64,000 nt of DNA, from the NCBI GenBank assembly GCA_902784865.1, contig CACZWL010000001.1, positions 62,001 to 126,000 on the forward strand. Direction: 5' to 3'. How positions within the stretch are numbered: the stretch's first letter is position 1; each line of letters starts with the position of its first letter. Origin of the DNA: an uncultured Bacteroidota bacterium. Lineage in GTDB: Bacteria; Bacteroidota; Bacteroidia; Bacteroidales; P3. Shown here piece by piece: positions 1-64,000 of this stretch. Under the pieces are notes generated by a model. That model made no database searches. It was given only the letters and a program-made list of their open reading frames with translations, and was not told the origin of the DNA. The position numbers and the translations under genes were made by a program.

Positions 1-1
1 G

Positions 2-238
2 CTCGAGAGGTGGTTCAAAATCAAGCGCGAGAAGATCGAGCGCTTCCGCGTCCACATCGAGAAGTACGGTGTCTGGGCTGCCCTGCTCACCTGGCTCCCC
101 ATCGTCGGCGACCCCTTGGCCATCGCCATGGGCTTCATGCGCCTGAATCCTTGGTGGACAATGCTGATCATGTTCGTCGGCAAGCTGCTGCGCTACATCG
201 CCACCTCGGGCCTCCTGAGCCTCACGGGCTGGTTCTAG
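2..238 (+). CDS. YqaA/DedA-like inner-membrane protein, C-terminal part
   Basis: The reading frame is open from the window edge to a TAG at 236-238 and gives the last 78 residues of a protein that begins further left. It reads LERWFKIKREKIERF, then GVWAALLTWLPIVGDPLA, then a second hydrophobic stretch ending in SLTGWF. The W-L-P-x-x-G-D-P motif followed by a small, glycine-rich transmembrane helix is typical of the YqaA branch of the SNARE-associated/DedA membrane family. Those proteins are thought to be lipid or small-molecule transporters of the inner membrane. The frame is chosen because it has family similarity and ends cleanly; the competing frame starting at 10 encodes an arginine/histidine-rich shadow. 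Nothing can be said about the N-terminal half. Confidence 0.7.
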   Translation, partial: LERWFKIKREKIERFRVHIEKYGVWAALLTWLPIVGDPLAIAMGFMRLNPWWTMLIMFVGKLLRYIATSGLLSLTGWF

Positions 239-317
239 CCGCAGCGCGGCGATAAATACTTTCCGCTATTGTCCACCCCAAAGTTCCCCTATTTTCCCAT
301 CGTTGGGTAATGATGCG

Positions 318-372
318 AAAGAGTCGAAGTATTCACCTAGAGAGTACCTACCGTTCCCCTACCATCCCCCAA
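318..372 (+). repeat. Intergenic repeat core (GAGTCGAA ... CACCTAGAGAGTACCTACC)
   Basis: This lies in the gene-free stretch 239-579. It contains GAGTCGAA, then CACCTAGAGAGTACC and two CCTACC-type units. The GAGTCGAA-(6)-CACCTA arrangement recurs at about 10090, 35220 (inverted) and 45455 (inverted). The CTAGAGAGTA word recurs, inverted, in the 45-bp repeats at 12519 and 21507. The rest of 239-579 shows no convincing gene or RNA. Confidence 0.55.
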
Positions 373-582
373 CCCTTTCGGCAGGTGAAGGCATGCATCG
401 GTGACGAGATCTGTACGATTCTCATTTCATTCAGGTTTGTTTTAAGCACCCGTACCAACCCTCTGTTGAGGGAAATTAGCATTATAACGTATCATAATTT
501 TGGATCTTCCGAAAAATGCGTAGGTGAGACACAATAAAAGAAGCTGGCATTTCGTAATGTAGATGCAAAATAAAACTTACGG

Positions 583-874
583 GATGGAAACCAGCTTCAT
601 GTATCGCCCGATGCGGTGCGGGTTTACGACCACTTCCATATCATAAAGCTGATGAACGGCAAATTGGACAAGGTCAGACGCGACACATACAACCCTGAAA
701 CACCACGATGGCATCCTCGCTTGGTATGACTTCCCGATAACCAACGGCAAACTCGAAGGCATCAACAATAAAATCAAAACCATGAAACGCCAAGCCTATG
801 GCTACAGAGACATGCCTTTCTTTAAACTCAAACTCCTCTCCCTACACGACTCCACCTATCCCTTTAGCGGATGA
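583..874 (+). pseudogene. ISL3-family transposase remnant with internal deletion
   Basis: Two transposase fragments are fused. One frame, from about 583, reads VYDHFHIIKLMNGKLDKVRR, the DHFH..KLMN segment of the DDE domain of ISL3-family transposases. Near 690 the similarity switches frame to HHDGILAWYDFPITNGKLEG followed by NNKIKTMKRQAYGYRDMPFF, the family's C-terminal signature, and ends at TGA 872-874. The roughly 100 residues normally between these blocks are missing and the frames differ, so the gene is dead. The N-terminal half is also absent. The base composition is more AT-rich than neighbouring genes, fitting acquired DNA. No intact terminal inverted repeats were recognised. Confidence 0.85.
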
Positions 875-966
875 ACCAAATATTTTTTCTTTTCGACCCG
901 GATAGGTATCCGATTCGCCCCGACTTCGGTCGTTCTTATATAGTCTTTATATAGGGCATATTTGGA

Positions 967-999
967 GACAAAAAGAAGTCCACCCCTCGGGGTGGACTT
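967..999 (-). terminator. Rho-independent terminator of the barrel-protein gene
   Basis: On the minus strand an 11-bp perfect stem (976-986 with 989-999) is followed by a T-rich run at 975-967. It lies 23 bp past the stop codon of the gene ending at 1022. Confidence 0.85.
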
Positions 1000-1021
1000 G
1001 TAGGGTGCAGGATTGCTGCTA

Positions 1022-1759
1022 TTAGAAGTGGAATCCGAGGCGGAGCATGACGGAGCCGACAGACACTTGCGGGCGGCTGGTCTCGGTGGCTTTCTGGGCG
1101 GCGGCGATGGTATTGTCTTCGATGGTGCCGTCGGTGTAGTCGACGTTGTGCTTGCCCATGCCGTAGTAGTAGAGGCCTGCGGAGAAGTAGCGGCCGAAGT
1201 AGGCGCCGGCGCCGAGCGACCAGGCAAAGGCGAAGTTGGGCTTGTAGGAGAATTTGGGTATGCCCTTTCCGTTGCCCTCGGAGGTGATCCAAAGGAAGTC
1301 GGTACCGATGCCGAACTCGCCGTAGGCGCGGATGTCGGGCCAAGGCAGTTCGTCGTAGATGTAGGTGACACCGGCCTGGAAGGGGATGTTGAAATAGGTG
1401 GGGATGGTGAGGTAGGCGATGCTGTATTTGTCGCGCCATTTGCCGGAGATGGTGTTCCAGAGGAAGTCGATGTTGGCATAGGGGGCTACTTCGCCGAGGC
1501 CGACGTCGAAGTGGTAGCTGGCGCGGTAGCCGAGGCCGAAGCCTATGGAGGCGTCTTTGCCGACGGCTTCGTAGCCGAGGGGTACGGTGGCGTCGTGTCC
1601 GATGGTCTCGGAGGCGGCGATGCTCTTGCCGAACTTGCCGGTGGGGATGTTTCCGTTGAGGTAGACAGACTGGTAGAATTTGCGGTCCTGGGCCTGGGCG
1701 GCGGTGCCGATAGCAAGGGCGATGGCTGCGAGGCAGAGGGTGGTTGCGATTTTCTTCAT
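1022..1759 (-). CDS. Outer-membrane beta-barrel protein
   Basis: A 245-residue protein with a Sec signal peptide (MKKIATTLCLAAIALAIG, cleavage probably after AQA). The mature part is built of alternating amphipathic strands rich in aromatic residues and glycine and ends in LGFHF; a terminal aromatic residue is the usual barrel-assembly (BAM) signal. This matches the small OmpA/OmpX-like or PorT-like barrels abundant in Bacteroidota; the ligand is unknown. It is the last gene of a leftward series, 28 bp downstream of the acidic-tailed protein, and is closed by a strong terminator. The start is at the signal-peptide methionine. Confidence 0.8.
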   Translation of the reverse strand: MKKIATTLCLAAIALAIGTAAQAQDRKFYQSVYLNGNIPTGKFGKSIAASETIGHDATVPLGYEAVGKDASIGFGLGYRASYHFDVGLGEVAPYANIDFLWNTISGKWRDKYSIAYLTIPTYFNIPFQAGVTYIYDELPWPDIRAYGEFGIGTDFLWITSEGNGKGIPKFSYKPNFAFAWSLGAGAYFGRYFSAGLYYYGMGKHNVDYTDGTIEDNTIAAAQKATETSRPQVSVGSVMLRLGFHF

Positions 1760-1787
1760 TTTGTTATGCGTTTTTTGGGGTTATTAT

Positions 1788-2486
1788 TCATTTTTTCTTG
1801 GCTGCGGTTTTGGCCTTGGGTTTGGCAGCGGCCTTGGGTTTGGCAGCGGTCTTGGGTTTTGCCTTGGGCTTGACAGGAGCCAGCTCCTCGTCGGGGATGG
1901 TGGCGTCGAGGGGCGGAATCTCGGCGTCGAGGAATTCATCCTCGATGTCGCGGAGGTCTTCGTCCGAGGGTTCGAAGTCGTCGTCGTTGGGCTCGTCGTC
2001 GTCGCCGATTTTCTCGTAGCTGTCAAGCTCCTCGGCATCGTCGTCGCCAAAGGCGGCCTTGATTTCCTCTTTGTTGATGCCGAGGGTGATTTTCTTCTTG
2101 CGCTCTTCGTCGGCGGCGAGGACATCTTCGTAGGCGGCGCCGTGTACCAGCTCGCGCTGCTTGTGCGTGGGGTCGATTTCCTCTTTTTCTAGGGCTTCGC
2201 TGAGGGGGGCGAACTCGTCCTCTTTGGTCTCCACGTCGTCGTCGAAGAGGGCCTTGTCGAGGTCTTCGCCGAGGGTGTCGATTTTAACGTCGAATTTGAC
2301 CATGTAGGCGGTATCGTCGGTCTCGAAGGGGACAACAAAAATGGTCTCGCCATTGGGTTTGACGAAGCGTTGCAAGTAGTCGTTATGACCGTCGGGATAG
2401 GTTTCTTTGAACAATTCCTTGAGGTCGTCGGTCAGGTTTTTGTAGCTGACTATCAGGTTTTTCTTTCGCTTTTTGGCGGTGGGCAT
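1788..2486 (-). CDS. Bacteroidota-specific protein with acidic middle and Lys/Ala/Pro tail
   Basis: A 232-residue cytoplasmic protein with no signal peptide. Residues 1-65 form a compact domain (LTDDLKELFKETYPDGHNDY, then KPNGETIFVVPFETDDTAYM) that I recognise as a conserved Bacteroidota domain of unknown function. Residues about 75-190 are extremely acidic (runs of D/E). The last 30 residues are repeats of the type KPKAAAKPKAKTAAKK, resembling histone H1 or HU-like DNA-binding tails. It sits 55 bp after topoisomerase IV subunit B, where a ParC partner might be expected, so a role at the chromosome is a reasonable inference but unproven. The methionine at 2486 is preferred over 2573 because the latter lies inside parE and the extra 29 residues look non-native. 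Confidence 0.75.
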   Translation of the reverse strand: MPTAKKRKKNLIVSYKNLTDDLKELFKETYPDGHNDYLQRFVKPNGETIFVVPFETDDTAYMVKFDVKIDTLGEDLDKALFDDDVETKEDEFAPLSEALEKEEIDPTHKQRELVHGAAYEDVLAADEERKKKITLGINKEEIKAAFGDDDAEELDSYEKIGDDDEPNDDDFEPSDEDLRDIEDEFLDAEIPPLDATIPDEELAPVKPKAKPKTAAKPKAAAKPKAKTAAKKK

Positions 2487-2541
2487 AGTGGTGCTATTTT
2501 GGTGCAATATTAGTAACTTATTTTGATATGGCCAAATTTTT

Positions 2542-4443
2542 TTATGCCACAACAATGGACTCGTCGTCTTCAACGCGCAGGTTCTGCATGATGAACTCGC
2601 GCCGTTCGAGGGTGTTTTCGCCCATGTAGAAGCCGAGCACCTGTTTGGTGTCGAAGTCCTTGTGCAGCAGTACGGGGTCGAGGCGCATGTCCTTGCCGAT
2701 GAAGTTCTTGAACTCGTCGGGGCTTATCTCGCCTAGGCCTTTGAATCGGGTGATTTCGGCCTTGGGGGTGTTGCGTATGGCCTCGATGCGCTCGTCGTCG
2801 GTGTAGCAATAGGTGGTTTTCTGCTTGTTGCGGACGCGGAAGAGGGGCGTCTGGAGGATGTAGACGTGCCCGGTCTGGATGAGTTCGGGATAGAATCGGA
2901 GGAAGAAGGTGAGCAGCAGCAGGCGTATGTGCATGCCGTCGACATCGGCATCGGTGGCGATGACGACGTTGTTGTAGCGCAGGTTCTCCATGCCGTCGTC
3001 GATGTCGAGGGCGTTGTGGAGCAGGTTGAGCTCTTCGTTCTTGTAGACGTCGACCTTGCTGATGCTGTAGGTGTTTTTTGGCTTGCCGCGGAGCGAGAAG
3101 ACGGCCTGGGTGTCGACGTCGCGACTCTTGGTGATGGAGCCGGATGCCGAGTCGCCCTCGGTGATGAAGATGGTGCTTTCGAGTCGGCGTGCGTGGTTGG
3201 TGTTGTAGTGCACGTGGCAGTCGCGGAGCTTGCGGTTGTTGAGGCTGGCTTTCTTGCTGGCCTCGCGGGCCACCTTCTTGATGCCGGCAATGTCTTTGCG
3301 CTCTTTCTCGTTGGCGTTGATTTTGGCCAGCAACGCCTCGGCGGTGTCGGCGTGCATGTGGAGGTAGTTGTCCAGGTTCGAGCGCAGTATGTCAAGGACG
3401 TAGGTCTTCAGCAGGGGGCTGTCGTTGGTGCCGTCGGACTTGTTGGGTTCGAGGTGTGTGCTGCCGAGCTTGGTCTTGGTCTGTGCCTCGAAGACGGGTT
3501 CCTGTATGCGGACGCAGAGGGCGCAGACCAGGCCCTGGCGTATGACCTCGGGCGAGAAGTCTTTCTTGATGAATTCCTTCACCACGCGTGCGTAGGCTTC
3601 GCGGAAGGCGCTCTGGTGGGTGCCGCCCTCGGTGGTGTGCTGGCCGTTGACGAAGGAGTAGTAGTAGTCGTTGCTTTGCCCGTTGATGTGGGTGAAGGCG
3701 GCCTCGAAGTCGCCCTCCTTGATGTGGATCACGGGGTAGAGCGGATCGCTTTGCAGGTTGTTCTCCAGCAGGTCGAGCAGGCCGTTCTTGGAGTAGTAGC
3801 GGCGACTGTTGTAGTACATGGTCAGTCCGCGGTTGAGGTAGCAGTAGTTCCAGATGCGCTTCTCGACGTATTCGCTGATGAAGTGGTAGTTGCCGAAGAG
3901 CTTCTGGTCAGGGACGAATTCTACCAGGGTGCCGTTTTCGCTGGTGGTGTCGCCGACGATGCCGCTGTCGTTGGTCAGCTTGCCCTCGGCGAACTCGGCG
4001 CAGCGGCTCTTGCCGTCGCGGAAGGCCTGCACCTTGAAGTAGGACGAGAGGGCGTTGACGGCCTTGGTACCCACGCCGTTCAGGCCGACCGACTTCTGGA
4101 ATACCTTGCTGTCGTACTTGGCGCCGGTGTTGAGCTTGCTGACGGCCTCGACCAGCTTGCCCAGCGGTATGCCGCGGCCGTAGTCGCGTATGCTCACGCG
4201 GCGTTCTACGAAGTTGATGGCGACTTCTATCTTCTTGCCGAAGCCCGAGGTGAACTCGTCGATGGCGTTGTCGATGACCTCCTTGATGAGGACGTAGATG
4301 CCGTCGTCGTGCGAGGAGCCGTCGCCCAACTTGCCGATGTACATGCCGGGGCGCAGGCGGATATGCTCCATGTCTTCGAGGTGGACGATGGAGTCGTCGT
4401 TGTAGTCGGTGGGGGTGCTATTCAGCAGAATGTCTTCTTCCAT
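2542..4443 (-). CDS. parE: DNA topoisomerase IV subunit B
   Basis: A 633-residue type IIA topoisomerase ATPase subunit, which with ParC decatenates and relaxes DNA. The GHKL ATPase N-terminus shows LRPGMYIG, the N-box [16 protein letters not shown] and [14 protein letters not shown]. The TOPRIM domain shows [10 protein letters not shown] and [10 protein letters not shown]. The length and the absence of the long GyrB insertion fit the ParE type of Bacteroidota. It overlaps no neighbour: the AsmA-like gene ends 8 bp upstream and the acidic-tailed protein follows. No parC or gyrA is adjacent on the downstream side, which is unusual since the two subunits are often paired in this phylum. Function is confident; ParE versus GyrB rests on length and overall similarity. 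Confidence 0.9.
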
Positions 4444-4451
4444 AGGGTCTG

Positions 4452-6413
4452 TCAGTCTATTTTCATTTCAGAGATGATGGCGTAGCCCGTGCGGCCGTCT
4501 TCGGCGGGGCCGTTGCCGGTGGTGATGGTGATTTGGCGTTCCGAGGTGCCCTGTTCGCTCAGGTACTCGCGCATGGTCTTCTCCAAGCGTTCGGCGCGGT
4601 TGGCCTGCTCCTCAGGCATCTGCCGTTGGAGGTTGATGACGACCAGCGAGTCGCTCTTGGCGATGGTGGCCAGGTCGGCCAGCACGTGGTACTGCTCGGA
4701 GGTGAGGCTGCGCTGCGAGGGTTCTATCTCCATGAATTCCAGATTGTCGCTCTTCAGCCCCAAGGCTCCGGCCAGGGCACGGGCGGGCGAGGTGGCCACC
4801 TTGACCAGCAGCTGGCCGAGGGTCTTCCACACGAGTTTCATGTAGTTGAACTCGGGGCTGTCGATGTTGCCTTTGACGGGCAGGTCGATGAGTATCTTGT
4901 CGTCCTTGTCCTTGAGGATGTATAGGGCGGTCTTGAGGGGTATCTTCTGCTGCGGTTCCACGTCGGGTCGACGGCTGCCGACGGTGGCCTTGTAGATGTC
5001 TATCTTGTTCTGGTTGTCGAGGTTGGAGTTGTTGATATTCAGGCGTGTGGTGAGTCCGAAGACGCCGTCTTCAATGGGCTGGCCGGTGTAGTAGACGGTC
5101 CAGGGGCTGAGCTGCGTCATGTCGAGGCCCTTGATGGCGAGGAACAGGCTCTGGTGCTGTTTCCAATGGTCGATGTTGCCGTTCCAGTTGGCCACGAGGG
5201 TGCCGCCGCCGGGGAAGGTGGCATGCATGCGGGCGTTGTTCTCGCCGCCGGTGGTGATGTCGCGGGCTTCGATGCCGAGGTTTGTCAGCGGGAAGCTGAA
5301 CGGGTCGGGCAGGGTGTGGTCGTTGTAGGTGATGTTGCAGTTGGCGACGGCCAGCTCGGCGAGGGTGAACGTGAGTGACTTGGCCGCCGAGGTGTCGGTG
5401 CTGGCGGCGGCAGTGGTTGCCGTGTCGGCAGCGCTGGGCAGCAGCAGGCGGTCAAGGGTGTTGCCGTCGGCGAATTGCTCGAAGCGGGCGTCGAGGCCGT
5501 CGAGGCTCACGCGGCGGATGGCATAGCTGTTGGCCTCGAGGTTGATGTTGTCGATGTCGACCAGCAACTGTTGCAGCTTGGCGACGGCCTGGCCGCCGCT
5601 TTGCAGGGCTATGTTGTCGAGGCTCACGCTGCCGCCGATGGCGCTCTGCATGATGCGCTGCACGTTGCCGCGGGCGGTGAGGTCGGCGCTGAGGGTGCCG
5701 TCGAAGGCGGCATCGCGCAGGCTGTTGGCCAGCAGGGGTTCTATGTTCTTCAGGGCGAAGCCGTTGAGGGCTGCGCGCAGCGTGTAGTCGTCGCTGCTGC
5801 CGTCGTGGTTGGCGTTGATGTTGAGGCGTCCGCCGTGGGTGAAGGCTATGTTGAGGCCGCCCTCGCTGGCTTCCTTGCCGCCGATGATGAAGCCGGGGAC
5901 GCGCAGGTTGACGTCGGGCAGGTCCCAGCGCTGGCTGCCGTCGCGGTAGTGCAGCTGGGCGTGGCTGATACGTATGTTGTAGAGTTTGACCATCCAGTCG
6001 CTCGGAGTGGTGTCGGTCTTGGGTTCGTCGCTGGCAAAGTGGTCTATGAGACTCTGGAAGTTGAAACGGTCGCCGCTGTGGACGACGGTGGCGTTCAATC
6101 CGCTGAGTGTTATGTGTTTGAGGTGGACGGTATGGCCGATGAGGGGCAGCAGGCGTATGCGTGCGTCGAGGGTGTCGAAGGCGGCGAAGAGGTCCTCCCC
6201 GTTTTCCTCGTAGAGGGTGAGGCCGTGCAGGGCCACGTGGCCGCGGTAGACGTTGAGCTTCAAGCCGTCGACGTGAACGCGGCGCCCGACGAGTTCCTCG
6301 CCGTGGTTGTTGATGTAGCTCTTGGCTATGGGCGCGGCAACGAGCGTGGCCAACACCACCAGCGCCAGCAGCGCTCCGACTATCCAAAGGGCTATTTTCA
6401 GGCTTTTCTTCAT
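4452..6413 (-). CDS. AsmA/DUF748-like inner-membrane-anchored protein
   Basis: A protein of about 653 residues with a single N-terminal membrane anchor ([20 protein letters not shown]) and a long periplasmic part with repeated beta-rich segments such as [20 protein letters not shown] and [20 protein letters not shown]. This pattern is typical of AsmA/TamB-type (DUF748) proteins, beta-groove proteins implicated in phospholipid or outer-membrane-protein traffic across the periplasm. The C-terminal third contains an OmpA-like stretch ([20 protein letters not shown]) seen in DUF748 members. The methionine at 6413 (MKKSLK) is preferred to the in-frame one at 6425. It lies 8 bp upstream of parE and 143 bp after nadD, so it may share a transcript with them. 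Confidence 0.75.
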
Positions 6414-6556
6414 GCTTATATACAAATAGATACAAGTTTGTAACGCGGAATCGGGCGCTTTATTGCGTGCCGCAAAAAAATATTTCTCCAGTCCTTATTT
6501 GGCTGGAAGATAGGGTGTTGCGTCTGCCTGGGGCGGCAGGGTGGGGGAGGGCTGCC

Positions 6557-7132
6557 CTACTCGTAGAAGTGCATCTCGGTGAGGTAGCGGTGCACGGGTT
6601 CTGTGAGCAGGTAGCGCACGTCGCGGCGTGCGGCGATCTGTTGGCGGATGTAGGTGGACGAGATGTCCATCATCGGCACGTCGACCAGCGTGACGTTGGG
6701 GTGCTTGGCCAGCGGGCAGTCGGCGGTACCGGGGCGAGGGTAGACCATGATGCGGTAGTGCTCGAGGAGGTATTCGTAGTTGCGCCAGCGGTGTAGCGTC
6801 GCCAGGTTGTCGCTCCCCATGACGAGGCAGAAGTCGCGGTCGGGGTGTTTCTCCTGCAGGGCAGCGAGGGTGACGACGGTGTAGCTGGGTATGGGCAGGT
6901 GCATCTCGATGTCGCAGGCGCGTAGGCGGTAGTTGTCGTCGATGGCGCGCCGCACCATCTGCATGCGGTGGTGGTCGGCCAGCAGGGTGGCGCGCTCCTT
7001 GAGCGGGTTCTGCGGCGAGACGACAAACCACACCTCGTCGACCTCCTCGTGCTGCACCATCGTGTTGGCGATGATGAGGTGCCCCACGTGGATGGGATTG
7101 AACGACCCGAAGAAAAGCGCGGTGGTCTTCAC
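6557..7132 (-). CDS. nadD: Nicotinate-nucleotide adenylyltransferase
   Basis: A 191-residue enzyme that joins nicotinate mononucleotide and ATP to give deamido-NAD in NAD biosynthesis. The nucleotidyltransferase signature GSFNPIHVGH (residues 9-18) and the C-terminal ISSTYIR motif (around residue 155) are intact. Length matches NadD. It follows the 198-residue secreted protein with a 6-bp gap, so the two are probably co-transcribed. Confidence 0.95.
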   Translation of the reverse strand: MKTTALFFGSFNPIHVGHLIIANTMVQHEEVDEVWFVVSPQNPLKERATLLADHHRMQMVRRAIDDNYRLRACDIEMHLPIPSYTVVTLAALQEKHPDRDFCLVMGSDNLATLHRWRNYEYLLEHYRIMVYPRPGTADCPLAKHPNVTLVDVPMMDISSTYIRQQIAARRDVRYLLTEPVHRYLTEMHFYE

Positions 7133-7138
7133 TGCCCA

Positions 7139-7735
7139 CTAGTAATACTTATACGCCGTCTCGATTTTGATGTGTTTCAGTTTGCGGCCTTTGAAGGTGT
7201 AGATCTCGGCCACTTCGCCAGCGGCGGAGACCACCTTCAGGACGGCGACGTCGGCGGTGTAGCTCTTGGGGTATTTCTTGAAGAAGACCTTGAAGACGTC
7301 GTCTTTCGAGGCGCCGACGCGTATGCCGTTGGCGAGCACGATCTCGGGGTCGTTGATGCGGCCGCTGAGCACTTCGACTTTGCGCGTCCAGATGGAGTAG
7401 AACAGGTCGAGGTACGAGTCGTCGATGCGGGTCATGCGGTTGACCGACACTTCCATCGAGTCGAAGTATTTGCGGTAGTCGCTCTCGCGGTACCAGTGCA
7501 GCTTGTTGTCGGTGATGTATTGCTCCATCGATTCCCACACGCCCAGGGGGTAGATTACCTGGTTGGAGAGGGAGTAGACGGTCATCGTGTCGGTGTAGAC
7601 CTTGATGTCTTTGATTTGGTATTCGGGGCGGCTGAAGGCCATCATGCGCATGGCTTTGGCACGCGAGGCCACCTGCTGCGAGAATGCGGCGGTGCCTACC
7701 AGCATGAGGGCTATCAGGGTGAGGATCTTCTTCAT
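7139..7735 (-). CDS. Secreted protein of unknown function
   Basis: A 198-residue protein with a signal peptide (MKKILTLIALMLVGTAAFSQ). The mature region is mixed polar with motifs such as MMAFSRPEYQIKDIKVYTDT and GIRVGASKDDVFKVFF; the latter resembles segments of small periplasmic beta proteins of Bacteroidota that compare a threshold value (GASKDDV..F), but I do not recognise a named family. The start is at the signal-peptide methionine; an upstream in-frame extension (MRKTNWKN) is unlikely. It is isolated from the upstream T9SS cargo gene by a terminator and sits 6 bp before nadD. Confidence 0.65.
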   Translation of the reverse strand: MKKILTLIALMLVGTAAFSQQVASRAKAMRMMAFSRPEYQIKDIKVYTDTMTVYSLSNQVIYPLGVWESMEQYITDNKLHWYRESDYRKYFDSMEVSVNRMTRIDDSYLDLFYSIWTRKVEVLSGRINDPEIVLANGIRVGASKDDVFKVFFKKYPKSYTADVAVLKVVSAAGEVAEIYTFKGRKLKHIKIETAYKYY

Positions 7736-7848
7736 GTTCTTCCAGTTTGTTTTGCGCATATAACGTGGCGTGCGTGTGTTTATTGTGTGGTGTGCGAAAA
7801 AAATATTTCCGGTCGGGCATACGCCGTTAGCCCGATTCGCCGTTAGGT

Positions 7849-7884
7849 AAAAAGTAGCGGAGGGTTCCGGTGTGGAACCCTCCG
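7849..7884 (-). terminator. Rho-independent terminator of the T9SS cargo gene
   Basis: A perfect 11-bp stem (7858-7868 with 7874-7884, loop of 5) is followed on the minus strand by a T run at 7855-7849. It lies just past the stop codon at 7912. Confidence 0.9.
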
Positions 7885-7911
7885 TGTGTGTGTCGATGCG
7901 TCGTCGGCCGT

Positions 7912-9801
7912 TTAGCGGACGATGCTGAAGCGTTGCGTCATGGCACCCTCGTCGGTGGTGACGGTGACGAGGTAGAGGCCCGTGGGCATCTCGCTGACGT
8001 TCATCTCGTAGAGGTCGACGGCCAAACCCTGGCGGTTGTATACCTCCTGTCCGAGGGCGTTGGTCACCGTGATGGCGCGGATAGTGCGCGACGAGGTGAT
8101 GTAGGCCACTTCGGAGGCAGGGTTGGGATAGGTCTTCACGTTGATGGCGCTCTCGATTTCGGCGATGCCGGTGGTCGAGTAGTCGGTCAGGTAGGTCGAC
8201 TTGGTGCCGTTGGCAATCTGGCGGCTGTTGATGTCGGTGGTGTAGTTGCTCACGAAAGCGCCGAGCCAGCACTTGGCGGGGTCGAAGGTGGCGGGCACCG
8301 TGTAGGTGAAGGTCTTGCTGTAGGTGTCGCCGGCGTTGGTGGTGGTGAAGGCGTCGGAGTCGCCCCAGACGTCGCTGATGCAAGCGCGGATGACGTGGTT
8401 GTGGGTGTAGCTGCCCTGGGCGCCGGACTGGGTGCCGACGATGCCGTCCTGCATCAGGTAGAGCGAGAGGCGGGGGCTGTCGAAGTCCATGTTGTCAGTG
8501 AAGTTGCCGCTGACGGTGGCGCTCAGCTGACGGGTGGCGGCGTTGTAGGAGATGTTGGAGAACGCAATGGTGGCATAGGCAGGGGCGTTTATGGCCGATG
8601 TGATGTTCTGGGAGAAGTTGCCGACGGAGAAGATGGGCCCCGGGTCACTGCTGGTGGCGTTTCCGCGGTCGCGGTCAAGCATGACTGCGGGGGCATAGGT
8701 GGTGTTTGCGTTGTAGAAGGCCATCATCTGGTTCGACTCGGTGATGGTCATGTCGTCGGTGTAGTAACCTACGTGGTGGGCAATCCACACAACGCGGTCT
8801 TCGATACCGTTGAGGGCGTTTTCGATGGCGGTGTGGCCGGCGGGGCAGTTGGGGCACACGGCGGTGGTGAAGTGCTCAAGCACGCTCGTGCGCTGCGTGG
8901 CGACGGAGGGGTCGTAGGTGTTGACGGTGAGGGAGTAGCTGTTGTCGGCAGGCGTCGGGTCGGCCTGGCCGTTGGGGTTGCTGACGGTGATGTCAATGTT
9001 GGATTCGCCCACCGTGGGGATGTTGACAGTAATGTTGAAGACGTGGTATTCGCCGTAGGCGACGTTGATGCCGTTGATGGTGCCCGTCACCGGGGTGCCG
9101 TTGTTGACGGTGTAGGAATAGTCGAACGAGGTCAGGGGCGTTGCGCCGAGGCTGTAAACGCCAATGGTCAACGGTGCATCAGTGCCGGCGGGAACGTGTC
9201 TGTCCATCATGGCGCCCATGCAGAAGATTTCGTTGGTGGGGAGGATGGAGACCGCAACGTCGTCAATGAGCGTATAGTAGCCGTCGCCGTGGTTCACGAA
9301 GGCGATGTAGACGGTCTGGCCGACATAGCTGTCAAGGTCAACCATTATAGCGTTGTGACCGGCGCTGGCGCTGACGTTGTCCATGACGATGTCTCTCACC
9401 TCGGTGAAGGTGGCCGTGTCGGTGCCGGTGGTGGACACTCTGACGCTCACCTTCTCGGGAAAGCGATAGTCATAGCCGTAGACCGAGAATGTCAGCTTGT
9501 AGCCCGCCGCGGGAATGTTGATGGCGGGGGTGATGGCCCAGCGGTCGCAGTCCTGAGTAACTTGGGTCCACGAAATCGAAGCCATCGCCTTCTCCGTTCC
9601 GGCTTCGTTCATCGGGACAACCTGCCAGCTCTGGTTGAAGGATGAGTAATTGGCGTCGTTGGCCTGGTTGTCGGCGTAGACCGTCCAGCCAGTGGGCATC
9701 TGGCCAGATGCGACGCTGTTGAAGTTCTCGCTGAAAATCGACTGTGCATTGACGGCGGAAAACATCAGCACCGCGGCCAAAAGGGATAAGGTTTTTTTCA
9801 T
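7912..9801 (-). CDS. T9SS-secreted Omp28-like protein with cleaved-adhesin domain
   Basis: A 629-residue exported protein. Signal peptide at 1-19 (MKKTLSLLAAVLMFSAVNAQ). Residues about 20-190 form a jelly-roll cleaved-adhesin / choice-of-anchor-J domain (SENFNSVASGQMPTGW ... DCDRWAITPAI). Around residue 310 lies an Omp28-related thioredoxin-like segment with the thiol motif TTAVCPNCPAGHTA (CxxC). Residues about 555-629 are a type-A T9SS sorting domain (INVKTYPNPASEVAYI ... GLYLVTVTTDEG ... RFSIVR) directing secretion through the Por machinery and surface attachment. It is monocistronic, with its own -7 box upstream and a terminator downstream. The function of the Omp28-like domain in secreted proteins is unknown; the CxxC hints at thiol chemistry. 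Confidence 0.85.
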   Translation of the reverse strand: MKKTLSLLAAVLMFSAVNAQSIFSENFNSVASGQMPTGWTVYADNQANDANYSSFNQSWQVVPMNEAGTEKAMASISWTQVTQDCDRWAITPAINIPAAGYKLTFSVYGYDYRFPEKVSVRVSTTGTDTATFTEVRDIVMDNVSASAGHNAIMVDLDSYVGQTVYIAFVNHGDGYYTLIDDVAVSILPTNEIFCMGAMMDRHVPAGTDAPLTIGVYSLGATPLTSFDYSYTVNNGTPVTGTINGINVAYGEYHVFNITVNIPTVGESNIDITVSNPNGQADPTPADNSYSLTVNTYDPSVATQRTSVLEHFTTAVCPNCPAGHTAIENALNGIEDRVVWIAHHVGYYTDDMTITESNQMMAFYNANTTYAPAVMLDRDRGNATSSDPGPIFSVGNFSQNITSAINAPAYATIAFSNISYNAATRQLSATVSGNFTDNMDFDSPRLSLYLMQDGIVGTQSGAQGSYTHNHVIRACISDVWGDSDAFTTTNAGDTYSKTFTYTVPATFDPAKCWLGAFVSNYTTDINSRQIANGTKSTYLTDYSTTGIAEIESAINVKTYPNPASEVAYITSSRTIRAITVTNALGQEVYNRQGLAVDLYEMNVSEMPTGLYLVTVTTDEGAMTQRFSIVR

Positions 9802-9858
9802 GTGTTGGTGTTTTTAATGGGTTATTATTTTTATTGTTTTTCGTTGTCAATTTCGGTG

Positions 9859-9866
9859 CAAAATTA
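9859..9866 (-). promoter_or_regulatory. Putative -7 box (TAATTTTG) for the T9SS cargo gene
   Basis: TAATTTTG on the minus strand matches the Bacteroidota TAnnTTTG consensus and lies 58 bp upstream of the start codon at 9801. Confidence 0.5.
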
Positions 9867-9969
9867 CACATTTTTTTTATTCTGCAACTTTTTTTTTGCA
9901 TTTTTTTTTTCAATCGCCGCCTAAACCGCTCATTTCCACACCCCTTCTGGCAGCGGGTTTTTCTCCTCC

Positions 9970-10007
9970 GCGTCGCGTGGCGGCCGCAAGCGGCCGCCAC
10001 GCGACGC
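9970..10007. repeat. Perfect 18-bp inverted repeat with 2-nt spacer
   Basis: An arm at 9970-9987, beginning GCGTCGCG and ending GGCCGC, is exactly complementary to 9990-10007, with only AA between. Both arms are almost pure G/C in an otherwise AT-rich intergenic region. There is no T tract on either side, so it is not an ordinary terminator. Confidence 0.8.
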
Positions 10008-10277
10008 AAATGTTAATAGGTGTTAAAAGCACCCCGTATTAACATCCATTAACATTTGCACTTTTCATCCCCCTACCATAGTCCTACCAGAGTCGAACCA
10101 TTCACCTACCAGATGCCGTAAAATGCTGAAAATTACTCAAGTGGATGTATCTTGCTGTGCATCAGTGTCTTGCAGGGTCGTTTTCTGCCCCGTTCCGCCT
10201 CCGCCACCCCTCCGCCACCCGTTTTGAAACCCTCCGGAAACACCCTCCCAACTTTCCTAATAAATGTTAAAATCTGG
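10008..10277 (+). repeat. Dispersed intergenic repeat of about 270 bp, copy A
   Basis: The element begins TGTTAATAGGTGTTAA, contains GCACCCCGT, TTAACATCCATTAACA, CCTACCAGAGTCGAACCAT, CACCTACCAGATG and TTGCTGTGC in order, and ends CAACTTTCCTAATAAA. The same blocks in the same order occur inverted at 35030-35316. No open reading frame or clear terminal inverted repeat is visible. It fills most of the gap between the T9SS gene and tex. Confidence 0.75.
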
Positions 10278-10375
10278 GTTTTTAACATTTTTTCACACCG
10301 CCTCTCCGACCCGTCTCCCGGCCGCCCGCAGATGTTTTTTTATGCACCATCGGATTCCGTTTCGTGGATTTTTCG

Positions 10376-10383
10376 TACCTTTG
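10376..10383 (+). promoter_or_regulatory. -7 box (TACCTTTG) directly before tex
   Basis: TACCTTTG ends 4 nt before the ATG at 10388. With initiation a few bases past the box, the transcript would begin at or next to the start codon, implying leaderless or very short-leader translation. The same arrangement is seen at phoH. Confidence 0.6.
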
Positions 10384-10387
10384 CACC

Positions 10388-12478
10388 ATGAATTACGCCA
10401 CCATTATCTCCAAACGGCTGGAAATCAGCCAGCGGCAGGTCGAGCGGACCATCGAACTGCTCCAGCAGGGTGCCACCGTGCCCTTCATAGCGCGCTACCG
10501 CAAGGAAGCCACCGGCAGCCTCAACGAGGTGCAGATCGCCGCCATCCGCGACCTCCTGCTGCGCCTGCAGGAACTCGACAAGCGCCGCGACGCCATCCTC
10601 CAGAGCATCGACGAGCAGGGCAAGCTCAGCCCCGAGCTGCGCGCCCGGATCGAGGCCGTGGATACCCTCGCCGAGCTCGAGGACCTATACCTGCCATACC
10701 GCCCCAAGCGCCGCACCCGCGCCACCATCGCCATCGAGCGCGGCTACGAGCCCGTGGCCGACGCCATAGCCCGCGGCCAGTGGCAGGCCTGGGACGACGA
10801 CGCCCTTCAGGGCGCCCGCGACATACTGGCCGAGCGCTTCAGCGACGACGCCCGCTGCCGCAACCGCGTGCGCAACATCTTCCGCCGCCGCGCCAAGCTC
10901 TCCTCGGCCCTCGCCCGCGGCGTCAAGGACGACGACGAGCGCCTCGCCAAGTTCGAGTCCTGGGTCGACTGGAGCGAGCCCGCCCACCGCGCTCCCTCGC
11001 ACCGCATCCTCGCCCTCTTCCGCGGCGAGGAGGCCGGCGTCCTCCGCGTCCACGTCCGCCCCGAGCAGGTGGATGTCGGAGAGTGGAAAACGGAGAGCGG
11101 GGGACTCAGGACAGAGTGCCGCGAGCAGCTCGAGCTGGCGGCCGAGGACGCCTACAAGCGCCTCATCGAACCCTCCATCGAGACCGAATTCCGCAACCAG
11201 CTCAAGGAGCGTGCCGACCGCGAGGCCATACGCGTCTTCGCCGAGAACCTCCGCCAGCTCCTCCTCGCCGCACCCATGGGGCAGAAGCGCACCCTCGCCA
11301 TCGACCCCGGCTTCCGCACCGGCTGCAAGGTCGTCTGCCTCGATGCCCAAGGCCAACTGCTTCACAACGAGACCATCTACCCCTTCACCTCCGTCCGCGA
11401 GGAGCGTGCCGCCGTCAACAAGCTCGAGGCCTTGGTCGAGGCCTTCCAAATCGAAGCCATCGCCATCGGCAACGGCACCGCCGGACGCGAGACCGAGGAG
11501 GTCGTCCAGCGCTGCCGCTTCAACCGCAAGGTGCTGGCCGTCAGCGTCAGCGAAGCCGGCGCGTCGGTCTATAGCGCCAGCGACGTCGCCCGCCGCGAGT
11601 TCCCCGACTACGACGTCACCGTCCGCGGCGCCGTCTCTATCGGCCGACGTCTCATGGACCCGCTCTCCGAACTTGTCAAGATCGACCCCAAGAGCATCGG
11701 CGTCGGCCAGTATCAGCACGACGTCGACCAGCGCATGCTCGCCGCCAGCCTCGCCGACACCGTCGAGAGTTGCGTCAACAGCGTGGGCGTCGAACTCAAC
11801 ACCGCCAGCCGCGAGCTCCTCTCCTACGTCAGCGGCATCGGCCCCGCCCTGGCCGACAAGATTGTGGCCCACCGCAACAGCAACGGCGCCTTCGCCGACC
11901 GCCAGGCGCTGCGCAAGGTCAAAGGGCTCGGCGACAAGGCCTTCGAGCAGTGCGCCGGCTTCCTCCGTGTGCGCGAGAGCACCAACCCGCTGGACAGGAG
12001 CGCCGTCCACCCCGAGCGCTACGCCCTCGTCGAGCGTATGGCCGCATCGGTCGGCGCCGACGTCGACACCCTCATGCAAGACAAGGAGTTACGCGCGCGT
12101 ATCATAATAGAAGACTACGTCAGCGACGACTGCGGCTTGCCCACCCTGCAGGACATCATGCGCGAGCTCGACAAGCCCGGCCTCGACCCGCGCGCCAAGT
12201 TCGAGGTCTTCGAGTTCGACAAGAACGTCACCCGCCTCGAGGACGTCCGCGAGGGCATGGTCCTCCCCGGCATCGTCACCAACATCACGGCCTTCGGCGC
12301 CTTCGTCGACATCGGCGTCCACCAGGACGGCCTCGTCCACGTCAGCCAGATGGCCAACCGCCGCGTCAGCGACCCCGCCGAGGTTGTCCACCTCCACCAG
12401 CACCTCAAGGTGAAGGTGCTCGAGGTGGACATGCGCCGCCGCCGCATCAGCCTCACACTCAAAGGGGTGAAAGATTAG
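10388..12478 (+). CDS. tex: Tex family S1 RNA-binding protein
   Basis: A 696-residue cytoplasmic nucleic-acid-binding protein of the Tex/Spt6-core type, linked to transcription and RNA turnover. Domains in order: an N-terminal helix-turn-helix region (ISKRLEISQRQVERTIELLQ), a YqgF-like fold (KRTLAIDPGFRTGCKVVCLD, about residue 325), helix-hairpin-helix repeats (YVSGIGPALADKIV and RKVKGLGDKAFEQC, about 480-530) and a C-terminal S1 domain (VLPGIVTNITAFGAFVDIGV). The ATG at 10388 is used because the earlier in-frame ATG (10364) lies upstream of the -7 box. Near residue 235 a short repeat string adds VGEWKTESGGLRTE, and the final residues and stop codon are formed by another repeat string. It is convergent with the hmu operon. 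Confidence 0.95.
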   Translation: MNYATIISKRLEISQRQVERTIELLQQGATVPFIARYRKEATGSLNEVQIAAIRDLLLRLQELDKRRDAILQSIDEQGKLSPELRARIEAVDTLAELEDLYLPYRPKRRTRATIAIERGYEPVADAIARGQWQAWDDDALQGARDILAERFSDDARCRNRVRNIFRRRAKLSSALARGVKDDDERLAKFESWVDWSEPAHRAPSHRILALFRGEEAGVLRVHVRPEQVDVGEWKTESGGLRTECREQLELAAEDAYKRLIEPSIETEFRNQLKERADREAIRVFAENLRQLLLAAPMGQKRTLAIDPGFRTGCKVVCLDAQGQLLHNETIYPFTSVREERAAVNKLEALVEAFQIEAIAIGNGTAGRETEEVVQRCRFNRKVLAVSVSEAGASVYSASDVARREFPDYDVTVRGAVSIGRRLMDPLSELVKIDPKSIGVGQYQHDVDQRMLAASLADTVESCVNSVGVELNTASRELLSYVSGIGPALADKIVAHRNSNGAFADRQALRKVKGLGDKAFEQCAGFLRVRESTNPLDRSAVHPERYALVERMAASVGADVDTLMQDKELRARIIIEDYVSDDCGLPTLQDIMRELDKPGLDPRAKFEVFEFDKNVTRLEDVREGMVLPGIVTNITAFGAFVDIGVHQDGLVHVSQMANRRVSDPAEVVHLHQHLKVKVLEVDMRRRRISLTLKGVKD
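11077..11111 (+). repeat. In-frame heptamer string inside tex
   Basis: Five 7-bp words in a row: CGGAGAG, TGGAAAA, CGGAGAG, CGGGGGA, CTCAGGA. They encode part of GEWKTESGGLRTE, which reads as an insertion between conserved Tex segments. The same word family appears at 27597 and 55215. Confidence 0.65.
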
Positions 12479-12500
12479 GAATTAGGGATTAGGAATTTTG
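12473..12500 (+). repeat. GATTAGG heptamer string covering the tex stop codon
   Basis: GATTAGGAATTAGGGATTAG is followed by a further GAATT unit. The first unit supplies the last codon and TAG stop of tex. The same words recur at 23414-23472. Confidence 0.6.
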
Positions 12501-12518
12501 GGCTGCAATCTCCAGCCA

Positions 12519-12563
12519 CGTAACAGGGTGATTGTTAGTACTCTCTAGGTACCAACTCTTACT
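12519..12563 (+). repeat. 45-bp dispersed repeat, copy 1
   Basis: It matches 21507-21551 at 43 of 45 positions (core ACAGGGTGATTGTTAGTACT followed by CTCTAGGTA). Both copies lie just downstream of a leftward or convergent gene end. The inverted core word TAGAGAGTA also occurs at about 340. Confidence 0.8.
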
Positions 12564-12576
12564 ATGGTCTTACCTC

Positions 12577-12632
12577 CCATAACCCATAACCTATAACCCA
12601 TAACATATCAACATATCAACCCATAACCCATC
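12577..12632 (+). repeat. CCCATAA heptamer string
   Basis: Tandem CCCATAA units with CATATCAA variants between the convergent ends of tex and hmuV. A related ATATCAAC string is at about 56870, upstream of the HxlR gene. Confidence 0.6.
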
Positions 12633-12637
12633 CCCCT

Positions 12638-12970
12638 CTACTCCGGAATGTAGACCACCTCGCCGTTCTCCAGCTCGTAGGCGGTGCCCACCCTGCGGCC
12701 GCGCGGCGAGTCGGAGGTGGACTGGTCGTCGCTCGGCGTGTAGCGGTTGATGCGCTCGCCCTCCTTGGTGATGATTTCCATGTTTTCCTTGCCCGGGTTC
12801 TTCACGATGGTGAAGTCCTCCTTCGAGAAGAGTTCCGTCATCTGGTAGCGCCCCACCAGGGCCACCATCAGGGCGACGGCGAACACCATGGCTACGTCGA
12901 AGAGGTTGCCCACGACGGACATCGGGTCCATGTCGCCATCGTCCCCCAGGTATCTGCGGCGGCGTCTCAT
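12638..12970 (-). CDS. hmuV: HmuV-like DUF2149 membrane protein
   Basis: A 110-residue protein with one transmembrane segment (VAMVFAVALMVALVGRY, about residues 26-42) followed by a small soluble domain ending GTAYELENGEVVYIPE. This is the DUF2149 type that accompanies MotA/TolQ/ExbB proteins and CobN-like chelatases in Bacteroidota haem loci (hmuV of Porphyromonas). An ExbD/TolR-like partner role is inferred from its position. It overlaps hmuU by 4 nt and is the last gene of the operon. No terminator hairpin is visible after it, only repeats. It is not the ABC-ATPase also called HmuV in proteobacteria. Confidence 0.75.
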   Translation of the reverse strand: MRRRRRYLGDDGDMDPMSVVGNLFDVAMVFAVALMVALVGRYQMTELFSKEDFTIVKNPGKENMEIITKEGERINRYTPSDDQSTSDSPRGRRVGTAYELENGEVVYIPE

Positions 12971-13572
12971 AGGGCTTGCAGTTTTTGTTCCTGCAACTGG
13001 GCTACGAATTCCAGCGCCCCCAGATCGCGGCGGTACCAGCGCTGCTTGGCCTGCAGCACGACGAAGCCGACGGCGGCCGAGAAGAGGCCGACTACCGTCG
13101 TGGCGAAGGCCACCTGCATATTGTAGGCCATCGAGGCGATGTCACCCGTGGAGAGGCCCACCAGCGCCGGACCCATCGGTATCAGTGTGCCCATCAGGCC
13201 GAGCATCGGACCCATCTTGGAGAGGGTCTTGCCGAGCGCCATGTCGCGCTGGGCCTCCAGCTCGAAGTCGGCCAGCGCCTTCTCCACGAGGGGCAGATTG
13301 TTGGCCTCCAGTATACTGCGCAATGCGGTGGCCATGGGCTGGCGGCTCTTGAGGGTGCCCAGCCGGGCCTCGAGGTCGGGGAGTTGGGTGTGCCCTTTCA
13401 GCCCCGCCAGCGGTTCGGCGAGGGCGGCCTGCAGACGGCGCGTGTCCATATAGTGGCCGAACCAGCCGCCCAGGAACACCAAGGCGCGGAGGAAGAACCA
13501 GATGAGCAGCACGACCACCGGGACCAGCAGGCCGGTGGAAATCCAATAGAGGGTGTCGGTGATGTAGTGCAT
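12967..13572 (-). CDS. hmuU: HmuU-like MotA/TolQ/ExbB proton-channel protein
   Basis: A 201-residue polytopic membrane protein with an N-terminal helix (STGLLVPVVVLLIWFFLRAL) and two C-terminal helices joined by LSKMGPMLGLMGTLIPMGPA and YNMQVAFATTVVGLFSAAVG, the MotA/TolQ/ExbB signature. It is inferred to energise a dedicated transport step, with HmuV and HmuT, for the TonB-dependent receptor or the periplasmic HmuS. It overlaps hmuV by 4 nt and starts 21 bp after hmuT; the short gap holds a small repeat string. Confidence 0.8.
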   Translation of the reverse strand: MHYITDTLYWISTGLLVPVVVLLIWFFLRALVFLGGWFGHYMDTRRLQAALAEPLAGLKGHTQLPDLEARLGTLKSRQPMATALRSILEANNLPLVEKALADFELEAQRDMALGKTLSKMGPMLGLMGTLIPMGPALVGLSTGDIASMAYNMQVAFATTVVGLFSAAVGFVVLQAKQRWYRRDLGALEFVAQLQEQKLQAL

Positions 13573-13593
13573 GTGAAAATGATGAATTTTGAA

Positions 13594-14274
13594 TTAATGG
13601 CGGTGTTTCTTTTTCTTGCGGTAGAGGAGAAGTCCGACGGCGGCAGCCGCGAGGCAGAGGGCGACGACCGAGGCGAGCTGTGGCCACTGCGGCGAGGCGA
13701 TGCCGCGGACCGCCGTGCGGCCATTGACGGTGGCCACGATGCCCAGGGCGCCGATGATGAGGTTGAGCACGAAGAGCAGCTCGAGGCGCAGTTCGCCCTC
13801 CGGCAGCAGCCAGCGGAAGAGCCACGCCAGCGTCGGCACCAGCAGGAGTATGCCCGCCGCCATGCCCCACGAGACGAGGGGGAAGGAGGCGCCGGTGAGC
13901 GTGAAGAGCAGGTAGGTGAGCAGGCTGAAAAGCGTCAGGAAGAAGACCACGCCGGGGAAGAACTCCAGCAGCACCTTCATCCACCGCCGTCGGCCAATTG
14001 CCGACTGCCAACTGCCGACTGCCGACCAACAGTAAGCCACCATCAGCGCCACCTCGAGGGTGATCATCACGGCGGCATCGGCCATGAGGGCGGGATTCTG
14101 GAGGAAGTCGGCAATTTGGGTCTTGCTCTGTGCCGCCGCCAAGGGCCATGCCAGCCCGGTGGCTACGGCAGCCACCACCGCCCACAGCCACCACCACAAG
14201 GGGCGGCGCAGGCTGAGCTTGAGGGCGAAGGTCAGTGTGCCCAGCAGCAGGATGATGACAACGACGGACTGCAT
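13594..14274 (-). CDS. hmuT: HmuT-like polytopic membrane protein
   Basis: A 226-residue hydrophobic protein with about six transmembrane segments (MQSVVVIILLLGTLTFALKL, LWWWLWAVVAAVATGLAWPL, FFPGVVFFLTLFSLLTYLLF and others) and a lysine/histidine-rich C-terminus (RKKKKHRH). Its position between the CobN-like gene and the ExbB-like gene identifies it as the third membrane component of the hmuSTUV set; biochemical function is unknown. Around residue 85 the stretch SAVGSWQSAIGRRR is encoded by a heptamer string and is probably an insertion in a loop. Confidence 0.7.
   Translation of the reverse strand: MQSVVVIILLLGTLTFALKLSLRRPLWWWLWAVVAAVATGLAWPLAAAQSKTQIADFLQNPALMADAAVMITLEVALMVAYCWSAVGSWQSAIGRRRWMKVLLEFFPGVVFFLTLFSLLTYLLFTLTGASFPLVSWGMAAGILLLVPTLAWLFRWLLPEGELRLELLFVLNLIIGALGIVATVNGRTAVRGIASPQWPQLASVVALCLAAAAVGLLLYRKKKKHRH
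13993..14027 (-). repeat. In-frame heptamer string inside hmuT
   Basis: Five tandem words on the plus strand: GCCAATT, GCCGACT, GCCAACT, GCCGACT, GCCGACC. They are translated on the minus strand as SAVGSWQSAIG. Confidence 0.7.
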
Positions 14275-14297
14275 GTGAGTGTTTCTGTGTCAGGTAA

Positions 14298-17200
14298 TTA
14301 GTGGTTGCGGTCGGCACTGCGGCGGCGCAGCACGAATACAGCCGCAATGAGGGCTGCGACCACGCCCACGATGACGAGAATGTTGCTGAGGGAATTGCGC
14401 TGTTGGTCGGTGTCGTTCAAGGTCTCCTTGCTGAGGCGCATGGCGTTCTGGTCGCTGCTGGCGGCGTCGGCCCGGGGCGCGGTGGCGAGGGGCTGCAGGG
14501 TGGCGAGTTGCTGTGAGGAGGTCTTCCACAACCCCTTGTCGGCGGCCTGCTTCATGGTGGCGGCCATCTGGCGCAGGGCGTCGGGGTTGTGCTGGTCGAA
14601 GAACTGGCGCAAGCCCAGCCCGTAGGCGTCGTTGATATACACGTCGTAGATCTGATCCCACATCTCGTTGTCGATGGCGCGGGGCTTCATGACGTTCCAG
14701 CCGAAGGTGTTGGACACGAGGTCGGCAAAGCCGTCGGCAGCGGTGGCGCCGGCCTTCATCTGCTCGCGTATGTAGTTGGGGTTGAAGAGGGTGGTGCGGC
14801 TCTCCACACCGATAGCCTCCTTCACCTCCTGCATGCGGGCGTTGTTGCGGTTGCGGTAGTCGGAGAGGTAGGCGTCGGGATCCTTGCCGGTGACGTGGCG
14901 CACCGCGAGGTTCATGCCGCCCATGAACTCGTAGACGTGGTCGAGCGAGAGGGCGTCCCAGGTGTTGCTCTGGCGGGGCTGCACGATGGCGTCGGTGCCC
15001 GAGAGGGCAGCCTCGAAGGCGTGCTGGCGCAGCGATTGCCACTGCTCCTGGCTGCCGTAGTAGGCGCCCATGTTGTTGAGGTAGACCTCGGCGATGTCTT
15101 CGTCGGAGTTCCATGCGTCGCCATTCTGCACCATAGCCTGTATGCCGGTGCCGTAGTTGCCGTCCACCCCGCCGAAGACGCGGTAGGCGGCCACGGCACG
15201 GGCCTCGCTCGGCGACACACCGCTCTCCACAAGGCGGCGCTCGCTCTCGCGGACGCCTAGGGCCACGTGGTTGGGCGTGTTGCCGTCGTCGGCTGCGGCA
15301 GCAATGCCTACGGCGCGGTCGATGAGGAAAAGGCGCGAGGCGGCCAGGTCGCGCAGCTGGCCGCTGGTCTGCACACAGACGTCGATACGGGGACGTCCGA
15401 GTTCGGCCGTGGGGATGAGGCGCAGGTCGGTGACGCGTCCGAAAGCGTCGCGTACGGGCTCCACGCCGAGCATGTAGAGCACCTGGGCGATGGTGGCACC
15501 CTCGGTCTCGATGAACTCGCCACTCCACAGCGTGTAGCTCACCTTCTGTGGCAGGCTGTCGTTGTGGCGCTGGCGATAGAGTCGGATAGTATTGTCGGCC
15601 AGTAGTTTGCCCTTCTCCCAAGCCGACTCGGAGGGGGTATTCTCGGCGTTGATGCCATAGAGGTTGCGGCCTGTGGGCAGCACGTTGGGGTTCACTATGG
15701 GGTCGCCGCCGGGCGACGGGGGAGTGTAGCGCCCGTCGAGGGCATCTACCAGTGCGTTAAGCTCGGCCTGGGGCGACGAGAGGAGCAGCTGCCTGTAGCG
15801 TCCGACGTTGAGGATGGTGCGTTCCACCTCCATGATAGCCTCGCAAAGGGCGATGTCGCGGCGTTGTGCTTCATCGACTTTCGCAGTTGTCCTTTCACTC
15901 CCTTTCACCTCCTTTTCACTCCCTTTCACTCCTGCATCGGCTTTCATGGCGGCCTCCATCTTGGCCAGGGCTGAGTCGCTGGCCCCCATCATTTTGGCCA
16001 TCTTGAGGGCCTTGTCGGGGTTGAGGTTGCGCCCCATGCGGCGCATGAATTGCTTCATCTTCGATGGGGGCTGGGCGGTGGAGTCGGGGCGGCTGCGGTC
16101 GGTGTGCATGGTGGCGGCTGCGGGCATCTCGTCGGCCATCGAGAGCATCATGCTCATCATGTCGACGGGTTTGCGCTCTTCATGCATCTGGCGAGCATGC
16201 TCCAGCTCGGCGGCGGTGATGCCGGCCACCTGGCAGACGGTGGCGTCGGTGGCTGGCGAGGCCAGCAGGCGGCCTGCCAACTGACGGGCGGGATTGATGT
16301 AGCGCTGGGTGAAGAGGCTCTTGCGGCGCTCGAGGTCGGGCGCGGCTTTCCCTCGCAGTTTATCTAATGCCAAAAGACTGTAGGCGATGGGATCGACGGT
16401 CATGGAATAGACGCTGCTCTCGATGCTCTTGGCCTCGTAGGGGACGCCGAGGATGTAGGGGCGCCCCATCATCTTCTCCTCGGAGAGTTCCTCGGCGAAG
16501 TTGTCGATGCGGTTGATGTCGGCCTCGGGATAGGGGACGGCGAGGTTGCTGTCCAGTTCAAGCGGGCGGTGGATGCCCATGTGGACGGCGAGACGCTTCA
16601 CCTCGAGGGCAGCCTGGTCGGTCGGTTTGTTGTGTTCAAGGAGGTGATAGTATGTCTTGACGGCCTCGGCCAGCTGGCGGTACTCGTTGCGCACACCGCT
16701 CTCCATGAAGGGGGCGGTGAGGTGGGAGACGAGCGAGGCGTAGGTGCGCCGCTTGGCGATGAGGGCTTCGCCGACGTTGCCTGTAGTGTAGAGGTAGAAG
16801 TGAGGCAGGGGGCCGACGAGGCGGTCGGGCCAGTCGTTGTCGCAGAGGGCCACCTGCTTCTGTGGCGTGTATTCGAGGCTGCCGTGGGTGCCGAAGTGGA
16901 TGATGGCGTCGGCGCGGAAGTCCTCGCGCACCCAGCGGTAGGCTTCGATGTAGCGTTGCGGAGGCTCCTTGCCGGTGCCGTGGACAATCTTGAACTCATT
17001 GTCGCCCTCGCCGGCTGGCGGCTGGGGGATGAGGACTACATTGCCCAGCTCGAGGCGAGCCACGCCGTCGGCATCAAGAGAGGGCAGCTGGCGGACAAGG
17101 CTTTCAGCGCTGGCCGGGAGGTCGATGCGGTAGCCCTCGGCTTTGAGCCGCGCGAGGAAGTTGTACAGCGAAGGAACTACATCCATGCTGCTGGCCATGA

Positions 17201-18320
17201 GCGAGGTCTGCCCCGGCCCCTTGAAGTAGTAGACGGCCACGCGCTTTTCGCCATTGGGCATGCGCTGCAGTGCGATATAGCGTTGCACACTCTCGACAAA
17301 CGCCTTCAACCGCGACGGCACGGCATACACTTCCTGGATGCCCTCGTCAGTCAGGCGGTGGGAGAAGAGGGCGTAGGGGCGTATGGCGCCGTCAATCTCG
17401 GGCGTTACAATGCTTTGGCTCATGAATCCTCCGCTCATACCCATCGGGTCGGCCTCCCAGTCGGCGGTGAGTTGGGGGACATAGACGGTGGTGAAGAGCG
17501 GGATGCGGCGATGCTCGAGCCACTTGGTCATATAGTCTCCCATGCGGCCGTGAGCCATATTGATTATGACGGAGGGGTTGACGCTGTCGAGCTGGCCGCT
17601 CATGGCGAAGGCGCGCATGGAATTGACGGCGTAGACGCGCATGCCGGCCTCTTCGAGAGCGAGGATGAGGTCGGTGGGGTCGCCCATCTGTCCTGTAATC
17701 ACCACCGCCGGAGCGTCGGCCTTGAAGCGCTTGTGGTCGCGCAGGTACTGGTTGTAAGCGGCCAGGGTGTTGAATCCTCGATCTTCCTCCTCCGTACGGT
17801 CAAGGTCGGGGTGGTAGAGGCGGAACTGCTCGGGCGATGCCACCGGCGCCGGGTCGGTGGTGAAGGCTCGCTTGCCGTCGATATGGCGGCGCACATAGCG
17901 CAAGAGGTTGCGGTAGTTGGCGCGGCCTCCATTGTTGAGGTAGCGCACCAGGGTGTCGGCCGTCCCTGCATCGAGGCTGACGATATAGTTGTCGGGATTG
18001 GTGGCGGCGGTGGTCAGCATGGGGACGCTGAATGAGATGTCCTCCAGCTGCTCACGCTGCTCGGCCGTAAGGCGCAGCCCCATGCCGTTGACGAACACCA
18101 TGTCGGCACGCCGCAGACGCTTCAACTCGTCGAGGCCTACCTCGCGTATCTTGATGAAGCGGCTGTCGTTGCTCTTGGCGATTTGGCCAAGGGCGGTGAT
18201 TTGATAGTTGACGAAAGCTATGCGCGTAGGAGCCAGCCAGGCTCGCCAGGCCCACAACAGGAGGCCTATCAGCAGGAGGCCTCCAAGGACGATAAAGATG
18301 GGTTTCTTGATATGTCTCAT
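14298..18320 (-). CDS. hmuS: HmuS, CobN-like haem-processing chelatase
   Basis: A 1340-residue protein related to the large subunit of cobaltochelatase/magnesium chelatase (CobN/ChlH). It is anchored by N-terminal (FIVLGGLLLIGLLLWAWRAW) and C-terminal (ILVIVGVVAALIAAVFVLRR) membrane helices, with the bulk probably periplasmic. Chelatase-family segments include IIHFGTHGSLEYTPQKQVAL and, near the C-terminus, NTWDALSLDHVYEFMGGMNL. In Bacteroidota hmu loci this protein is associated with haem use, and HmuS has been reported to remove iron from haem anaerobically; that role here is by homology. Its start overlaps hmuR by 4 nt. A run translating as GVKGSEKEVKGSERT near residue 800 comes from a 10-bp repeat string. 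Confidence 0.88.
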   Translation of the reverse strand: MRHIKKPIFIVLGGLLLIGLLLWAWRAWLAPTRIAFVNYQITALGQIAKSNDSRFIKIREVGLDELKRLRRADMVFVNGMGLRLTAEQREQLEDISFSVPMLTTAATNPDNYIVSLDAGTADTLVRYLNNGGRANYRNLLRYVRRHIDGKRAFTTDPAPVASPEQFRLYHPDLDRTEEEDRGFNTLAAYNQYLRDHKRFKADAPAVVITGQMGDPTDLILALEEAGMRVYAVNSMRAFAMSGQLDSVNPSVIINMAHGRMGDYMTKWLEHRRIPLFTTVYVPQLTADWEADPMGMSGGFMSQSIVTPEIDGAIRPYALFSHRLTDEGIQEVYAVPSRLKAFVESVQRYIALQRMPNGEKRVAVYYFKGPGQTSLMASSMDVVPSLYNFLARLKAEGYRIDLPASAESLVRQLPSLDADGVARLELGNVVLIPQPPAGEGDNEFKIVHGTGKEPPQRYIEAYRWVREDFRADAIIHFGTHGSLEYTPQKQVALCDNDWPDRLVGPLPHFYLYTTGNVGEALIAKRRTYASLVSHLTAPFMESGVRNEYRQLAEAVKTYYHLLEHNKPTDQAALEVKRLAVHMGIHRPLELDSNLAVPYPEADINRIDNFAEELSEEKMMGRPYILGVPYEAKSIESSVYSMTVDPIAYSLLALDKLRGKAAPDLERRKSLFTQRYINPARQLAGRLLASPATDATVCQVAGITAAELEHARQMHEERKPVDMMSMMLSMADEMPAAATMHTDRSRPDSTAQPPSKMKQFMRRMGRNLNPDKALKMAKMMGASDSALAKMEAAMKADAGVKGSEKEVKGSERTTAKVDEAQRRDIALCEAIMEVERTILNVGRYRQLLLSSPQAELNALVDALDGRYTPPSPGGDPIVNPNVLPTGRNLYGINAENTPSESAWEKGKLLADNTIRLYRQRHNDSLPQKVSYTLWSGEFIETEGATIAQVLYMLGVEPVRDAFGRVTDLRLIPTAELGRPRIDVCVQTSGQLRDLAASRLFLIDRAVGIAAAADDGNTPNHVALGVRESERRLVESGVSPSEARAVAAYRVFGGVDGNYGTGIQAMVQNGDAWNSDEDIAEVYLNNMGAYYGSQEQWQSLRQHAFEAALSGTDAIVQPRQSNTWDALSLDHVYEFMGGMNLAVRHVTGKDPDAYLSDYRNRNNARMQEVKEAIGVESRTTLFNPNYIREQMKAGATAADGFADLVSNTFGWNVMKPRAIDNEMWDQIYDVYINDAYGLGLRQFFDQHNPDALRQMAATMKQAADKGLWKTSSQQLATLQPLATAPRADAASSDQNAMRLSKETLNDTDQQRNSLSNILVIVGVVAALIAAVFVLRRRSADRNH
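15891..15933 (-). repeat. In-frame 10-bp repeat string inside hmuS
   Basis: About four tandem units close to CCTTTCACTC. On the minus strand they encode VKGSEKEVKGSER, a low-complexity insertion in an otherwise conserved chelatase. Confidence 0.7.
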
Positions 18321-20257
18321 TTTACAAGCTTTTCAATATCGATGGACAAGCCCGCGGCGAAGGTGCGTCCGGGGGTGGCGGGCGAGTTGCTGTAGTAGTA
18401 TTCCGGTCGGTAGTCGAAGAGGTTGTCGATGGTGGCGGTGAGGGTGATGCCGCGTTTGAACCGGTGGCAGAGGGTGAGACGCCAAAGAGTGTAGCCGGGA
18501 TAGGTACGCTCTTCGACCTGCGAGGGGTCGGAGAGCGAGGCGTACTCGTCGCAGGTGACGGCCGAGAGCAGGCGTCCGTTGAGGGCGAGGGTGCTCTCGC
18601 CCCAACGCCAGGAGCGGCGGTAGTCGAGGCGCAGGGTGGCCGTGTTGGGGCGGGTGGTGGAGGAACGCATGCCATCCTCGTCGAGGCTCTCGTGCGTGTA
18701 TATATAAGATAGCCGTGCGCCAAGACCACAGTCCCAGCGTGCCGCAAGCGAGAGGTCGGCGCCGGCGATGCTGACGGGAGCCATGTTGGTGTAGACCATA
18801 CCGCCAAGGGCCTGGTTCCAGAGGGTGGTGATGCGGTTCTGCACGTGGTTGTAGAAACCCATCACTGTGGCGCTGTACTGTCCTTTCGACCACTCGGCCG
18901 AGAGGTTGAGGTTGTCGCTCACCTCGGGGCGCAGGTTGGGGTTGCCGTAGATCCAGAAGATGCTGGCCATGTCGAACCGCATGTACATCTCCTTGAGCGT
19001 GGGGGCGCGGAAGCCGTTGGCATAGCCTGCACGGAGGGTTACCTGCGGCAGTTTGTACATGAAGTTCAGTTTCGGAGCCAGATGGCTGGCGGCGGCTTCG
19101 GAATAGTAGTCGTAGCGCAGGGCGGCCACGAGGCTCATTCGCGATGTTATCTCCCAGTCCCACTGGGCAAAGGCGTCGGCGGTATACTGCGTGTGACTTC
19201 CGCCGTCATCAAACTGGTAGGTCATGAGGTAGTCGCGCATCAGGTCGCCACCGACGGTGAGGGTGCCCACTTGGGAAAAGGCGAGGTTGTAGAGGGAGCG
19301 CAGGGTGTGCTGCACATTGCTGTAGTCGCGCACATCCAGATGGCTGGCGAGGGTGTAGTCGCTTTTGTCGTATTGGTCGAAGGCGTAGCTGACCATCAGG
19401 TCGCTACGGTCGCCGAAGCGGTAGTCGGCCTTGAGGCCGCCGGCGAAGTCGCGGTAGCGGTCGTAGGCTACACTGGAACTTTCGCGCTCGCGGAAGAAGT
19501 AGCCGGCGCGGGCGGTGAGCTTCAGGCGGTCGCTGGCGCGGAAGATGAGGCGCTCCTTGGCGCTGACGGTGCGGCTGGCGTAGATGTTCATCATGTCGCT
19601 CGAGTCGGAGAGGTGGATGGCGTCGGCGTGGGTGAGCTGCAGGTTGGTGAGGCTGTTCATCCGGCCGGCGTTGAAGGAGAGGGAGGCGGTGTGGCGGCGG
19701 TCGCCGAAGGAGCCCCAGCGGGTGCCGAGGTTGAGGGTCCAGGGCTCGGTGCTGGTGCGCGAGATGAGGTTCACCACCCCTCCCACGGCATTGGAGCCAT
19801 AGAGCGACGAGGCAGCCCCCTTGACGATTTCGATGCGCCCCACGCCGTCGAGCCCCAGACGCGAGTAGTCGACGTTGTCGAGGGTCTCGCCCGCCAGCCG
19901 CTCGCCATCGACGAGGAAGAGGACCGAGTTGCCCCCGAAGCCCTGCATGTTGAGGTTCACCTGCTGGTTCATCGAATAGGTGAACTCGATGCCGGGGAGC
20001 TCCACTTCGAGCAGGTCCTGGATGGTGGTGGCGTCGGCGGTCTGCATGTCGTGTTCGGTGATGACGCGCGTCACCACCGGCACATCCATGATGAGCTTCG
20101 GGGTGCGTGTGGCGGTGATGACCACCATGTCGAGCAGTCGGGGGTCGATGCGGATGGAGTCGGGGTGGAGTTCGGTCTGCGCCGAGGCCATGGTGGCGGC
20201 AAGCAGGGAAACCAGCAATGCCATCCTCCGGCCGACGGCTGATAATTTGGATTTCAT
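18317..20257 (-). CDS. hmuR: HmuR, TonB-dependent haem/haemoprotein receptor
   Basis: A 646-residue outer-membrane receptor that imports haem using TonB energy. Signal peptide MKSKLSAVGRRMALLVSLLA; a TonB-box-like VVITATRT near residue 45; the plug domain (IQDLLEVELPGIEF, VDGERLAGETLDNVDYSRLG, ASSLYGSNAVGGVVNLISR); and a 22-strand barrel ending in IDIEKLVK. GFRAPTLKEMY and GNPNLRPE match the FRAP and NPNL boxes characteristic of haem receptors. The ATG at 20257 is chosen because it overlaps the hmuY stop by 4 nt and opens the signal peptide; the longer frame is arginine-rich shadow. Confidence 0.92.
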   Translation of the reverse strand: MKSKLSAVGRRMALLVSLLAATMASAQTELHPDSIRIDPRLLDMVVITATRTPKLIMDVPVVTRVITEHDMQTADATTIQDLLEVELPGIEFTYSMNQQVNLNMQGFGGNSVLFLVDGERLAGETLDNVDYSRLGLDGVGRIEIVKGAASSLYGSNAVGGVVNLISRTSTEPWTLNLGTRWGSFGDRRHTASLSFNAGRMNSLTNLQLTHADAIHLSDSSDMMNIYASRTVSAKERLIFRASDRLKLTARAGYFFRERESSSVAYDRYRDFAGGLKADYRFGDRSDLMVSYAFDQYDKSDYTLASHLDVRDYSNVQHTLRSLYNLAFSQVGTLTVGGDLMRDYLMTYQFDDGGSHTQYTADAFAQWDWEITSRMSLVAALRYDYYSEAAASHLAPKLNFMYKLPQVTLRAGYANGFRAPTLKEMYMRFDMASIFWIYGNPNLRPEVSDNLNLSAEWSKGQYSATVMGFYNHVQNRITTLWNQALGGMVYTNMAPVSIAGADLSLAARWDCGLGARLSYIYTHESLDEDGMRSSTTRPNTATLRLDYRRSWRWGESTLALNGRLLSAVTCDEYASLSDPSQVEERTYPGYTLWRLTLCHRFKRGITLTATIDNLFDYRPEYYYSNSPATPGRTFAAGLSIDIEKLVK

Positions 20258-20886
20258 AAAGGATAGCGGTAGCGGATGGTTACATAGCCTTTGACGGCGG
20301 CTTCGTTGGCATAGCCGGTGAACTGGAGGGCGGCGCACGAGCCGTCGGCCAGGCGGAGGAGGTAGACGTCGCCCGAGAGGGTGTAGATGGGCGGCATCTC
20401 GGCGGTGTTCACATCGAGCCAGCGCGAAAGTACGGGGTTGACCTTCGAGGGTGCGTAGCCGAGGTAGCCCTCCATCATGGTGGACATGTCGATGACCACC
20501 TGCGAGTCCGCATCGGCCGTGAAGGCCAGGCCTGCGGTGTCGGGCAGCGAAGTAAGCTCACCGACATACTTGGCCGCCACCACAGTGGCGGCGCCGCTCC
20601 GGGTCTTCACATCGTAGCGGTGCAGCGCCAGGTCCCAGGCGTGGGGCTCCGGCTGGCCGAGGGGGATGGAGGCGGTGTCGGTGGAGCGGGTGTGCAGGTC
20701 GAGGTATGTCCAGCGGGTGTAGCTGCGGGCGTCTATATATATGGTGCCGCCGCGACCGTCGGCATCGCGCTCGATGAAGCCCATAGGCGAACCCTTGGCG
20801 GGCTCGTCGTAGAGCCCGCCGAAGAGTCCGTCGCAACTTGCCAGCGCCAGCAGAGCCGGCAGGAGCATGAGGGGTTTGAGGTTCAC
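20254..20886 (-). CDS. hmuY: HmuY-family haem-binding lipoprotein
   Basis: A 210-residue lipoprotein (MNLKPLMLLPALLALASC, lipobox cysteine about residue 18). The body fits the HmuY family: a beta-rich fold with TRWTYLDLHTRS, AWDLALHRYDVKTRSG and the C-terminal AALQFTGYANEAAVKGYVTI. HmuY proteins are surface haemophores that hand haem to HmuR; which residues would ligate haem here cannot be decided without alignment, and ligands differ among species. It sits 10 bp after the calycin-like lipoprotein and overlaps hmuR by 4 nt. Confidence 0.88.
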   Translation of the reverse strand: MNLKPLMLLPALLALASCDGLFGGLYDEPAKGSPMGFIERDADGRGGTIYIDARSYTRWTYLDLHTRSTDTASIPLGQPEPHAWDLALHRYDVKTRSGAATVVAAKYVGELTSLPDTAGLAFTADADSQVVIDMSTMMEGYLGYAPSKVNPVLSRWLDVNTAEMPPIYTLSGDVYLLRLADGSCAALQFTGYANEAAVKGYVTIRYRYPL

Positions 20887-20896
20887 CGCTGTGGAC

Positions 20897-21337
20897 TTAT
20901 TTTCCGGTGAAGGTGAGGTTGATAGCCATGGGCATGGAGCCCGGGGTGACGTCGCAGGTGAAGTTGAGTTTGCTGTCCTTCACGGTGCCGTTTAGCGAGC
21001 CCGCATAGGCCACGGTGCCCACGGTGACGGAGAACTCACCCTTCTTGAGGGTGTAGTTGCTGCCGTCTTTGTCCACGCTGACGCCGTCGACGGTGAGCTC
21101 GGGCATAGCCATGTGGCCTTCGCCGAAGGCGGGAAGTGTGAGTTTCACGGCGTCGTCGCCGTCGGCTTTGACCACAACCGTGGCGTCGAATGAGCCCATG
21201 GTGGCTCCGCTGACGGCCATGTCGATGGTACCTTTATAGGTGCCTTCGACGTCTTTGGCATAGTCCTTGCCACACGATACGGCGGCAATTGAAAGGGTGG
21301 CCACAAGGGCCATCATCATAATTTTGGCTTTTTTCAT
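20897..21337 (-). CDS. Calycin-like lipoprotein heading the hmu operon
   Basis: A 146-residue lipoprotein (MKKAKIMMMALVATLSIAAV, then SCGKD with the lipobox cysteine). The mature part has repeating beta strands (GTYKGTIDMAVSG, DGDDAVKLTLPAFG, SKLNFTCDVTPGSMPMAINL) of the calycin-like type often found next to hmuY in Bacteroides. It is the first gene of the hmu operon, so a small-hydrophobic-ligand or haem-related role is inferred. The methionine at 21337 is chosen over 21409 because the latter falls in the promoter box. Confidence 0.75.
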   Translation of the reverse strand: MKKAKIMMMALVATLSIAAVSCGKDYAKDVEGTYKGTIDMAVSGATMGSFDATVVVKADGDDAVKLTLPAFGEGHMAMPELTVDGVSVDKDGSNYTLKKGEFSVTVGTVAYAGSLNGTVKDSKLNFTCDVTPGSMPMAINLTFTGK

Positions 21338-21408
21338 CAGTGTGTTTGTGTGTTTGTGGTTTGACAATGAGTTGTTTAGCGATGATGCTGCAGTCATCCG
21401 TCGCACCA

Positions 21409-21416
21409 CAAAATTA
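21409..21416 (-). promoter_or_regulatory. Putative -7 box (TAATTTTG) of the hmu operon
   Basis: TAATTTTG on the minus strand lies about 70 bp upstream of the calycin-like gene, the first of seven tightly spaced genes. No Fur-type palindrome was recognised around it. Confidence 0.5.
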
Positions 21417-21506
21417 CAATCACTTATCGAATTGCCGCTTCACCACTATTGGTGATTTCGATTTTTTGCCCTTCATTTTGGCAAAAAAACACCCTGCTGC
21501 CAGGTA

Positions 21507-21551
21507 CGCAACAGGGTGATTGTTAGTACTCTCTAGGTATCAACTCTTACT
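21507..21551 (+). repeat. 45-bp dispersed repeat, copy 2
   Basis: It differs from 12519-12563 at 2 of 45 positions. It sits between the hmu promoter region and the 3' end of sppA. Downstream sequence continues similar for about 15 bp (CTTACC). Confidence 0.8.
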
Positions 21552-21585
21552 CTTCTCTTACCCCCCAAGGCCGATGCCAGATCCC

Positions 21586-23412
21586 TCACTCGGCCACCGT
21601 CACGAAGGGGATGCGGGCCTGCAGTCCTTCGCTTTCGGCCACGTAGAGGAGGTCCTGCTCGAGGCGCGAGAGGGGCTGGAGGTGCCGCTTGGCGGTGCGC
21701 CAGCGGAGGGCGAGGCGCCCTTTGGCAAGGAGGTTCAGGTCGTCGTCCACCTGCTCGCCCAGCAACTCGCTGATCTGGGTCCAAGTGTCTTTCTCTTTGG
21801 GGAATTCTTTGATGCTATAGTCCTTGATGCCGGCCTTCTCGGCAGCGATGGAGAGGGCGAGGTCGAGGCCGCCGAGGGTGTCCACCAGACCGATGCCCTT
21901 GGCGTCGGCGCCCGTCCACACGCGCCCGCGCGCGATACTATGTATTTGCTCATACGTCTTGCCGCGCCCCTCGGCCACGCGCCCCACGAAAACCTTGTAG
22001 AAGTCCTCCACGTTGCGCTCCATCATGGCCATCGCCGTGGGGGAGAGGGGTCGCAGGATGGTAAGCCCGTTGGCGTTGCGGTTGGTGCTGACGGTGTCGG
22101 TGTTCAGACCCAGTTTCTGGCGCATCAGTTTGCCCACGTTGGGCAGCGTGGCGAAGACACCGATGGAGCCGGTGACGGTGGTGGGCTGGGCCACGATGCA
22201 GTGGGCCATGCACGACATCTCGTAGCCCGCCGAGGCGGCGAGGTCGCCCATGGAGACGATGACGGGTTTTTTCTCTCGCGCCTGCATGACGGCGTGGGTC
22301 ATGCTCTCGCTGGCCGTGGCGGAGCCGCCGGGGGAGTTGACGCGCAACACGATGGCTTTTACCGACTTGTCTTCCGTTGCCTGACGCAGGGCGCGCACAA
22401 TGTCGTCGCCGTAGACGGCGGTGTTCATACTGCGCGAGGTGCCGTCCACCACATTGCCTTCGGCATAGATGAGGGCGATACGGTCTTTGATTTTTGATTT
22501 TTGATTTTTGATTTCTGATTTTTGAGTGGCGGCGTACTGGTCGAGCGGTAGCAGGTGCTTGCCGGCATACTGGTTTTTGAGCACGCCGCGGACGTCCTCT
22601 TCGAAGCAGAGCGCGTCGACGAGGCCGCTGCGCTTGGCGTCGTCGGCGAGGTAGCCGCTGAGGTTGTCCGCAATCTGGTTGAGTTTGGCCACCTCAAGGG
22701 TGCGGCTGGCGGCGATGGCCTCGGTGGCAGTGCGCCAGATGCTTGATATATAGGTGCGTATCTGCTCGCGGTTGGCGGCCGACATGTGGTTGAGGGTGTA
22801 CACCTCGCCGGCACTCTTGTAGGCGCAACTCTCCGGGCGGATAAGCTGCATCTCGACGCCCAGCTTGTCCAGCAGGTCTTTGTAGTACATCACCTCGGCG
22901 CCCATGCCGCGGAAGTCGACCATGCCGGCGGGATGCAGGCAGAGGCGGTCGGCGAGCGAGGCCACGTAGTAGCCCCCTTGGGAGTAGCCAGTGGCGTAGG
23001 CGACGACGGGCTTGCCGCTGTCGCGGAAGTGCTGGAGGGCATCGCGCAGCTCGGTGAGCGAGCCCCACGAGAGGGTGCTGGCGCCAGCGTCTTTGAGGTA
23101 GATGCCGCTGATACGGTCGTCGGTGGCGGCGGCGCGGATGGCGCTGGTGGCGTCCACCAGACCCGTGCTTTTGCCCTCGCCCAGGCTCATCATCAGGCCC
23201 GTGGGCGTACGGTCACCGCTGATGCGGCTGAGGTCGACGGTCAGAAACGAACTCGAGCGCACCACCGCGGTGTCGGCACTGCTCATGCTGCCCAGCGAGG
23301 CCACCATGGCTATCATGATGATAAAGAAAAGGATGCCGCTGATGACGGACACTATCACCACGCCCAGCGCCGAGGCCAGCATGGTCATACCAAAGGAGAG
23401 GGGCTTTTTCAT
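21586..23412 (-). CDS. sppA: Signal peptide peptidase SppA, long (67-kDa) type
   Basis: A 608-residue membrane-anchored serine protease that degrades cleaved signal peptides. N-terminal anchor at about residues 7-38 (SALGVVIVSVISGILFFIIM). Two tandem peptidase-S49 repeats: the first supplies the lysine (ESCAYKSAGEVYTLN), the second the serine (MGDLAASAGYEMS), the Ser-Lys dyad arrangement of the E. coli 67-kDa enzyme. VNSPGGSATASE is also conserved. Between the repeats, about residue 300, lies QKSEIKNQKSKIKD, encoded by a heptamer string. It is downstream of fba, separated by a repeat-made hairpin. Confidence 0.92.
   Translation of the reverse strand: MKKPLSFGMTMLASALGVVIVSVISGILFFIIMIAMVASLGSMSSADTAVVRSSSFLTVDLSRISGDRTPTGLMMSLGEGKSTGLVDATSAIRAAATDDRISGIYLKDAGASTLSWGSLTELRDALQHFRDSGKPVVAYATGYSQGGYYVASLADRLCLHPAGMVDFRGMGAEVMYYKDLLDKLGVEMQLIRPESCAYKSAGEVYTLNHMSAANREQIRTYISSIWRTATEAIAASRTLEVAKLNQIADNLSGYLADDAKRSGLVDALCFEEDVRGVLKNQYAGKHLLPLDQYAATQKSEIKNQKSKIKDRIALIYAEGNVVDGTSRSMNTAVYGDDIVRALRQATEDKSVKAIVLRVNSPGGSATASESMTHAVMQAREKKPVIVSMGDLAASAGYEMSCMAHCIVAQPTTVTGSIGVFATLPNVGKLMRQKLGLNTDTVSTNRNANGLTILRPLSPTAMAMMERNVEDFYKVFVGRVAEGRGKTYEQIHSIARGRVWTGADAKGIGLVDTLGGLDLALSIAAEKAGIKDYSIKEFPKEKDTWTQISELLGEQVDDDLNLLAKGRLALRWRTAKRHLQPLSRLEQDLLYVAESEGLQARIPFVTVAE
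22486..22527 (-). repeat. In-frame AAAATCA heptamer string inside sppA
   Basis: About five tandem units near AAAATCA on the coding strand. Because 7 is not a multiple of 3 the peptide repeats every 7 residues (QKSEIKN, QKSKIKD). It lies between the two S49 domains. Confidence 0.75.
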
Positions 23413-23413
23413 G

Positions 23414-23518
23414 ATTGGGGATTAGGGATTAGGGATTAGGAATTATGAATTAGGGATTGGAGATTAGGAATTGCTATACGAATCTTCTAGATGGTAATTC
23501 CTGATCTCCAATCCCTAA
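23414..23518. repeat. ATTAGGG heptamers forming a 23-bp-arm hairpin
   Basis: Tandem ATTAGGG/ATTAGGA words run from 23414 to 23472. An inverted copy at 23496-23518 pairs with 23450-23472 at 22 of 23 positions around a 23-nt loop. It occupies the fba-sppA gap. There is no T tract, so terminator function is doubtful; it could shield or separate the two messages. Confidence 0.7.
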
Positions 23519-23530
23519 TGCCTGAATGTA

Positions 23531-24529
23531 TCAGAGCTTGTCGTTGGAACCCAGCACGTTCACAATCTTGTGCACGTACATCTTCTTCATGCTCTCGCGT
23601 GCAGGCTTCAGGTACTGGCGCGGGTCGAAGTGGTCGGGGTGCTCGGCCATGTGCTTGCGGATGGCGGCGGTCATCGCCAGGCGGCTGTCGCTGTCGATGT
23701 TGATCTTGCACACGGCGCTCTTGGCGGCCTTGCGCAGCTGCTCCTCGGGGATACCCACGGCGGCCTTCAGGGCGCCACCGTTGGCGTTGATGGTGTCCAC
23801 CTCGTCCTGCGGCACCGAACTCGAACCGTGCAGCACGATGGGGAAGCCGGGCAGCTTCTGCTCGATGGCCTCAAGCACGTCGAAGGCCAGGGGAGGGGGC
23901 ACCAGGCGGCCCGTCTGCGGGTCGACGGTGCACTGCTCGGGTTTGAACTTGTAGGCGCCGTGGCTGGTGCCGATGCTGATGGCCAGCGAGTCGCAGCCCG
24001 TGCGGGTGGCGAAGTCGATGACCTCCTCGGGCTTCGTGTAGTGGCTCACCTCCGAGGCGACCTCGTCCTCGACGCCGGCCAGCACGCCGAGTTCGCACTC
24101 GACGGTGACGTCGTGGGCGTGGGCATATTCCACCACCTGGCGCGAGATGCGTATGTTCTCTTCGTAGGGCAGGGCGCTGCCGTCGTACATCACGCTGGAG
24201 AAGCCACTGTCGATGCAGCTCTTGCAGGTCTCGAAGCTGTCGCCGTGGTCGAGGTGGAGGACGATCTGGGGGTTGGGGCAGCCGAGCTCCTTGGCGTACT
24301 CGACGGCGCCTTCGGCCATGTAGCGCAGCAGGGTGGCGTTGGCGTAGTCGCGGGCGCCCTTGCTGACCTGCAGGATGACCGGGCTCTTGGTCTCGACGGC
24401 GGCCTGGATGATGGCCTGCATCTGTTCCATGTTGTTGAAGTTGAAGGCGGGGATGGCATAGCCGCCGTTGACTGCTTTCTTGAACATCTCGCGGGTGTTC
24501 ACAAGTCCTATCTTCTTGTAGTCTACCAT
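23531..24529 (-). CDS. fba: Class II fructose-bisphosphate aldolase
   Basis: A 332-residue zinc-dependent aldolase interconverting fructose-1,6-bisphosphate with glyceraldehyde-3-phosphate and dihydroxyacetone phosphate. Metal and catalytic motifs are intact: IVLHLDHGDSFETC (zinc histidine and catalytic aspartate), the YDGSALPYEEN loop, ELGVLAGVEDEV, ISIGTSHGAYKF and FPIVLHGSSSVP. The methionine at 24529 (MVDYKKIGLVN) follows a canonical promoter by about 35 bp; the longer frame to 24574 would start inside the promoter. Confidence 0.95.
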   Translation of the reverse strand: MVDYKKIGLVNTREMFKKAVNGGYAIPAFNFNNMEQMQAIIQAAVETKSPVILQVSKGARDYANATLLRYMAEGAVEYAKELGCPNPQIVLHLDHGDSFETCKSCIDSGFSSVMYDGSALPYEENIRISRQVVEYAHAHDVTVECELGVLAGVEDEVASEVSHYTKPEEVIDFATRTGCDSLAISIGTSHGAYKFKPEQCTVDPQTGRLVPPPLAFDVLEAIEQKLPGFPIVLHGSSSVPQDEVDTINANGGALKAAVGIPEEQLRKAAKSAVCKINIDSDSRLAMTAAIRKHMAEHPDHFDPRQYLKPARESMKKMYVHKIVNVLGSNDKL

Positions 24530-24563
24530 GATGTTTGTTTTTATTGTATTCGGTTTGAAAGTG

Positions 24564-24595
24564 CAAAAGTACACATTATATTTGACGTGGCCAAA
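24564..24595 (-). promoter_or_regulatory. Canonical Bacteroidota promoter of fba
   Basis: On the minus strand: TTTG (24595-24592), a 20-nt spacer, then TACTTTTG (24571-24564). Both boxes and the spacing fit the -33/-7 consensus. It begins just after the ispE stop codon, so fba can be transcribed independently. Confidence 0.8.
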
Positions 24596-24599
24596 TTTT

Positions 24600-25385
24600 T
24601 TATTTCGGGAAGATGCCGTAGACGGCGGCGCCGCTGCCGGTCATGCTGGCGTAGAGGGCGCCGCTGCGGTACATGTCCTCCTTCAGTGCGGCGATGGCGG
24701 GGTGGGAGGGGAAGACCGAGGCCTCGAAGTCGTTGACAATGAGGTGGCGCCATTCTTCTATTGGCTGGCGGATAGCCTCGAGCAGATTTGGGCGCTGTGT
24801 CCCGAAGAGGTCTTGGTTCAGGCCGGCATAGGCTTCTTTGGTCGAGATGTGTTCCCCTTTGGGGATGCCGATGACGATGCGATAGCCTTTGAAGTCTAGT
24901 CCGGGGCATTTTTTGAGTTGGTCGCCGATACCAGTGGCGTAGGCGGCGCGGTCGTATAGAAAGAAGGCGCAGTCGGCACCCAGCCGTGCCGCACGCTCGT
25001 GTAGCATGGGGCGGGGAAGTTTCAGGTATCGCGCATTGAGCAGCTGTAGTGTGAAGGCGGCGTCGCTGCTGCCTCCGCCGAGGCCTGCACCGAAGGGGAT
25101 CTCTTTCTTGAGGCGGATGGTGACGGGCGGCACACCGAATTCGTCGTGCAGCAGGTGCCACGCTTTCATGCAGAGGTTGTCTTCGGGCGCGTTGTCGAGG
25201 GCGATGCCGTCTTGTATCATTCGGGGAGTATCACTCTCGTGGATGATCAGTGTGTCCTTTAGGGTGCGCACGGGCACAAAGATGGTCTCTATGTCGTGGT
25301 AGCCATCAGGGCGGCGACCGACCACATGGAGGCCAAGGTTAATCTTGCAGTAGGGGCGTACTTTCTGATAAAGTGATCTTTTCAT
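24600..25385 (-). CDS. ispE: 4-diphosphocytidyl-2-C-methyl-D-erythritol kinase
   Basis: A 261-residue GHMP kinase of the non-mevalonate isoprenoid pathway, phosphorylating CDP-ME at the 2-hydroxyl. It shows the N-terminal KINLGLHVVGRRPDGYHDIE, the ATP-binding loop IPFGAGLGGGSSDAAF and the C-terminal YASMTGSGAAVYGIF. The ATG at 25385 lies 47 nt inside the end of phoH; no later start leaves the conserved N-terminus intact, so the overlap appears real. Confidence 0.93.
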   Translation of the reverse strand: MKRSLYQKVRPYCKINLGLHVVGRRPDGYHDIETIFVPVRTLKDTLIIHESDTPRMIQDGIALDNAPEDNLCMKAWHLLHDEFGVPPVTIRLKKEIPFGAGLGGGSSDAAFTLQLLNARYLKLPRPMLHERAARLGADCAFFLYDRAAYATGIGDQLKKCPGLDFKGYRIVIGIPKGEHISTKEAYAGLNQDLFGTQRPNLLEAIRQPIEEWRHLIVNDFEASVFPSHPAIAALKEDMYRSGALYASMTGSGAAVYGIFPK

Positions 25386-26319
25386 AGGCGCGGATGATGT
25401 CGGTGACGAGACGGTGGCGGATGACGTCGCTGTGGTTCAGCTCGATGATGTCGATACCCTTGACGTCTTTCAGTATCTGCGTGGCCTGCAGCAGGCCGCT
25501 CTGCTGGTGCCGCGGCAGGTCCACCTGCGTCAGGTCGCCGGTGATGACGAACTTGGCGTTGCGGCCCATGCGGGTGAGGAACATCTTCAGCTGCGCCGAG
25601 GTGGCGTTCTGTGCCTCGTCGAGGATGACGAAGGCATTGTCCAGCGTGCGGCCGCGCATGAAAGCCAGCGGGGCGATTTCGATGGTGTTGTCCTCCCAGT
25701 AGGAGAGGAGTTTCTGCTGCGGTATCATATCGCGCAGGGCGTCGTAGAGGGGCTGCAGGTAGGGGTCCAGCTTGTCGCGCAGGTCGCCCGGCAGGAAGCC
25801 CAGGTTCTCGCCCGCCTCGACGGCGGGGCGCGTCAGTATGATGCGCCGTATCTCCTTGTTTTTCAGCGCTCGCACGGCAAGAGCCACGGCGGTGTAGGTC
25901 TTGCCCGTGCCGGCGGGGCCGATGGCGAAGACCATGTCGTTCTCGTGTACGGCCTTGACGAGGCGCTGCTGGTTGGGGGTGCGCGCCTTGATGAGCAGGC
26001 CGTTGCGCCCGTGCACCAGGATCTCGTCGCTCACCTCCGCCTCGGGGCTGCTCGCGCCGCTCTCCATGATGCCCATCACGGCGTTCTCGGTCAACCGGCC
26101 GAACTTTTCGTAGTAGGTCATCATAGCCTGCAGCTTGCCCTCAAACCACGCGATGTCCTCTTCCGACCCGATGGCCTTCAGCATCTCGCCGCGGACGATG
26201 AGTTTGAGCTTGGGAAACAGCAGCCGCACGAAATCGAGCATGCGGTCGTTTGTGCCCCAAAAACGCGCATAATCAATCTCTTCCAGCGAAAAAAGCTTCT
26301 CTATCGATTGTTCATTCAT
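25339..26319 (-). CDS. phoH: PhoH-like ATPase
   Basis: A 326-residue P-loop NTPase of the PhoH/YbeZ family, linked to RNA metabolism and ribosome-associated functions. Walker A is AIGPAGTGKTYTAVALAV, followed by RIILTRPAVEAGENLGFLPG and the Walker B region AFVILDEAQNATSAQLKMFL, with GDLTQVDLP as sensor. The methionine at 26319 is used because a -7 box ends 4 nt upstream and the longer frame crosses it. ybeY-type genes that usually neighbour phoH are not seen. Confidence 0.93.
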   Translation of the reverse strand: MNEQSIEKLFSLEEIDYARFWGTNDRMLDFVRLLFPKLKLIVRGEMLKAIGSEEDIAWFEGKLQAMMTYYEKFGRLTENAVMGIMESGASSPEAEVSDEILVHGRNGLLIKARTPNQQRLVKAVHENDMVFAIGPAGTGKTYTAVALAVRALKNKEIRRIILTRPAVEAGENLGFLPGDLRDKLDPYLQPLYDALRDMIPQQKLLSYWEDNTIEIAPLAFMRGRTLDNAFVILDEAQNATSAQLKMFLTRMGRNAKFVITGDLTQVDLPRHQQSGLLQATQILKDVKGIDIIELNHSDVIRHRLVTDIIRAYEKITLSESTPLLQD

Positions 26320-26323
26320 GCTG

Positions 26324-26331
26324 CAAAGGTA
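26324..26331 (-). promoter_or_regulatory. -7 box (TACCTTTG) directly before phoH
   Basis: TACCTTTG on the minus strand is followed by CAGC and then ATG, as at tex. A leaderless or near-leaderless mRNA is implied. Confidence 0.6.
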
Positions 26332-26369
26332 CGAAAGTTTTTTCAAACATCATTCTTCATTTACGACTC

Positions 26370-26604
26370 ACCACCCTCCTGACACCTGGGATACACCCAG
26401 AATACACCTAGGAAACACCTACAATCCTATAAGATTGGTATAGGGTTGGTATAGAGTTGGTATAGCTTTTCTGCCCGTAATTGCAATGAAAATCAGTTTG
26501 TTATGTGAACTGTATATGGGAGCAACTTTATACCAGCCTCGCAACGCATTGCGCCACAGCCACTTACAGAGCCTTTGTCTCCCACTGTTCCGTTTGCAAA
26601 GATA
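26370..26604 (-). other. Gene-free region with GGTATAG 11-mers and an orphan -7 box
   Basis: Between divergent phoH and the helicase gene. At 26433-26467 three units of GGTATAGGGTT/GGTATAGAGTT follow one another. Minus-strand TATCTTTG at 26604-26597 is a good -7 box but points into this gene-free stretch, ending only at phoH, which has its own promoter. A short unassigned RNA is possible. A 72-codon minus-strand frame here lacks family resemblance and is not called. Confidence 0.35.
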
Positions 26605-26705
26605 CGAAAAAAAATTGGATAAAAAAGGCAAAAGCACGAAAAAAAATCACAAAGCAGAGCGGTTTGCAAAATAAAATCGCGCGTGCGCCGTTATATGACA
26701 AGAAA

Positions 26706-28577
26706 ATGGTCAATGTCGGCACATATTTCAGTCGCTTGCGCGAGCTGGTGTCCCTGGAGCTCGAGGAGGAGCGGCGGGCGTACCGCCGCAGCCTTGAGCG
26801 CCGTTCGCTGACGGGCGCTATCCGCGAGCCTGCCTGCCGTTACCCCGTGAGTTTGGGCAGCAGTGGGCGCGGTCCGCTGGGTCAGCTCACGCTGGACCTC
26901 CGTTTCGACCTCGACGAGGACGAGGTGGAGCTGGAGTTCGAACCGGGGCACCCCGCCACGCTCTTCTACCTCACTGAGGGTGGCGCCTCCGAGGTGCCGC
27001 ATCAGGCCTATGTCGAGCGCGTGGGCCCCGGCATGCTGACTGTCAGCCTGCCCTCGCAGGCTGCGTTGCAGAGCATCCGCGCTTTGTCCGACCGCCACCT
27101 GCTGGGTGTCCAGCTGGGGGTGGACAATACGTCGTACCGTGTGATGGAGGATGCCCTGAAAGAGGCCGAACGCCGCGAGGACGAGCGTTTCGTGCGCCTG
27201 CGCAACGTCCTGCTGGGCAATGCGGAGCCGGGCTTCCGGCATCTGCCGCGCCTCTCTTACCCATGGCTGAATGCCAGTCAGCAGGAGGCCATACAGCGCG
27301 TGGTGGAGTGCCAGGAGGTGAGCGTGGTCCATGGCCCACCGGGTACGGGCAAGACGACAACCCTCGTCGAGGCTATCATGGAGACGCTGCAGCGCGAGAC
27401 GCAGGTGCTGGTGTGTGCCCCGAGCAATGCCGCCGTCGACTGGATCAGCGAGCAGCTGATGCGGCGTGGCGTGCATGTGCTGCGTGTGGGTAACCCGTTG
27501 AGGATGAGTAGCGAGATGCTGGACTGCAGCTATGAGAGGCGCTACGCGGCGCATCCCGATTACCACGAGTTGTGGAACATACGCAAGGCGCTGAACGGCG
27601 AGCGGCGGACGGAGAGCGGCGAGCGGAGGCTGAAGCTGCAGAAACGGGCTATGGAGTTGGAAATCAAGATTAACGCCGACCTTTTCGAGGCAGCCCGCGT
27701 GGTGAGTTGCACCCTCATCGGCTCGGCCTACCGCGTGATGGAGCGCCGACGTTTCAGCACCCTTTTCATCGACGAGGCCGCGCAAGCGCTGGAGCCTGCC
27801 TGCTGGGCTGCGCTGCTGCGCGCGGACCGCGTGGTGATGGGTGGCGACCACCAGCAGTTGCCACCGACGGTGAAGAGCGTCGAGGCGGCGCGCGGGGGGC
27901 TTGCAACGACGCTGATGCAGCGGATTGTCGCGCTGCACCCGCGCTGCGTCAGCCTGCTGACGACACAGTACCGTATGAACGAAGCCATTATGCGGTTCCC
28001 CTCGCGGTGGTTCTATGGGGGGCGCCTGCGTGCGGCACCCGAAGTGGCCCACCGGCTGGTGTCGCCGCTGGACGAGCCGCTGATGTGGATTGACACGTCG
28101 GACCTCGGCGGCGAGGAACGCCAGAATGCCTCGATGAGCCTGAGCAACAGCGAGGAGGCACGCCTGGTGATCCACACGCTGCGCGACTATATCGAGATGA
28201 TAACGCCGCAGAAGGTTGAGTCGGAGAGAATCGATTTCGGCATCATCACCCCATACCGCGGCCAGGCGCGCCTGATACGTCGCCTGCTGAAGATGCAGCA
28301 CTATTTCCGCCGTCTGCGGCGCCACGTGACGGTGGGAACGGTGGACGGATTCCAAGGGCAGGAGCGCGACGTCATCATCATCTCGCTCGTGCGCGACAAT
28401 GCGGAAGGCAACATCGGTTTCCTCCGCGACCTGCGGAGGATGAACGTGGCCATAACGCGCGCCCGCATGAAACTGATTATCGTGGGCAATGCGCAGACGC
28501 TCGGACGCCACCCCTTTTACCGACAACTGATGGAGGAGGTTCGGAGTCATGAGTTATGTCGATTGTCACCACAATGA
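26706..28577 (+). CDS. SF1 Upf1/DNA2-like helicase
   Basis: A 623-residue superfamily-1B helicase (AAA_11/AAA_12 type, like SMUBP2/Dna2). N-terminal beta-barrel-like region up to about residue 190, then Q-motif NASQQEAIQRVVE, Walker A VVHGPPGTGKTTTLVEAI, motif Ia VCAPSNAAVDWI, Walker B FIDEAAQALEP, motif III VMGGDHQQLPPTV, motif IV/V TTQYRMNEAIMRFPS and TVDGFQGQERDVIIISLVR, and motif VI NVAITRARMKLIIVG. All catalytic motifs are present. The start at 26706 (MVNVGTYFSRL) is used because upstream sequence is AT-rich and non-coding in character. RKALNGERRTESGERRLKLQ around residue 300 is a heptamer-string insertion. Confidence 0.88.
   Translation: MVNVGTYFSRLRELVSLELEEERRAYRRSLERRSLTGAIREPACRYPVSLGSSGRGPLGQLTLDLRFDLDEDEVELEFEPGHPATLFYLTEGGASEVPHQAYVERVGPGMLTVSLPSQAALQSIRALSDRHLLGVQLGVDNTSYRVMEDALKEAERREDERFVRLRNVLLGNAEPGFRHLPRLSYPWLNASQQEAIQRVVECQEVSVVHGPPGTGKTTTLVEAIMETLQRETQVLVCAPSNAAVDWISEQLMRRGVHVLRVGNPLRMSSEMLDCSYERRYAAHPDYHELWNIRKALNGERRTESGERRLKLQKRAMELEIKINADLFEAARVVSCTLIGSAYRVMERRRFSTLFIDEAAQALEPACWAALLRADRVVMGGDHQQLPPTVKSVEAARGGLATTLMQRIVALHPRCVSLLTTQYRMNEAIMRFPSRWFYGGRLRAAPEVAHRLVSPLDEPLMWIDTSDLGGEERQNASMSLSNSEEARLVIHTLRDYIEMITPQKVESERIDFGIITPYRGQARLIRRLLKMQHYFRRLRRHVTVGTVDGFQGQERDVIIISLVRDNAEGNIGFLRDLRRMNVAITRARMKLIIVGNAQTLGRHPFYRQLMEEVRSHELCRLSPQ
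27597..27631 (+). repeat. In-frame GGMGAGC heptamer string inside the helicase gene
   Basis: Five tandem words: GGCGAGC, GGCGGAC, GGAGAGC, GGCGAGC, GGAGGCT, encoding GERRTESGERR. The same family occurs in tex (11077) and between genes at 55215. Confidence 0.75.
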
Positions 28578-28610
28578 AACTAAACATTCACGAATAAACA
28601 ATAAAGTACT

Positions 28611-29780
28611 ATGAAACAACCAGTCAAACACGGTATCGTTTTCTTTGCGTTTGTCGCCGCGTGCGGCGCACTGCTCTTCTCATGCTCGAAAGAGGAGGTC
28701 AAGCAGGCCGAATGCGACATCCTGGCCGCCTGGGTGGAGGGCGCAGAGTATGAACACTTGTTCTTCAAGGCCTCCGACATGAGGGTCGACAACATCTCGT
28801 CTACCACGACGGAGATTGTCTTCACCGTGCAGTCGGTGAGCGCCTTGCCCACCGAGATGCCGCTCTACCTCACCCTCACCGAGGGTGCCACCTCGACCCC
28901 CGCCAGCGGCGAGATGCAGGACTTCACCCAAGGCCCTGTGACCTACACCGTCACCTCGGAAGACGGCGAGAACCAGCGCCGGTACACGGTGGCCTTCCGC
29001 CAGCCCGATACCCCTGTCGGCAGCAGCTACACCTACAGCTTCGAAGGGATCGACAGCACGGGGCTTAACGACTTCGCCTACAATATTTTCTACGAAGTGG
29101 GCAGCGACGGCGAGCGCAACTATATCTGGGCGTCGGGCAACGAGGGCGTGGCCATCCTGCATCCGGACTGGCGCCCCGCTCAGTTCCCCACCCGGTCGAC
29201 GGCCGAAGGCTACCAAGGCTTCGGCGTCAGCCTTACGACGCAAGATGCCGGTGCCCTCGGACGCTTCATGGGCAAACCTATTGCCGCAGGCAACCTCTTC
29301 ATCGGTAGGTTCGACGTGGGCCAGGTGATCCTAGACCCCTTGAAGAGCACTGTCTTCGGCACCCCTGTCAGCCAGGAACCGATGACGTTGCGCGGATACT
29401 ACAAGTACACCCCCGGCGAGGTGTTCACCGACGCTCAGTCCAACCCCGTGGAGGACCGCACCGACGAGGCCAACATCTACGCCGTCTTCTTCCGCAACCA
29501 GGACGCTGAGGGGCAGCCCATCGCACTCTACGGCAACGACGTGCTCTCAAATCCCTACATCGTCAAGAAGGCGTTGGTGGCCTCGCTGCCTCCCACCGAA
29601 GAGTGGGCTACCTTCGAGGCTACCTTCGAAGGCGCAGAGGCCGACGCCCAGGTGCTGGCCGCGATGGGTTACAGCATGACGCTGGTCTTCACCTCGAGCA
29701 AGGGTGGCGACGACTTCGAAGGGGCCGTGGGCAGTACCCTGTGCATTGACGAAGTGACCGTTACGTTCAAGAACGAATAG
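28611..29780 (+). CDS. PCMD-domain surface lipoprotein
   Basis: A 389-residue lipoprotein (GALLFSCSKEE, lipobox cysteine about residue 25). An N-terminal immunoglobulin-like part (residues 30-130) ends in TVAFRQPD. The rest resembles the putative carbohydrate metabolism domain (PCMD): YEVGSDGERNYIWASGNEGV, KPIAAGNLFIGRF, PMTLRGYYKYTPGEVF and STLCIDEVTVTF. Such lipoproteins are common on Bacteroidota surfaces and probably bind glycans. The next gene, a barrel, starts 2 bp after its stop, a pairing seen often in the phylum. Confidence 0.8.
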   Translation: MKQPVKHGIVFFAFVAACGALLFSCSKEEVKQAECDILAAWVEGAEYEHLFFKASDMRVDNISSTTTEIVFTVQSVSALPTEMPLYLTLTEGATSTPASGEMQDFTQGPVTYTVTSEDGENQRRYTVAFRQPDTPVGSSYTYSFEGIDSTGLNDFAYNIFYEVGSDGERNYIWASGNEGVAILHPDWRPAQFPTRSTAEGYQGFGVSLTTQDAGALGRFMGKPIAAGNLFIGRFDVGQVILDPLKSTVFGTPVSQEPMTLRGYYKYTPGEVFTDAQSNPVEDRTDEANIYAVFFRNQDAEGQPIALYGNDVLSNPYIVKKALVASLPPTEEWATFEATFEGAEADAQVLAAMGYSMTLVFTSSKGGDDFEGAVGSTLCIDEVTVTFKNE

Positions 29781-29782
29781 CT

Positions 29783-30526
29783 ATGAGACGCATAGTCATA
29801 CTGATTCTTACAGTCGGCGCTACGCTCGTCGCCCAAGCGGGCGACGGGCATTTGGCGCTGAGGGCGCGGGTGGGCTACAACCTCGGCGCGACGACACCGC
29901 TGGGGATGCCCGCCTCGGTGAGCAGCATCGACGCGTACAGGCTGACGCCCTCGGTAGCGGTGGGAGTCGACATGGCGATGCCCCTAGGCGCGCGCTGGCT
30001 TCTGGCCGCAGGGCTGCGGTTCGAGAACAAGGCGATGGATGCCGACATCACGGCCCAGGGCTACCACATGGAGCTGCGCCGGGCTTCGGAAAGCATCGAG
30101 GGGCTCTTCACCGGCAAGGTGAGCCAGCAGGTGAGCCAGTGGATGCTGACGGTGCCCGTGTATGCCGTCTACGAGTGCAGTCCGCGCTGGCGGCTGAAGG
30201 CAGGGCCATACCTGTCGTTGCTTGTCGGCAGAGACTTCAGCGGCATAGCGTCGGACGGATACCTGCGCCAAGGGGGACCCACCGGCCCCAAGATTGCCAT
30301 TGGCGACACGCCCGGCACGTGGGCCACCTACGACTTCTCCGACGAGATGCGCCGCGTGCAGGTGGGGCTGATGCTGGGAGCCGACTGGAAGCCTATGCAG
30401 CGGATAGGCTTCTCGCTGGACGTGGGCATCGGGCTGACGGGCATCTTCCCGTCGGACTTCGCCACCGTGGAGCAGACGCTCTATCCCATCTACGGCACCG
30501 TGGGGGTGTTTTACGCTATTGATTAA
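29783..30526 (+). CDS. Outer-membrane beta-barrel protein paired with the PCMD lipoprotein
   Basis: A 247-residue PorT-like barrel: signal peptide MRRIVILILTVGATLVAQAG, repeated amphipathic strands (LALRARVGYNLGATTPLG, WLLAAGLRFENKAMDA, WRLKAGPYLSLLVG) and a C-terminal GTVGVFYAID. It starts 2 bp after the PCMD gene, so the two are co-translated and probably form a surface complex. It is convergent with the hydrogenase-like gene. Confidence 0.8.
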   Translation: MRRIVILILTVGATLVAQAGDGHLALRARVGYNLGATTPLGMPASVSSIDAYRLTPSVAVGVDMAMPLGARWLLAAGLRFENKAMDADITAQGYHMELRRASESIEGLFTGKVSQQVSQWMLTVPVYAVYECSPRWRLKAGPYLSLLVGRDFSGIASDGYLRQGGPTGPKIAIGDTPGTWATYDFSDEMRRVQVGLMLGADWKPMQRIGFSLDVGIGLTGIFPSDFATVEQTLYPIYGTVGVFYAID

Positions 30527-30540
30527 GAGAGTATGCGAGG

Positions 30541-31902
30541 CTAGACCTCTATCTCGCCGCTGATGCGGTCGTCGCCCCAGACGGCATACATGTTGGAGCG
30601 CCCTTCGCCGAGGGTCATCTTGCCCTTGGATTCGAGGTGGAGTCGGTAGAAGACGCATTGGTGGAGGTCGCCCTGACCACAGACCACGTCGGTGGCAAAC
30701 GCCTCGCAGGTGGGGGCGCCGCACACGCCGCAGTCAATCTGCGGCAGGTGTTCCTTCATGTGCTCAATCTTCTCCATCTTAGCGAGGGCTTTGGATATGT
30801 CGGGGTCGAGCACCATCATCGAGCGGGGTTGTACCTCGTCGACAAGCGAATGCTCGATGAGGTGAGACTTGAATTTGTCCATCTCGCGGTCGCGCGACAT
30901 CTCGCCGTTGCGCTCGCGCTCGGCGGCCTTGCGGGCGCGGGTGTACATGCGTTCGCCGCAGAGGAAGCGATTGTCGCACGAGAGGAGGGCGCCGGCGCAG
31001 CTCTGGTCGCAGGCGCGCAGCTCGAGGAATTCGATGCCCTCCACCTCGTCGTTCTCCAGCTTGTCTAGGAAGTCCATGACGTTCTCGATGCCGTCGATGG
31101 CGTAGGAACGCTTGGCGGCGCAGATGCGGCGCTCGCCGTTGGTGAGGGTCGAGAGGATGGCGTCGGCCGAGAGGCGCTGTCGGCTGAGGGGCTTGTACTG
31201 GTAGTCCTTGCCCAATTCCTTGATTTTCTTGTAGACGCGGTTGTAGAGGAGGCTCATGTTGATGACGCCGTCGATGAGGCTCTTCTCCTCGCCGACGGGG
31301 GCTTTGACGGCGGCGATCTTGGCGGCGCAGGGGGTGATGTAGAAGAGGCCTATCTCCTCGCACGGTATGCCGCGGCTCTGCAGCTCGGCGAGGGCATACA
31401 TGGCGCTGATGTCGAGGGGCACCTTGATGGGCATAATATTCTCGACCAGAGAGGGATACTTGATTTGTATGAGGCGCACGATGGCGGGGCAGAACGAGGA
31501 GATGAGGGGGAAGCGGTCGGGGTTCTCGCGGGCATACTTGTTCTTGGCGTCGGCAAAGATAGAGGCGGCGCTCTCCACCTCCATGACGTGCGCAAAGCCC
31601 AGCTCCTGGAGGGTGGCGTAGACGCGCGAGACGCTGATGTCGTCGGGGAACTGGCCCATGAAGACTGCAGGGAGGAGGGCCACCGGGTGGGAGTAGCGGT
31701 GGATGGCCTCGAAGTCGTCGGCCGCGACGGTGATGGCCTGCGCGGGGCAGACCTCGTAGCACTTGCCGCAGTCGATGCAGCGGTGCTCCTGTATCGAAGC
31801 CTTGCCGCCTCGTATGCGGATGGCCTCGGTGGGGCATATCTTCATGCAGCGCGAGCAGCCGATACAGCGCCCATCCTCAACCTGTAATGCGTGGTAAAAC
31901 AT
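30541..31902 (-). CDS. Hydrogenase-like sensory iron-sulfur protein
   Basis: A 453-residue cytoplasmic protein. N-terminal 2x[4Fe-4S] ferredoxin domain (CIGCSRCMKICPTEAI, CIDCGKCYEVCPAQAI), then an [FeFe]-hydrogenase large-subunit-like domain, then a C-terminal Fe4-type cluster motif (DCGVCGAPTCEAFATDVVCG). Compared with catalytic enzymes, L1 is SSFCPAI instead of TSCCPxW (the proton-relay cysteine is Phe), L2 is TPCAAK instead of MPCxxK and L3 is LRACDQSCAG instead of MACxGGC. The cluster-binding cysteines survive but the catalytic environment is changed, as in sensory hydrogenase groups. It follows an RsbW-like ATPase and a DRTGG protein on the same strand, suggesting signalling rather than bulk hydrogen metabolism. 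Confidence 0.85.
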   Translation of the reverse strand: MFYHALQVEDGRCIGCSRCMKICPTEAIRIRGGKASIQEHRCIDCGKCYEVCPAQAITVAADDFEAIHRYSHPVALLPAVFMGQFPDDISVSRVYATLQELGFAHVMEVESAASIFADAKNKYARENPDRFPLISSFCPAIVRLIQIKYPSLVENIMPIKVPLDISAMYALAELQSRGIPCEEIGLFYITPCAAKIAAVKAPVGEEKSLIDGVINMSLLYNRVYKKIKELGKDYQYKPLSRQRLSADAILSTLTNGERRICAAKRSYAIDGIENVMDFLDKLENDEVEGIEFLELRACDQSCAGALLSCDNRFLCGERMYTRARKAAERERNGEMSRDREMDKFKSHLIEHSLVDEVQPRSMMVLDPDISKALAKMEKIEHMKEHLPQIDCGVCGAPTCEAFATDVVCGQGDLHQCVFYRLHLESKGKMTLGEGRSNMYAVWGDDRISGEIEV

Positions 31903-31962
31903 ACTCTTCTATTCTAGTTTTGAATTCCGATTTATGGGAGGGAAGGCTCAAAAATCTAAAAT

Positions 31963-32376
31963 CTAGACGAACTTCACCTCCATCTCGACGGTGGTGCCGA
32001 CGCCGACCTCGGAGGTGACGTTCAGGTGGTCGACGTTCTTCTGCATGTTGGGCAGGCCCATGCCGGCGCCGAAGCCCATGTCGCGCACCTCGGGGCGCGC
32101 GGTGCTGTGCCCCTCCTCCATGGCCCACGCAATGTCGGGGATGCCGGGGCCTTTGTCGGCCACCACCATGCGTATCTTGTCGGCGTCGATGTCGACACTG
32201 ACCGTGCCGCCGTAGGCGTGGGCTATGGCGTTGACCTCGGCCTCGTAGAGGGCCACCACGACGCGCTTGATTACCTGTGGGTTGACGTTGAGTTGCTTGA
32301 GGGTCTTCTTCACCGAGCTGGAGGCCTTGCCGGCATTGACGAAGTCGCCTTCCACTACTGTATATTCCTGATGCAT
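31963..32376 (-). CDS. RsbW-like anti-sigma/serine kinase ATPase
   Basis: A 137-residue GHKL ATPase: N-box EAEVNAIAHAYGG, G1 box VADKGPGIPD and G2 box GFGAGMGLPNMQ, followed by the strand VGVGTTVEMEVKF. The size and boxes match RsbW/SpoIIAB-type kinases that control partner-switching proteins. It lies between the DRTGG protein (16-bp gap) and the hydrogenase-like protein (60-bp gap). No anti-anti-sigma factor or PP2C phosphatase is visible nearby. Confidence 0.85.
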   Translation of the reverse strand: MHQEYTVVEGDFVNAGKASSSVKKTLKQLNVNPQVIKRVVVALYEAEVNAIAHAYGGTVSVDIDADKIRMVVADKGPGIPDIAWAMEEGHSTARPEVRDMGFGAGMGLPNMQKNVDHLNVTSEVGVGTTVEMEVKFV

Positions 32377-32392
32377 AGCGTTTAATTAATCA

Positions 32393-32734
32393 TTAATACA
32401 ACGGTTTCAGTCCGGCCTGATAGAGCAGGCCGCAGGCCTTGAACATCGAATAGGGGCAGCAGATGAGCACCATATCGTTCTCCTCGGCCAGCTCCACCAT
32501 GTCGTCGGTCGGCTTCTTGCCGCGCACGAAGATGATGACGTCGAGCGTCGCCATGTCGCAGGTGCGGATGGTCTGCACGTTGCAGAGGCCGGTGACCAGC
32601 ACCGGAGTGTCCTTGAGCGTCAGCACGTCGCTCATCAGGTCCGAGGCAAACGCATGCTCGACCTCCATGTCGAGCCTTTCCTGGCCGAGGGCGACCGTGG
32701 CGCCGAGGGTGTCTACTATTTCCTTGAGGGTCAT
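32393..32734 (-). CDS. DRTGG-domain protein
   Basis: A 113-residue protein made essentially of one DRTGG domain (ALGQERLDMEVEHAFASDLM, TGLCNVQTIRTCDMATLDVI, FVRGKKPTDDMVELAEENDM). DRTGG is a small ligand-sensing domain seen in HPr kinase and in phosphotransacetylases. It is the first gene of the three-gene sensory module and has a canonical promoter about 40 bp upstream. The methionine at 32734 is chosen because the longer frame begins inside the promoter. Confidence 0.82.
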   Translation of the reverse strand: MTLKEIVDTLGATVALGQERLDMEVEHAFASDLMSDVLTLKDTPVLVTGLCNVQTIRTCDMATLDVIIFVRGKKPTDDMVELAEENDMVLICCPYSMFKACGLLYQAGLKPLY

Positions 32735-32773
32735 AAGTGGGTGTTGTTTGTGTTTGTACAGGATTTGAAAATG

Positions 32774-32805
32774 CAAATATACGCACTTTTCCCCAATTGA
32801 CCAAA
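32774..32805 (-). promoter_or_regulatory. Canonical Bacteroidota promoter of the DRTGG module
   Basis: Minus strand: TTTG (32805-32802), a 20-nt spacer, TATATTTG (32781-32774). It leaves a 5' leader of about 35 nt. Confidence 0.85.
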
Positions 32806-32899
32806 TATTCTGCCCAAAAAACAGATAACGTGCATGATAACCAGCAAGTTATATAGCCTCGAATTTTTCTGTTCTTTTTCTGAAAAACGGGGCAAAAAT

Positions 32900-32985
32900 G
32901 CAAGTTTGCAACGCGGTGGATACCAGTGCCTTAACCCTATCCTCTTCTTCCTTGCCAGGTATATGGTAGGGGGGTGGAAGGGGAG
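32900..32985 (+). repeat. CCTCTTCTTCC...ATGGTAGG repeat, copy 1
   Basis: TTTGCAACGCGG, CCAGTG, CCTCTTCTTCC and ATATGGTAGG occur in this order, in the gap 32806-33099 between divergent genes. The same order is found at 39448 and partly at 52140. The remainder of the gap shows nothing else recognisable. Confidence 0.55.
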
Positions 32986-33099
32986 AGGGCAGTCGGAGGT
33001 TCAAAAATCACCTTTTTTACCCTCCTGCACAATAAACCGCCCTCGGGCGCGTTAAACAGAATCATTGAACCCTAATATTAATAAACACCCAATAGAAAA

Positions 33100-33957
33100 A
33101 TGAAACTCACAGGCAGAAGACAAAGCACCAATTACGAAGACCGTCGCGGCAACGGCGGCAAGATTGCCATCGGCGGCGGCATCGGCGCCATCATCATCGG
33201 CGCCATCATCACCCTCCTCGGCGGCGGCAACGCCGGCGACGTGGCGCAGCAGGTAATCAGCAACATGCAGACTACCCAGACCGAGAGCTACACCCCAACC
33301 GCGCAGGAAGAGGAGTTCAAGACCTTTGCCCTGCAGATCCTCGCCTCGACCGAGGACGTGTGGGAGAAGAAATTCCGCGAGGTGGGCCGCACCTATGAAG
33401 CCCCCAAGCTCGTCCTTTTCCACGGCTCGGTGCAGAGCGCCTGCGGCAGCGCCTCCTCCGCCATGGGGCCCTTCTACTGCTCGGCCGACAAATGCGTGTA
33501 CCTCGACCTCGACTTCTTCAACGAGATGGAGCGCTCGCTCGGCGCCAAGGGCGACTTCGCCTGCGCCTACGTCATCGCCCACGAGGTCGGTCACCACGTG
33601 CAGAACCTCCTCGGCACCCTCGGACAGGCCCACGGCCAGATGAGCCGCCAGAACGAGAAAGACAAGAACCAGACCAGCGTCCGCATCGAGCTGCAGGCCG
33701 ACTACTATGCCGGCATCTGGGGCCACGGCGAACAGCAGATGTTCGGCTCGCTCGAGGCCGGCGACTTCGAGGAGGCCATCAACGCCGCACAGAAAATCGG
33801 CGACGACTACCTCCAGAAGCGCGCCCGCGGCACCGTCAGCCCCGAAAGCTTCACCCACGGCACCTCCGCACAGCGCATGCGCTGGCTCAAGAAAGGCCTC
33901 CAGACCGGCGACATCCGCGGCGGCGACACCTGGAGCGTCAGCTACAACAGCCTCTGA
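33100..33957 (+). CDS. Neutral zinc metallopeptidase (YpfJ family)
   Basis: A 285-residue putative zinc protease anchored by an N-terminal glycine/isoleucine-rich helix (GGIGAIIIGAIITLLGG, about residues 27-43). The catalytic motif is AYVIAHEVGHHVQNLLGT with HEVGHH around residue 163, followed by IELQADYYAGIWGH, whose acidic residue is the likely third ligand. ACGSASSAMGPFYCSADKCV and HGTSAQRMRWLKKGL are typical of the YpfJ/KPN_02809 family. Substrates are unknown. It is transcribed alone, with two hairpin-T terminators after it. Confidence 0.9.
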   Translation: MKLTGRRQSTNYEDRRGNGGKIAIGGGIGAIIIGAIITLLGGGNAGDVAQQVISNMQTTQTESYTPTAQEEEFKTFALQILASTEDVWEKKFREVGRTYEAPKLVLFHGSVQSACGSASSAMGPFYCSADKCVYLDLDFFNEMERSLGAKGDFACAYVIAHEVGHHVQNLLGTLGQAHGQMSRQNEKDKNQTSVRIELQADYYAGIWGHGEQQMFGSLEAGDFEEAINAAQKIGDDYLQKRARGTVSPESFTHGTSAQRMRWLKKGLQTGDIRGGDTWSVSYNSL

Positions 33958-33993
33958 CGCCCCGCGTAGCACTGCAAAATGCAAATATACAGC

Positions 33994-34054
33994 AAAACAA
34001 TCCCTCGCCGAGGGATTGTTTTGTTTGTTTTCGACCCTCATTGAGGGATTTTTT
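33994..34054 (+). terminator. Tandem terminators after the zinc peptidase
   Basis: First hairpin: arms 33994-34007 and 34009-34022 (palindromic CCCTCG/CGAGGG core), ending in T-rich sequence. Second: CCCTCA/TGAGGG at 34035-34047 followed by a run of six T. The first palindrome also has T-rich sequence on the minus strand. Confidence 0.75.
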
Positions 34055-34080
34055 GGTGTATTTGCACCAGAAATTACGCT

Positions 34081-34686
34081 TTACCTCGTCACCAGCAGCT
34101 TGCGGGCGGGCAGGCCCTCGGCGCGGACGAGGTAGGTGCCGGGATTGAGTGCGCTGACGTCGATGGTCAGCTCGGTGGCTGCAGCGCGGAAGTCGACGAC
34201 GGTGCGGCCGTAGATGTCGACGAGGGTGACGCGACGGCCCGGTTCGAGGCCGGCGACGGTCACACTGCTGCGCGCGGGGTTGGGATAAAGGCGCACCCTG
34301 GTGCTGCCACACTCCACGTCGCCGATACCCACCTCATTGCATAGTATCGTGGTAAAATAGGTGCCCCAGTCGCTACTCCGATACGACTGCTCCGACCCGC
34401 AAGGCACGGTCAACGTGCAAGATGAATGTATATCCTTGAATGCTCTCTCACCTAAAGAGGATGGAGTCGTTGCCAAGCAGGTTACGTTTGTCAAGTCTTC
34501 GTAGCTCTTGAACGCCCCCTTCCCGATGGAGGTCACGGAGGCAGGGATGGTAATTGATGTCAGGCCGCTGCAACCGTGGAACGCATCGTCCCCTATTGAG
34601 GTCACGGAGTAGGTGGTGCCTGCATGGGTAACAAAAAAGAGCGCGGGACAACTTTCTTGCTTATCCCGCGTAGAAGGCCTTCGCAT
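34081..34686 (-). pseudogene. Truncated BspA-like LRR protein with T9SS sorting domain
   Basis: The readable part encodes about two leucine-rich-repeat units of the BspA/LRR_5 type (VTSIGDDAFHGCSGLTSITI, ASVTSIGKGAFKSYEDLTNV), a degenerate cap (SCTLTVPCGSEQSYRSSDWG) and a complete T9SS sorting domain (RVRLYPNPARSSVTVAGLEP ... GTYLVRAEGLPARKLLVTR). Such proteins normally have a signal peptide and many repeats. Here the N-terminus is missing: the frame opens inside two hairpins (34642-34720) with no signal sequence. It looks like the 3' remainder of a surface adhesin gene, or a silent cassette. Confidence 0.75.
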
Positions 34687-34720
34687 TGCCTGTTATCCGA
34701 GGATAAGCAATGCCGAAGCC
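34642..34720. repeat. Two adjacent hairpins at the 5' break of the LRR gene
   Basis: A 7-bp stem (34642-34648 with 34664-34670) is followed by a larger imperfect hairpin of about 17 bp (34677-34698 with 34701-34720; TTATCC/GGATAA apex, GCATTGC/GCAATGC middle). The arrangement resembles REP-type or single-strand-transposon ends. Confidence 0.5.
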
Positions 34721-35029
34721 CACGCTAGAGGTCACACGGTGAGACACCATGCACCAAACCATGGACGTTGACAGTTGCTTTTACCTTGCGGATAACTAGT
34801 GAAGTTGCGAAGTTCAGGATGCCGCAGATAAACGCCGTTACAACGTCTTTCTTATATGTGCCGCTGCCTGTGGCACAGGGGGGGGGACCCCCGCCCCACC
34901 CGCTTGACCCATCGCTCTCGAGGGGCTTCGGCGGTGCGGAAACGACGGTGCAAAATTGCACACTTTTTTCCATACGGCAAAAAAATATTTTCTACCGCGC
35001 CAGGGATAACTGGCGAATGGAAGGTGGTG
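34721..35029. other. Gene-free stretch with a G9 tract
   Basis: No gene with family resemblance is visible. A run of nine G at 34878-34886 (C9 for the leftward reading) lies upstream of the truncated LRR gene. An 82-codon minus-strand frame crosses it but has no recognisable domain. A GTGCAA/TTGCAC palindrome is near 34950. Confidence 0.4.
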
Positions 35030-35316
35030 AATTGTTAAAATAGTGTTAATTTAATTTTTATTAGGAAAGTTGGCGGCCCGTTTCCGGGAGTTTCGCGGAA
35101 GGGGGTTGGAGGGCAAAAAAGGCGTTTTCTAACCCCGCAAACACCTGTCGCACAGCAATATATAACTAATCGGTTATCTTTCAGTACTTTAAGCCATCTG
35201 GTAGGTGAATGGTAGGTATATGGTTCGACTCTGGTAGGTGACTGAAAAACGATTTGTTAATGGATGTTAAACGAGGGGGTGCTTAACATCTATTAACACT
35301 TTTCTTGTCGGCGAAT
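35030..35316 (-). repeat. Dispersed intergenic repeat of about 270 bp, copy B (inverted)
   Basis: Read on the minus strand it gives GTTAATAGATGTTAAGCACC, TTAACATCCATTAACA, CCTACCAGAGTCGAACCAT, two CCTACCA units, TTGCTGTGC and CAACTTTCCTAATAAA, in the order of copy A at 10008. Copy B has one extra CCTACCA unit; the blocks between the shared words differ. Confidence 0.75.
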
Positions 35317-35387
35317 GGTACTAATTATGCGAATTGCTTGCGCAGGGATGATTTACAGCCAGTTACCCGAATGGGCCTTTCTTCTTT

Positions 35388-36599
35388 CTATTCCGGGCAC
35401 CAGTTGGCGGGGATGCGGTAGCGGGTGGTGTTGGTGCCGAAGTTGTAGATGTAGCCTACGGTGAAGGAGGGGAGGCCGACGCTGTAGAAGCTGCCCGAGG
35501 GGCCGGGGCCGCCGCCGATGGGTGTGGGGACCATGATGTATTTGAGGTCGGCGTAGACGTCGCTGCGGCGGCTGACGCAGTAGCGGAGGAAGAGGCCGAA
35601 GTCGGAGGCGAGGTCGAACTGGATGTTGTCGTAGCGCCAGACGAGGCCTGCACCGAGGTAGGGCATGACGTGGAAGCGTGCGCCGCGGCGGAAGGCGATG
35701 AGGTGAGAGAGGTTGACCATGATGTCGGCGTGGAGGTTGGAGAAGGCGTAGCCGTCGCCGGGGGCGCCGTTGACGGTGTCGTAGCGTTCGTGGCCGGTGA
35801 TGCCGTTGAGTTCGAAGCGGAGGGTCCAGAATTCGGTGAGGTTGCGTCCGGCCATCACTTCGGGTGCGAATCCCCACATGCCGTATTTGGGGTTGAAGTA
35901 CATGAGGTCGAAGGTGGAGACGTTGGGGCCGAGGCCGAGGCCGACGAACCAGTCGTTGCCAGTGGCGCGCGATTCGTAGAGGGTGCGGCGGTGGAAGGGC
36001 GAGTCGTAGAAGTTGCGGGTGACGCCGAGGGTGAGGGAGTTCATGATGACGTTGCCGTAGGTGCCGTCGAATTCCTGCGGCAGGAAGAAGGCCTTGTATT
36101 CGAGGAAGGTGACCCAGGATTTGGAAATGCGGAGGTTGGCCTGTGCGCCGAGCATGACCTGTACTTTGTGGTCGACGCTGCTGCCGTAGCCGTTGACGTT
36201 GATGGAGTCGCGCCAGACCATGCCGAGGCCTACCATGGGGTAGAGCTGGAAGCGGCCGCCTTTGACGCGGCTGAAGGTGGCGTTGAAGTCCCACAGCATG
36301 TCGACGTTGGCGAAGGTGTAGTTGGCCACTTCGTGGCTCAGGGCGTCTTCGCGCAGGTGCAGGGGGCTGTTGTTGGTCATGACGTCGAGGGTGACGCGGA
36401 GGGCTAGGGGTTCGGTGATCCACTTGCCGACGGCGATGCCGCCGGAGAAGCCCGGGTAGAAGCCATACTTGTTGTTGTAGAAGCTGGCGCCGAGCTGTCC
36501 GGACATGAACATGTTGGCGCCGAAGGGGCTGCCGCCTTCCTGGGCCTGCCCGACGGCGAGGGTGAGCAGAAAGAGCAGTGCAGTGATGGTTTTCTTCAT
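35388..36599 (-). CDS. Outer-membrane protein, paralogue of the upstream gene
   Basis: A 403-residue barrel-like protein: signal peptide MKKTITALLFLLTLAVGQAQ, then strand-rich sequence. It shares a scaffold with the neighbouring 418-residue protein: FQLYPMVGLGMVWR, SWVTFLEYKAFFLPQEFDGT, NDWFVGLGLGPNVSTFDLMY, FHVMPYLGAGLVWRYD and VYADLKYIMVPTPIGGGPGP. Ligand unknown. It starts 23 bp after its paralogue, so the pair is probably one transcript that arose by tandem duplication. Confidence 0.75.
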   Translation of the reverse strand: MKKTITALLFLLTLAVGQAQEGGSPFGANMFMSGQLGASFYNNKYGFYPGFSGGIAVGKWITEPLALRVTLDVMTNNSPLHLREDALSHEVANYTFANVDMLWDFNATFSRVKGGRFQLYPMVGLGMVWRDSINVNGYGSSVDHKVQVMLGAQANLRISKSWVTFLEYKAFFLPQEFDGTYGNVIMNSLTLGVTRNFYDSPFHRRTLYESRATGNDWFVGLGLGPNVSTFDLMYFNPKYGMWGFAPEVMAGRNLTEFWTLRFELNGITGHERYDTVNGAPGDGYAFSNLHADIMVNLSHLIAFRRGARFHVMPYLGAGLVWRYDNIQFDLASDFGLFLRYCVSRRSDVYADLKYIMVPTPIGGGPGPSGSFYSVGLPSFTVGYIYNFGTNTTRYRIPANWCPE

Positions 36600-36622
36600 A
36601 ATCTACAAGGTTTAAGGAGGGT

Positions 36623-37879
36623 TCAGAAGCCGCACTCGGTGCTGTGGTTGGAGGGCAGGCGGTAGTTGTTGGAGGCGTGGTTGAAGTTGTGTATGTAGCC
36701 GATGGTGAGCATGGGGAATCCGACGCCGAAGATGCTGCCCGAGGGGCCGGGGCCGCCGCCGACGCGCGGGGTGACCATGATGTACTTGAGGTCGGCGTAG
36801 AAGTCGCCCTGCTGGCCTACGTAGCGGCGGAAGAAGAGGCCGGCGTTGCCCGCCACGTTGAAGACGGGGTAGCTGTCGTAGCGCCAGATGGGGCCGGCGC
36901 CGAGGTAGGGCATGATGGACCACTTGCGCCCGGGGCGGAGGCCCGTGAGGTTGGAGAGGTTCATCATCAGGTCGGCATGCAGCATGTTGAATTTGTAGGG
37001 CATGCCGGGCACGTACTGGGTGGTGACGGTGCCGTCCTCCAGGTTGACGACGGGGGCCTCCTTGTAGCGTTCGCGTGCGAAGAGGCCGGAGAGTTCGAGG
37101 CGTATGGTCCAGATGCTGCTGTAGTTGCGGCCGATCATGATTTCCGGGGCGAAGTTCCAGAGCTTCAGGCCCTGCTTGTCGAAGATGTGCTCGAATTCGA
37201 AGGAGGAGAACATGACGCCGCCGCCGAAGCCGACGAACCAGTCCTCGTCGTTGCCGCGCGACTCGTGGACGCGCCGCCCGCGGTAGTAGGGGCGCCCCCA
37301 GAAGTAGGAGAGGCCGGCACTGGCGGTGAGGAAGTTGTTGCCTCCGTAGGAGCCGTCGAAGAGTTGGGGGAGGAAGAAGTTCTTGACCTCGAGGAAGAGG
37401 TCGAGGCGGCTGTCGCGCTGGCGGTGCCAGGCCACCTGGAGGCCTAGCATGGACTGGAACACGTTGTCGGCATTGTCCATCTTAGGCTTGGAGCCGCGCT
37501 TGAGGAGGCCGAGGCCGACGATGGGGTAGACGCCGAAGTGGTCGCCCAGCAGGTGGACACGGCCGAAGGTGGCCAGGGGGTCCCAGAGGAACTCGCCGCT
37601 GACCAAGTGGAACATGGCCGAGGGGTCGTCCTGCGCGCGCCAGGCGTAGCTGGGGGCGAGGACGGCGTCGTAGGCCAGGCGGAAGGCCAACGGGCGGAGA
37701 ATCCACTGACCAAGGCTGACGCTGACAGCGGTGCCTTGGTCAGTGCCACTCTCGTGCATATACCATGCCATTCCTCCGTTGAGCGAGATGAAAGAGTTCT
37801 CCTTGAGGGACAGTTCTTTCTGGGCACCCGCCCCGAAGGCGAGCGTCAACGCGAGCAATGACAGAAGCAGTTTTCTCAT
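36623..37879 (-). CDS. Outer-membrane protein, paralogue of the downstream gene
   Basis: A 418-residue protein with signal peptide MRKLLLSLLALTLAFGAGAQ and the same landmarks as the next gene: FGVYPIVGLGLLKRG, DLFLEVKNFFLPQLFDGSYG, DEDWFVGFGGGVMFSSFEFE, WSIMPYLGAGPIWRYDSY and FYADLKYIMVTPRVGGGPGP. It begins 11 bp after the trigger factor gene, so read-through from tig is likely. The start is at the signal-peptide methionine; the longer frame upstream is arginine/histidine shadow within tig. Confidence 0.75.
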   Translation of the reverse strand: MRKLLLSLLALTLAFGAGAQKELSLKENSFISLNGGMAWYMHESGTDQGTAVSVSLGQWILRPLAFRLAYDAVLAPSYAWRAQDDPSAMFHLVSGEFLWDPLATFGRVHLLGDHFGVYPIVGLGLLKRGSKPKMDNADNVFQSMLGLQVAWHRQRDSRLDLFLEVKNFFLPQLFDGSYGGNNFLTASAGLSYFWGRPYYRGRRVHESRGNDEDWFVGFGGGVMFSSFEFEHIFDKQGLKLWNFAPEIMIGRNYSSIWTIRLELSGLFARERYKEAPVVNLEDGTVTTQYVPGMPYKFNMLHADLMMNLSNLTGLRPGRKWSIMPYLGAGPIWRYDSYPVFNVAGNAGLFFRRYVGQQGDFYADLKYIMVTPRVGGGPGPSGSIFGVGFPMLTIGYIHNFNHASNNYRLPSNHSTECGF

Positions 37880-37890
37880 GACAGGGTGTT

Positions 37891-39246
37891 TTATGCTTTG
37901 GCGCGCTCGGCGAACTCCTTGGCGGAGACTTTCTCCACCGTGGGCTTGGCCTGCTCCTTGAAGATGCGGGCCAGGTTCTCGGCGTAGATGCGGTCGACGA
38001 GCTGACCGACGTTCTGGCGGTCGGCGGCGATGGTGCGGGCGGCCTTCTCGAGGCGCTCCTCGGTCTGCTCCTTGGTCTCGCCCTCTTCCTTCTTGTCGTT
38101 GCGGCGGAGGATGTCCTTGATGTAGTCGACAATCTGGTTGCTGGTGGGTTCGACGGGCTGAATCTCCTCGAGCTTGGCCTGGATGAGTTCCCACTTGAGC
38201 GAGGGGAGGTACTGGTCGTTCCAGTTGGCCTCGATGCTTTCGGGGGTCATGTCTTTCTCGCCGCGCGAGGCGAACCAGCGCTTGAGGAAGGCCTCGGGGA
38301 GGGGGGCGGAGAAGCTGTCGATGAGGGCCTTGCGGACCTGGTTGACGTAGAGGTAGTCGCTCTGCTCGTTGTTGGCTTTCTCGATTTCAGCCTGGATGGC
38401 CTTGCGGAAGGCGTCGGCGTCCTTGAGCTTCTGGTCGGGGAAGACGAGCTTGTAGAGTTCGGCGCCCATCTTGTGGGGGACGATGCGCGAGACACCGCTG
38501 AGGGTGAGTTCGACGTCGGACTTGAACTTCTTGGCGGCGGCGGCATCGATGCGGAGGGCTTTCTCGATGTCGGCGGCGGAGAAGGCTTTGCCCATGTTGA
38601 AGACGATTTTCTCCTCGGCTTTCTTGCCTTCGAAGAGGGGGAGTAGCTCCTCGTCCTTGAGGTCCTGGAGGTTGAGGGAGACGAAGGTGTCGACACCGCC
38701 CTCTTTCGGGGCGCCATTCTTGTCGACTTCGACGAGTTTGCCGTAGATATAGTCGCCGGCGCCGACGGCCTCGGGGGTCTCGAACTTGCCGTAGCGGTTC
38801 TGGACGTTGGTGACCTCGGCCTCGACATCCTTGGCGGTGACCTTGACCTGGTTATAGGTGACGTTGATGTTGCTCCAGTCGATGCTGAACTCGGGGGCGA
38901 CGGCTATGTCGAAGTAGAAGGTGAAGTCCTTCTGCTTGCCGAAGTCGACCTCGCCGGTGCGCTCGTCGTTGGACATGGGCATGCCGAGGATGTGGAGCTT
39001 CTCATCGTCGATATACTTGAAGAGGCTGGTGTTGAGCATGTTCTGTACGGCGTCGCCGACGATGGCGGACTTGTACATGCGCTCGATGAGGGCTTTGGGG
39101 GCCATGCCTTTGCGGAAGCCGGGGACGGTAGCCTTGTGCTGGTAGTCTTTCAGCTGCTTGTTGGCGTTTTCGATGTAGTCTTTTTCCTCGATATCAACTT
39201 TGATACAGAGTTCCAAATCACTTAATTTCTCGCTTGTGATGTTCAT
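37891..39246 (-). CDS. tig: Trigger factor chaperone
   Basis: A 451-residue ribosome-associated chaperone. The N-terminal ribosome-binding domain carries HKATVPGFRKGMAPKALIER, the family signature for docking at the tunnel exit; a central region follows, then an extended alpha-helical C-terminal domain rich in K/E (RNDKKEEGETKEQTEERLEK). A PPIase domain is weak or reduced, as is common in Bacteroidota. The start at 39246 (MNITSEKLSDLEL) follows a -7 box by 54 bp; the frame extending to 39333 crosses the promoter. Confidence 0.92.
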   Translation of the reverse strand: MNITSEKLSDLELCIKVDIEEKDYIENANKQLKDYQHKATVPGFRKGMAPKALIERMYKSAIVGDAVQNMLNTSLFKYIDDEKLHILGMPMSNDERTGEVDFGKQKDFTFYFDIAVAPEFSIDWSNINVTYNQVKVTAKDVEAEVTNVQNRYGKFETPEAVGAGDYIYGKLVEVDKNGAPKEGGVDTFVSLNLQDLKDEELLPLFEGKKAEEKIVFNMGKAFSAADIEKALRIDAAAAKKFKSDVELTLSGVSRIVPHKMGAELYKLVFPDQKLKDADAFRKAIQAEIEKANNEQSDYLYVNQVRKALIDSFSAPLPEAFLKRWFASRGEKDMTPESIEANWNDQYLPSLKWELIQAKLEEIQPVEPTSNQIVDYIKDILRRNDKKEEGETKEQTEERLEKAARTIAADRQNVGQLVDRIYAENLARIFKEQAKPTVEKVSAKEFAERAKA

Positions 39247-39299
39247 CTGATTGTGTATTTTATTGATTATAAGTATCTTTAATGATAAATAATAAAATG

Positions 39300-39307
39300 C
39301 AAAGATA
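39300..39307 (-). promoter_or_regulatory. -7 box (TATCTTTG) of tig
   Basis: TATCTTTG on the minus strand, 54 bp before the start codon; a matching TTTG -33 box is not clear. Confidence 0.55.
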
Positions 39308-39447
39308 CGCAAAAATATTGACACGGCGGACATTTTTTTTCAGTAAAGCGGCAAAATAGGCGCAACTGTTTGGTTTGTAGCACATTATGTCGATGGGGAA
39401 AAGACGGTGTTTTTTTTGAAAAAAAGTTGCCGGAGGGGTCAATTTTG

Positions 39448-39520
39448 CAGTTTTGCAAGCGGCTGATTGCCAGTGTGTTTTATATACCCTCTTCTTCCCC
39501 TCTTCGTCTATGGTAGGTAT
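39448..39520 (+). repeat. CCTCTTCTTCC...ATGGTAGG repeat, copy 2
   Basis: TTTTGCAAGCGGCTGATTGC, CCAGTGTG, CCCTCTTCTTCCC and TCGTCTATGGTAGG follow in order, lying in the tig-lipoprotein gap in the same orientation as copies at 32900 and 52140. Confidence 0.55.
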
Positions 39521-39560
39521 GCCCTGGGTGATGGGGCGGCGAATGGGTGTCGGTTGGGGT

Positions 39561-39591
39561 AAAAAAAATCCCCGGCCAGGTTGCCGGGGAT
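39561..39591 (-). terminator. Strong terminator closing the kam / GH2-like gene series
   Basis: Minus strand: ATCCCCGGC stem (39591-39583 with 39576-39568), 6-nt loop, followed by seven T (39567-39561). It is 23 bp past the stop codon at 39614. Confidence 0.92.
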
Positions 39592-39613
39592 AGGTCGGTC
39601 GGCTGGGCCGAGG

Positions 39614-40684
39614 CTATTCTATGAACTCGATGCCGACGTCGAGCTCCTTCAGGAGGTGCGCCAAGCCGGTGTTGCTGCCCGAGGGGTTGGTGGAGGCATC
39701 GGAGGGCATGCCTTTGTAGATGTGGGTGCGCCGCGAGGCGAAGACCCCGACGCCACCCTTGATGTTGGTGTAGGCGGAGTAGTCCTGGTTGAGGGAGACG
39801 CTTTGCGAGGCGGTGGACATGTAGGCATTGAGCTCTTCGGAGCAGCAGGTGAGGTAGATGTCGACGTGGGGGATGTAGCGCTTCGGGCGGGGGTCGTCCT
39901 GCAGGTGCAACTTGATGCTAGACAGGACGCTGGAGCGCGTCTGGTACAGGTAGTTGTTTTTCTTTTCGCTGTTGCACTTGATGTCGAGCGGCACGATGGC
40001 GCCGTCGATTTCGAAGAAGAAGCGGATGACGGGCTGGTAAAGGCGGGCATTGACCAGGGGTTCCCACTTGAAGAGGCAGCAGAGCTGCCCTGCGTTTGTG
40101 GAGCTGAAGTTGAAGTAGCCCAGGGTGTCGCCGCTAAAGATGACGGTGTAGGAGGGTTCGAGGATATGCTGCATGGGGCGGTTGCGCTGGCTGTCCCAGA
40201 GTTCCTTGATGAGGGAGACCTGCTGAGAGATGGCCAGGAGCGAGTCGTCGGCCGTGGAGCGGACGCTGATGGCATAGGTGAGGTCCTCCTTGAACCAGCC
40301 TTTGGTGGCAGCGCCGTAGATAGGCTGCAGGCCCGAGGCAAAGCTTCCCGTATCGCGCTGGCGCAGTGCATATTCCAGGTCGATGGAATCGACGGCAGCA
40401 GAGCCGTTGTAGGCGATGATGGTGACGCGGATGGCGCCCTCGGCATAGTTGATGGAGTCGGCGACCTGGCCGTAGTTGAAGAGGCCGTCGTTGCTGAGGT
40501 AGCAGCGTTCGACACGTGCCCATGTGGTGTCATCATCCTGGTCGATAACGCAATAGACTATCGGGACGTTTTTCCACTCGGCGTTGGGCGAGAAATCGAC
40601 CTCGCAGGAGGCGAAGAGGGCCGAGGCTGCCGTCAGGAGGAGCGCCCAGAGGAGCGGCGTAGGCTTGTGGTTGGTGCTGTGCAT
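39614..40684 (-). CDS. Surface lipoprotein of unknown function
   Basis: A 356-residue lipoprotein (LLTAASALFASCEVD, lipobox cysteine about residue 27). The N-terminus EWKNVPIVYCVIDQDDDTTW and the C-terminal YTNIKGGVGVFASRRTHIYK match a pattern I know from DUF4249-like Bacteroidota lipoproteins, though I cannot assign the family firmly. The body is beta-rich. It follows the GH2-like gene by 20 bp and is the last gene before a strong terminator. Confidence 0.65.
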   Translation of the reverse strand: MHSTNHKPTPLLWALLLTAASALFASCEVDFSPNAEWKNVPIVYCVIDQDDDTTWARVERCYLSNDGLFNYGQVADSINYAEGAIRVTIIAYNGSAAVDSIDLEYALRQRDTGSFASGLQPIYGAATKGWFKEDLTYAISVRSTADDSLLAISQQVSLIKELWDSQRNRPMQHILEPSYTVIFSGDTLGYFNFSSTNAGQLCCLFKWEPLVNARLYQPVIRFFFEIDGAIVPLDIKCNSEKKNNYLYQTRSSVLSSIKLHLQDDPRPKRYIPHVDIYLTCCSEELNAYMSTASQSVSLNQDYSAYTNIKGGVGVFASRRTHIYKGMPSDASTNPSGSNTGLAHLLKELDVGIEFIE

Positions 40685-40704
40685 ATTACCGGTTTGTTAG
40701 TTGC

Positions 40705-43700
40705 TTATTTTTCAATGACTTCTACCTCGTCCATCAGCAGCCAAGGCTTGAGGCCTTTGGCGCGGTGCCAGGCAGGGATGGAAGGTATGGCGTCGGCGAC
40801 GATGCGGACGAAGGCGGCCGCCGGGCGGTCGGCCGGTATGGAGAGTTCGACCACCTGCGGGGTCTCGGAGGCCTGGTCGGCGGGGTCGAAGGGTAGTTCG
40901 ACGCGTACGGTATCGCCAAAAGAGGTGCCGTCGGCCGAGAAGGCGAGCGTCACCGAGCGCGGAGCGAAGGCCCAGAGCTGAGGTGCGTGGGCATAGCGCA
41001 GGGTAACGGATTCGACATCAATGGGTTTGGCCAGTTTCAAAGTGGTGGTGACGCCCGAGCCGGAGAAGCCTAGCCAGTCGCGTGTCAGGTCGTCGACGCT
41101 GCCCCTGATGCCGTCGAAGAGGATGGTGTCGGTGCCGACATTGTACGGGGTATTGGGCTTGCGCGAGAAAGAGGAGGCGACGATGTAGTCGTAGCTGAAG
41201 CGGCGCGTGGCGGTGAACGAAGGGGGCACGCCGTCGGCGAAGACGCGGGCCTTGACTATGGTGGTGGTAGTGAGGGTGATAGGCGCGGAGTAGAGTGGCG
41301 ACGACTCGGAGGGTTCGGTGCCGTCGAGGGTGTAGCGGACGGTCCCTTTCGAGGGGCTGGCGATGCTGACCGTCAGGGGTGCAGAGAAGCGCGAGGCGCT
41401 GGCTTGGATGACGGGCGGCTCGAGCATGCTGGCGCGAATGGTGGGGTAGGCCACCGAGACGAAGTCCTGCGGACGCTCGCCGCCCCTTGTCAGCTGGCCG
41501 GGATGCTCCTCGCTCACAATCACGGAGCTGGTGTTGAAACGTTCCCTGGCGTAGGGGCGCAGGTGGATGCGGAAGGAGGGCTTGGCGGCAGGGCGCAGGC
41601 ATGGGGTGACAACCAGCCGTCGGCCGTCGGCATCGAAGCGGAAGAGGGTGTCGGGGACGTCGACGAAGAGTCCGCGGTAGGCATTGTTGTCGAGGGCGCA
41701 CCAGCGGACGTCCTGGCGGCTGAGGCCTTTGCCGAGGGGCTGGCGGAAGGATCCGACGATGCCGGAATGGCGCGAGGGGAGGCTGACCTGGCGGTCGAGG
41801 CCGAACCATGCGATGAGGTCGTTTTCGGCAAAGTGGTGATGCACAGCCACTTCGGGTACGAGGGGTTCGCGGAGGCGCTCGGAAGGCGCCAAGGTGTAGT
41901 CGGCCACCACGTCGCCAGTGGCATAGAAAGCGAGGGTCTGGCGGACGTCGCAGACATGTGCTCCGGCGGCGCTGGAGTAGCGGTACATGGCGTCGATGCA
42001 GGCCACGCCGGGTTCGGGCTGGTGGGTGCTGAAGGCGACGAGGGTGCGTTGCCAGTCGGTATGTCCCTTGAAGCGTAGGGTGAGCGAGTCGGCCACGAAC
42101 TCGACCATGCCCGAGGTGAGCCAGAGGAGCGTGGCGTCGGCGCAGTCGATGGCAGCCTCGGAGGAGTGCATGTGGACGCGGTAGCGCGTGTGGCCGTCGA
42201 CGCTGTCGGTCTGGGCGATGACTATCTTGTCGTCGAGATTGAGCTTGGGCTTGGCGGCAGCCTGGCGGGGCAAGGCGAAGACCTGCGAGCCGACGATGGC
42301 GTCGGCGGCTGAGGACGGCACTGCGCGGCGGCTGAGGTCGAAGCGGATGAAGAGTTCCTCGCCGGGGTGGAGGTCGATGGGCGGTATGCCTACCGATACC
42401 TTGTCGGCGCCGCCGCCGCTGATGGCGACGGGCAGGTCGCCGGCGGTGATGTTGGGGCGGAGGTTGGTGAAGATGGTGTACTCCAGGCGGTAGGCGCAGA
42501 AGTCGGAGAAGTCGTTGCGGTTGAAGACGGTGAACTCGGCATCGTCGAGCGAGAGTTTGGTGAGGGCGATGCCGAAGGGGCTGTAGAGGCCCTTGAGGTC
42601 GGAGAGCTTGTCGGCCGAGAGGGGCCATGCGTCGACGAAGCCCCCTTGGAGCTGGTGGCTGTTCTCGGCCAAGGGCCAGAGGTCGCCGAGGTCGGCGAAG
42701 TTCTCGGCCGCGACGGAGGCCAGCATGAGGAGAGGCCTGTCGGAGGCTTTAGAGAGTGCCTGCCGCAGTTGGCGTGCCGAGGGCGAGGCGAGGGCTATGA
42801 GGTCGGTATTGTCGGAGTAGTCGGCTCCGGCGAAGACGACGGGGCGGTGGGTGTCGAGGGTTTTCAGGCGTTTGTAGGCGGCGGCCATGCAGACGCCGTT
42901 GTCGCGGGTGTCGCCGAGCGACCACGCTATTATAGATGTATTATTCTTATATTTACCGTAGAGGTTTCCCACGCGGTGCTCGAATAGGGGGACGAAGTCC
43001 TGGTCGGTGGCCACGGCGTGGCGCTGCGAGGAGGAGGGTAGGAGGTTGGCATCGCAGACGACGTAGAGTCCCAGCTCGTCGCAGAGGTCGTAGAAGAAGG
43101 GGTCCATCGGAGAGAAGCGGGAGGTGCGTACGGCGTTGATGTTGTTGCGTTTCATGGTGGTGAGGTCCTGCCGGATGCGTTCGCGGCCGGCATAGCCCTC
43201 GGTGTGTTCGATGCCGTAGGTGACGCCTTTGAGGGTGACGGGTTTGCCATTGAGGAGGAGGGTGCCGTCGTTCACCTGGACGGTGCGGAAGCCGAAGCGG
43301 GCAGCGATGACTTCCTCTTCCTCCATTTTCTCGTTGCGGAGGCGCAGGACGAGGGTGTAGAGTGCCGGCGATTCAGCCGACCAAGGGTCGACGCCGCTCC
43401 AGGTGCGGGTGAAGTCGATGGTGGCGTGGGTCGATTTGTCGAAGACCACCCAGCGTCCCATGCGGTCGAACGAGTGGCCTTTGGGGTTCCATATCTCTGC
43501 TTCGACGTAGTAGCGGCCTTTCTTTTTGCTGTTGAAGAGCGATATGTCGAGCGAGAGGGTGCCTGCTGCGGCGACTGGGTCGAAGTCGGCCACGGCCCGG
43601 AAGTCGTCGATATTTGGGTCGCTCTTGAAGACGAGGTAGGGGTCGCCGTTGAGGCCTGTGTGGAGGTTTTCGGCCTCGAGGAGGGCGTCCTTGGGGTTGC

Positions 43701-44112
43701 GGAGTGCTTCGATGGCGAGGGTGTTGGCGCGGCCGTAGCGCAGGTGGGCGTCGAGGAGGAACTCGTTCCAGTGGCGCGAGTCGCCGGCCCTGCCGACTTC
43801 GGCGTCGTTGAGGATGACACGCACGGCACGTCCGCAGCGTACGTTGAGGTAGACTTTGAATTCGCGCCACACTTTTTCGGCCTCCAGTTGGCGGGTGTAG
43901 ATGATGGAGCTGTCGGTCTGCCGCTGGCGCCAGGTGCCGGAGAGTTCCATGAAGTAGGGCGACTCGCGGTAGGCCGATTTGAGGATGGCGTCCTCGTCGT
44001 CGTAGGGGATGACGTTGGGGCGCGACGGCTGCCAGGCTCCGGAGGGGGCCTGTGCGGTGGCCACTAGCGAGGCGCACACCAACGACAGCAGGAGCAGGCC
44101 TTTGCGCATCAC
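40705..44112 (-). CDS. GH2-fold protein lacking both catalytic glutamates
   Basis: A 1135-residue secreted protein with signal peptide (MMRKGLLLLSLVCASLVATA). The order follows LacZ-type family 2: sugar-binding jelly roll (LSGTWRQRQTDSSIIYTRQL), immunoglobulin-like domain, TIM barrel (NGKPVTLKGVTYGIEHTEGY, RTSRFSPMDPFFYDLCDELG). The acid/base motif SLGNE reads SLGDT. The nucleophile motif CEYAHAMGN reads LASVAAENF, although the following LQGGFV is conserved. So neither catalytic Glu is present. The C-terminus adds a chitobiase-type domain (GTVRYTLDGTEPSESSPLYS) and a discoidin-like domain. It is probably a glycan-binding pseudoenzyme. It starts 3 bp after a barrel gene in the lysine-fermentation series. 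Confidence 0.85.
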   Translation of the reverse strand: MMRKGLLLLSLVCASLVATAQAPSGAWQPSRPNVIPYDDEDAILKSAYRESPYFMELSGTWRQRQTDSSIIYTRQLEAEKVWREFKVYLNVRCGRAVRVILNDAEVGRAGDSRHWNEFLLDAHLRYGRANTLAIEALRNPKDALLEAENLHTGLNGDPYLVFKSDPNIDDFRAVADFDPVAAAGTLSLDISLFNSKKKGRYYVEAEIWNPKGHSFDRMGRWVVFDKSTHATIDFTRTWSGVDPWSAESPALYTLVLRLRNEKMEEEEVIAARFGFRTVQVNDGTLLLNGKPVTLKGVTYGIEHTEGYAGRERIRQDLTTMKRNNINAVRTSRFSPMDPFFYDLCDELGLYVVCDANLLPSSSQRHAVATDQDFVPLFEHRVGNLYGKYKNNTSIIAWSLGDTRDNGVCMAAAYKRLKTLDTHRPVVFAGADYSDNTDLIALASPSARQLRQALSKASDRPLLMLASVAAENFADLGDLWPLAENSHQLQGGFVDAWPLSADKLSDLKGLYSPFGIALTKLSLDDAEFTVFNRNDFSDFCAYRLEYTIFTNLRPNITAGDLPVAISGGGADKVSVGIPPIDLHPGEELFIRFDLSRRAVPSSAADAIVGSQVFALPRQAAAKPKLNLDDKIVIAQTDSVDGHTRYRVHMHSSEAAIDCADATLLWLTSGMVEFVADSLTLRFKGHTDWQRTLVAFSTHQPEPGVACIDAMYRYSSAAGAHVCDVRQTLAFYATGDVVADYTLAPSERLREPLVPEVAVHHHFAENDLIAWFGLDRQVSLPSRHSGIVGSFRQPLGKGLSRQDVRWCALDNNAYRGLFVDVPDTLFRFDADGRRLVVTPCLRPAAKPSFRIHLRPYARERFNTSSVIVSEEHPGQLTRGGERPQDFVSVAYPTIRASMLEPPVIQASASRFSAPLTVSIASPSKGTVRYTLDGTEPSESSPLYSAPITLTTTTIVKARVFADGVPPSFTATRRFSYDYIVASSFSRKPNTPYNVGTDTILFDGIRGSVDDLTRDWLGFSGSGVTTTLKLAKPIDVESVTLRYAHAPQLWAFAPRSVTLAFSADGTSFGDTVRVELPFDPADQASETPQVVELSIPADRPAAAFVRIVADAIPSIPAWHRAKGLKPWLLMDEVEVIEK

Positions 44113-44115
44113 GTG

Positions 44116-44699
44116 TTACCAGTTGCAGAAGTGGACTGCCACGCCGGCGCTGATGAGGTGGAGGGTTGTGGCGTCGGTGTGCATGGGGAGGTTCTCGGCG
44201 TCGCTGCGGAGTACCTTGTTGGAGTGAAGCATGCGGTAGCCGGCATGGATGCCGAGTGCGAAGGATCGGGTGATGGCGTAGCGTCCGCCGACTTCGAGGC
44301 CGAAGTAGAGGCCGCCTTCGTCGATTTTGACGACGGGTGCTTCGCTTGAGGCGCCGACGGGGATGGAGTAGCCGACCTGTAGTGCGGTGTAGGGGGTGAG
44401 GCGGTTGCGGGTGAAGTGGCTACGGAGTTCGGCGAAGATGGGTAGCTGCGTGAAGGCTCCCGAGGGGTCGGCGAGGTAGCTGAAGCCCAAGCCCACGGCG
44501 GCTTCCTTGCGGAACTGGAAGCCTCCGGAGAAGGAGGGCATGAACGCTGCGACGGTGTCTTGCGCGCGGTTGAGGTTGAAGGCGTAGCCGAGGTCGCCCA
44601 CGCAGTAGACGCCGCGCCAGCGGAATTCGATGTGGCGCTGCGCCGCTGCTGTGCCGGCGAGGCACAGCAGGGCAGCAACGACAAGGATGGTCTTTTTCA

Positions 44700-44700
<1 letters not shown>
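44116..44700 (-). CDS. Small outer-membrane barrel protein
   Basis: A 194-residue protein with signal peptide MKKTILVVAALLCLAGTAAA and strands such as FRWRGVYCVGDLGYAFNL, GGFQFRKEAAVGLGFSYL, GLYFGLEVGGRYAITRSF and a C-terminal ISAGVAVHFCNW. Its ATG shares one base with the stop codon of the CoA-transferase gene (TAATG), so the two are translationally coupled despite unrelated cellular locations. Function unknown. Confidence 0.75.
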
Positions 44701-45359
<659 letters not shown>

Positions 45360-45384
45360 AATTATGTTACTTTTTAAGTTGATT

Positions 45385-45495
45385 TTAACACTTTGGGGCG
45401 GTGTTCCGCCGGAATTTGGCAGGTATCTGGTAGGTATCTGGTAGGTATCTGGTAGGTGATTAGTTCGACTCTTTCCCATCATTTCCCATCGATGG
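45385..45495 (-). repeat. Partial copy of the dispersed repeat with 11-bp tandem units
   Basis: On the minus strand GAGTCGAACTAATCACCTACC is followed by repeated AGATACCTACC units (three to four), then GTGTTAAAATC. This is the core of the elements at 10008 and 35030 with its CCTACCA unit amplified. A TTTCCCATCGATGGGAAA palindrome lies at 45477-45494. Confidence 0.65.
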
Positions 45496-45505
45496 GAAAC
45501 GGTGG

Positions 45506-46294
45506 TTACTTCCAGCCGCGGTTGACCATCTCCTGCGCGATGAAGGAGGCCACGTCGTCGCCGTAGGTGTTGGCGCCGAAGCCGGCGTCGTAGCCCAGCT
45601 CCTTGGCCAGCTCGTGGCTGATGCGGGGGCCGCCGCAGATGAGGATGACTTTGTCGCGAAGACCCTCGGCCTCAAGCATTTCGACAAGTTCGGTGAGGTT
45701 CTTGATGTGGACGTCCTTCTGGGTGACGGTCTGGCTGACGCAGAGGGCATCGGCCTTGAGCTCGATGGCCTTGGCGATGAAGTCCTCGTTGGGGACCTGC
45801 GAGCCGAGGTTGTAGGCCTCGATCATGTCGTAGCGCTCGAGGCCGTAGTGGCCGGCGTAGCCCTTCATGTTCATGATGGCGTCGATGCCGACGGTGTGGG
45901 CGTCGGTGCCGGTGGAGGCGCCGACGACGACGAGCTTGCGGCCGATGTTCTCACGGATGTAGTCGTCGCACTCGTGCATGTCCATGGTGGTGCTCTCCAC
46001 CTTGGGGACGTGGATGTTGGTGTAGTCGACCGTGTGGGTGAGAGAGCCGTAGCAGTTCATGAAGCAGAAGCCTTCGGTGAGTTCCTTCTGGTAGACGACG
46101 AGGGGGTTCTCGAAGCCCATCTTCTTGAGGAGTTGCTTGGCGGCTTCTTCGGCCTCGGCGCCGGCGGGGACGGGGAGGGTGAAACTGAGCTGCACCTTGC
46201 CGTCGTTCATGGTGTCGCCGTAGGGTTTTATCTTGGTGAGGTCTAGGGTTTTGTCGTAGTCCTTAGCCTCCATGCTATAGAGTCCTTCGCTCAT
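45506..46294 (-). CDS. kamE: Lysine 5,6-aminomutase beta subunit
   Basis: A 262-residue cobalamin-binding subunit of D-lysine/L-beta-lysine 5,6-aminomutase, which moves an amino group from C6 to C5 in anaerobic lysine fermentation. The B12 motif D-x-H-x-x-G is present in GASTGTDAHTVGIDAIMNMK, with the Rossmann-like remainder (SQTVTQKDVHIKNLTELVEM, VILICGGPRISHELAKEL). It starts 1 bp after the kamD stop codon; the two form the enzyme. Confidence 0.95.
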   Translation of the reverse strand: MSEGLYSMEAKDYDKTLDLTKIKPYGDTMNDGKVQLSFTLPVPAGAEAEEAAKQLLKKMGFENPLVVYQKELTEGFCFMNCYGSLTHTVDYTNIHVPKVESTTMDMHECDDYIRENIGRKLVVVGASTGTDAHTVGIDAIMNMKGYAGHYGLERYDMIEAYNLGSQVPNEDFIAKAIELKADALCVSQTVTQKDVHIKNLTELVEMLEAEGLRDKVILICGGPRISHELAKELGYDAGFGANTYGDDVASFIAQEMVNRGWK

Positions 46295-46295
46295 C

Positions 46296-47852
46296 TTATT
46301 TTTTTCCTTTCATTAATTCTACAAACGGGTTGAAGTAGTGCTCGCCCTTGAGGGTGACGCCGTCGAGGCCTTTGCCGCCGTTCTTGGGGCGCTTGACGTT
46401 GCCGAAGATACCTTTCTCCAGTGCGGAGAAGAGGCCTTCGTTCTCCATGGTCTCGAGGAGGCGCGTGGCGTTGTGTAGCACTTCCTGCGCGCGGCTCTTG
46501 ATGATGCCGCCCTCCTTGAACTCGACCTCTTCGCCTATGTCCTTCATATTGTTGAAGATGTACTTGGCGTTCTCGATGGAGAGGTAGCGGTCGGACATGA
46601 AGGGGGTGTGGATGGCTTCGGTGGGCATGCCGAGGAGCTGTAGGCCCTGGTGAGTCCACTGGCCGATGACGTTGAAGAGGGCATCCTGGATGTGGCCGCG
46701 GAAGATGTTGCCGGTCATGAACTTGGTGGGGGGCATGTACTTGAGCGGAGCCTTGGGGAAAATCTCGCGGATCATCTGAGCCTGAGCGAGTTCGAAGAGG
46801 AAGCCGTTGGTGAGCTCGGGGTCCATCTCGAAGGCGTGGCCGAGGCCCATCTGCTCTTCGGGCAGGCCGGCCATGAGGGCGAGCTGCTCGTTGATGAGGT
46901 CGGAGGCCAGCACAGTGTGGGCCTCGTCGTAGGCGTCGGCGGTGGTGAGGTAGTTGTCCTCGCCGGTGTTGATGATGACGCCCGCGAAGCCGTTGATGAT
47001 GCGGCTGAAGTACTGGTCGATGAGCGTGCGCTGCATGTTGATGTCGCGGAAGAGGATGCCGTAGAGGGCGTCGTTGAGCATGACGTCGAGGCCCTCGAGG
47101 GCGCCCATGGCTGCTATTTCGGGCATGCAGAGGCCGGAGCAGTAGTTGCAGAGGCGGATGTAGCGGCCCACCTCTTCGCCCACCTCGTCGAGGGCCTTGC
47201 GCATGATGCGGAAGTTCTCCTGGGTGGCGAAGGTGCCTCCGAAGCCTTCGGTGGTGGCGCCGTAGGGCACATAGTCGAGCAGCGACTGGCCGGTGGTGCG
47301 GATCACGGCGATGATGTCGGCACCCTGGCGCGCGCCGGCCTGGGCCTGGACGACGTCCTCGTAGATGTTGCCGGTGGCGACGATGATGTACAGGTAGGGT
47401 TTGGAACCCTCGCCGATGGTCTCGATGTACTTCTCGCGGCGCAGGCGGTTGCTGCGCACCTTGGTGACGGTGGCCTCGATTACGGGAGCGAGGACCTTGT
47501 CAATCTCGGCCTTGGTGTGGATGGGGAGTTGGGTGATGTCGAGCTTGCCGGCGGCGATGGCCTCGGCAATCTGCTGAGGCGACTGGCCGGTCTCGGCCAT
47601 CGCGTTGCCGACATAGAACATCGCGCCCTGACCGAGGGCGCCTTTGCTCTTGAGTTCGTCGACCACGACATTGGGCATGGGTACCTCGTTCTCGTCGACC
47701 CCGTCGATGCCGAGGAAGCGGCAGAGGGTGCGCTCTACAGCAACGGTGGTGTAATCTTCGACGAAATCCTGCACCTGTCCGGCAATGCGGCGAGCCACGT
47801 CGCGCGCATGCTCAACCTCTACAAAATCAAGTCCTACTTTACTTTTTTGCAT
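46296..47852 (-). CDS. kamD: Lysine 5,6-aminomutase alpha subunit
   Basis: A 518-residue TIM-barrel subunit of the adenosylcobalamin- and PLP-dependent aminomutase. Family segments: ALGQGAMFYVGNAMAETGQS, QAGARQGADIIAVIRTTGQS, YVPYGATTEGFGGTFATQEN, CNYCSGLCMPEIAAMGALEG and KYMPPTKFMTGNIFRGHIQD. Length is standard. It is first in the transcript and has a -7 box about 50 bp upstream. kamA and the kdd/kce/kal genes of the same pathway are not in the window. Confidence 0.95.
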   Translation of the reverse strand: MQKSKVGLDFVEVEHARDVARRIAGQVQDFVEDYTTVAVERTLCRFLGIDGVDENEVPMPNVVVDELKSKGALGQGAMFYVGNAMAETGQSPQQIAEAIAAGKLDITQLPIHTKAEIDKVLAPVIEATVTKVRSNRLRREKYIETIGEGSKPYLYIIVATGNIYEDVVQAQAGARQGADIIAVIRTTGQSLLDYVPYGATTEGFGGTFATQENFRIMRKALDEVGEEVGRYIRLCNYCSGLCMPEIAAMGALEGLDVMLNDALYGILFRDINMQRTLIDQYFSRIINGFAGVIINTGEDNYLTTADAYDEAHTVLASDLINEQLALMAGLPEEQMGLGHAFEMDPELTNGFLFELAQAQMIREIFPKAPLKYMPPTKFMTGNIFRGHIQDALFNVIGQWTHQGLQLLGMPTEAIHTPFMSDRYLSIENAKYIFNNMKDIGEEVEFKEGGIIKSRAQEVLHNATRLLETMENEGLFSALEKGIFGNVKRPKNGGKGLDGVTLKGEHYFNPFVELMKGKK

Positions 47853-47900
47853 TGTTGTATTTATTGTTCGTTTATTGTTTTAGTCTTTCAATTCGAACTG

Positions 47901-47908
47901 CAAAAATA
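47901..47908 (-). promoter_or_regulatory. -7 box (TATTTTTG) of kamD
   Basis: TATTTTTG on the minus strand, about 50 bp before the kamD start; T-rich sequence lies upstream but no clear TTTG box at 19-21 bp. Confidence 0.55.
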
Positions 47909-47991
47909 CAACTTTTTTCCGAAATGTAAATATAAATATAATAAAATATTTTCCACAAAATTGCAAATCGCTGATAATCAGCGGTTCGGAG

Positions 47992-48687
47992 CTACTTCGT
48001 TTCTGCCGTTTTTTCCGCTGCCTTCTTCTTGGGCTTGGGCATCCGGATGTCGGAGAGGGAATGGTTGCGGTGGAAGCGGTTGAAGTCGACGTAGCCGCGG
48101 ATGCCGTTGAGGTGCCCCGTCTCGGTGTACTGCCAGAGGGTGAAACGGGTGGTGGGGTGGCGGCGGTAGTTGGCTATAAAGATGTGATACTTAGCATATT
48201 TTTTGCCACGGAAGTGGGTCTTGAAGAGTTTCTCGGAGGTGTAGATCATGGGCTTGACGCCATACTCGGCCTCCATAAGCTCGAGGAGCTTGTCGACGCG
48301 GGCCATGTTGAGGCGCCCGGAGTGGTGCCCCTCGATGTCGAGCACGGGGATAAGGTCCTGCTCGCTCTTCTTGACCATCTTCTTGAAGTTGGCAAACTGC
48401 TGATAGGCAGTTGTCTTGCTGCTATAGAGGTGGTAGCTGCCGACGAGCAGGCCGGCCTTCTTGGCCTTGGCGATGTTGGTCTTGTAGCGAGGGTCCTGGA
48501 TAGAGGTGCCTTCGGTGGCCTTGATGTAGACGAACTTGACGGTGGAGTCCTTGGCGACTTTGGTCCAGTTGATTTCGCCTTGGAACCTGGAGACGTCGAT
48601 GCCGCGGGTGCGCACCTGGCCCTGCGCTCCCATCGGGAAGCACAGGACCAGCAGCGCGAACACCAGCAGGCTACATCTGAATCTCAT
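47992..48687 (-). CDS. GH25 family lysozyme
   Basis: A secreted muramidase-type protein of 231 residues cleaving peptidoglycan glycan strands. Signal peptide MRFRCSLLVFALLVLCFPMG; GH25 motifs RGIDVSRFQGEINW, VYIKATEGTSIQDPRY, the catalytic DIEGHHSG and YVDFNRFHRN. The C-terminus is a lysine/alanine tail (KPKKKAAEKTAETK). Three candidate methionines (48699, 48693, 48687) overlap the end of rng; the last opens the best signal peptide and is used. Confidence 0.9.
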   Translation of the reverse strand: MRFRCSLLVFALLVLCFPMGAQGQVRTRGIDVSRFQGEINWTKVAKDSTVKFVYIKATEGTSIQDPRYKTNIAKAKKAGLLVGSYHLYSSKTTAYQQFANFKKMVKKSEQDLIPVLDIEGHHSGRLNMARVDKLLELMEAEYGVKPMIYTSEKLFKTHFRGKKYAKYHIFIANYRRHPTTRFTLWQYTETGHLNGIRGYVDFNRFHRNHSLSDIRMPKPKKKAAEKTAETK

Positions 48688-50224
48688 CGCCATTGGCATG
48701 GAAGAATTTGAACTCCAGAAGACCGAACTGCGCCGACGGCTGTATGTCGATACGTGCGCGATACGTGCGCTGCCACTGCCACCGCAGGCTGCGGAACCAC
48801 CCTTTGGTGAGGTAGGCCTGGATATAGGGGTGGGTGACGATGGAGATGCGCTTCTCGTTGGCGGCGGTGAGTATGTACTTGAGGCTGGACTCGATTTCGT
48901 CGACGACGACGAGGCTTTGCTTGATGTGGCCGGTGCCGTCGCAGAAGGGGCACTTCTCCTGCACGTCGACCTCGAGGCTGGGACGGACGCGCTGGCGCGT
49001 AATCTGCATGAGGCCGAACTTGCTGAGCGGCAGGATGGTATGGCGTGCCTTGTCGGCCTTCATGGCCTCGGTCATGACGTCGAAGAGCTTCTTGCGGTTC
49101 TCGGCCTTGTTCATGTCGATGAAGTCGACGATGACGATGCCGCCCATGTCGCGCAGACGGAGCTGGCGGGCGATCTCTTGGGCGGACTCGATGTTGACCT
49201 GCAAGGCGGTGTCCTCCTGGCTGTTGCCGGCCTTGATGTGGTTGCCACTGTTGACGTCGATGACGTGCATGGCCTCGGTGTGCTCGATGTAGAGGTAGAC
49301 ACCGGAGCGGATGGTGACGATGCGGCCGAACATGCGCCGTATATCGCGCTGGACGCCAAACTGTTCGAAGATGGGCGTCTCCATCTTGTAGTGCTTGACG
49401 ATATCCTCCTTGTCGGGGACGGTGGACTTGACGAAGGCCTTGACCTCCTCGTAGAGCTGCGCATTGTCGACGTAGATGGCGTTGAAGTCGTCGGTGATAA
49501 GGTCGCGGAGGAGCGCGGTGGTGGTGTCGAGTTCGGCGTGCACCTTGGTCGGGGCGTTGACCCTCTTGAGTTTCTCGGTCATCTGCGCCCAGCAGTCGAG
49601 GAGGTGGTGCAGGTCGGCGTCGAGTTCGGCGACGGTGCGGCCTTCGGCGACGGTGCGCACTATGACGCCGAAATTCTGCGGGCGTATGCTCTGCAGCAGG
49701 CGGCGCAAGCGGTTGCGCTCCTCGTTGCCCTTGATTTTCTGCGAGATGGATATCTTGTTGCAGAAGGGGGTGAGCACGAGGTAGCGGCCGGCGATGGATA
49801 TGTCGCCCGTGAGCTTGGGACCCTTGGTTGAGATGGGCTCTTTGGTGACCTGTACCAGAACGGGCTGGCCGACCTTGAGGACGTCGGAGAAGTTTCCGAC
49901 CTTCTCGAGGATGGGTTCTACTTTGAAGTTGGCGAGGGTCTTGGCACTGGCGTCGCCGTTCATGGCGAGGCGGAGGTATTTGTCGACAGACAGGTAGTCG
50001 GGGCCGAGGTCGAGGTAGTGCATGAATCCCTCCTTGTCGCCACCGACATCGACGAAAGCGGCATTGAGGCCTTGCATGATCTTGCGCACCTTGCCGAAGT
50101 AGATGTCGCCCACGGCATACTGGCCAGAGGGGCTCTCCTTGTGCAACTCGGCAAGGCGGCCCTCTTCGGTGAGGGCAATCTGCACGCCTTCGGCGCCTGA
50201 TGATATGATGAGTTCTTTGTTCAC
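48671..50224 (-). CDS. rng: Ribonuclease G
   Basis: A 517-residue endoribonuclease of the RNase E/G family for rRNA and mRNA processing. An S1-like N-terminal domain (VGDIYFGKVRKIMQGLNAAF), the 5' sensor region, the catalytic magnesium-binding segment (MGGIVIVDFIDMNKAENRKK, with acidic IDVNSGNH upstream) and the zinc-link-like CPFCDGTGHI are present. There is no long RNase E-type scaffold tail. It overlaps the GH25 start by about 17 nt. Upstream lies a 13-bp hairpin. Confidence 0.92.
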   Translation of the reverse strand: MNKELIISSGAEGVQIALTEEGRLAELHKESPSGQYAVGDIYFGKVRKIMQGLNAAFVDVGGDKEGFMHYLDLGPDYLSVDKYLRLAMNGDASAKTLANFKVEPILEKVGNFSDVLKVGQPVLVQVTKEPISTKGPKLTGDISIAGRYLVLTPFCNKISISQKIKGNEERNRLRRLLQSIRPQNFGVIVRTVAEGRTVAELDADLHHLLDCWAQMTEKLKRVNAPTKVHAELDTTTALLRDLITDDFNAIYVDNAQLYEEVKAFVKSTVPDKEDIVKHYKMETPIFEQFGVQRDIRRMFGRIVTIRSGVYLYIEHTEAMHVIDVNSGNHIKAGNSQEDTALQVNIESAQEIARQLRLRDMGGIVIVDFIDMNKAENRKKLFDVMTEAMKADKARHTILPLSKFGLMQITRQRVRPSLEVDVQEKCPFCDGTGHIKQSLVVVDEIESSLKYILTAANEKRISIVTHPYIQAYLTKGWFRSLRWQWQRTYRARIDIQPSAQFGLLEFKFFHANGDEIQM

Positions 50225-50254
50225 TCTTGAAATGTTATATCGGAGTTAAAAAAT

Positions 50255-50304
50255 AAAACAAATTACATACCACCCGAAAAAAGGGGCAGTGTGTAATTTG
50301 TTTT
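50255..50304 (-). terminator. 13-bp hairpin between the bS22-like gene and rng
   Basis: Arms 50255-50267 and 50292-50304 are perfectly complementary (AAAACAAATTACA type), with a 24-nt loop holding CCC...GGGG. On the minus strand it is followed by T/A-rich sequence. It could terminate the HU/bS22 transcript or act as a leader structure for rng. Confidence 0.6.
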
Positions 50305-50344
50305 AGTCTTTTTAGTATAAACTCAGGCGGCTGAGCGCCAGGGC

Positions 50345-50434
50345 TTATTTCTTTTTGTGTCTGTTCTTGCGCAGGCGTTTTTTACGCTTGTGAGTAGACA
50401 TCTTGTGGCGTTTGTGCTTTTTTCCGTTAGGCAT
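50345..50434 (-). CDS. 29-residue AURKAIP1/COX24-type (bS22/mS38-like) protein
   Basis: This gene encodes MPNGKKHKRHKMSTHKRKKR and then LRKNRHKKK. It is an almost entirely basic peptide conserved across Bacteroidota. It resembles the AURKAIP1/COX24 domain of mitochondrial mS38 and actinobacterial bS22, both small-subunit ribosomal proteins, so a ribosomal role is likely. It lies 17 bp after the HU gene, before the hairpin upstream of rng. Confidence 0.8.
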   Translation of the reverse strand: MPNGKKHKRHKMSTHKRKKRLRKNRHKKK

Positions 50435-50451
50435 TGTTCTTATTTTTTAGC

Positions 50452-50736
50452 TTATTTTACTTTCTTTTTGACATCCTGCATGAAGGTCTTGGCGGGCTTG
50501 AAAGCGGGGATGTTGTGAGCAGGAATGATGATGGTGGTATTCTTGCTGATATTGCGGCCGGTCTTCTCGGCGCGCTTCTTGACGATAAAGCTGCCAAAGC
50601 CACGGAGATAGACGTTTTCGCCCTCGGCGAGGCTCTCTTTGATGACGGTCATGAACTCTTCGACGGTCGCCTGGATGGCCACTTTCTCGATTCCGGTTTT
50701 CTGTGCTATTTCAGCAACGATTTCTGCCTTTGTCAT
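50452..50736 (-). CDS. HU/IHF-family DNA-binding protein
   Basis: A 94-residue nucleoid protein: helical N-terminus (MTKAEIVAEIAQKTGIEKVA), the GFGSFIVKKRAEKTGRN signature and the arm with the conserved proline (IIIPAHNIPAFKPAKTF). It bends DNA as a dimer. Its promoter is about 70 bp upstream; the bS22-like gene follows. Confidence 0.95.
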   Translation of the reverse strand: MTKAEIVAEIAQKTGIEKVAIQATVEEFMTVIKESLAEGENVYLRGFGSFIVKKRAEKTGRNISKNTTIIIPAHNIPAFKPAKTFMQDVKKKVK

Positions 50737-50804
50737 TTTCTGTATGATTTTATAATTGTTAATTACTATGTTTTGCTAACTGTTTATCAATCAAAAACGG
50801 AGTG

Positions 50805-50812
50805 CAAAAATA
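50805..50812 (-). promoter_or_regulatory. -7 box (TATTTTTG) of the HU gene
   Basis: TATTTTTG on the minus strand, preceded by an A/T-rich stretch of alternating T runs (50819-50860) typical of strong promoters. Confidence 0.55.
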
Positions 50813-50971
50813 ATACTTTTTTTTCACACAGCGCACATTTTTTTTATTTTTTTCTTTTCAAATGAGCTGACTTTCCTCGTAATGCATTTGTAATCAATGC
50901 TATGTGATGAGAAAAATATTTTGGGGCGCCAGCGGTGCTTCGGGGGTGGGAGAGGGGCTTTTCGGGGTGTT

Positions 50972-51844
50972 TTATCGGCTAATTTTTAGATTTTTACCAA
51001 ATGAAACGTACATGACCGCTATCGCCGCTACGGTGCATCCGAGGGTGACGGGCCAGGCCAGCGCCAACGGGGCCTCGGGGTCCATGTCGACCACGCCACG
51101 CGAGATGAGCCAGGTGAGCACGACGGCGACTGCGTTGTTGAAGAAGTGGGCTACCATGTTGGGAACGATTGAGTTGGACCCGAGGTAGAGGTAGCCGAGG
51201 ACGGCCCCCATGAGGAATCGGGGGAGGAACGCGAAGACCTCGCCGTGGAAGAGGCTGAAGACGGCGGCGGTGACCCAGACGGCCACGTGGGGGTTCTTGA
51301 CCCAGCGCAGCATAAGGTTCTGCATGCCGGCGCGGAAGAACACCTCCTCGCAGACCGCCGGTATGATGGCGACGACCAGCAGGCTGACCACGAGATGGAC
51401 GACGCTGTCGCCCATGAGTATCTGGTCCAGAAGAGCCTGGCTTTCTTCGCCGATGCGGCGGAGCAGCTCCTCGAGGGGGGCGAGGGCTTCGCCGAAGTGT
51501 ATGTTGTCGTTCCAGACCACAGTCCATTCCATCAGCGGCGTGAAGAGCACCCACGCGGCTATGCCGGCGAGGGAGAGGCGCCACTTGGAGGCGGCGAAGT
51601 CGGCGCGGAGGAACTCGCGGGGCTCGTCGCGGTGGTAGAGCCAGACGATGAAGACCACGGGCGCCACGAACGACAGCACCTGCGTCAAGACCTGGGCGAC
51701 GCAGAATACCGGCAGCGACTTGATGTCGAGGCCGAAGACCCCCGCAATGATCATCAGTATGGTGCTGAGCGCCAGCATGCCGAAGGATACGGAGAACATC
51801 ATGAGGAGTTGAAGGAGGGGGTGTGTCGTCTTTTGCATATACAT
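50972..51844 (-). CDS. CPBP-family intramembrane glutamic endopeptidase
   Basis: A 290-residue polytopic membrane protein of the CAAX protease / bacteriocin-processing family. Motif 1 PAVCEEVFFRAGMQ (EE...R), motif 2 FSLFHGEVFAFLPRF (F..xH) and motif 3 NMVAHFFNNAVAV (H..N) supply the expected active-site residues. About eight hydrophobic segments. The substrate is unknown. A start at 51844 or 51838 is equally plausible. It lies about 60 bp downstream of a tRNA-Arg on the same strand. Confidence 0.88.
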   Translation of the reverse strand: MYMQKTTHPLLQLLMMFSVSFGMLALSTILMIIAGVFGLDIKSLPVFCVAQVLTQVLSFVAPVVFIVWLYHRDEPREFLRADFAASKWRLSLAGIAAWVLFTPLMEWTVVWNDNIHFGEALAPLEELLRRIGEESQALLDQILMGDSVVHLVVSLLVVAIIPAVCEEVFFRAGMQNLMLRWVKNPHVAVWVTAAVFSLFHGEVFAFLPRFLMGAVLGYLYLGSNSIVPNMVAHFFNNAVAVVLTWLISRGVVDMDPEAPLALAWPVTLGCTVAAIAVMYVSFGKNLKISR

Positions 51845-51901
51845 TATATATTATAAGGGGCGACGGCGAACTTCTGCAAGTCCGCCGTCGGCTGATTCTT
51901 G

Positions 51902-51975
51902 TGACCCCGGCGGGATTCAAACCCACGACTTTCGGAACCGGAATCCGACGTTCTATTCAGCTGAACTACGGGGCC
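51902..51975 (-). tRNA. tRNA-Arg (anticodon CCG)
   Basis: A 74-nt cloverleaf with acceptor GGCCCCG/CGGGGTC, D arm GTTC...GAAC, anticodon stem TCGGA/TCCGA with loop TTCCGGT (anticodon CCG, reading CGG) and T arm GTGGG TTTGAAT CCCGC. The CCA end is not encoded. Confidence 0.93.
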
Positions 51976-52139
51976 AAAAACAGAACAATAACTGCATTTC
52001 GGGAATAATATTGTGCCTCTTGGCAAAAAAAGTTTGATTTTGTTGTACGATGCTGATTGGCAATATGTTGTGTGAATGAAAATTTTTTGCGAAGAAATCG
52101 TAAAAAAACCGTTTTTTTGCACCTTCATACATGGTTGAT

Positions 52140-52209
52140 TTACAGCATCTTGACCCCACCCTCTTCTTCCTTGGTTCGTCTATGGTAGGGGTAGGGTAGG
52201 GGGACGGGA
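52140..52209 (+). repeat. CCTCTTCTTCC...ATGGTAGG repeat, copy 3
   Basis: CCACCCTCTTCTTCC, GGTTCGTCTATGGTAGGGG and TAGGGTAGGGGGA occur in the tRNA-manC gap. The rest of the gap (51976-52139) is A/T-rich without a recognised gene. Confidence 0.5.
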
Positions 52210-52241
52210 TTTCTGTGTTTCAAAAAAAGGTCGTATCTTTG
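52210..52241 (+). promoter_or_regulatory. Promoter of manC
   Basis: TTTC (52210-52213), 20-nt spacer, TATCTTTG (52234-52241). The -33 box differs from TTTG by one base. It leaves a leader of about 60 nt. Confidence 0.7.
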
Positions 52242-52306
52242 CAATGCAAAACCACACCCCGAAGGGGTGCAAAAACAGAATTAACTAATTAAAAAACAGT
52301 GAATTT

Positions 52307-53332
52307 ATGAACAACCATATAGTCATCATGGCCGGTGGCATAGGCAGCCGTTTCTGGCCGCTGAGCACGCCGGAGTTCCCGAAGCAGTTTATCGACATCC
52401 TGGGCTGCGGCCGCACGCTGATACAGCTGACCGTGGACCGTTTCAAAGGCATCTGCCCGATGGCGAATTTCTGGGTGGTGACAAATGCCGCCTATGTGGA
52501 CATCGTGCGCAAGCAGCTGCCGGATATCCCTGAGAGCCACATACTTGCCGAGCCTGCGGCGCGCAACACGGCGCCGTGCATCGCCTGGGCCTGCTGGCGC
52601 ATCAAGCAGGAGGACGCTTCGGCCAACGTGGTGGTGACGCCTGCCGACGCGGTGGTGATGAACCCCGAGGAGTTCCGCCGCGTGATAGGCAACGCGCTGA
52701 ATTTCACCGCCTCGAGCGATGCCATTGTCACCATCGGTATCCGTCCGTCGCGTCCCGAGACGGGCTACGGATACGTGGAGGCCGGCGCCGAGGTGCAGGG
52801 CGAGATATGCAGCGTGAAGGCCTTCAAGGAGAAGCCCGCGCGCGAGGTGGCCGAGCAATATGTGCAGGCGGGCAACTACCTGTGGAACGCCGGCATCTTT
52901 GTCTGGAATGTCAACACAATTACCTCAGCCATAAGTACCTACAAGCCAAATATCGCTGCCGACATGGAGCGCATGCGCACCGCTGCCGACGTGCAGGAGG
53001 TCTTCCCTCAGTGCGAGAAGATATCCATCGATTATGCCGTCATGGAGCCTGCCGCCGCCGACGGCAAGGTGTACACGCACCCCGCCGACTTCGGCTGGAG
53101 CGACCTGGGCAACTGGGCGTCGCTGCACGACAAGCTGCAGAAGGATGCCGACGGCAACGCCGCCGTGGGCGAGGTGAGCCTCTTCGAGTGCCACAACTGC
53201 GTGGTCCATGCCGAGGATGCCAAGCGCGTGGTGCTGCAGGGGCTGGACGACTATATAGTCTCGGAGAAGGGTGGCCGCATCCTCGTCTGCCGCCGCAGCG
53301 AGGAGCAGCGCATCAAGGAATTCAGCGCTTAG
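52307..53332 (+). CDS. manC: Mannose-1-phosphate guanylyltransferase
   Basis: A 341-residue nucleotidyltransferase making GDP-mannose from mannose-1-phosphate and GTP for surface glycans. Signature HIVIMAGGIGSRFWPLSTPEFPKQ at the N-terminus, VVVTPADAVVMNPEEF (metal-binding acidic motif), ETGYGYVEAG, VKAFKEKPAREVAEQYV, NYLWNAGIFVWN and DFGWSDLGNW. There is no fused phosphomannose isomerase domain. Transcribed alone; its 3' end overlaps a small convergent gene by 11 nt. Confidence 0.94.
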   Translation: MNNHIVIMAGGIGSRFWPLSTPEFPKQFIDILGCGRTLIQLTVDRFKGICPMANFWVVTNAAYVDIVRKQLPDIPESHILAEPAARNTAPCIAWACWRIKQEDASANVVVTPADAVVMNPEEFRRVIGNALNFTASSDAIVTIGIRPSRPETGYGYVEAGAEVQGEICSVKAFKEKPAREVAEQYVQAGNYLWNAGIFVWNVNTITSAISTYKPNIAADMERMRTAADVQEVFPQCEKISIDYAVMEPAAADGKVYTHPADFGWSDLGNWASLHDKLQKDADGNAAVGEVSLFECHNCVVHAEDAKRVVLQGLDDYIVSEKGGRILVCRRSEEQRIKEFSA

Positions 53333-53495
53333 ACTTGCAGGTGCAGTTGGCGCAGCGGCCCGTCTTGGGGTCGGCGTTGGCACAGGGGCGCTTGAACTCC
53401 TTCTCCTTGTGCATGAGCATCTTGACCCCAAGGCCCGCCACCATCAGCGCCACGACGCCGACCGCTATAGCCAGTACGATGAGTATTGTTTTCAT
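53322..53495 (-). CDS. 57-residue single-span membrane protein with Cys-rich tail
   Basis: It encodes one hydrophobic helix (MKTILIVLAIAVGVVALMVA) followed by a short basic linker and CANADPKTGRCANCTCKSKR with four cysteines, which could bind a metal or form disulfides. No family is recognised beyond similar small membrane proteins in Bacteroidota. It overlaps the end of manC on the opposite strand by 11 nt and lies downstream of tRNA-Asn on the same strand. Confidence 0.65.
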   Translation of the reverse strand: MKTILIVLAIAVGVVALMVAGLGVKMLMHKEKEFKRPCANADPKTGRCANCTCKSKR

Positions 53496-53513
53496 TCCGG
53501 TTGTCCTGTTATG

Positions 53514-53537
53514 AAAAAAGCCGCAAATCTGCGGCTT
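53514..53537 (-). terminator. Terminator after tRNA-Asn
   Basis: AAGCCGCA/TGCGGCTT stem (53518-53525 with 53530-53537), 4-nt loop, T run on the minus strand (53517-53514). It separates the tRNA from the small membrane protein gene. Confidence 0.85.
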
Positions 53538-53548
53538 CTTCTTTTTTG

Positions 53549-53622
53549 CTCCCCCTGCTGGACTTGAACCAGCGACCCTCTGATTAACAGTCAGATGCTC
53601 TAACCAACTGAGCTAAGGAGGA
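53549..53622 (-). tRNA. tRNA-Asn (anticodon GTT)
   Basis: A 74-nt cloverleaf: acceptor TCCTCCT/AGGGGGA, D arm GCTC...GAGC, anticodon stem TCTGA/TCAGA with loop CTGTTAA (anticodon GTT), T arm GCTGG TTCAAGT CCAGC, discriminator G. CCA is not encoded. Confidence 0.96.
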
Positions 53623-53689
53623 ATAATTGGGCTGCGATTCAGGTTCGCAAACCGATTTCCTTAGGAATCTCTTCTTTCGAAATCGGGTG

Positions 53690-53697
53690 CAAAAATA
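53690..53697 (-). promoter_or_regulatory. -7 box (TATTTTTG) upstream of tRNA-Asn
   Basis: TATTTTTG on the minus strand, 68 bp before the mature 5' end. The rest of 53623-53923 holds no recognisable gene. Confidence 0.5.
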
Positions 53698-53923
53698 CTA
53701 ACATTTCGGATACTGACCAAATTTTTTTTAAAATATTTTGCATCGTGATGTGCAAATTGTTGTTTTTGTGAGAGATGTGAGGTGAAATATTTTTCTGTCC
53801 GGCAGCTGCGAAGGGCTTCAATCCGAGGCTGTAGGTCCGTGCTGCGGCCATTTTTGGGCTCTGGCCGGATGCCGTTTTCGCTAGATGATGTTTTCTGGTT
53901 GAAAATCAGTGATATCGGAGGTA

Positions 53924-54235
53924 TTATATGCGCTCCAGCAGAAAGCTTACGGGGCGGAAGCCATCGTTGCAGCTGATCATGGCGCTGAAGGGGTTGCGCA
54001 TCCAGCCGTCGAAGAAATTGCCGCGCCCCGCGGCCAGCTCCTCGACAAACCAGCTCATGCTCTCCCACGCGCTGTCGCACATGCCCTCGGGCATAGCGCC
54101 TCCGCGCGACACCCATTGCTGTCCCACCTGCACATCGCACGTGTGCTCGATGGGGTTCTCGTACATGGCCTGCAGGTCGCTGTAGTCGGCCTTGCGTATG
54201 GCGGTGATTCTGACATCGTACATTGCGTCCATCAT
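53924..54235 (-). CDS. TIGR04076-family small protein
   Basis: A protein of up to 103 residues: YDVRITAIRKADYSDLQAMY, CDVQVGQQWVSRGGAMPEGM, CDSAWESMSWFVEELAAGRG, NPFSAMISCNDGFRPVSFLL. The layout (start motif, C-x-x-G, MPEGxCxxAW, C-x-D-G-x-RPV) fits the TIGR04076 family of small, cysteine-containing proteins of unknown role. Starts at 54235 or 54223 (MYDVRI) are both possible. It is divergent from the AraC regulator. Confidence 0.7.
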   Translation of the reverse strand: MMDAMYDVRITAIRKADYSDLQAMYENPIEHTCDVQVGQQWVSRGGAMPEGMCDSAWESMSWFVEELAAGRGNFFDGWMRNPFSAMISCNDGFRPVSFLLERI

Positions 54236-54376
54236 CTGTTTTGCCGAATAACGGAATTTTCCGGTTTTTAGTATCTGCCCTGTCCTGCACGGGCAAAATA
54301 TTCGCGTGCGCGGTACAATAAATAAGACGAAGCTGCGTTAACAAGTGTAGAAAATGACCAAACACGCCTGGAATTT

Positions 54377-55189
54377 ATGACTGACCTGCACGATAACATA
54401 CTGATAGCCGACAGTTTGGAGGAAACGCCGCTGCGCCAGCGGCAGGGGTACGTGACCCACGCGCTCTGCCGCAGAGGCAGCTGCGCGTTCAAACTGGGCG
54501 TGGAGCGTCACAGCGTCGCCAGTGGCGACTGCCTCATCATACCGCTGCAGAGCATCTGCCTGAGCGAGTTGCAGGAGAGCCCCGACCTCAAGCTGGAGGT
54601 CATCTACGTCGCCGCCACGTTCGTCGAGAACTGCACGCCGCAGAGCAATTACGGCATGCGCGGCCACCTGGCTCTCTTCGAGGACCCGGTGATGCACCTC
54701 ACCCCCGAGCAGCAGGAGGTCTGCGCCCTCAACTTCGACTATATACGCCGCCGCCTGGCCTTGCCGCACCACCACTTCCACCGCGACGCGATGATGAATG
54801 CGGTGCAGTGTATGATTATTGATTTCTTCGACTTCCACGTCTCCCTCTACGGCAACCCCCAGGTTTCCAACCAGCAGGCGTTGCTGATGCAGCATTTCCT
54901 GGCAATGCTCGACCGCGGCGACTTCCGCCAGCACCGCCAGGTGGCGCACTATGCCGACGAGCTTTGCGTGACGCCGAAGTACCTCTCTGAGGTCTGCCAC
55001 AAGACGAGCGGCCAGTCGGCGCTCTACTGGATTACGCGCTACACGGCACGCGAACTGGGCCAGCTGCTCCACAACCGCGAGCTGACGCTGGAGGAGATAA
55101 GCGACCTTATGGGTTTCTCCAGTGTGAACTACCTTGTCCGCTACGTGCAGAAAAACCTCGGTATGCCTCCCAGCGCGCTGCGCGAATAG
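54377..55189 (+). CDS. AraC-family transcriptional regulator
   Basis: A 270-residue regulator with an N-terminal cupin-like sensor (GSCAFKLGVERHSVASGDCL) and a C-terminal double helix-turn-helix domain (VAHYADELCVTPKYLSEVCH, ITRYTARELGQLLHNRELTL, ISDLMGFSSVNYLVRYVQKN), the AraC/XylS signature. It heads the rightward redox island; the cupin, MBL-like lipoprotein and flavoprotein genes downstream are plausible targets. Effector unknown. Confidence 0.9.
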   Translation: MTDLHDNILIADSLEETPLRQRQGYVTHALCRRGSCAFKLGVERHSVASGDCLIIPLQSICLSELQESPDLKLEVIYVAATFVENCTPQSNYGMRGHLALFEDPVMHLTPEQQEVCALNFDYIRRRLALPHHHFHRDAMMNAVQCMIIDFFDFHVSLYGNPQVSNQQALLMQHFLAMLDRGDFRQHRQVAHYADELCVTPKYLSEVCHKTSGQSALYWITRYTARELGQLLHNRELTLEEISDLMGFSSVNYLVRYVQKNLGMPPSALRE

Positions 55190-55214
55190 TTGCTGGCCGA
55201 GAGCCGAAAACGGG

Positions 55215-55260
55215 GTGTGGAGGACGGGCAACGGAGAGCGGAGGACGGAGAGCGGAGGGG
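55215..55260 (+). repeat. GGAGAGC heptamer string between genes
   Basis: Tandem 7-bp words (GTGTGGA, GGACGGG, CAACGGA, GAGCGGA, GGACGGA, GAGCGGA) in the araC-cupin gap, the same family as the in-frame strings in tex and the helicase. Confidence 0.7.
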
Positions 55261-55356
55261 CTGTCAAATGTTAAATATTTGTTAAATTGTGCCAGGAGTA
55301 TGGCGGTTTTGTGGTATTGCTTACCCAAAGGTAAGTGGCTTTCCCGCGGGTACCTT

Positions 55357-55388
55357 CTTGCGGGGTTTGCGAAAGTGTTGTACTTTTG
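55357..55388 (+). promoter_or_regulatory. Promoter of the cupin gene
   Basis: CTTG (55357-55360), 20-nt spacer, TACTTTTG (55381-55388), 34 bp before the start codon. Confidence 0.65.
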
Positions 55389-55422
55389 CAGCCGAAAACA
55401 AACAAATAAACCTTTTATAACA

Positions 55423-55875
55423 ATGAGAACAATCGAAACCATCAAGAGCGGCCGCAACTACGCTGCCGTCAGCGTCGGAAACATCAACCAGATCATCGAG
55501 CACGAGCTGCCGATGGGTCCCAACGTCATCAAGGGCAAGGTCTTTGTGGGCCAGGCCGTGGGCGCCACGGGCAGCGAGCTGTCGTTCCAGACCCTCGTCC
55601 CCGGTCAGGACAGCGGCTTCCTCCACACCCACAAGACCCACGAGGAGCTCTACATCATCCTCCGCGGAGAGGGCACCTACCAGGTCGACGGCGAGCAGTT
55701 CCCCGTCGGCGAAGGCACCATCGTCCGCGTGAGCCCCGACGGCCGCCGCGCCCTGAAGAACACCGGAAGCGAGAACCTGACGATGCTCTGCATCCAGTAC
55801 CGCGCCGACAACTTCACCGAGGCCGACAGCCCCATGACCGACGGCAACATCCTCAGCGACCCGCTGAATTGGTAG
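55423..55875 (+). CDS. Cupin-domain protein
   Basis: A 150-residue single-domain cupin. Motif 1 is GFLHTHKTHEELYIILRGEG (histidines and glutamate for metal) and motif 2 PVGEGTIVRVSPDGRRALKN, with the second-motif histidine replaced by arginine. No enzymatic activity can be assigned. The start at 55423 follows the promoter; the frame extending to 55279 crosses it. The next gene, a lipoprotein, begins 20 bp downstream. Confidence 0.82.
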   Translation: MRTIETIKSGRNYAAVSVGNINQIIEHELPMGPNVIKGKVFVGQAVGATGSELSFQTLVPGQDSGFLHTHKTHEELYIILRGEGTYQVDGEQFPVGEGTIVRVSPDGRRALKNTGSENLTMLCIQYRADNFTEADSPMTDGNILSDPLNW

Positions 55876-55895
55876 TAATTTAAAATCAAAAAGAA

Positions 55896-56777
55896 ATGAA
55901 AAAGTCAATCATCCTGATGGCTGCAGCCGCCATCCTTGCCGTAGGCTGCAAAAGCAACAACGAGAACAGCAATCAAAACGACACGACAATGACTGCACAG
56001 AAAGAATCCGTTGGCCAGTTCCAAGCCTACCAGCTTGACGGATTCAAGCTGCACGTCTACAACTCGAACGACGTGATGTTCGACGCCAGCTACATCATCG
56101 AGGGCCAGGACGGCCTCGTGGTGATGGAGTATCCCCTCTTCAAGGTGAATGCCGCCGAATTTGCCGAATACATCAAGGCTCTCGGCAAGCCCGTGGTGAC
56201 CGACATCACCGACTACCATCTGGGCGGCAGCGACCAACTGCCCATCGTGATGCCCGAGGGTATGCCCAAGTTCATCGAAGGCCCCGTCTACGGCGGTATG
56301 ATGAAAGGTTTCGCCGAGCAGTTTGGCGAGACGATGGTCGACCTGCCCACGCAACAGGCCACCGAGGTGCCCTTCGGCAGCACTCAGCAGTATGCCGGTG
56401 TCGACTTCCGCTTCGATCGCGGTGCCGCCAGCGACTTCCCCGGTTCTATGATTCTCATCGGCAACCAGGTGTGCTACACCCACTGGGCTCCCTATCAGAT
56501 GCACATGAGCCCCCTGCAGCTGGGCAGCAAAGAGGCTATCGACGCCGAGTTGGTAGCCACCAAGGCTGAGTTGGCCACGGGTGCCAAATACTTCATCGGC
56601 GGTCACGGCGGTCTGGTCGAGAAGCCTGCTGTCGAAGCCCGTATTGCCTACTTGGAATGCCTGAAGAAACTCCGTGCCGAGAAGAAGGACGCCAACGCTT
56701 TTGCCGAAGCCCTCAAGGCCGCCTATCCCGACATGCCGGGCGACATCGCCCCGCTGGCTGAAGCACTCTACAAATAA
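55896..56777 (+). CDS. Lipoprotein with degenerate metallo-beta-lactamase-like fold
   Basis: A 293-residue lipoprotein (MKKSIILMAAAAILAVGC, lipobox cysteine about residue 18). Residues 45-115 read YIIEGQDGLVVMEYPLFKVN, then VTDITDYHLGGSDQLPI, where an MBL enzyme would carry HxHxDHxGG; only the last H-x-GG is recognisable. KYFIGGHGGLVEKPAVEARI near the C-terminus resembles the final MBL histidine motif. The metal site is therefore incomplete. It is followed by a terminator. Confidence 0.65.
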   Translation: MKKSIILMAAAAILAVGCKSNNENSNQNDTTMTAQKESVGQFQAYQLDGFKLHVYNSNDVMFDASYIIEGQDGLVVMEYPLFKVNAAEFAEYIKALGKPVVTDITDYHLGGSDQLPIVMPEGMPKFIEGPVYGGMMKGFAEQFGETMVDLPTQQATEVPFGSTQQYAGVDFRFDRGAASDFPGSMILIGNQVCYTHWAPYQMHMSPLQLGSKEAIDAELVATKAELATGAKYFIGGHGGLVEKPAVEARIAYLECLKKLRAEKKDANAFAEALKAAYPDMPGDIAPLAEALYK

Positions 56778-56804
56778 AAAAACTTTCTTCATCATTTTAA
56801 CAGA

Positions 56805-56836
56805 CAGGCAGGCCCCCAAAAAACCTGCCTGTTTTC
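56805..56836 (+). terminator. Terminator after the MBL-like lipoprotein
   Basis: ACAGGCAGG/CCTGCCTGT stem (56805-56813 with 56825-56833), 11-nt loop, then TTT. It separates the cupin/lipoprotein unit from the HxlR operon. Confidence 0.88.
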
Positions 56837-56848
56837 AAAAAAAGTCGT

Positions 56849-56856
56849 ATCTTTGC
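56849..56856 (+). promoter_or_regulatory. -7 box (TATCTTTG) of the hxlR-macrodomain-sirtuin operon
   Basis: TATCTTTG begins 13 bp past the preceding terminator and 43 bp before the HxlR start; the leader contains ATATCAAC tandem units. Confidence 0.65.
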
Positions 56857-56891
56857 ATCGTCATATCAACTTATCAACATATCAACAACTG

Positions 56892-57266
56892 ATGTCCAAA
56901 GATTTCATACAAGACCCCATCTTCCCGGAGTGCCCCATCCGCAACGTGCTTGTGCGCCTCAGCGGCAAGTGGGCCCTGGCGGTGCTCTACACACTCAACG
57001 GCAGCGCCGCCCCCATGCGTTTCCGCGACCTGGCGGAGAAGAACCCCGACTGCTCGCAGAAGGTGCTCACCAGCACCCTGCGTGGCCTCGAGGCCGACGG
57101 GCTCATCAGCCGCAAGGTCTATCCCGAGGTTCCGCCACGCGTGGAGTATGCGCTCACCGACCGCGGCCGCAGCTTCATGCCCGTCATGCAGCAGCTCATG
57201 GATTGGGCCTACAACAACCTGCACGACATCGTAACCGACCGCGAAAGATACTATGGACAGGATTGA
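56892..57266 (+). CDS. HxlR-family redox-type regulator
   Basis: A 124-residue winged-helix regulator: PECPIRNVLVRLSGKWALAV, MRFRDLAEKNPDCSQKVLTS and EADGLISRKVYPEVPPRVEY are the HxlR/DUF24 signature. The conserved N-terminal cysteine (Cys14, in ECPIRN) is the position used as a redox sensor in HypR/QsrR-type members, and a second cysteine lies at Cys60 (PDCSQ). Its stop codon lies inside the next gene (14-nt overlap), so regulator and macrodomain are translated together. Confidence 0.9.
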   Translation: MSKDFIQDPIFPECPIRNVLVRLSGKWALAVLYTLNGSAAPMRFRDLAEKNPDCSQKVLTSTLRGLEADGLISRKVYPEVPPRVEYALTDRGRSFMPVMQQLMDWAYNNLHDIVTDRERYYGQD

Positions 57267-58044
57267 GAATATAGACTTCTGCATCCGCTACCTGCTGGAA
57301 ATTGAAAATTCAAAATTGGAAATTGAAACGGGTATCCCCAACGACCTGCAAGGGAAACAGCGCCTGCTGAGGGCGCTGATGAACATCTGGGAACCGCAGC
57401 CGCTGAACGAGGCGTTTCTCCGTGCGCAGGACGCCGAGTTGCAGGCGCAGCTGCAGGACAAGGGAGTAGTGGAAATTGAAAATTCGAAATTGAAGATTGA
57501 AATTTGGCAGGGCGATATCACGCGCCTCAAGGTGGATGCCATCGTCAACGCCGCTAACAGCCGTGGCCTCGGTTGCTGGCACCCCCTGCATGCCTGCATC
57601 GACAATGCCATTCATTCGGCCGCAGGCCTGCAGCTGCGCCAAGAGTGCAACCGCATTCTGCAAGGGCAGACCGTTGCTACCGGTGGCGCCATCATCACCC
57701 CGGCCTACAACCTGCCCTGCCGCCATGTGCTCCACACCGTAGGGCCTATCATCCCCAATGGTGTGCCCACCCGCGAGCAGGAAGAACAGCTGGCCAACTG
57801 CTACCGCAACTGCCTCGACCTTGCCGAGGCTAACGGATGCCGCAGCATCGCCTTCTGCTGCATCTCCACGGGCGAGTTCCACTTCCCCAACCGCCGCGCT
57901 GCCGAGATAGCTGTCAAGACAGTTAAGGACTGCACCACCACTTACGCATTAACACACTCACACAATAACGCACTCACTGTGGTTTTCAACGTTTTCAAGG
58001 ACATCGACTATGACATCTACCGCGAACTTCTCGCAAAGAATTGA
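57253..58044 (+). CDS. Zinc-containing macrodomain ADP-ribosyl hydrolase
   Basis: A 263-residue protein. Residues about 85-240 are a macrodomain: IWQGDITRLKVDAIVNAANS, the zinc-macrodomain signature GLGCWHPLHACIDNAIHSAAG, GQTVATGGAIITPAYNL, HTVGPIIPNG and CCISTGEFHFPNRRAAEIAV. This is the Zn-macro type found beside class-M sirtuins, removing ADP-ribose added by them. The sirtuin gene overlaps its 3' end by 35 nt. Heptamer strings encode EIENSKLEIE (residues 16-25), EIENSKLKIE (74-83) and TYALTHSHNNALT near the C-terminus. Confidence 0.9.
   Translation: MDRIENIDFCIRYLLEIENSKLEIETGIPNDLQGKQRLLRALMNIWEPQPLNEAFLRAQDAELQAQLQDKGVVEIENSKLKIEIWQGDITRLKVDAIVNAANSRGLGCWHPLHACIDNAIHSAAGLQLRQECNRILQGQTVATGGAIITPAYNLPCRHVLHTVGPIIPNGVPTREQEEQLANCYRNCLDLAEANGCRSIAFCCISTGEFHFPNRRAAEIAVKTVKDCTTTYALTHSHNNALTVVFNVFKDIDYDIYRELLAKN
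57298..57329 (+). repeat. In-frame GAAAATT heptamer string, macrodomain gene, first site
   Basis: GAAATT, GAAAATT, CAAAATT, GGAAATT in tandem, encoding EIENSKLEIE. A second string of the same family lies at 57471-57505 in the same gene. Confidence 0.75.
57471..57505 (+). repeat. In-frame GAAAATT heptamer string, macrodomain gene, second site
   Basis: GGAAATT, GAAAATT, CGAAATT, GAAGATT, GAAATTT, encoding EIENSKLKIEI immediately before the macrodomain core. Confidence 0.75.
57941..57979 (+). repeat. In-frame ACGCATTA/ACACACTC string, macrodomain gene, third site
   Basis: TTACGCATTAACACACTCAC followed by ACAATAACGCACTCAC encodes YALTHSHNNALT. Reverse-complement words (GCGTTAATG) form the string at 63211. 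Confidence 0.55.
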
Positions 58045-58855
58045 CAGCCTACGCAAGCTGATTGCCGAGGTTGACGCCATCATCATCGGTGCCGGCAGCG
58101 GACTGAGCACCGCAGCCGGACTCGACTATGCCGGCGACGACTTCCGCCGCGAATTCGCACCCTGGATTGAACGCTACGGTATCACCGACCTCTACACCTC
58201 CTCCTTCTATCCTTTTGAGACCGAAGAGGAGCGTTGGGCCTACTGGGCACGGCACATCTGGTTCTCGCGCTTCCGCACCGGTGGCACGGAGCTCTACCGC
58301 AGGCTGCTGACGCTTGTAGGCGGGAAAGATTGGTTTGTGGTCACCACCAACACCGACGGCCAGTTCGAGCAGAGCGGCTTCGCACGCGACCGCATCTTCG
58401 CCACGCAGGGCGACTATGCCTACCTGCAGAGCCGCAGCGGCGAGGACAAGGATCTTATATACTGCAAGGACTGGGTCTTCCGCGCGATGGCCGCCACCGA
58501 AGACTGCCGCATACCTGCCAGCCTCGTGCCGCGCCATCCGCGTACCGGCGAGCTGCTCTCGCCCAACCTGCGTTGCGACGACACCTTCGTCGAGGACAAC
58601 CGCTGGCATCGCCAGGCCGAACGCTACCACGACTTCGTGCGCGACCATTATCAAGGACGCCTGCTCCTGCTGGAATTCGGCATCGGATTCAACACCCCGG
58701 CCATCATCCGTTTCCCCTTCGAGCACATGGCCCTCAACTTCCCGCAGACGGCCCTCGTGCGCTTCAACCGCGACAATCCTGGCACCTACCTCGAAGGCTT
58801 GCCACGTTTCATCGCGTTTGCCGAGGATATAGCAGCCGTCATCCGGCAATTGTAA
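58010..58855 (+). CDS. Class-M sirtuin (SirTM), probable protein ADP-ribosyltransferase
   Basis: A 281-residue Sir2-fold protein. NAD-binding GAGSGLSTAAGLDY replaces the deacetylase GAGxSxxSGIPxFR. TTNTDGQFEQSGF replaces TQNID, and TQGDYAYLQSR carries Gln where deacetylases have the catalytic His. NLRCDDTFVEDNRW and LLLEFGIGFNTPAIIRFPFE complete the SirTM pattern. Known SirTMs ADP-ribosylate a lipoylated GcvH-like protein under redox stress. The zinc-ribbon cysteines seen in many sirtuins are absent (VPRHPRTGEL). It overlaps the macrodomain gene by 35 nt. Confidence 0.9.
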   Translation: MTSTANFSQRIDSLRKLIAEVDAIIIGAGSGLSTAAGLDYAGDDFRREFAPWIERYGITDLYTSSFYPFETEEERWAYWARHIWFSRFRTGGTELYRRLLTLVGGKDWFVVTTNTDGQFEQSGFARDRIFATQGDYAYLQSRSGEDKDLIYCKDWVFRAMAATEDCRIPASLVPRHPRTGELLSPNLRCDDTFVEDNRWHRQAERYHDFVRDHYQGRLLLLEFGIGFNTPAIIRFPFEHMALNFPQTALVRFNRDNPGTYLEGLPRFIAFAEDIAAVIRQL

Positions 58856-58930
58856 CCTCCGCCGCCCACTGGGCGCAAAATGTGAACAAACTACGGAAAT
58901 CTGTTTTCCTCTGGTTTGTACTTTTTTGTG

Positions 58931-58938
58931 TACTTTTG
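58931..58938 (+). promoter_or_regulatory. -7 box (TACTTTTG) before the flavodoxin lipoprotein gene
   Basis: TACTTTTG with TTTG at 58915-58918 (spacer 12, shorter than usual), 25 bp before the start codon. It suggests a separate transcript from the sirtuin. Confidence 0.5.
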
Positions 58939-58962
58939 CAAAATCATTTTTAACGACAGAAC

Positions 58963-59613
58963 ATGAACATCAAGTCCCTCCTGCTGGCCGCAGTGGCCAC
59001 CCTCGGAATTGTCTCGTGCAACGGACAGGCCGTCAAACAGAATACCACAGTGAAGCAATCAAACAATCAGGAAATGAATAAGATAGTTATCTTCTTCTCG
59101 CACGCTGGCGACAACTACAGTGTGGGCAACATCGAGGTGGGTAACACCAAGATTGTAGCCGACTACATCAGCGAATTTACGGGTGCCGACCAGTACGAAA
59201 TCGTCACCCACAAGTACGACGGTATGGCCTATATGCCGCTCATCGAGCTGGCCAAGAACGAGGCCGCCGACGGCGAGCTGCCGCCCTACGAGGGCGAGGC
59301 TCCGGACCTCAGCCAGTACGACACCGTGTTTATCGGCGGTCCCGTCTGGTGGGGCACCTACCCTCAGGTCATGTTCACCCTCTTCCGCGACATCAACCTC
59401 GACGGCAAGACGGTCATCCCCTTCACCACCCACGAAGGAAGCGGCCTGGCCAACTGCGTCAGCGACGTGAAGAAAGCCTTCCCGAAGGCAAAAGTCACCG
59501 CCGGCTGGAGCATCTACGGCCACGAAGTGCAGGCCGATCGCGACCGCAGTGGAGCGAACGGCGCCTCTGGCAGCGGCAAAGCCAAAGTGGAGAAATGGAT
59601 TAAGGGATTATAA
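58963..59613 (+). CDS. Flavodoxin-like lipoprotein
   Basis: A 216-residue protein with a lipoprotein signal (MNIKSLLLAAVATLGIVSC) and a flavodoxin domain: IVIFFSHAGDNYSVGNIEVG (FMN phosphate loop region), YDTVFIGGPVWWGTYPQVMF, VIPFTTHEGSGLANCVSDVK. An exported FMN-binding protein would be an electron carrier or quinone reductase in the periplasm. It is 12 bp before the hydrolase lipoprotein. Confidence 0.85.
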   Translation: MNIKSLLLAAVATLGIVSCNGQAVKQNTTVKQSNNQEMNKIVIFFSHAGDNYSVGNIEVGNTKIVADYISEFTGADQYEIVTHKYDGMAYMPLIELAKNEAADGELPPYEGEAPDLSQYDTVFIGGPVWWGTYPQVMFTLFRDINLDGKTVIPFTTHEGSGLANCVSDVKKAFPKAKVTAGWSIYGHEVQADRDRSGANGASGSGKAKVEKWIKGL

Positions 59614-59624
59614 TATCAAACAGA

Positions 59625-60716
59625 ATGAAGAAGATACTGATTGTCTGCGCCACGCTTTTGCTGGCAGCCTGTGCGCAAAGACAACAAACAGAAACAACCG
59701 ATATGAAACAACAACTGGTACTGACGCAGGAGTGGGACAAAGTGTTCCCTCTGAGCGACAAAGTGGAACACCGCAAGGTGACGTTCGAAACACAGTATGG
59801 CCTGACGCTGGCCGCAGACCTCTATACCCCCAAGAATGCTGAGGGTAAGCTTGCGGCCATCGCCGTCAGCGGTCCCTTCGGAGCCGTCAAGGAGCAGAGC
59901 AGTGGCCTCTACGCCATGCGGATGGCCGAGCGCGGATTCGTGGCGCTGGCCTTCGACCCCTCCTATACCGGCGAGAGCAGCGGCGAACCCCGCCGCACGG
60001 CATCGCCCGACATCAACACCGAGGACTTTATGGCCGCCGTCGACTGCCTGTCGCAGCTGGACAATGTCGACCCCGAGCGCATCGGCATCATCGGCATCTG
60101 CGGCTGGGGCGGCATTGCCCTCAACGCTGCCGCTTCCGACCCGCGCATCAAGGCCACCGTGGCCAGCACCATGTACGACATGACCCGCGTCAGCGGCAAC
60201 GGCTACTTCGACAGCGAGGACAAAGAGGAGTCGCGCCACGCCGCCCGCGAGGCAATGGGCCGCCAGCGCCTCGCCGACCCCATGGCCATGGCCGGTGGCG
60301 TCGTCGACCCGCTGCCCGAGGATGCTCCGCAGTTCGTCAAGGACTACCACGCCTACTATAAGACCCCTCGCGGCTACCACGTCCGCAGCGGCAACAGCAA
60401 CGACGGCTGGCGCACCATCGGCACCCAGGCCTATGCCAATAGCCGCTTCCTCTATTATATCAATGAGATCCGCTCCGCCGTCCTCGTCATGCACGGCGAG
60501 AAGGCCCACAGCCGCTACTTCGGCGAAGCTGCCTACCATTATATGGTCGAAGGTAAAGCTGACGGCTACAACTTTGTTGGCAAGCCCAATCCCAACCCCG
60601 AGAACAAGCAGCTGCTCATCGTCCCCGGCGCCACCCATTGCGACCTCTACGATGGCGGCACGGAGGGCTACATACCCTGGGACACGCTGGCCGATTTCTT
60701 CACAAAGAACCTATAG
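59625..60716 (+). CDS. Alpha/beta-hydrolase lipoprotein (YcjY/DUF-type)
   Basis: A 363-residue lipoprotein (MKKILIVCATLLLAAC, lipobox cysteine about residue 16) with an alpha/beta-hydrolase fold: FETQYGLTLAADLYTPKN, IAVSGPFGAVKEQSSGLYAM, PERIGIIGICGWGGIALNAA, ATVASTMYDMTRVSGNG. At the nucleophile elbow the sequence is GICGWGG, with cysteine or glycine where serine is usual; this is common in the YcjY-like subgroup, so activity is uncertain. ATHCDLYDGG carries the late histidine. Confidence 0.82.
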   Translation: MKKILIVCATLLLAACAQRQQTETTDMKQQLVLTQEWDKVFPLSDKVEHRKVTFETQYGLTLAADLYTPKNAEGKLAAIAVSGPFGAVKEQSSGLYAMRMAERGFVALAFDPSYTGESSGEPRRTASPDINTEDFMAAVDCLSQLDNVDPERIGIIGICGWGGIALNAAASDPRIKATVASTMYDMTRVSGNGYFDSEDKEESRHAAREAMGRQRLADPMAMAGGVVDPLPEDAPQFVKDYHAYYKTPRGYHVRSGNSNDGWRTIGTQAYANSRFLYYINEIRSAVLVMHGEKAHSRYFGEAAYHYMVEGKADGYNFVGKPNPNPENKQLLIVPGATHCDLYDGGTEGYIPWDTLADFFTKNL

Positions 60717-60841
60717 TTGTCTAACTTTTTATTCTCTCGCAACTTGAACCTGACAGCCAATTCGATGTCCGGATTGAGAATACGATTCTTCGAGGGAGCG
60801 ACCGTTGCACATTCAGAATAATGAGACGAAAAAAACACTTT

Positions 60842-61492
60842 ATGACTAAGTTTCAAAACAGGCCTAACCCCAATGATGCTTCCCCAAATCCCAATCTCCC
60901 GCGCATCTGCTTCATCAAGAATGTGGTGAAGAACCCTCGTATCATCATCGGCGACTATACCTACTACGATGATGTGGATGGTGCCGAACAGTTTGAGAAG
61001 CATGTCACCCATTTCTACGACTTCATTGGCGACCGGCTGATTATCGGCAAGTTCTGTGCCATTGCCAAAGGGATTGAGTTTGTGATGAATGGTGCCAATC
61101 ACCGCATGGACGGCGTGACCACCTATCCGTTCTATATCATGGGTGGCGACTGGGGCAGCGACTTCGCTCCCGTGAAAGACGAATTGCCTCTGAAGGGCGA
61201 CACCGTTGTGGGCAATGATGTTTGGATTGGCCAAAATGTAACCATCATGCCGGGCGTCCATATCGGCGACGGGGCCATCATCGGGGCCAACTCGGTAGTG
61301 GCCTCCGACATTCCTTCCTATGCTATTGCTGTTGGCAACCCCTGCCGGGTGGTCAAAATGCGTTTTGACGACGAGTTCATCGCCTATCTGTTGAAGTTGA
61401 AATGGTGGGATTGGGACATAGAGAAGATTGAGGCCAATTTCGAGGCCCTGTCAAGTAATGATTTGTCATTAATCAAAAAGATAAAAATATGA
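60842..61492 (+). CDS. Hexapeptide xenobiotic acetyltransferase (CatB/Vat type)
   Basis: A 216-residue left-handed beta-helix acetyltransferase: GDYTYYDDVDGAEQFEKHVT, IGKFCAIAKGIEFVMNGANH (catalytic His), TTYPFYIMGGDW, TVVGNDVWIGQNVTIMPGVH, IGANSVVASDIPSYAIAVGN. This is the type-B chloramphenicol/streptogramin acetyltransferase group, which acetylates xenobiotic hydroxyls. Composition is noticeably less GC-rich than its neighbours, suggesting recent acquisition. The start at 60842 (MTKFQNRP) or 60821 is possible. It overlaps the next gene by 4 nt. Confidence 0.88.
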   Translation: MTKFQNRPNPNDASPNPNLPRICFIKNVVKNPRIIIGDYTYYDDVDGAEQFEKHVTHFYDFIGDRLIIGKFCAIAKGIEFVMNGANHRMDGVTTYPFYIMGGDWGSDFAPVKDELPLKGDTVVGNDVWIGQNVTIMPGVHIGDGAIIGANSVVASDIPSYAIAVGNPCRVVKMRFDDEFIAYLLKLKWWDWDIEKIEANFEALSSNDLSLIKKIKI

Positions 61493-62025
61493 AGAAAGTA
61501 GTCGTTATATCAACCAGTCTCCGTCCCGGCTCGAACAGCCACGCTTTGGCGGAGCAGTTTGCCCGCGGTGCGGAAGCCGCCGGGCACCAGGTGGAACTCG
61601 TCACGCTGCGCGGCAAGGAAATCCGCTTCTGCGTGGGCTGCCTCTCCTGTCAGCAGACGGGAGCCTGCATCTTCAAGGACGATGTGCCCGCCATCATGGA
61701 GAGCGTCCTCAATGCCGACGTGGTCTGCTGGGCCACGCCCATCTACTACTACGAGATGAGCGGCCAGATGAAGACCCTCATCGACCGCATGAACGCCATG
61801 TATCCCAAGGACTACTGTTTTCGCGACATCTATCTCCTCACCACCGCCGCCGAGGACGAGCCCTTCGTCCCCCAGCGTGCCGAAAGCGGCCTGCAGGGCT
61901 GGATCGACTGCTACGGCAAATGCAGCCTCAAAGGCCACCTCTTCTGCGGCGGCGTGGGCGGCCCCAACGAGATCGCCGGCAACGCCAAGCTCCAGGAAGC
62001 ATACACGATGGGTAAAAACATTTAA
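61489..62025 (+). CDS. NAD(P)H-dependent FMN reductase-like flavoprotein
   Basis: A 178-residue flavodoxin-fold oxidoreductase: VVISTSLRPGSNSHALAEQF (flavin phosphate loop), the cysteine motif FCVGCLSCQQTGACIFKDD (typical of iron-sulfur-flavoprotein-like reductases) and ATPIYYYEMSGQMKTLIDRM. Cytoplasmic, no signal. Its start overlaps the acetyltransferase by 4 nt (ATGA). Confidence 0.88.
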   Translation: MKKVVVISTSLRPGSNSHALAEQFARGAEAAGHQVELVTLRGKEIRFCVGCLSCQQTGACIFKDDVPAIMESVLNADVVCWATPIYYYEMSGQMKTLIDRMNAMYPKDYCFRDIYLLTTAAEDEPFVPQRAESGLQGWIDCYGKCSLKGHLFCGGVGGPNEIAGNAKLQEAYTMGKNI

Positions 62026-62028
62026 GTC

Positions 62029-63225
62029 ATGAAAAGAATCTGTACTTTTCTGATGGTTGCGCTGGCTACGGCGGCGATGGTCGCCTGCGGCGGCAAGAGC
62101 AATGATACAAACAAAGACATGAATACACTCAGCTTTGACGACTTGCAGGCGACATACATGTCGCAGATAGCCTGCAATGCGGCACGCGGCGACCAGTCGA
62201 AACTCGGCGTCGCCATGGGTTACGGCTTGCGTGCCGGCCTCACCGCAAACCAAATCAAGGAAGCCCTCTCGCAGCTCTATGCCTACATGGGCTTCCCCCG
62301 TTCGCTCAACGCGCTGGGAACGTTGCAGAAGGTGATGAAAACGTTCGACGACGAGGGCGCCCCTTACGAACTCGGCCCCGAGGCGTCGCCGATGCCTGCG
62401 GGCTACGACGCCCTGAAGCAGGGCACGGAGGTGCAGACCAAACTCAGCGGTCAGCCTTTCAACTATGCGTTCTGCCCTGCCGAGGACTATTATCTCAAGG
62501 CTCATCTCTTTGGCGACATCTTTGCCCGTGACGTGCTGACCCATGCCGACCGTGAGCTGGTGTCCGTCAGCGCCCTGAGTGGTCTCGAGGGCGTGATGCC
62601 GCAACTGCAGGCCCATGTGCGCGGTGCACTCAATATGGGCGTCACCGAGGAACAGCTGGACGGCATCGTGCATGCGTTGGCGCAGGATGCTCTTGCGGCC
62701 GAAAGCCAGCGTTGTCAAGCGGCCATAGCCGCCGTCAAGGGTGAGCAGCAGGTCGTGTCGCCGTCGGCCTATCCGCTGGGCAAACCCAACGACGCCTACG
62801 CCAAATACTTCATCGGCCAGAGCTACCTGGCGGTGCTCGACACGGTGAGCGGCCTCTGCAACGTCACCTTCAAGCCCTGCTGCCGCAACAACTGGCACAT
62901 CCACCACAACGCCGTCCAGGTGCTGGTCTGCGTCAGCGGTCGCGGATGGTATCAGGAGTGGGGCAAGGAGCCTGTCGAGCTGACGCCTGGCACGGTGGTC
63001 ACTGTCCCCGCCGGCACCAAGCACTGGCACGGCGCCGCCGCCGACAGCTGGATGCAGCACCTGGCCTACTTCACCGCCCAGCAGTCCGGCTTCCGCAACG
63101 AACTGATGGAGCAGCGAGAGCAGAGTGATGCTCGCATCAACTCTGCCGAGTCGCGACAGAAGTCGAGTGAAACTCAATGGCTCGAGTTTGTCGACGATGA
63201 ACAATATAATGCGTTAGGGCGTTAA
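62029..63225 (+). CDS. Carboxymuconolactone-decarboxylase/cupin fusion lipoprotein
   Basis: A 398-residue lipoprotein (MKRICTFLMVALATAAMVAC). Two CMD-like units (GLRAGLTANQIKEALSQLYA with GFPRSLNALGTL; LSGLEGVMPQLQAHVRGALN with GVTEEQLDGIVHAL) precede a cupin (NWHIHHNAVQVLVCVSGRGW, VVTVPAGTKHWHGAA). The CxxC redox pair of AhpD-type CMD proteins is absent from both units, while the cupin keeps its metal histidines. The last residues and stop codon are made by a GCGTTA repeat string. Substrate unknown. Confidence 0.85.
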   Translation: MKRICTFLMVALATAAMVACGGKSNDTNKDMNTLSFDDLQATYMSQIACNAARGDQSKLGVAMGYGLRAGLTANQIKEALSQLYAYMGFPRSLNALGTLQKVMKTFDDEGAPYELGPEASPMPAGYDALKQGTEVQTKLSGQPFNYAFCPAEDYYLKAHLFGDIFARDVLTHADRELVSVSALSGLEGVMPQLQAHVRGALNMGVTEEQLDGIVHALAQDALAAESQRCQAAIAAVKGEQQVVSPSAYPLGKPNDAYAKYFIGQSYLAVLDTVSGLCNVTFKPCCRNNWHIHHNAVQVLVCVSGRGWYQEWGKEPVELTPGTVVTVPAGTKHWHGAAADSWMQHLAYFTAQQSGFRNELMEQREQSDARINSAESRQKSSETQWLEFVDDEQYNALGR

Positions 63226-63270
63226 TGTGTTAATGCGTTAGTGTTTAAGGTTTAAAGTTTAAGATTATAA
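63211..63270 (+). repeat. GCGTTAG / GTTTAAG string covering a stop codon
   Basis: Tandem GCGTTAG, GGCGTTAAT, GTGTTAAT, GCGTTAG, then GTTTAAG units. The first words supply the codons ALGR and the TAA stop of the CMD-cupin gene. Confidence 0.7.
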
Positions 63271-63279
63271 GAAACAACA

Positions 63280-63909
63280 ATGGAACATAAACTGAACGTA
63301 TTGCTAATCAACGGCAGTCCCAATGCCAAGGGCTGTACTTATACGGCCCTCAGCGAGGTGGAGCGCACCCTCCAGGCCGAGGGCATTGCCACCGAACTGG
63401 TGCACATTGGCAACCGCGACATCCGCGGCTGCATAGCCTGCTACAAGTGTGCCGAGCAGGGCCATTGCGTCTTCAACGATGCCGTCAACGAGCTGGCGCC
63501 CAAGTTCGAGGCCGCCGACGGCCTGGTCGTCGGTTCGCCCACCTACTATGCCGGCCCCAACGGCACGCTGACCAACCTGCTGGACCGCCTCTTCTTCTCC
63601 ACTCCCTTCAGCAAGCGCATGAAGGTCGGCGCCGCCGTCTGCTCCGCCCGTCGCGGAGGCACCACGGCCACCTTAGACCGTCTGAACAAATATTTCACCA
63701 TCAGCGAGATGCCCGTCGCCAGCAGCCGCTATTGGAACATGGTGCACGGACACAATGCTGAAGACGTTTTGAAAGATGAAGAAGGCATACAATGCATGCG
63801 TATTCTTGGCCGCAACATGGCTTTCCTTCTCCGCGCCATCGCCGCCGAGCGTGAGCGCAATGGACTGCCCATGCAGGAAGAGACCGTATACACCAACTTT
63901 ATCCGTTGA
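63280..63909 (+). CDS. NADPH-dependent FMN reductase-like flavoprotein
   Basis: A 209-residue flavodoxin-fold oxidoreductase: LLINGSPNAKGCTYTALSEV, the cysteine motif GCIACYKCAEQGHCVFNDAV, VVGSPTYYAGPNGTLTNLLD and KVGAAVCSARRGGTTATLDR. It is the second such enzyme in the island and follows the CMD-cupin gene after a repeat string. Cytoplasmic. Confidence 0.9.
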   Translation: MEHKLNVLLINGSPNAKGCTYTALSEVERTLQAEGIATELVHIGNRDIRGCIACYKCAEQGHCVFNDAVNELAPKFEAADGLVVGSPTYYAGPNGTLTNLLDRLFFSTPFSKRMKVGAAVCSARRGGTTATLDRLNKYFTISEMPVASSRYWNMVHGHNAEDVLKDEEGIQCMRILGRNMAFLLRAIAAERERNGLPMQEETVYTNFIR

Positions 63910-63913
63910 CGCC

Positions 63914-64000
63914 GTGGATGACAAGAAGGAAATCGCCGCGCTTTACGAGTCCATGTACCGCGCCATGATTGCCAAAGACAGCGCCACGCTGGCGCGTGTG
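63914..64000 (+). CDS. NTF2-like (SnoaL/DUF4440) protein, N-terminal part
   Basis: An open frame from a GTG at 63914 runs off the window: DDKKEIAALYESMYRAMIAK then DSATLARV, the opening helix of DUF4440/SnoaL-like small proteins. No in-frame ATG suits, so GTG is proposed. It starts 4 bp after the flavoprotein stop codon. Confidence 0.6.
   Translation, partial: MDDKKEIAALYESMYRAMIAKDSATLARV

Follow-up and report, generated by a model that had tools for sequence, protein, structure and literature searches.

How do short tandem arrays with a unit of about seven base pairs come to lie inside genes, on stop codons and between genes in a single Bacteroidales genome? An earlier note on the window (the whole stretch of DNA that was analysed, 64,000 nucleotides) had claimed such arrays at 13 named sites, with a unit mostly of 7 bp, and had described their words as unrelated in sequence. 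Here we examine these sites, their counterparts in related genomes and similar arrays in other phyla.

Arrays in the window and in its genome

Both the arrays and the predominant unit length were borne out when TRF was run on the window with a minimum score of 30. Arrays were called at all but one of the 13 named sites (12474, 12576, 13993, 15891, 22486, 23413, 27596, 55231, 57299, 57472, 57939 and 63207), with 7-bp units at 9 of these 12; some were also called at 14 or 21, and site 57472 at periods 6 and 14 too. Units of 8/16 bp were found at 57939 and 63207, the latter array finishing with a 7-bp run, and the unit at 15891 is 10 bp. The tex site (11077) received no TRF call and is an eroded 7-bp periodicity, with a lag-7 identity of 0.54 vs. 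0.44 (99th percentile, 60-bp windows); the exact 11-mer ACGGAGAGCGG is common to this site, the 27.6 kb site and the 55.2 kb site. The features are as follows, with the basis of each assignment in parentheses.

11077..11130, + strand: tex-linker array of CGGAGAG-type heptamers, now eroded, VGEWKTESGGLRTECRE (lag-7 identity, shared 11-mer)
12474..12497, + strand: ATTAGGR array, unit 1 of which provides the tex stop codon (TRF, sequence)
12576..12631, - strand: CCCATAA array with CATATCAA 8-mers embedded (TRF), directly 3' of a DUF2149 gene (Pfam)
13993..14023, - strand: GCCGACT/GCCAACT array within a 226-aa ORF, 13594-14274 (TRF)
15884..15933, - strand: in-frame copy of a dispersed 10-mer element, (GGGAGTGAAA)n plus a TTGTCC cap, GVKGSEKEVKGSER (frame, matches elsewhere), in a CobN-like gene (Pfam CobN)
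22486..22525, - strand: AAAATCA array in the linker between the sppA domains, QKSEIKNQKSKIK (TRF, alignment)
23413..23472, + strand: longer of the two arms of an ATTAGGR hairpin, directly next to the ATG of sppA (TRF, inverted partner)
23496..23519, - strand: short arm of the ATTAGGR hairpin, AATTCCTGATCTCCAATCCCTAAT on the + strand (inverted-partner comparison)
27593..27628, + strand: CGGAGAG/CGGCGAG array in a helicase gene, NGERRTESGERR (TRF, relatives)
55231..55258, + strand: intergenic ACGGAGAGCGGAGG array (TRF)
56862..56887, + strand: array of CATATCAA 8-mers, lying between the promoter-like TATCTTTG and the ATG in the leader of a gene for an HxlR-type regulator (TRF, Pfam)
57299..57328, + strand: AAAATTG array (EIENSKLEIE) in a macrodomain gene (TRF, relatives)
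57472..57504, + strand: second AAAATTG array of the macrodomain gene (EIENSKLKIE) (TRF, relatives)
57939..57977, + strand: 8/16-bp array of CACTCACACAATAACG type in the macrodomain gene (TRF)
63207..63263, + strand: GCGTTAAT 8-mer and GTTTAAG 7-mer arrays spanning the stop codon of gene 62029-63225 (TRF)

By its sequence, TATCTTTG may be a promoter of the HxlR-type regulator gene. The 226-aa ORF had been named hmuT in the earlier note; a Pfam search with it gave no match. The 10-mer element has many matches of about 90% in the related genomes G001, G002, G006 and G007 and also occurs as hairpin copies, and arrays like that at 57939 also occur at L036:6433 and L052:13999.

We measured enrichment in 424 kb of the window's own genome (G000), made up of the window and 18 further 20-kb stretches and covering 17.6% of its 2.40 Mb, at a minimum score of 40 and against 10 dinucleotide shuffles, which do not keep codon structure. 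Period 7 yielded 14 arrays compared to 0.0 per shuffle, as the earlier note had expected of a real excess; 4 lie within the window and 10 in stretches that the note had not covered. Excess was also seen at period 8 (3 vs. 0.1), period 10 (6 vs. 0.8), period 11 (31 vs. 1.8) and periods divisible by three (such as period 9, with 13 vs. 0.4, and period 12, with 20 vs. 1.8), while periods 5 (0 vs. 0) and 13 (1 vs. 2.4) were not enriched. Words of this genome reappear at unrelated sites.

Differences between related genomes

Within genes, arrays mostly overwrite length-variable linkers, and copy number shifts by whole units. The tex linker is 54 nt in the own genome compared to 57-60 nt in 15 relatives (15 of 29 relatives measured), and the G001 linker is longer. 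The sppA linker block is 1-4 aa longer than in all 7 relatives found, with unrelated sequences. In the macrodomain gene, the array at 57299 spans 30 nt compared to 18 nt in G001 and G008, and that at 57472 spans 33 nt compared to 63, 42 and 24 nt in G001, G008 and G011, respectively. The added peptides at tex, sppA and the macrodomain gene are indeed missing in orthologues, but the earlier note's picture of clean insertion is not supported as the usual event, with one near-clean case (L036:14979). Nor is the helicase array specific to this genome: its region is 3 aa shorter in four of five relatives, and the fifth, G002, carries GERRVTSGERR.

Changes of whole units, for which the earlier note had proposed to look, are seen in one clear between-species case, L036:6433, where the own genome and G001 differ by 24 bp, or three 8-bp units; a 24-bp in-frame array is also present in the own genome and absent in G001. 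At L044:14178, an ACTCCTC array is clean in G001 and eroded in the own genome. A TTTCACC array in a signal-peptide-like N-terminus is identical in the two genomes. Outside genes, the arrays at 63207 are absent from G011, in which the two genes nearly abut (G001 was aligned on the left only), and the HxlR-type regulator leader is shorter and unrelated in G008 (the left side of G001 could not be aligned). We looked in G001 and G008 for the orthologous left flank of the 55231 array and found none, so these genomes provide no empty site. We also considered that arrays might mark rearrangement breakpoints, since sppA is flipped between species at the tex/sppA junction; the arrays do not account for the flip, because the unflipped junction in G011 carries an array as well, a different one.

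Words, inverted pairs and gene edges

The earlier note took the word families to be unrelated; they instead have a common grammar: 54 of 92 arrays from the genus are built of C-less words with a single purine block, compared to 28±3 after letter shuffling, and C-less words number 63 (48.6±3.1 expected). The commonest genus word, AAAATTG (14 of 92 arrays), has 37 matches in the own genome and none in 19 of 59 genus genomes, and outnumbers its reversed word 695 to 10 across the genus (overlapping units counted). Phylum-wide, there was no such preference for AAAATTG (of 296 genomes, 3 had it, own included, and 3 had the reversed word), but there was for ATTAGGA (15 of 296 vs. 0 of 296). ATTAGGR arrays were found across many phyla, and a genome-contig scan gave at least 80 matching rows. 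For further counts we used a many-phyla set (117 loci, seeded by ATTAGGR) and a viral set (71 loci, seeded by ATTAGGR and AAAATTG); word counts in both sets are biased because these words seeded them, and part of the word sharing follows from these seeds and from words one step away from them. The STRR of heterocystous cyanobacteria are dispersed heptanucleotide tandem arrays with CCCCARTn-type words. Words of this type are absent from the genus words listed, and the one link to STRR seen here is a set of ATTAGGR matches in two Nostoc records.

Two features go beyond the earlier note: the arrays often form hairpin arms whose polarity is fixed, and words like them turn up in distant phyla. Among non-redundant same-word neighbours within 100 bp, 51 pairs are inverted with the G-rich arm first, 1 with the C-rich arm first, and 14 are direct. 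In either arm, the G strand points 5' to 3' at the loop, as telomerase-like addition would have it (51 vs. 1). At 0-50 bp there are 32 G-first, 0 C-first and 4 direct pairs; at 2-4 kb the polarity is lost (19, 19 and 48, respectively). All 17 inverted pairs in the viral-contig set, which was searched only once the polarity rule had been formulated, are G-first. Pairs of words without GG have the same polarity (14 vs. 1), some of these loci having been fetched for holding pairs. Inverted pairs were not in excess in random genus stretches (3 inverted, 5 direct), and most arrays have no partner inside 200 bp. The hairpin in the sppA leader folds as single-stranded DNA at -20.3 kcal/mol compared to -8.0±2.1 for shuffles (z = -5.8), and a similar hairpin precedes sppA at the same place in G001; its arms are near-identical in the own genome and match only near the loop in G001.

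We considered three sources of these words and arms, and rejected each. Words were not chosen for stop codons, since G forms contain stops in 64 of 92 cases compared to 61.5 by letter shuffling (C forms, 36 of 92 vs. 25.8). Nor were they chosen for self-annealing, as in fold-back priming: palindromic tetramers number 67 (64.4±5.2 expected), and self-pairing is as in shuffled words. Fold-back copying is not a general maker of second arms, since mirror register was better in 37, worse in 26 and tied in 8 of 71 pairs scored (75 found); a mirror-copy look was seen at L104 (two pairs), L181 and the sppA hairpins of the own genome and G001.

Intergenic arrays lie close to genes, at a median distance of 3 bp in the genus set (n = 27) and 10 bp in the many-phyla set (n = 178), compared to ~32 bp at random, with the G strand directed away from the gene in 22 of 34 and 148 of 195 cases, respectively. 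The ORFs behind the edge and spacing counts, and behind the counts of pairs by distance, are crude longest-ORF calls, and part of the edge bias may come from the calling, because G-form words outdo C-form words in stops. Start codons in the genus set showed no bias (7 away, 9 toward).

Possible origins and known systems

Our preferred reading, to which we give a probability of roughly 0.45, takes the arrays to be arms, or what is left of arms, that slippage has lengthened in small dispersed palindromes. A short patch or palindrome would bring a word to a new site, where DNA polymerase would add or remove whole units of about 7 bp. Slippage would be easiest on hairpin entry when the new strand is the purine-rich, C-less strand, and the outcome would be two arms, the G strand of each running 5' to 3' toward the loop. 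Arrays that break genes would be purged by selection, so that survivors would be in frame in linkers and signal peptides, in leaders and on stop codons, and would then erode through point mutation. Of this, the data directly show the excess of arrays, the whole-unit difference between species, the overwritten variable linkers, the shared words and the inverted pairs with their short-range polarity; slippage within hairpins and all of the dispersal are inferred.

Several observations count against this preferred reading. Mirror arms occur at only some loci, words are no richer in self-pairing than shuffled ones, random genus stretches have no excess of inverted pairs, and most arrays are partnerless within 200 bp. 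In addition, a GGCTGRCGC motif, which was picked after the fact, follows only 8 of 401 arrays (0.64 expected; 1 upstream and 3 downstream on the other strand), and searches with PF00078 and Y1_Tnp found no mobilising enzyme that tracks the arrays.

The rival explanations overlap, and their odds need not total one. Ordinary local slippage of chance seeds, without dispersal and with word likeness due to mutational bias, would fit the unit step at L036:6433, the predominance, in many bacteria, of heptamers over other long simple repeats (Mrázek, via PMC4679880 and PMC4692102) and the AAAATTG counts outside the genus (2 other genomes vs. 3 for the reversed word in the phylum sample). We consider it unlikely, given the uneven spread of AAAATTG within the genus and its 695 to 10 lead over the reversed word, the ATTAGGA preference and the fixed polarity of inverted pairs, though it may hold for single arrays. 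Equally improbable, in our estimate, are mobile palindromes of REP/RAYT or MITE type, in which a Y1 or other transposase would move each hairpin as an element that includes its heptamer arms. REP/RAYT elements have a conserved tetranucleotide at the stem foot (GTAG/CGTC tags). The many 10-mer hairpins here have a common cap (GGACAAATG...GTCC), and five of six fetched AAAATTG hairpins of G039 share a core (L350, L352-L355, but not L351), both as expected if palindromes are dispersed; GGCTGRCGC follows arms of differing words. In contrast, most arrays are single-armed and lack a common core, and Y1_Tnp is out of step with arrays across the genus. It is matched in the array-rich own genome (2), G001 (7), G002, G006 and G011 (3 each), but also in G003, G004, G017, G019, G027, G047 and G052, which have no AAAATTG hits, and not in G005, G036 and G054, which have 87, 112 and 18. 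Thus, we rejected a Y1/RAYT transposase as the mover, although the three genomes without it are incomplete (72-85%).

Selection on RNA or DNA structure, such that G-quadruplexes, terminators or G-less leaders hold arrays at gene edges in one orientation, would explain why intergenic arrays abut genes with the G strand away, an edge pattern also reported for G-quadruplex words (Rehm 2015; PMC4692102). It seems improbable to us, since words without GG keep the polarity, genus start codons are unbiased, G-form stop codons are not enriched and ORF calling may itself produce part of the edge bias. Still less probable is that a telomerase-like or self-templating polymerase extends free 3' ends, at breaks or gaps, with C-less repeats and that the ends are then joined, with the loss of a few bases at the break. 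Since both ends would carry the same G-rich repeat, the junction would resemble a head-to-head fusion of telomeres, with a G-rich arm followed by filler and then a C-rich arm. The short-range G-first polarity, overwritten linkers and excess of C-less words fit, and bacterial DRT10 makes tandem-repeat cDNA in telomerase fashion (PMC12632851). However, no break was observed, and the numerous words per genome would require numerous templates. The enzyme data are divided: PF00078 reverse transcriptases are matched in array-bearing G011, G020, G035 and G055, but also in G013, G047 and G056 (1, 0 and 0 AAAATTG hits), and not in array-rich G000, G001 and G002, with a model of limited sensitivity (it rang in 3 of 14 control genomes and may miss DRT/Abi enzymes). 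We therefore rejected a resident PF00078 enzyme as a requirement, and templated synthesis, which the earlier note had raised, was weakly tested, with the matches in G011, G020 and G035 for it and the absence of a match in G000, G001 and G002 against it. We regard as just as doubtful a process, present in many phyla, that writes C-less, purine-block heptamers on free 3' ends or on new strands entering hairpins; it would leave single arrays or pairs in telomere-fusion geometry, with a partly shared vocabulary, and bursts in some lineages would rewrite linkers and signal peptides.

The arrays are a broader form of the heptamers of Mrázek 2007, Rehm 2015 and MacGregor 2015, extending to words unable to form G-quadruplexes and to coding use. 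Rehm (2015; PMC4692102) describes G-rich heptamers, GGGAATC in Xanthomonas and GGGGA(C/T)T in Nostoc, with convergent inverted pairs (70 in Xcc, 75 in Xac, few in Nostoc) and a G strand that is sense downstream of stop codons and antisense upstream of start codons. Ours share with them the 7-bp unit, dispersal, variable unit number, convergent inverted pairs and a G strand directed away from genes, the last being exposed to ORF-calling bias. Unlike the repeats described there, ours have many words per genome, mostly without quadruplex-forming G runs (GGG in only 3 of 42 genus words listed), lie in coding sequence in 55 of 92 genus arrays and show pair polarity across many phyla. MacGregor (2015; PMC4679880) describes direct repeats of TAACTGA in distant phyla, including Bacteroidetes, often just upstream of start codons, mixed with other heptamers and with 7-nt indels; that account follows a single word, and pair polarity and word grammar are features noted here. 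Both papers support the resemblance to cyanobacterial heptanucleotide repeats that the earlier note had drawn. In Mrázek 2007 (via PMC4679880 and PMC4692102), heptanucleotides are the commonest unit in most repeat-rich genomes and slippage is proposed; shared vocabulary, hairpin polarity and linker overwriting do not figure in those accounts of it. DRT10 (PMC12632851) makes telomerase-like tandem repeats with 9-nt or other units as protein-primed cDNA in phage defence, unlike the chromosomal arrays here, in a genome without a PF00078 match.

Should an unbiased census bear out the polarity rule, heptamer repeats would be separate from G-quadruplex biology, and a strand-specific DNA-synthesis event, testable at the bench, would be indicated. 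The old puzzle of the seven-base preference in bacterial repeats would become directly testable. The arrays also offer a concrete route for in-frame rewriting of bacterial linkers and signal peptides within one genus.

Word recurrence and composition

Tandem runs of a short word, mostly with a 7-bp unit, had been described in the earlier note at sites from 11077 to 63270 of the window, and TRF called 12 of these 13, with units of 7 bp at nine, 8/16 bp at two (57939 and 63207) and 10 bp at one (15891). At the tex site, which received no call, lag-7 identity was still 0.54; the site also has an 11-mer in common with the arrays at 27.6 kb and 55.2 kb. The claim that heptamer arrays exceed those of shuffled sequence was borne out: in 424 kb of the source genome (hereafter own; G000, 2.40 Mb in 43 contigs, with the window at C1:62001-126000), we found 14 period-7 arrays compared to 0.0 per shuffle. 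Four of these lie in the window, and the other ten are in sequence beyond that from which the note was made. With the same shuffles, which break up codons, there was also an excess at period 8 (3 arrays; 0.1 per shuffle), at period 11 (31 arrays of all words; 1.8 per shuffle), and at period 10 and multiples of three, and no excess at periods 5 and 13. Period-7 arrays were also plentiful in related genomes (labeled G001, G002 and so on), with 30 in 280 kb sampled from G001, 14 in 60 kb from G055, and 5 (compared to 7 of period 11) in 60 kb from G011.

Several words recur in own as close variants, each at no fewer than two unrelated sites: AAAATTG, TTTTTGA, ATTAGGR, CGGAGAG, GTTTAAG, and two 8-mers, TAACGCAT and CATATCAA. 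The AAAATTG word AAAATTGAAAATTGAAA had 695 exact matches, overlapping units included, in 40 of 59 genus genomes, compared to 10 for the reversed word. These matches were patchy (112 in G036, 87 in G005, 77 in G002, 53 in G001 and 37 in own; 19 genomes had no match), and ATTAGGR was found in 5 of 59 genomes, with 25 matches in G001. Thus, lineages burst with words of their own. Across the phylum, ATTAGGA×3 was present in 15 of 296 genomes (reversed control, 0/296), while AAAATTG×3 was found in 3/296, own among them, and its reversed control likewise in 3. Thus, the shared preference is not general to all words.

Arrays of ATTAGGR occur in at least 117 stretches, compared to approximately 0.015 by chance (a hand estimate with equal base frequencies); hosts among 80 matches listed include Chloroflexi, Planctomycetes, Verrucomicrobia, Acidobacteria, Clostridia, Cyanobacteria, Patescibacteria, Bacteroidetes and others. 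Fifteen words, of which two are seed words and some others seed variants one step away, were common to the genus and this many-phyla set, compared to 5.2±1.8 with letters shuffled. TAACTGA arrays have been reported from distant phyla including Bacteroidetes (MacGregor 2015, PMC4679880).

The words also share a composition. We found that 54 of 92 genus arrays lacked C on one strand and had a single purine block (one T block in 52, all purine in 2), compared to 28.0±3.1 with letter shuffling; R5T2 was the most frequent C-less type (25 arrays). C-less words were above expectation (63/92; 48.6±3.1), and C was present in 28 of the 92. This grammar was weaker when distinct words were counted, both in the genus (21/42; 14.1±1.9) and in the many-phyla set (29/114; 23.0±2.7).

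Arrays within genes and at gene edges

With ORFs called crudely, coding sequence held 55 of the 92 arrays from the genus, compared to 89% of bases, and thus intergenic DNA is still preferred. Within genes, arrays mostly overwrite variable linkers. The tex linker is 54 nt in own, compared to 57-60 nt in 15 measured of 29 relatives, and is longer in G001. The own sppA block exceeds that of 7/7 relatives found by 1-4 aa and is unrelated in sequence; four of five relatives have a helicase 3 aa shorter than that of own, and the fifth, G002, has a similar array. At the macrodomain gene, the first site is 30 nt in own (18 and 18 nt in relatives) and the second 33 nt (63, 42 and 24 nt). The G014 tex linker carries an in-frame palindromic insertion (TCCATAAATC...GATTTATGGA; L054 = G014:C4, about 93897-93985), reminiscent of the palindromic elements inside Rickettsia genes.

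A difference in whole units was seen between species. In stretches L036 and L044, own and G001 differed by three 8-bp units at L036:6433; an in-frame 24-bp array at L036:14979 was present in own and not in G001; an ACTCCTC array at L044:14178 was clean in G001 and eroded in own; and a TTTCACC array at L044:12264-12292, encoding FFTFHLLPFTS, was identical in both. Thus, new arrays form, existing ones change by units, and arrays can either last or erode. We also note that at this last site and at L050:9570-9600 (FSIFNFQFSIS), as read from the sequence, an N-terminus resembling a signal peptide takes its hydrophobic core from the array.

Intergenic arrays lay close to genes, with a median distance of 3 bp in the genus (27 placed) and 10 bp in many phyla (178 placed), compared to about 32 for random placement. 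The G strand was directed away from the gene in 148/195 (many phyla) and 22/34 (genus) cases, and at genus start codons in only 7/16. ORF calling adds to this edge bias. The same edge geometry, with convergent pairs, has been reported for quadruplex-forming GGGAATC and GGGGAYT (Rehm 2015, PMC4692102). In our searches of open-licence literature, we found no account of polarity for non-quadruplex words, of word grammar or of linker overwriting.

Polarity of inverted pairs and candidate mechanisms

An inverted pair of ATTAGGR arrays lies directly upstream of sppA in both own and G001, and that in own folds into a hairpin (z -5.8). Among same-word neighbors within 200 bp in the many-phyla set (consensus distance ≤1), 33 were inverted and 12 direct, and the G-rich arm came first (G-first) in 33/33 inverted pairs; allowing a consensus distance up to 2, this held in 44/47. 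Viral contigs, searched after the polarity rule was framed, yielded 17 inverted and 3 direct pairs (17/17 G-first), and 30/30 G-first at consensus distance 2. In pooled pairs, G-first, C-first and direct arrangements numbered 32, 0 and 4 at 0-50 bp, but 19, 19 and 48 at 2-4 kb; thus, the effect is limited to short distances. When pairs within 100 bp were recounted free of redundancy, with genus loci added of which some had been chosen for holding pairs, the numbers were 51, 1 and 14. Since words without GG in this recount were also polar (14 G-first, 1 C-first), quadruplexes are not required. Random genus stretches held few pairs, 3 inverted (all G-first) and 5 direct, and thus inverted pairs did not outnumber direct ones in those stretches.

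Several other dispersed elements and loop sequences recur.

Window 10072-10100, 35199-35224 and 45417-45457, L040:7382, L041:18708 and others: 11-bp-unit class TCTGGTAGGTR, often with GTTCGACTC between units; TGTTCTTCGTC, CTTGGTTCTGC and GGTATAGAT are further recurring 11-mer words.
Window 15884-15933, L067, L068, L070, L071 and L072: hairpin family (GGGAGTGAAA)n GGACAAATG - loop - GTCC(TTTCACTCCC)n, with many copies in several genus members.
L363, L220, L227, L198, L201, L359, L229 and L061 (L198 and L201 being related copies): GGCTGRCGC after the G-rich arm.
L350 and L352-L355: AAAATTG hairpins of G039 with, by eye, a common loop core GAAATGYGGYNACC...CCCGTTTC; L351 lacks the core.

Among 401 arrays of differing words, there were 8 at which GGCTGRCGC came after the G-rich arm (0.64 expected); elsewhere around these arrays it occurred once upstream and three times on the other strand. 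It is possibly a word-independent cap, spotted after the fact.

We considered how such pairs might form. Because the fixed polarity, the short range and the finding that mirror copying between arms is not general would all fit, we infer that each arm may grow on entry into a hairpin, the newly made strand being the one that lacks C. Addition at a 3' end is compatible with the pair geometry, and a reverse transcriptase match (PF00078) is present in G011, G020, G035 and G055, but none was found in array-rich own, G001 and G002, with a search that gave matches in only 3/14 controls. REP-type mobilization would fit the capped 10-mer hairpins and the shared G039 core, and Y1 transposases are present in own, G001, G002, G006 and G011; however, across 22 genomes, Y1 did not follow the number of arrays.

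Neighborhood observations

The orientation of sppA flips between species (window 10364-24574): sppA and tex run in opposite directions in own, G001 and G006, and lie side by side in the same direction in G007, G008, G011, G014 and G023. In own, a segment of roughly 9 kb with CobN-like and DUF2149 genes lies between the two. An AT-rich, promoter-like stretch of ~60 bp by tRNA-Asn (window 53672-53740) has many matches in own and related genomes. ARAGORN called a tRNA-Thr at window 59240-59323, within ORF 58963-59613; this call had no Rfam support and is probably false.
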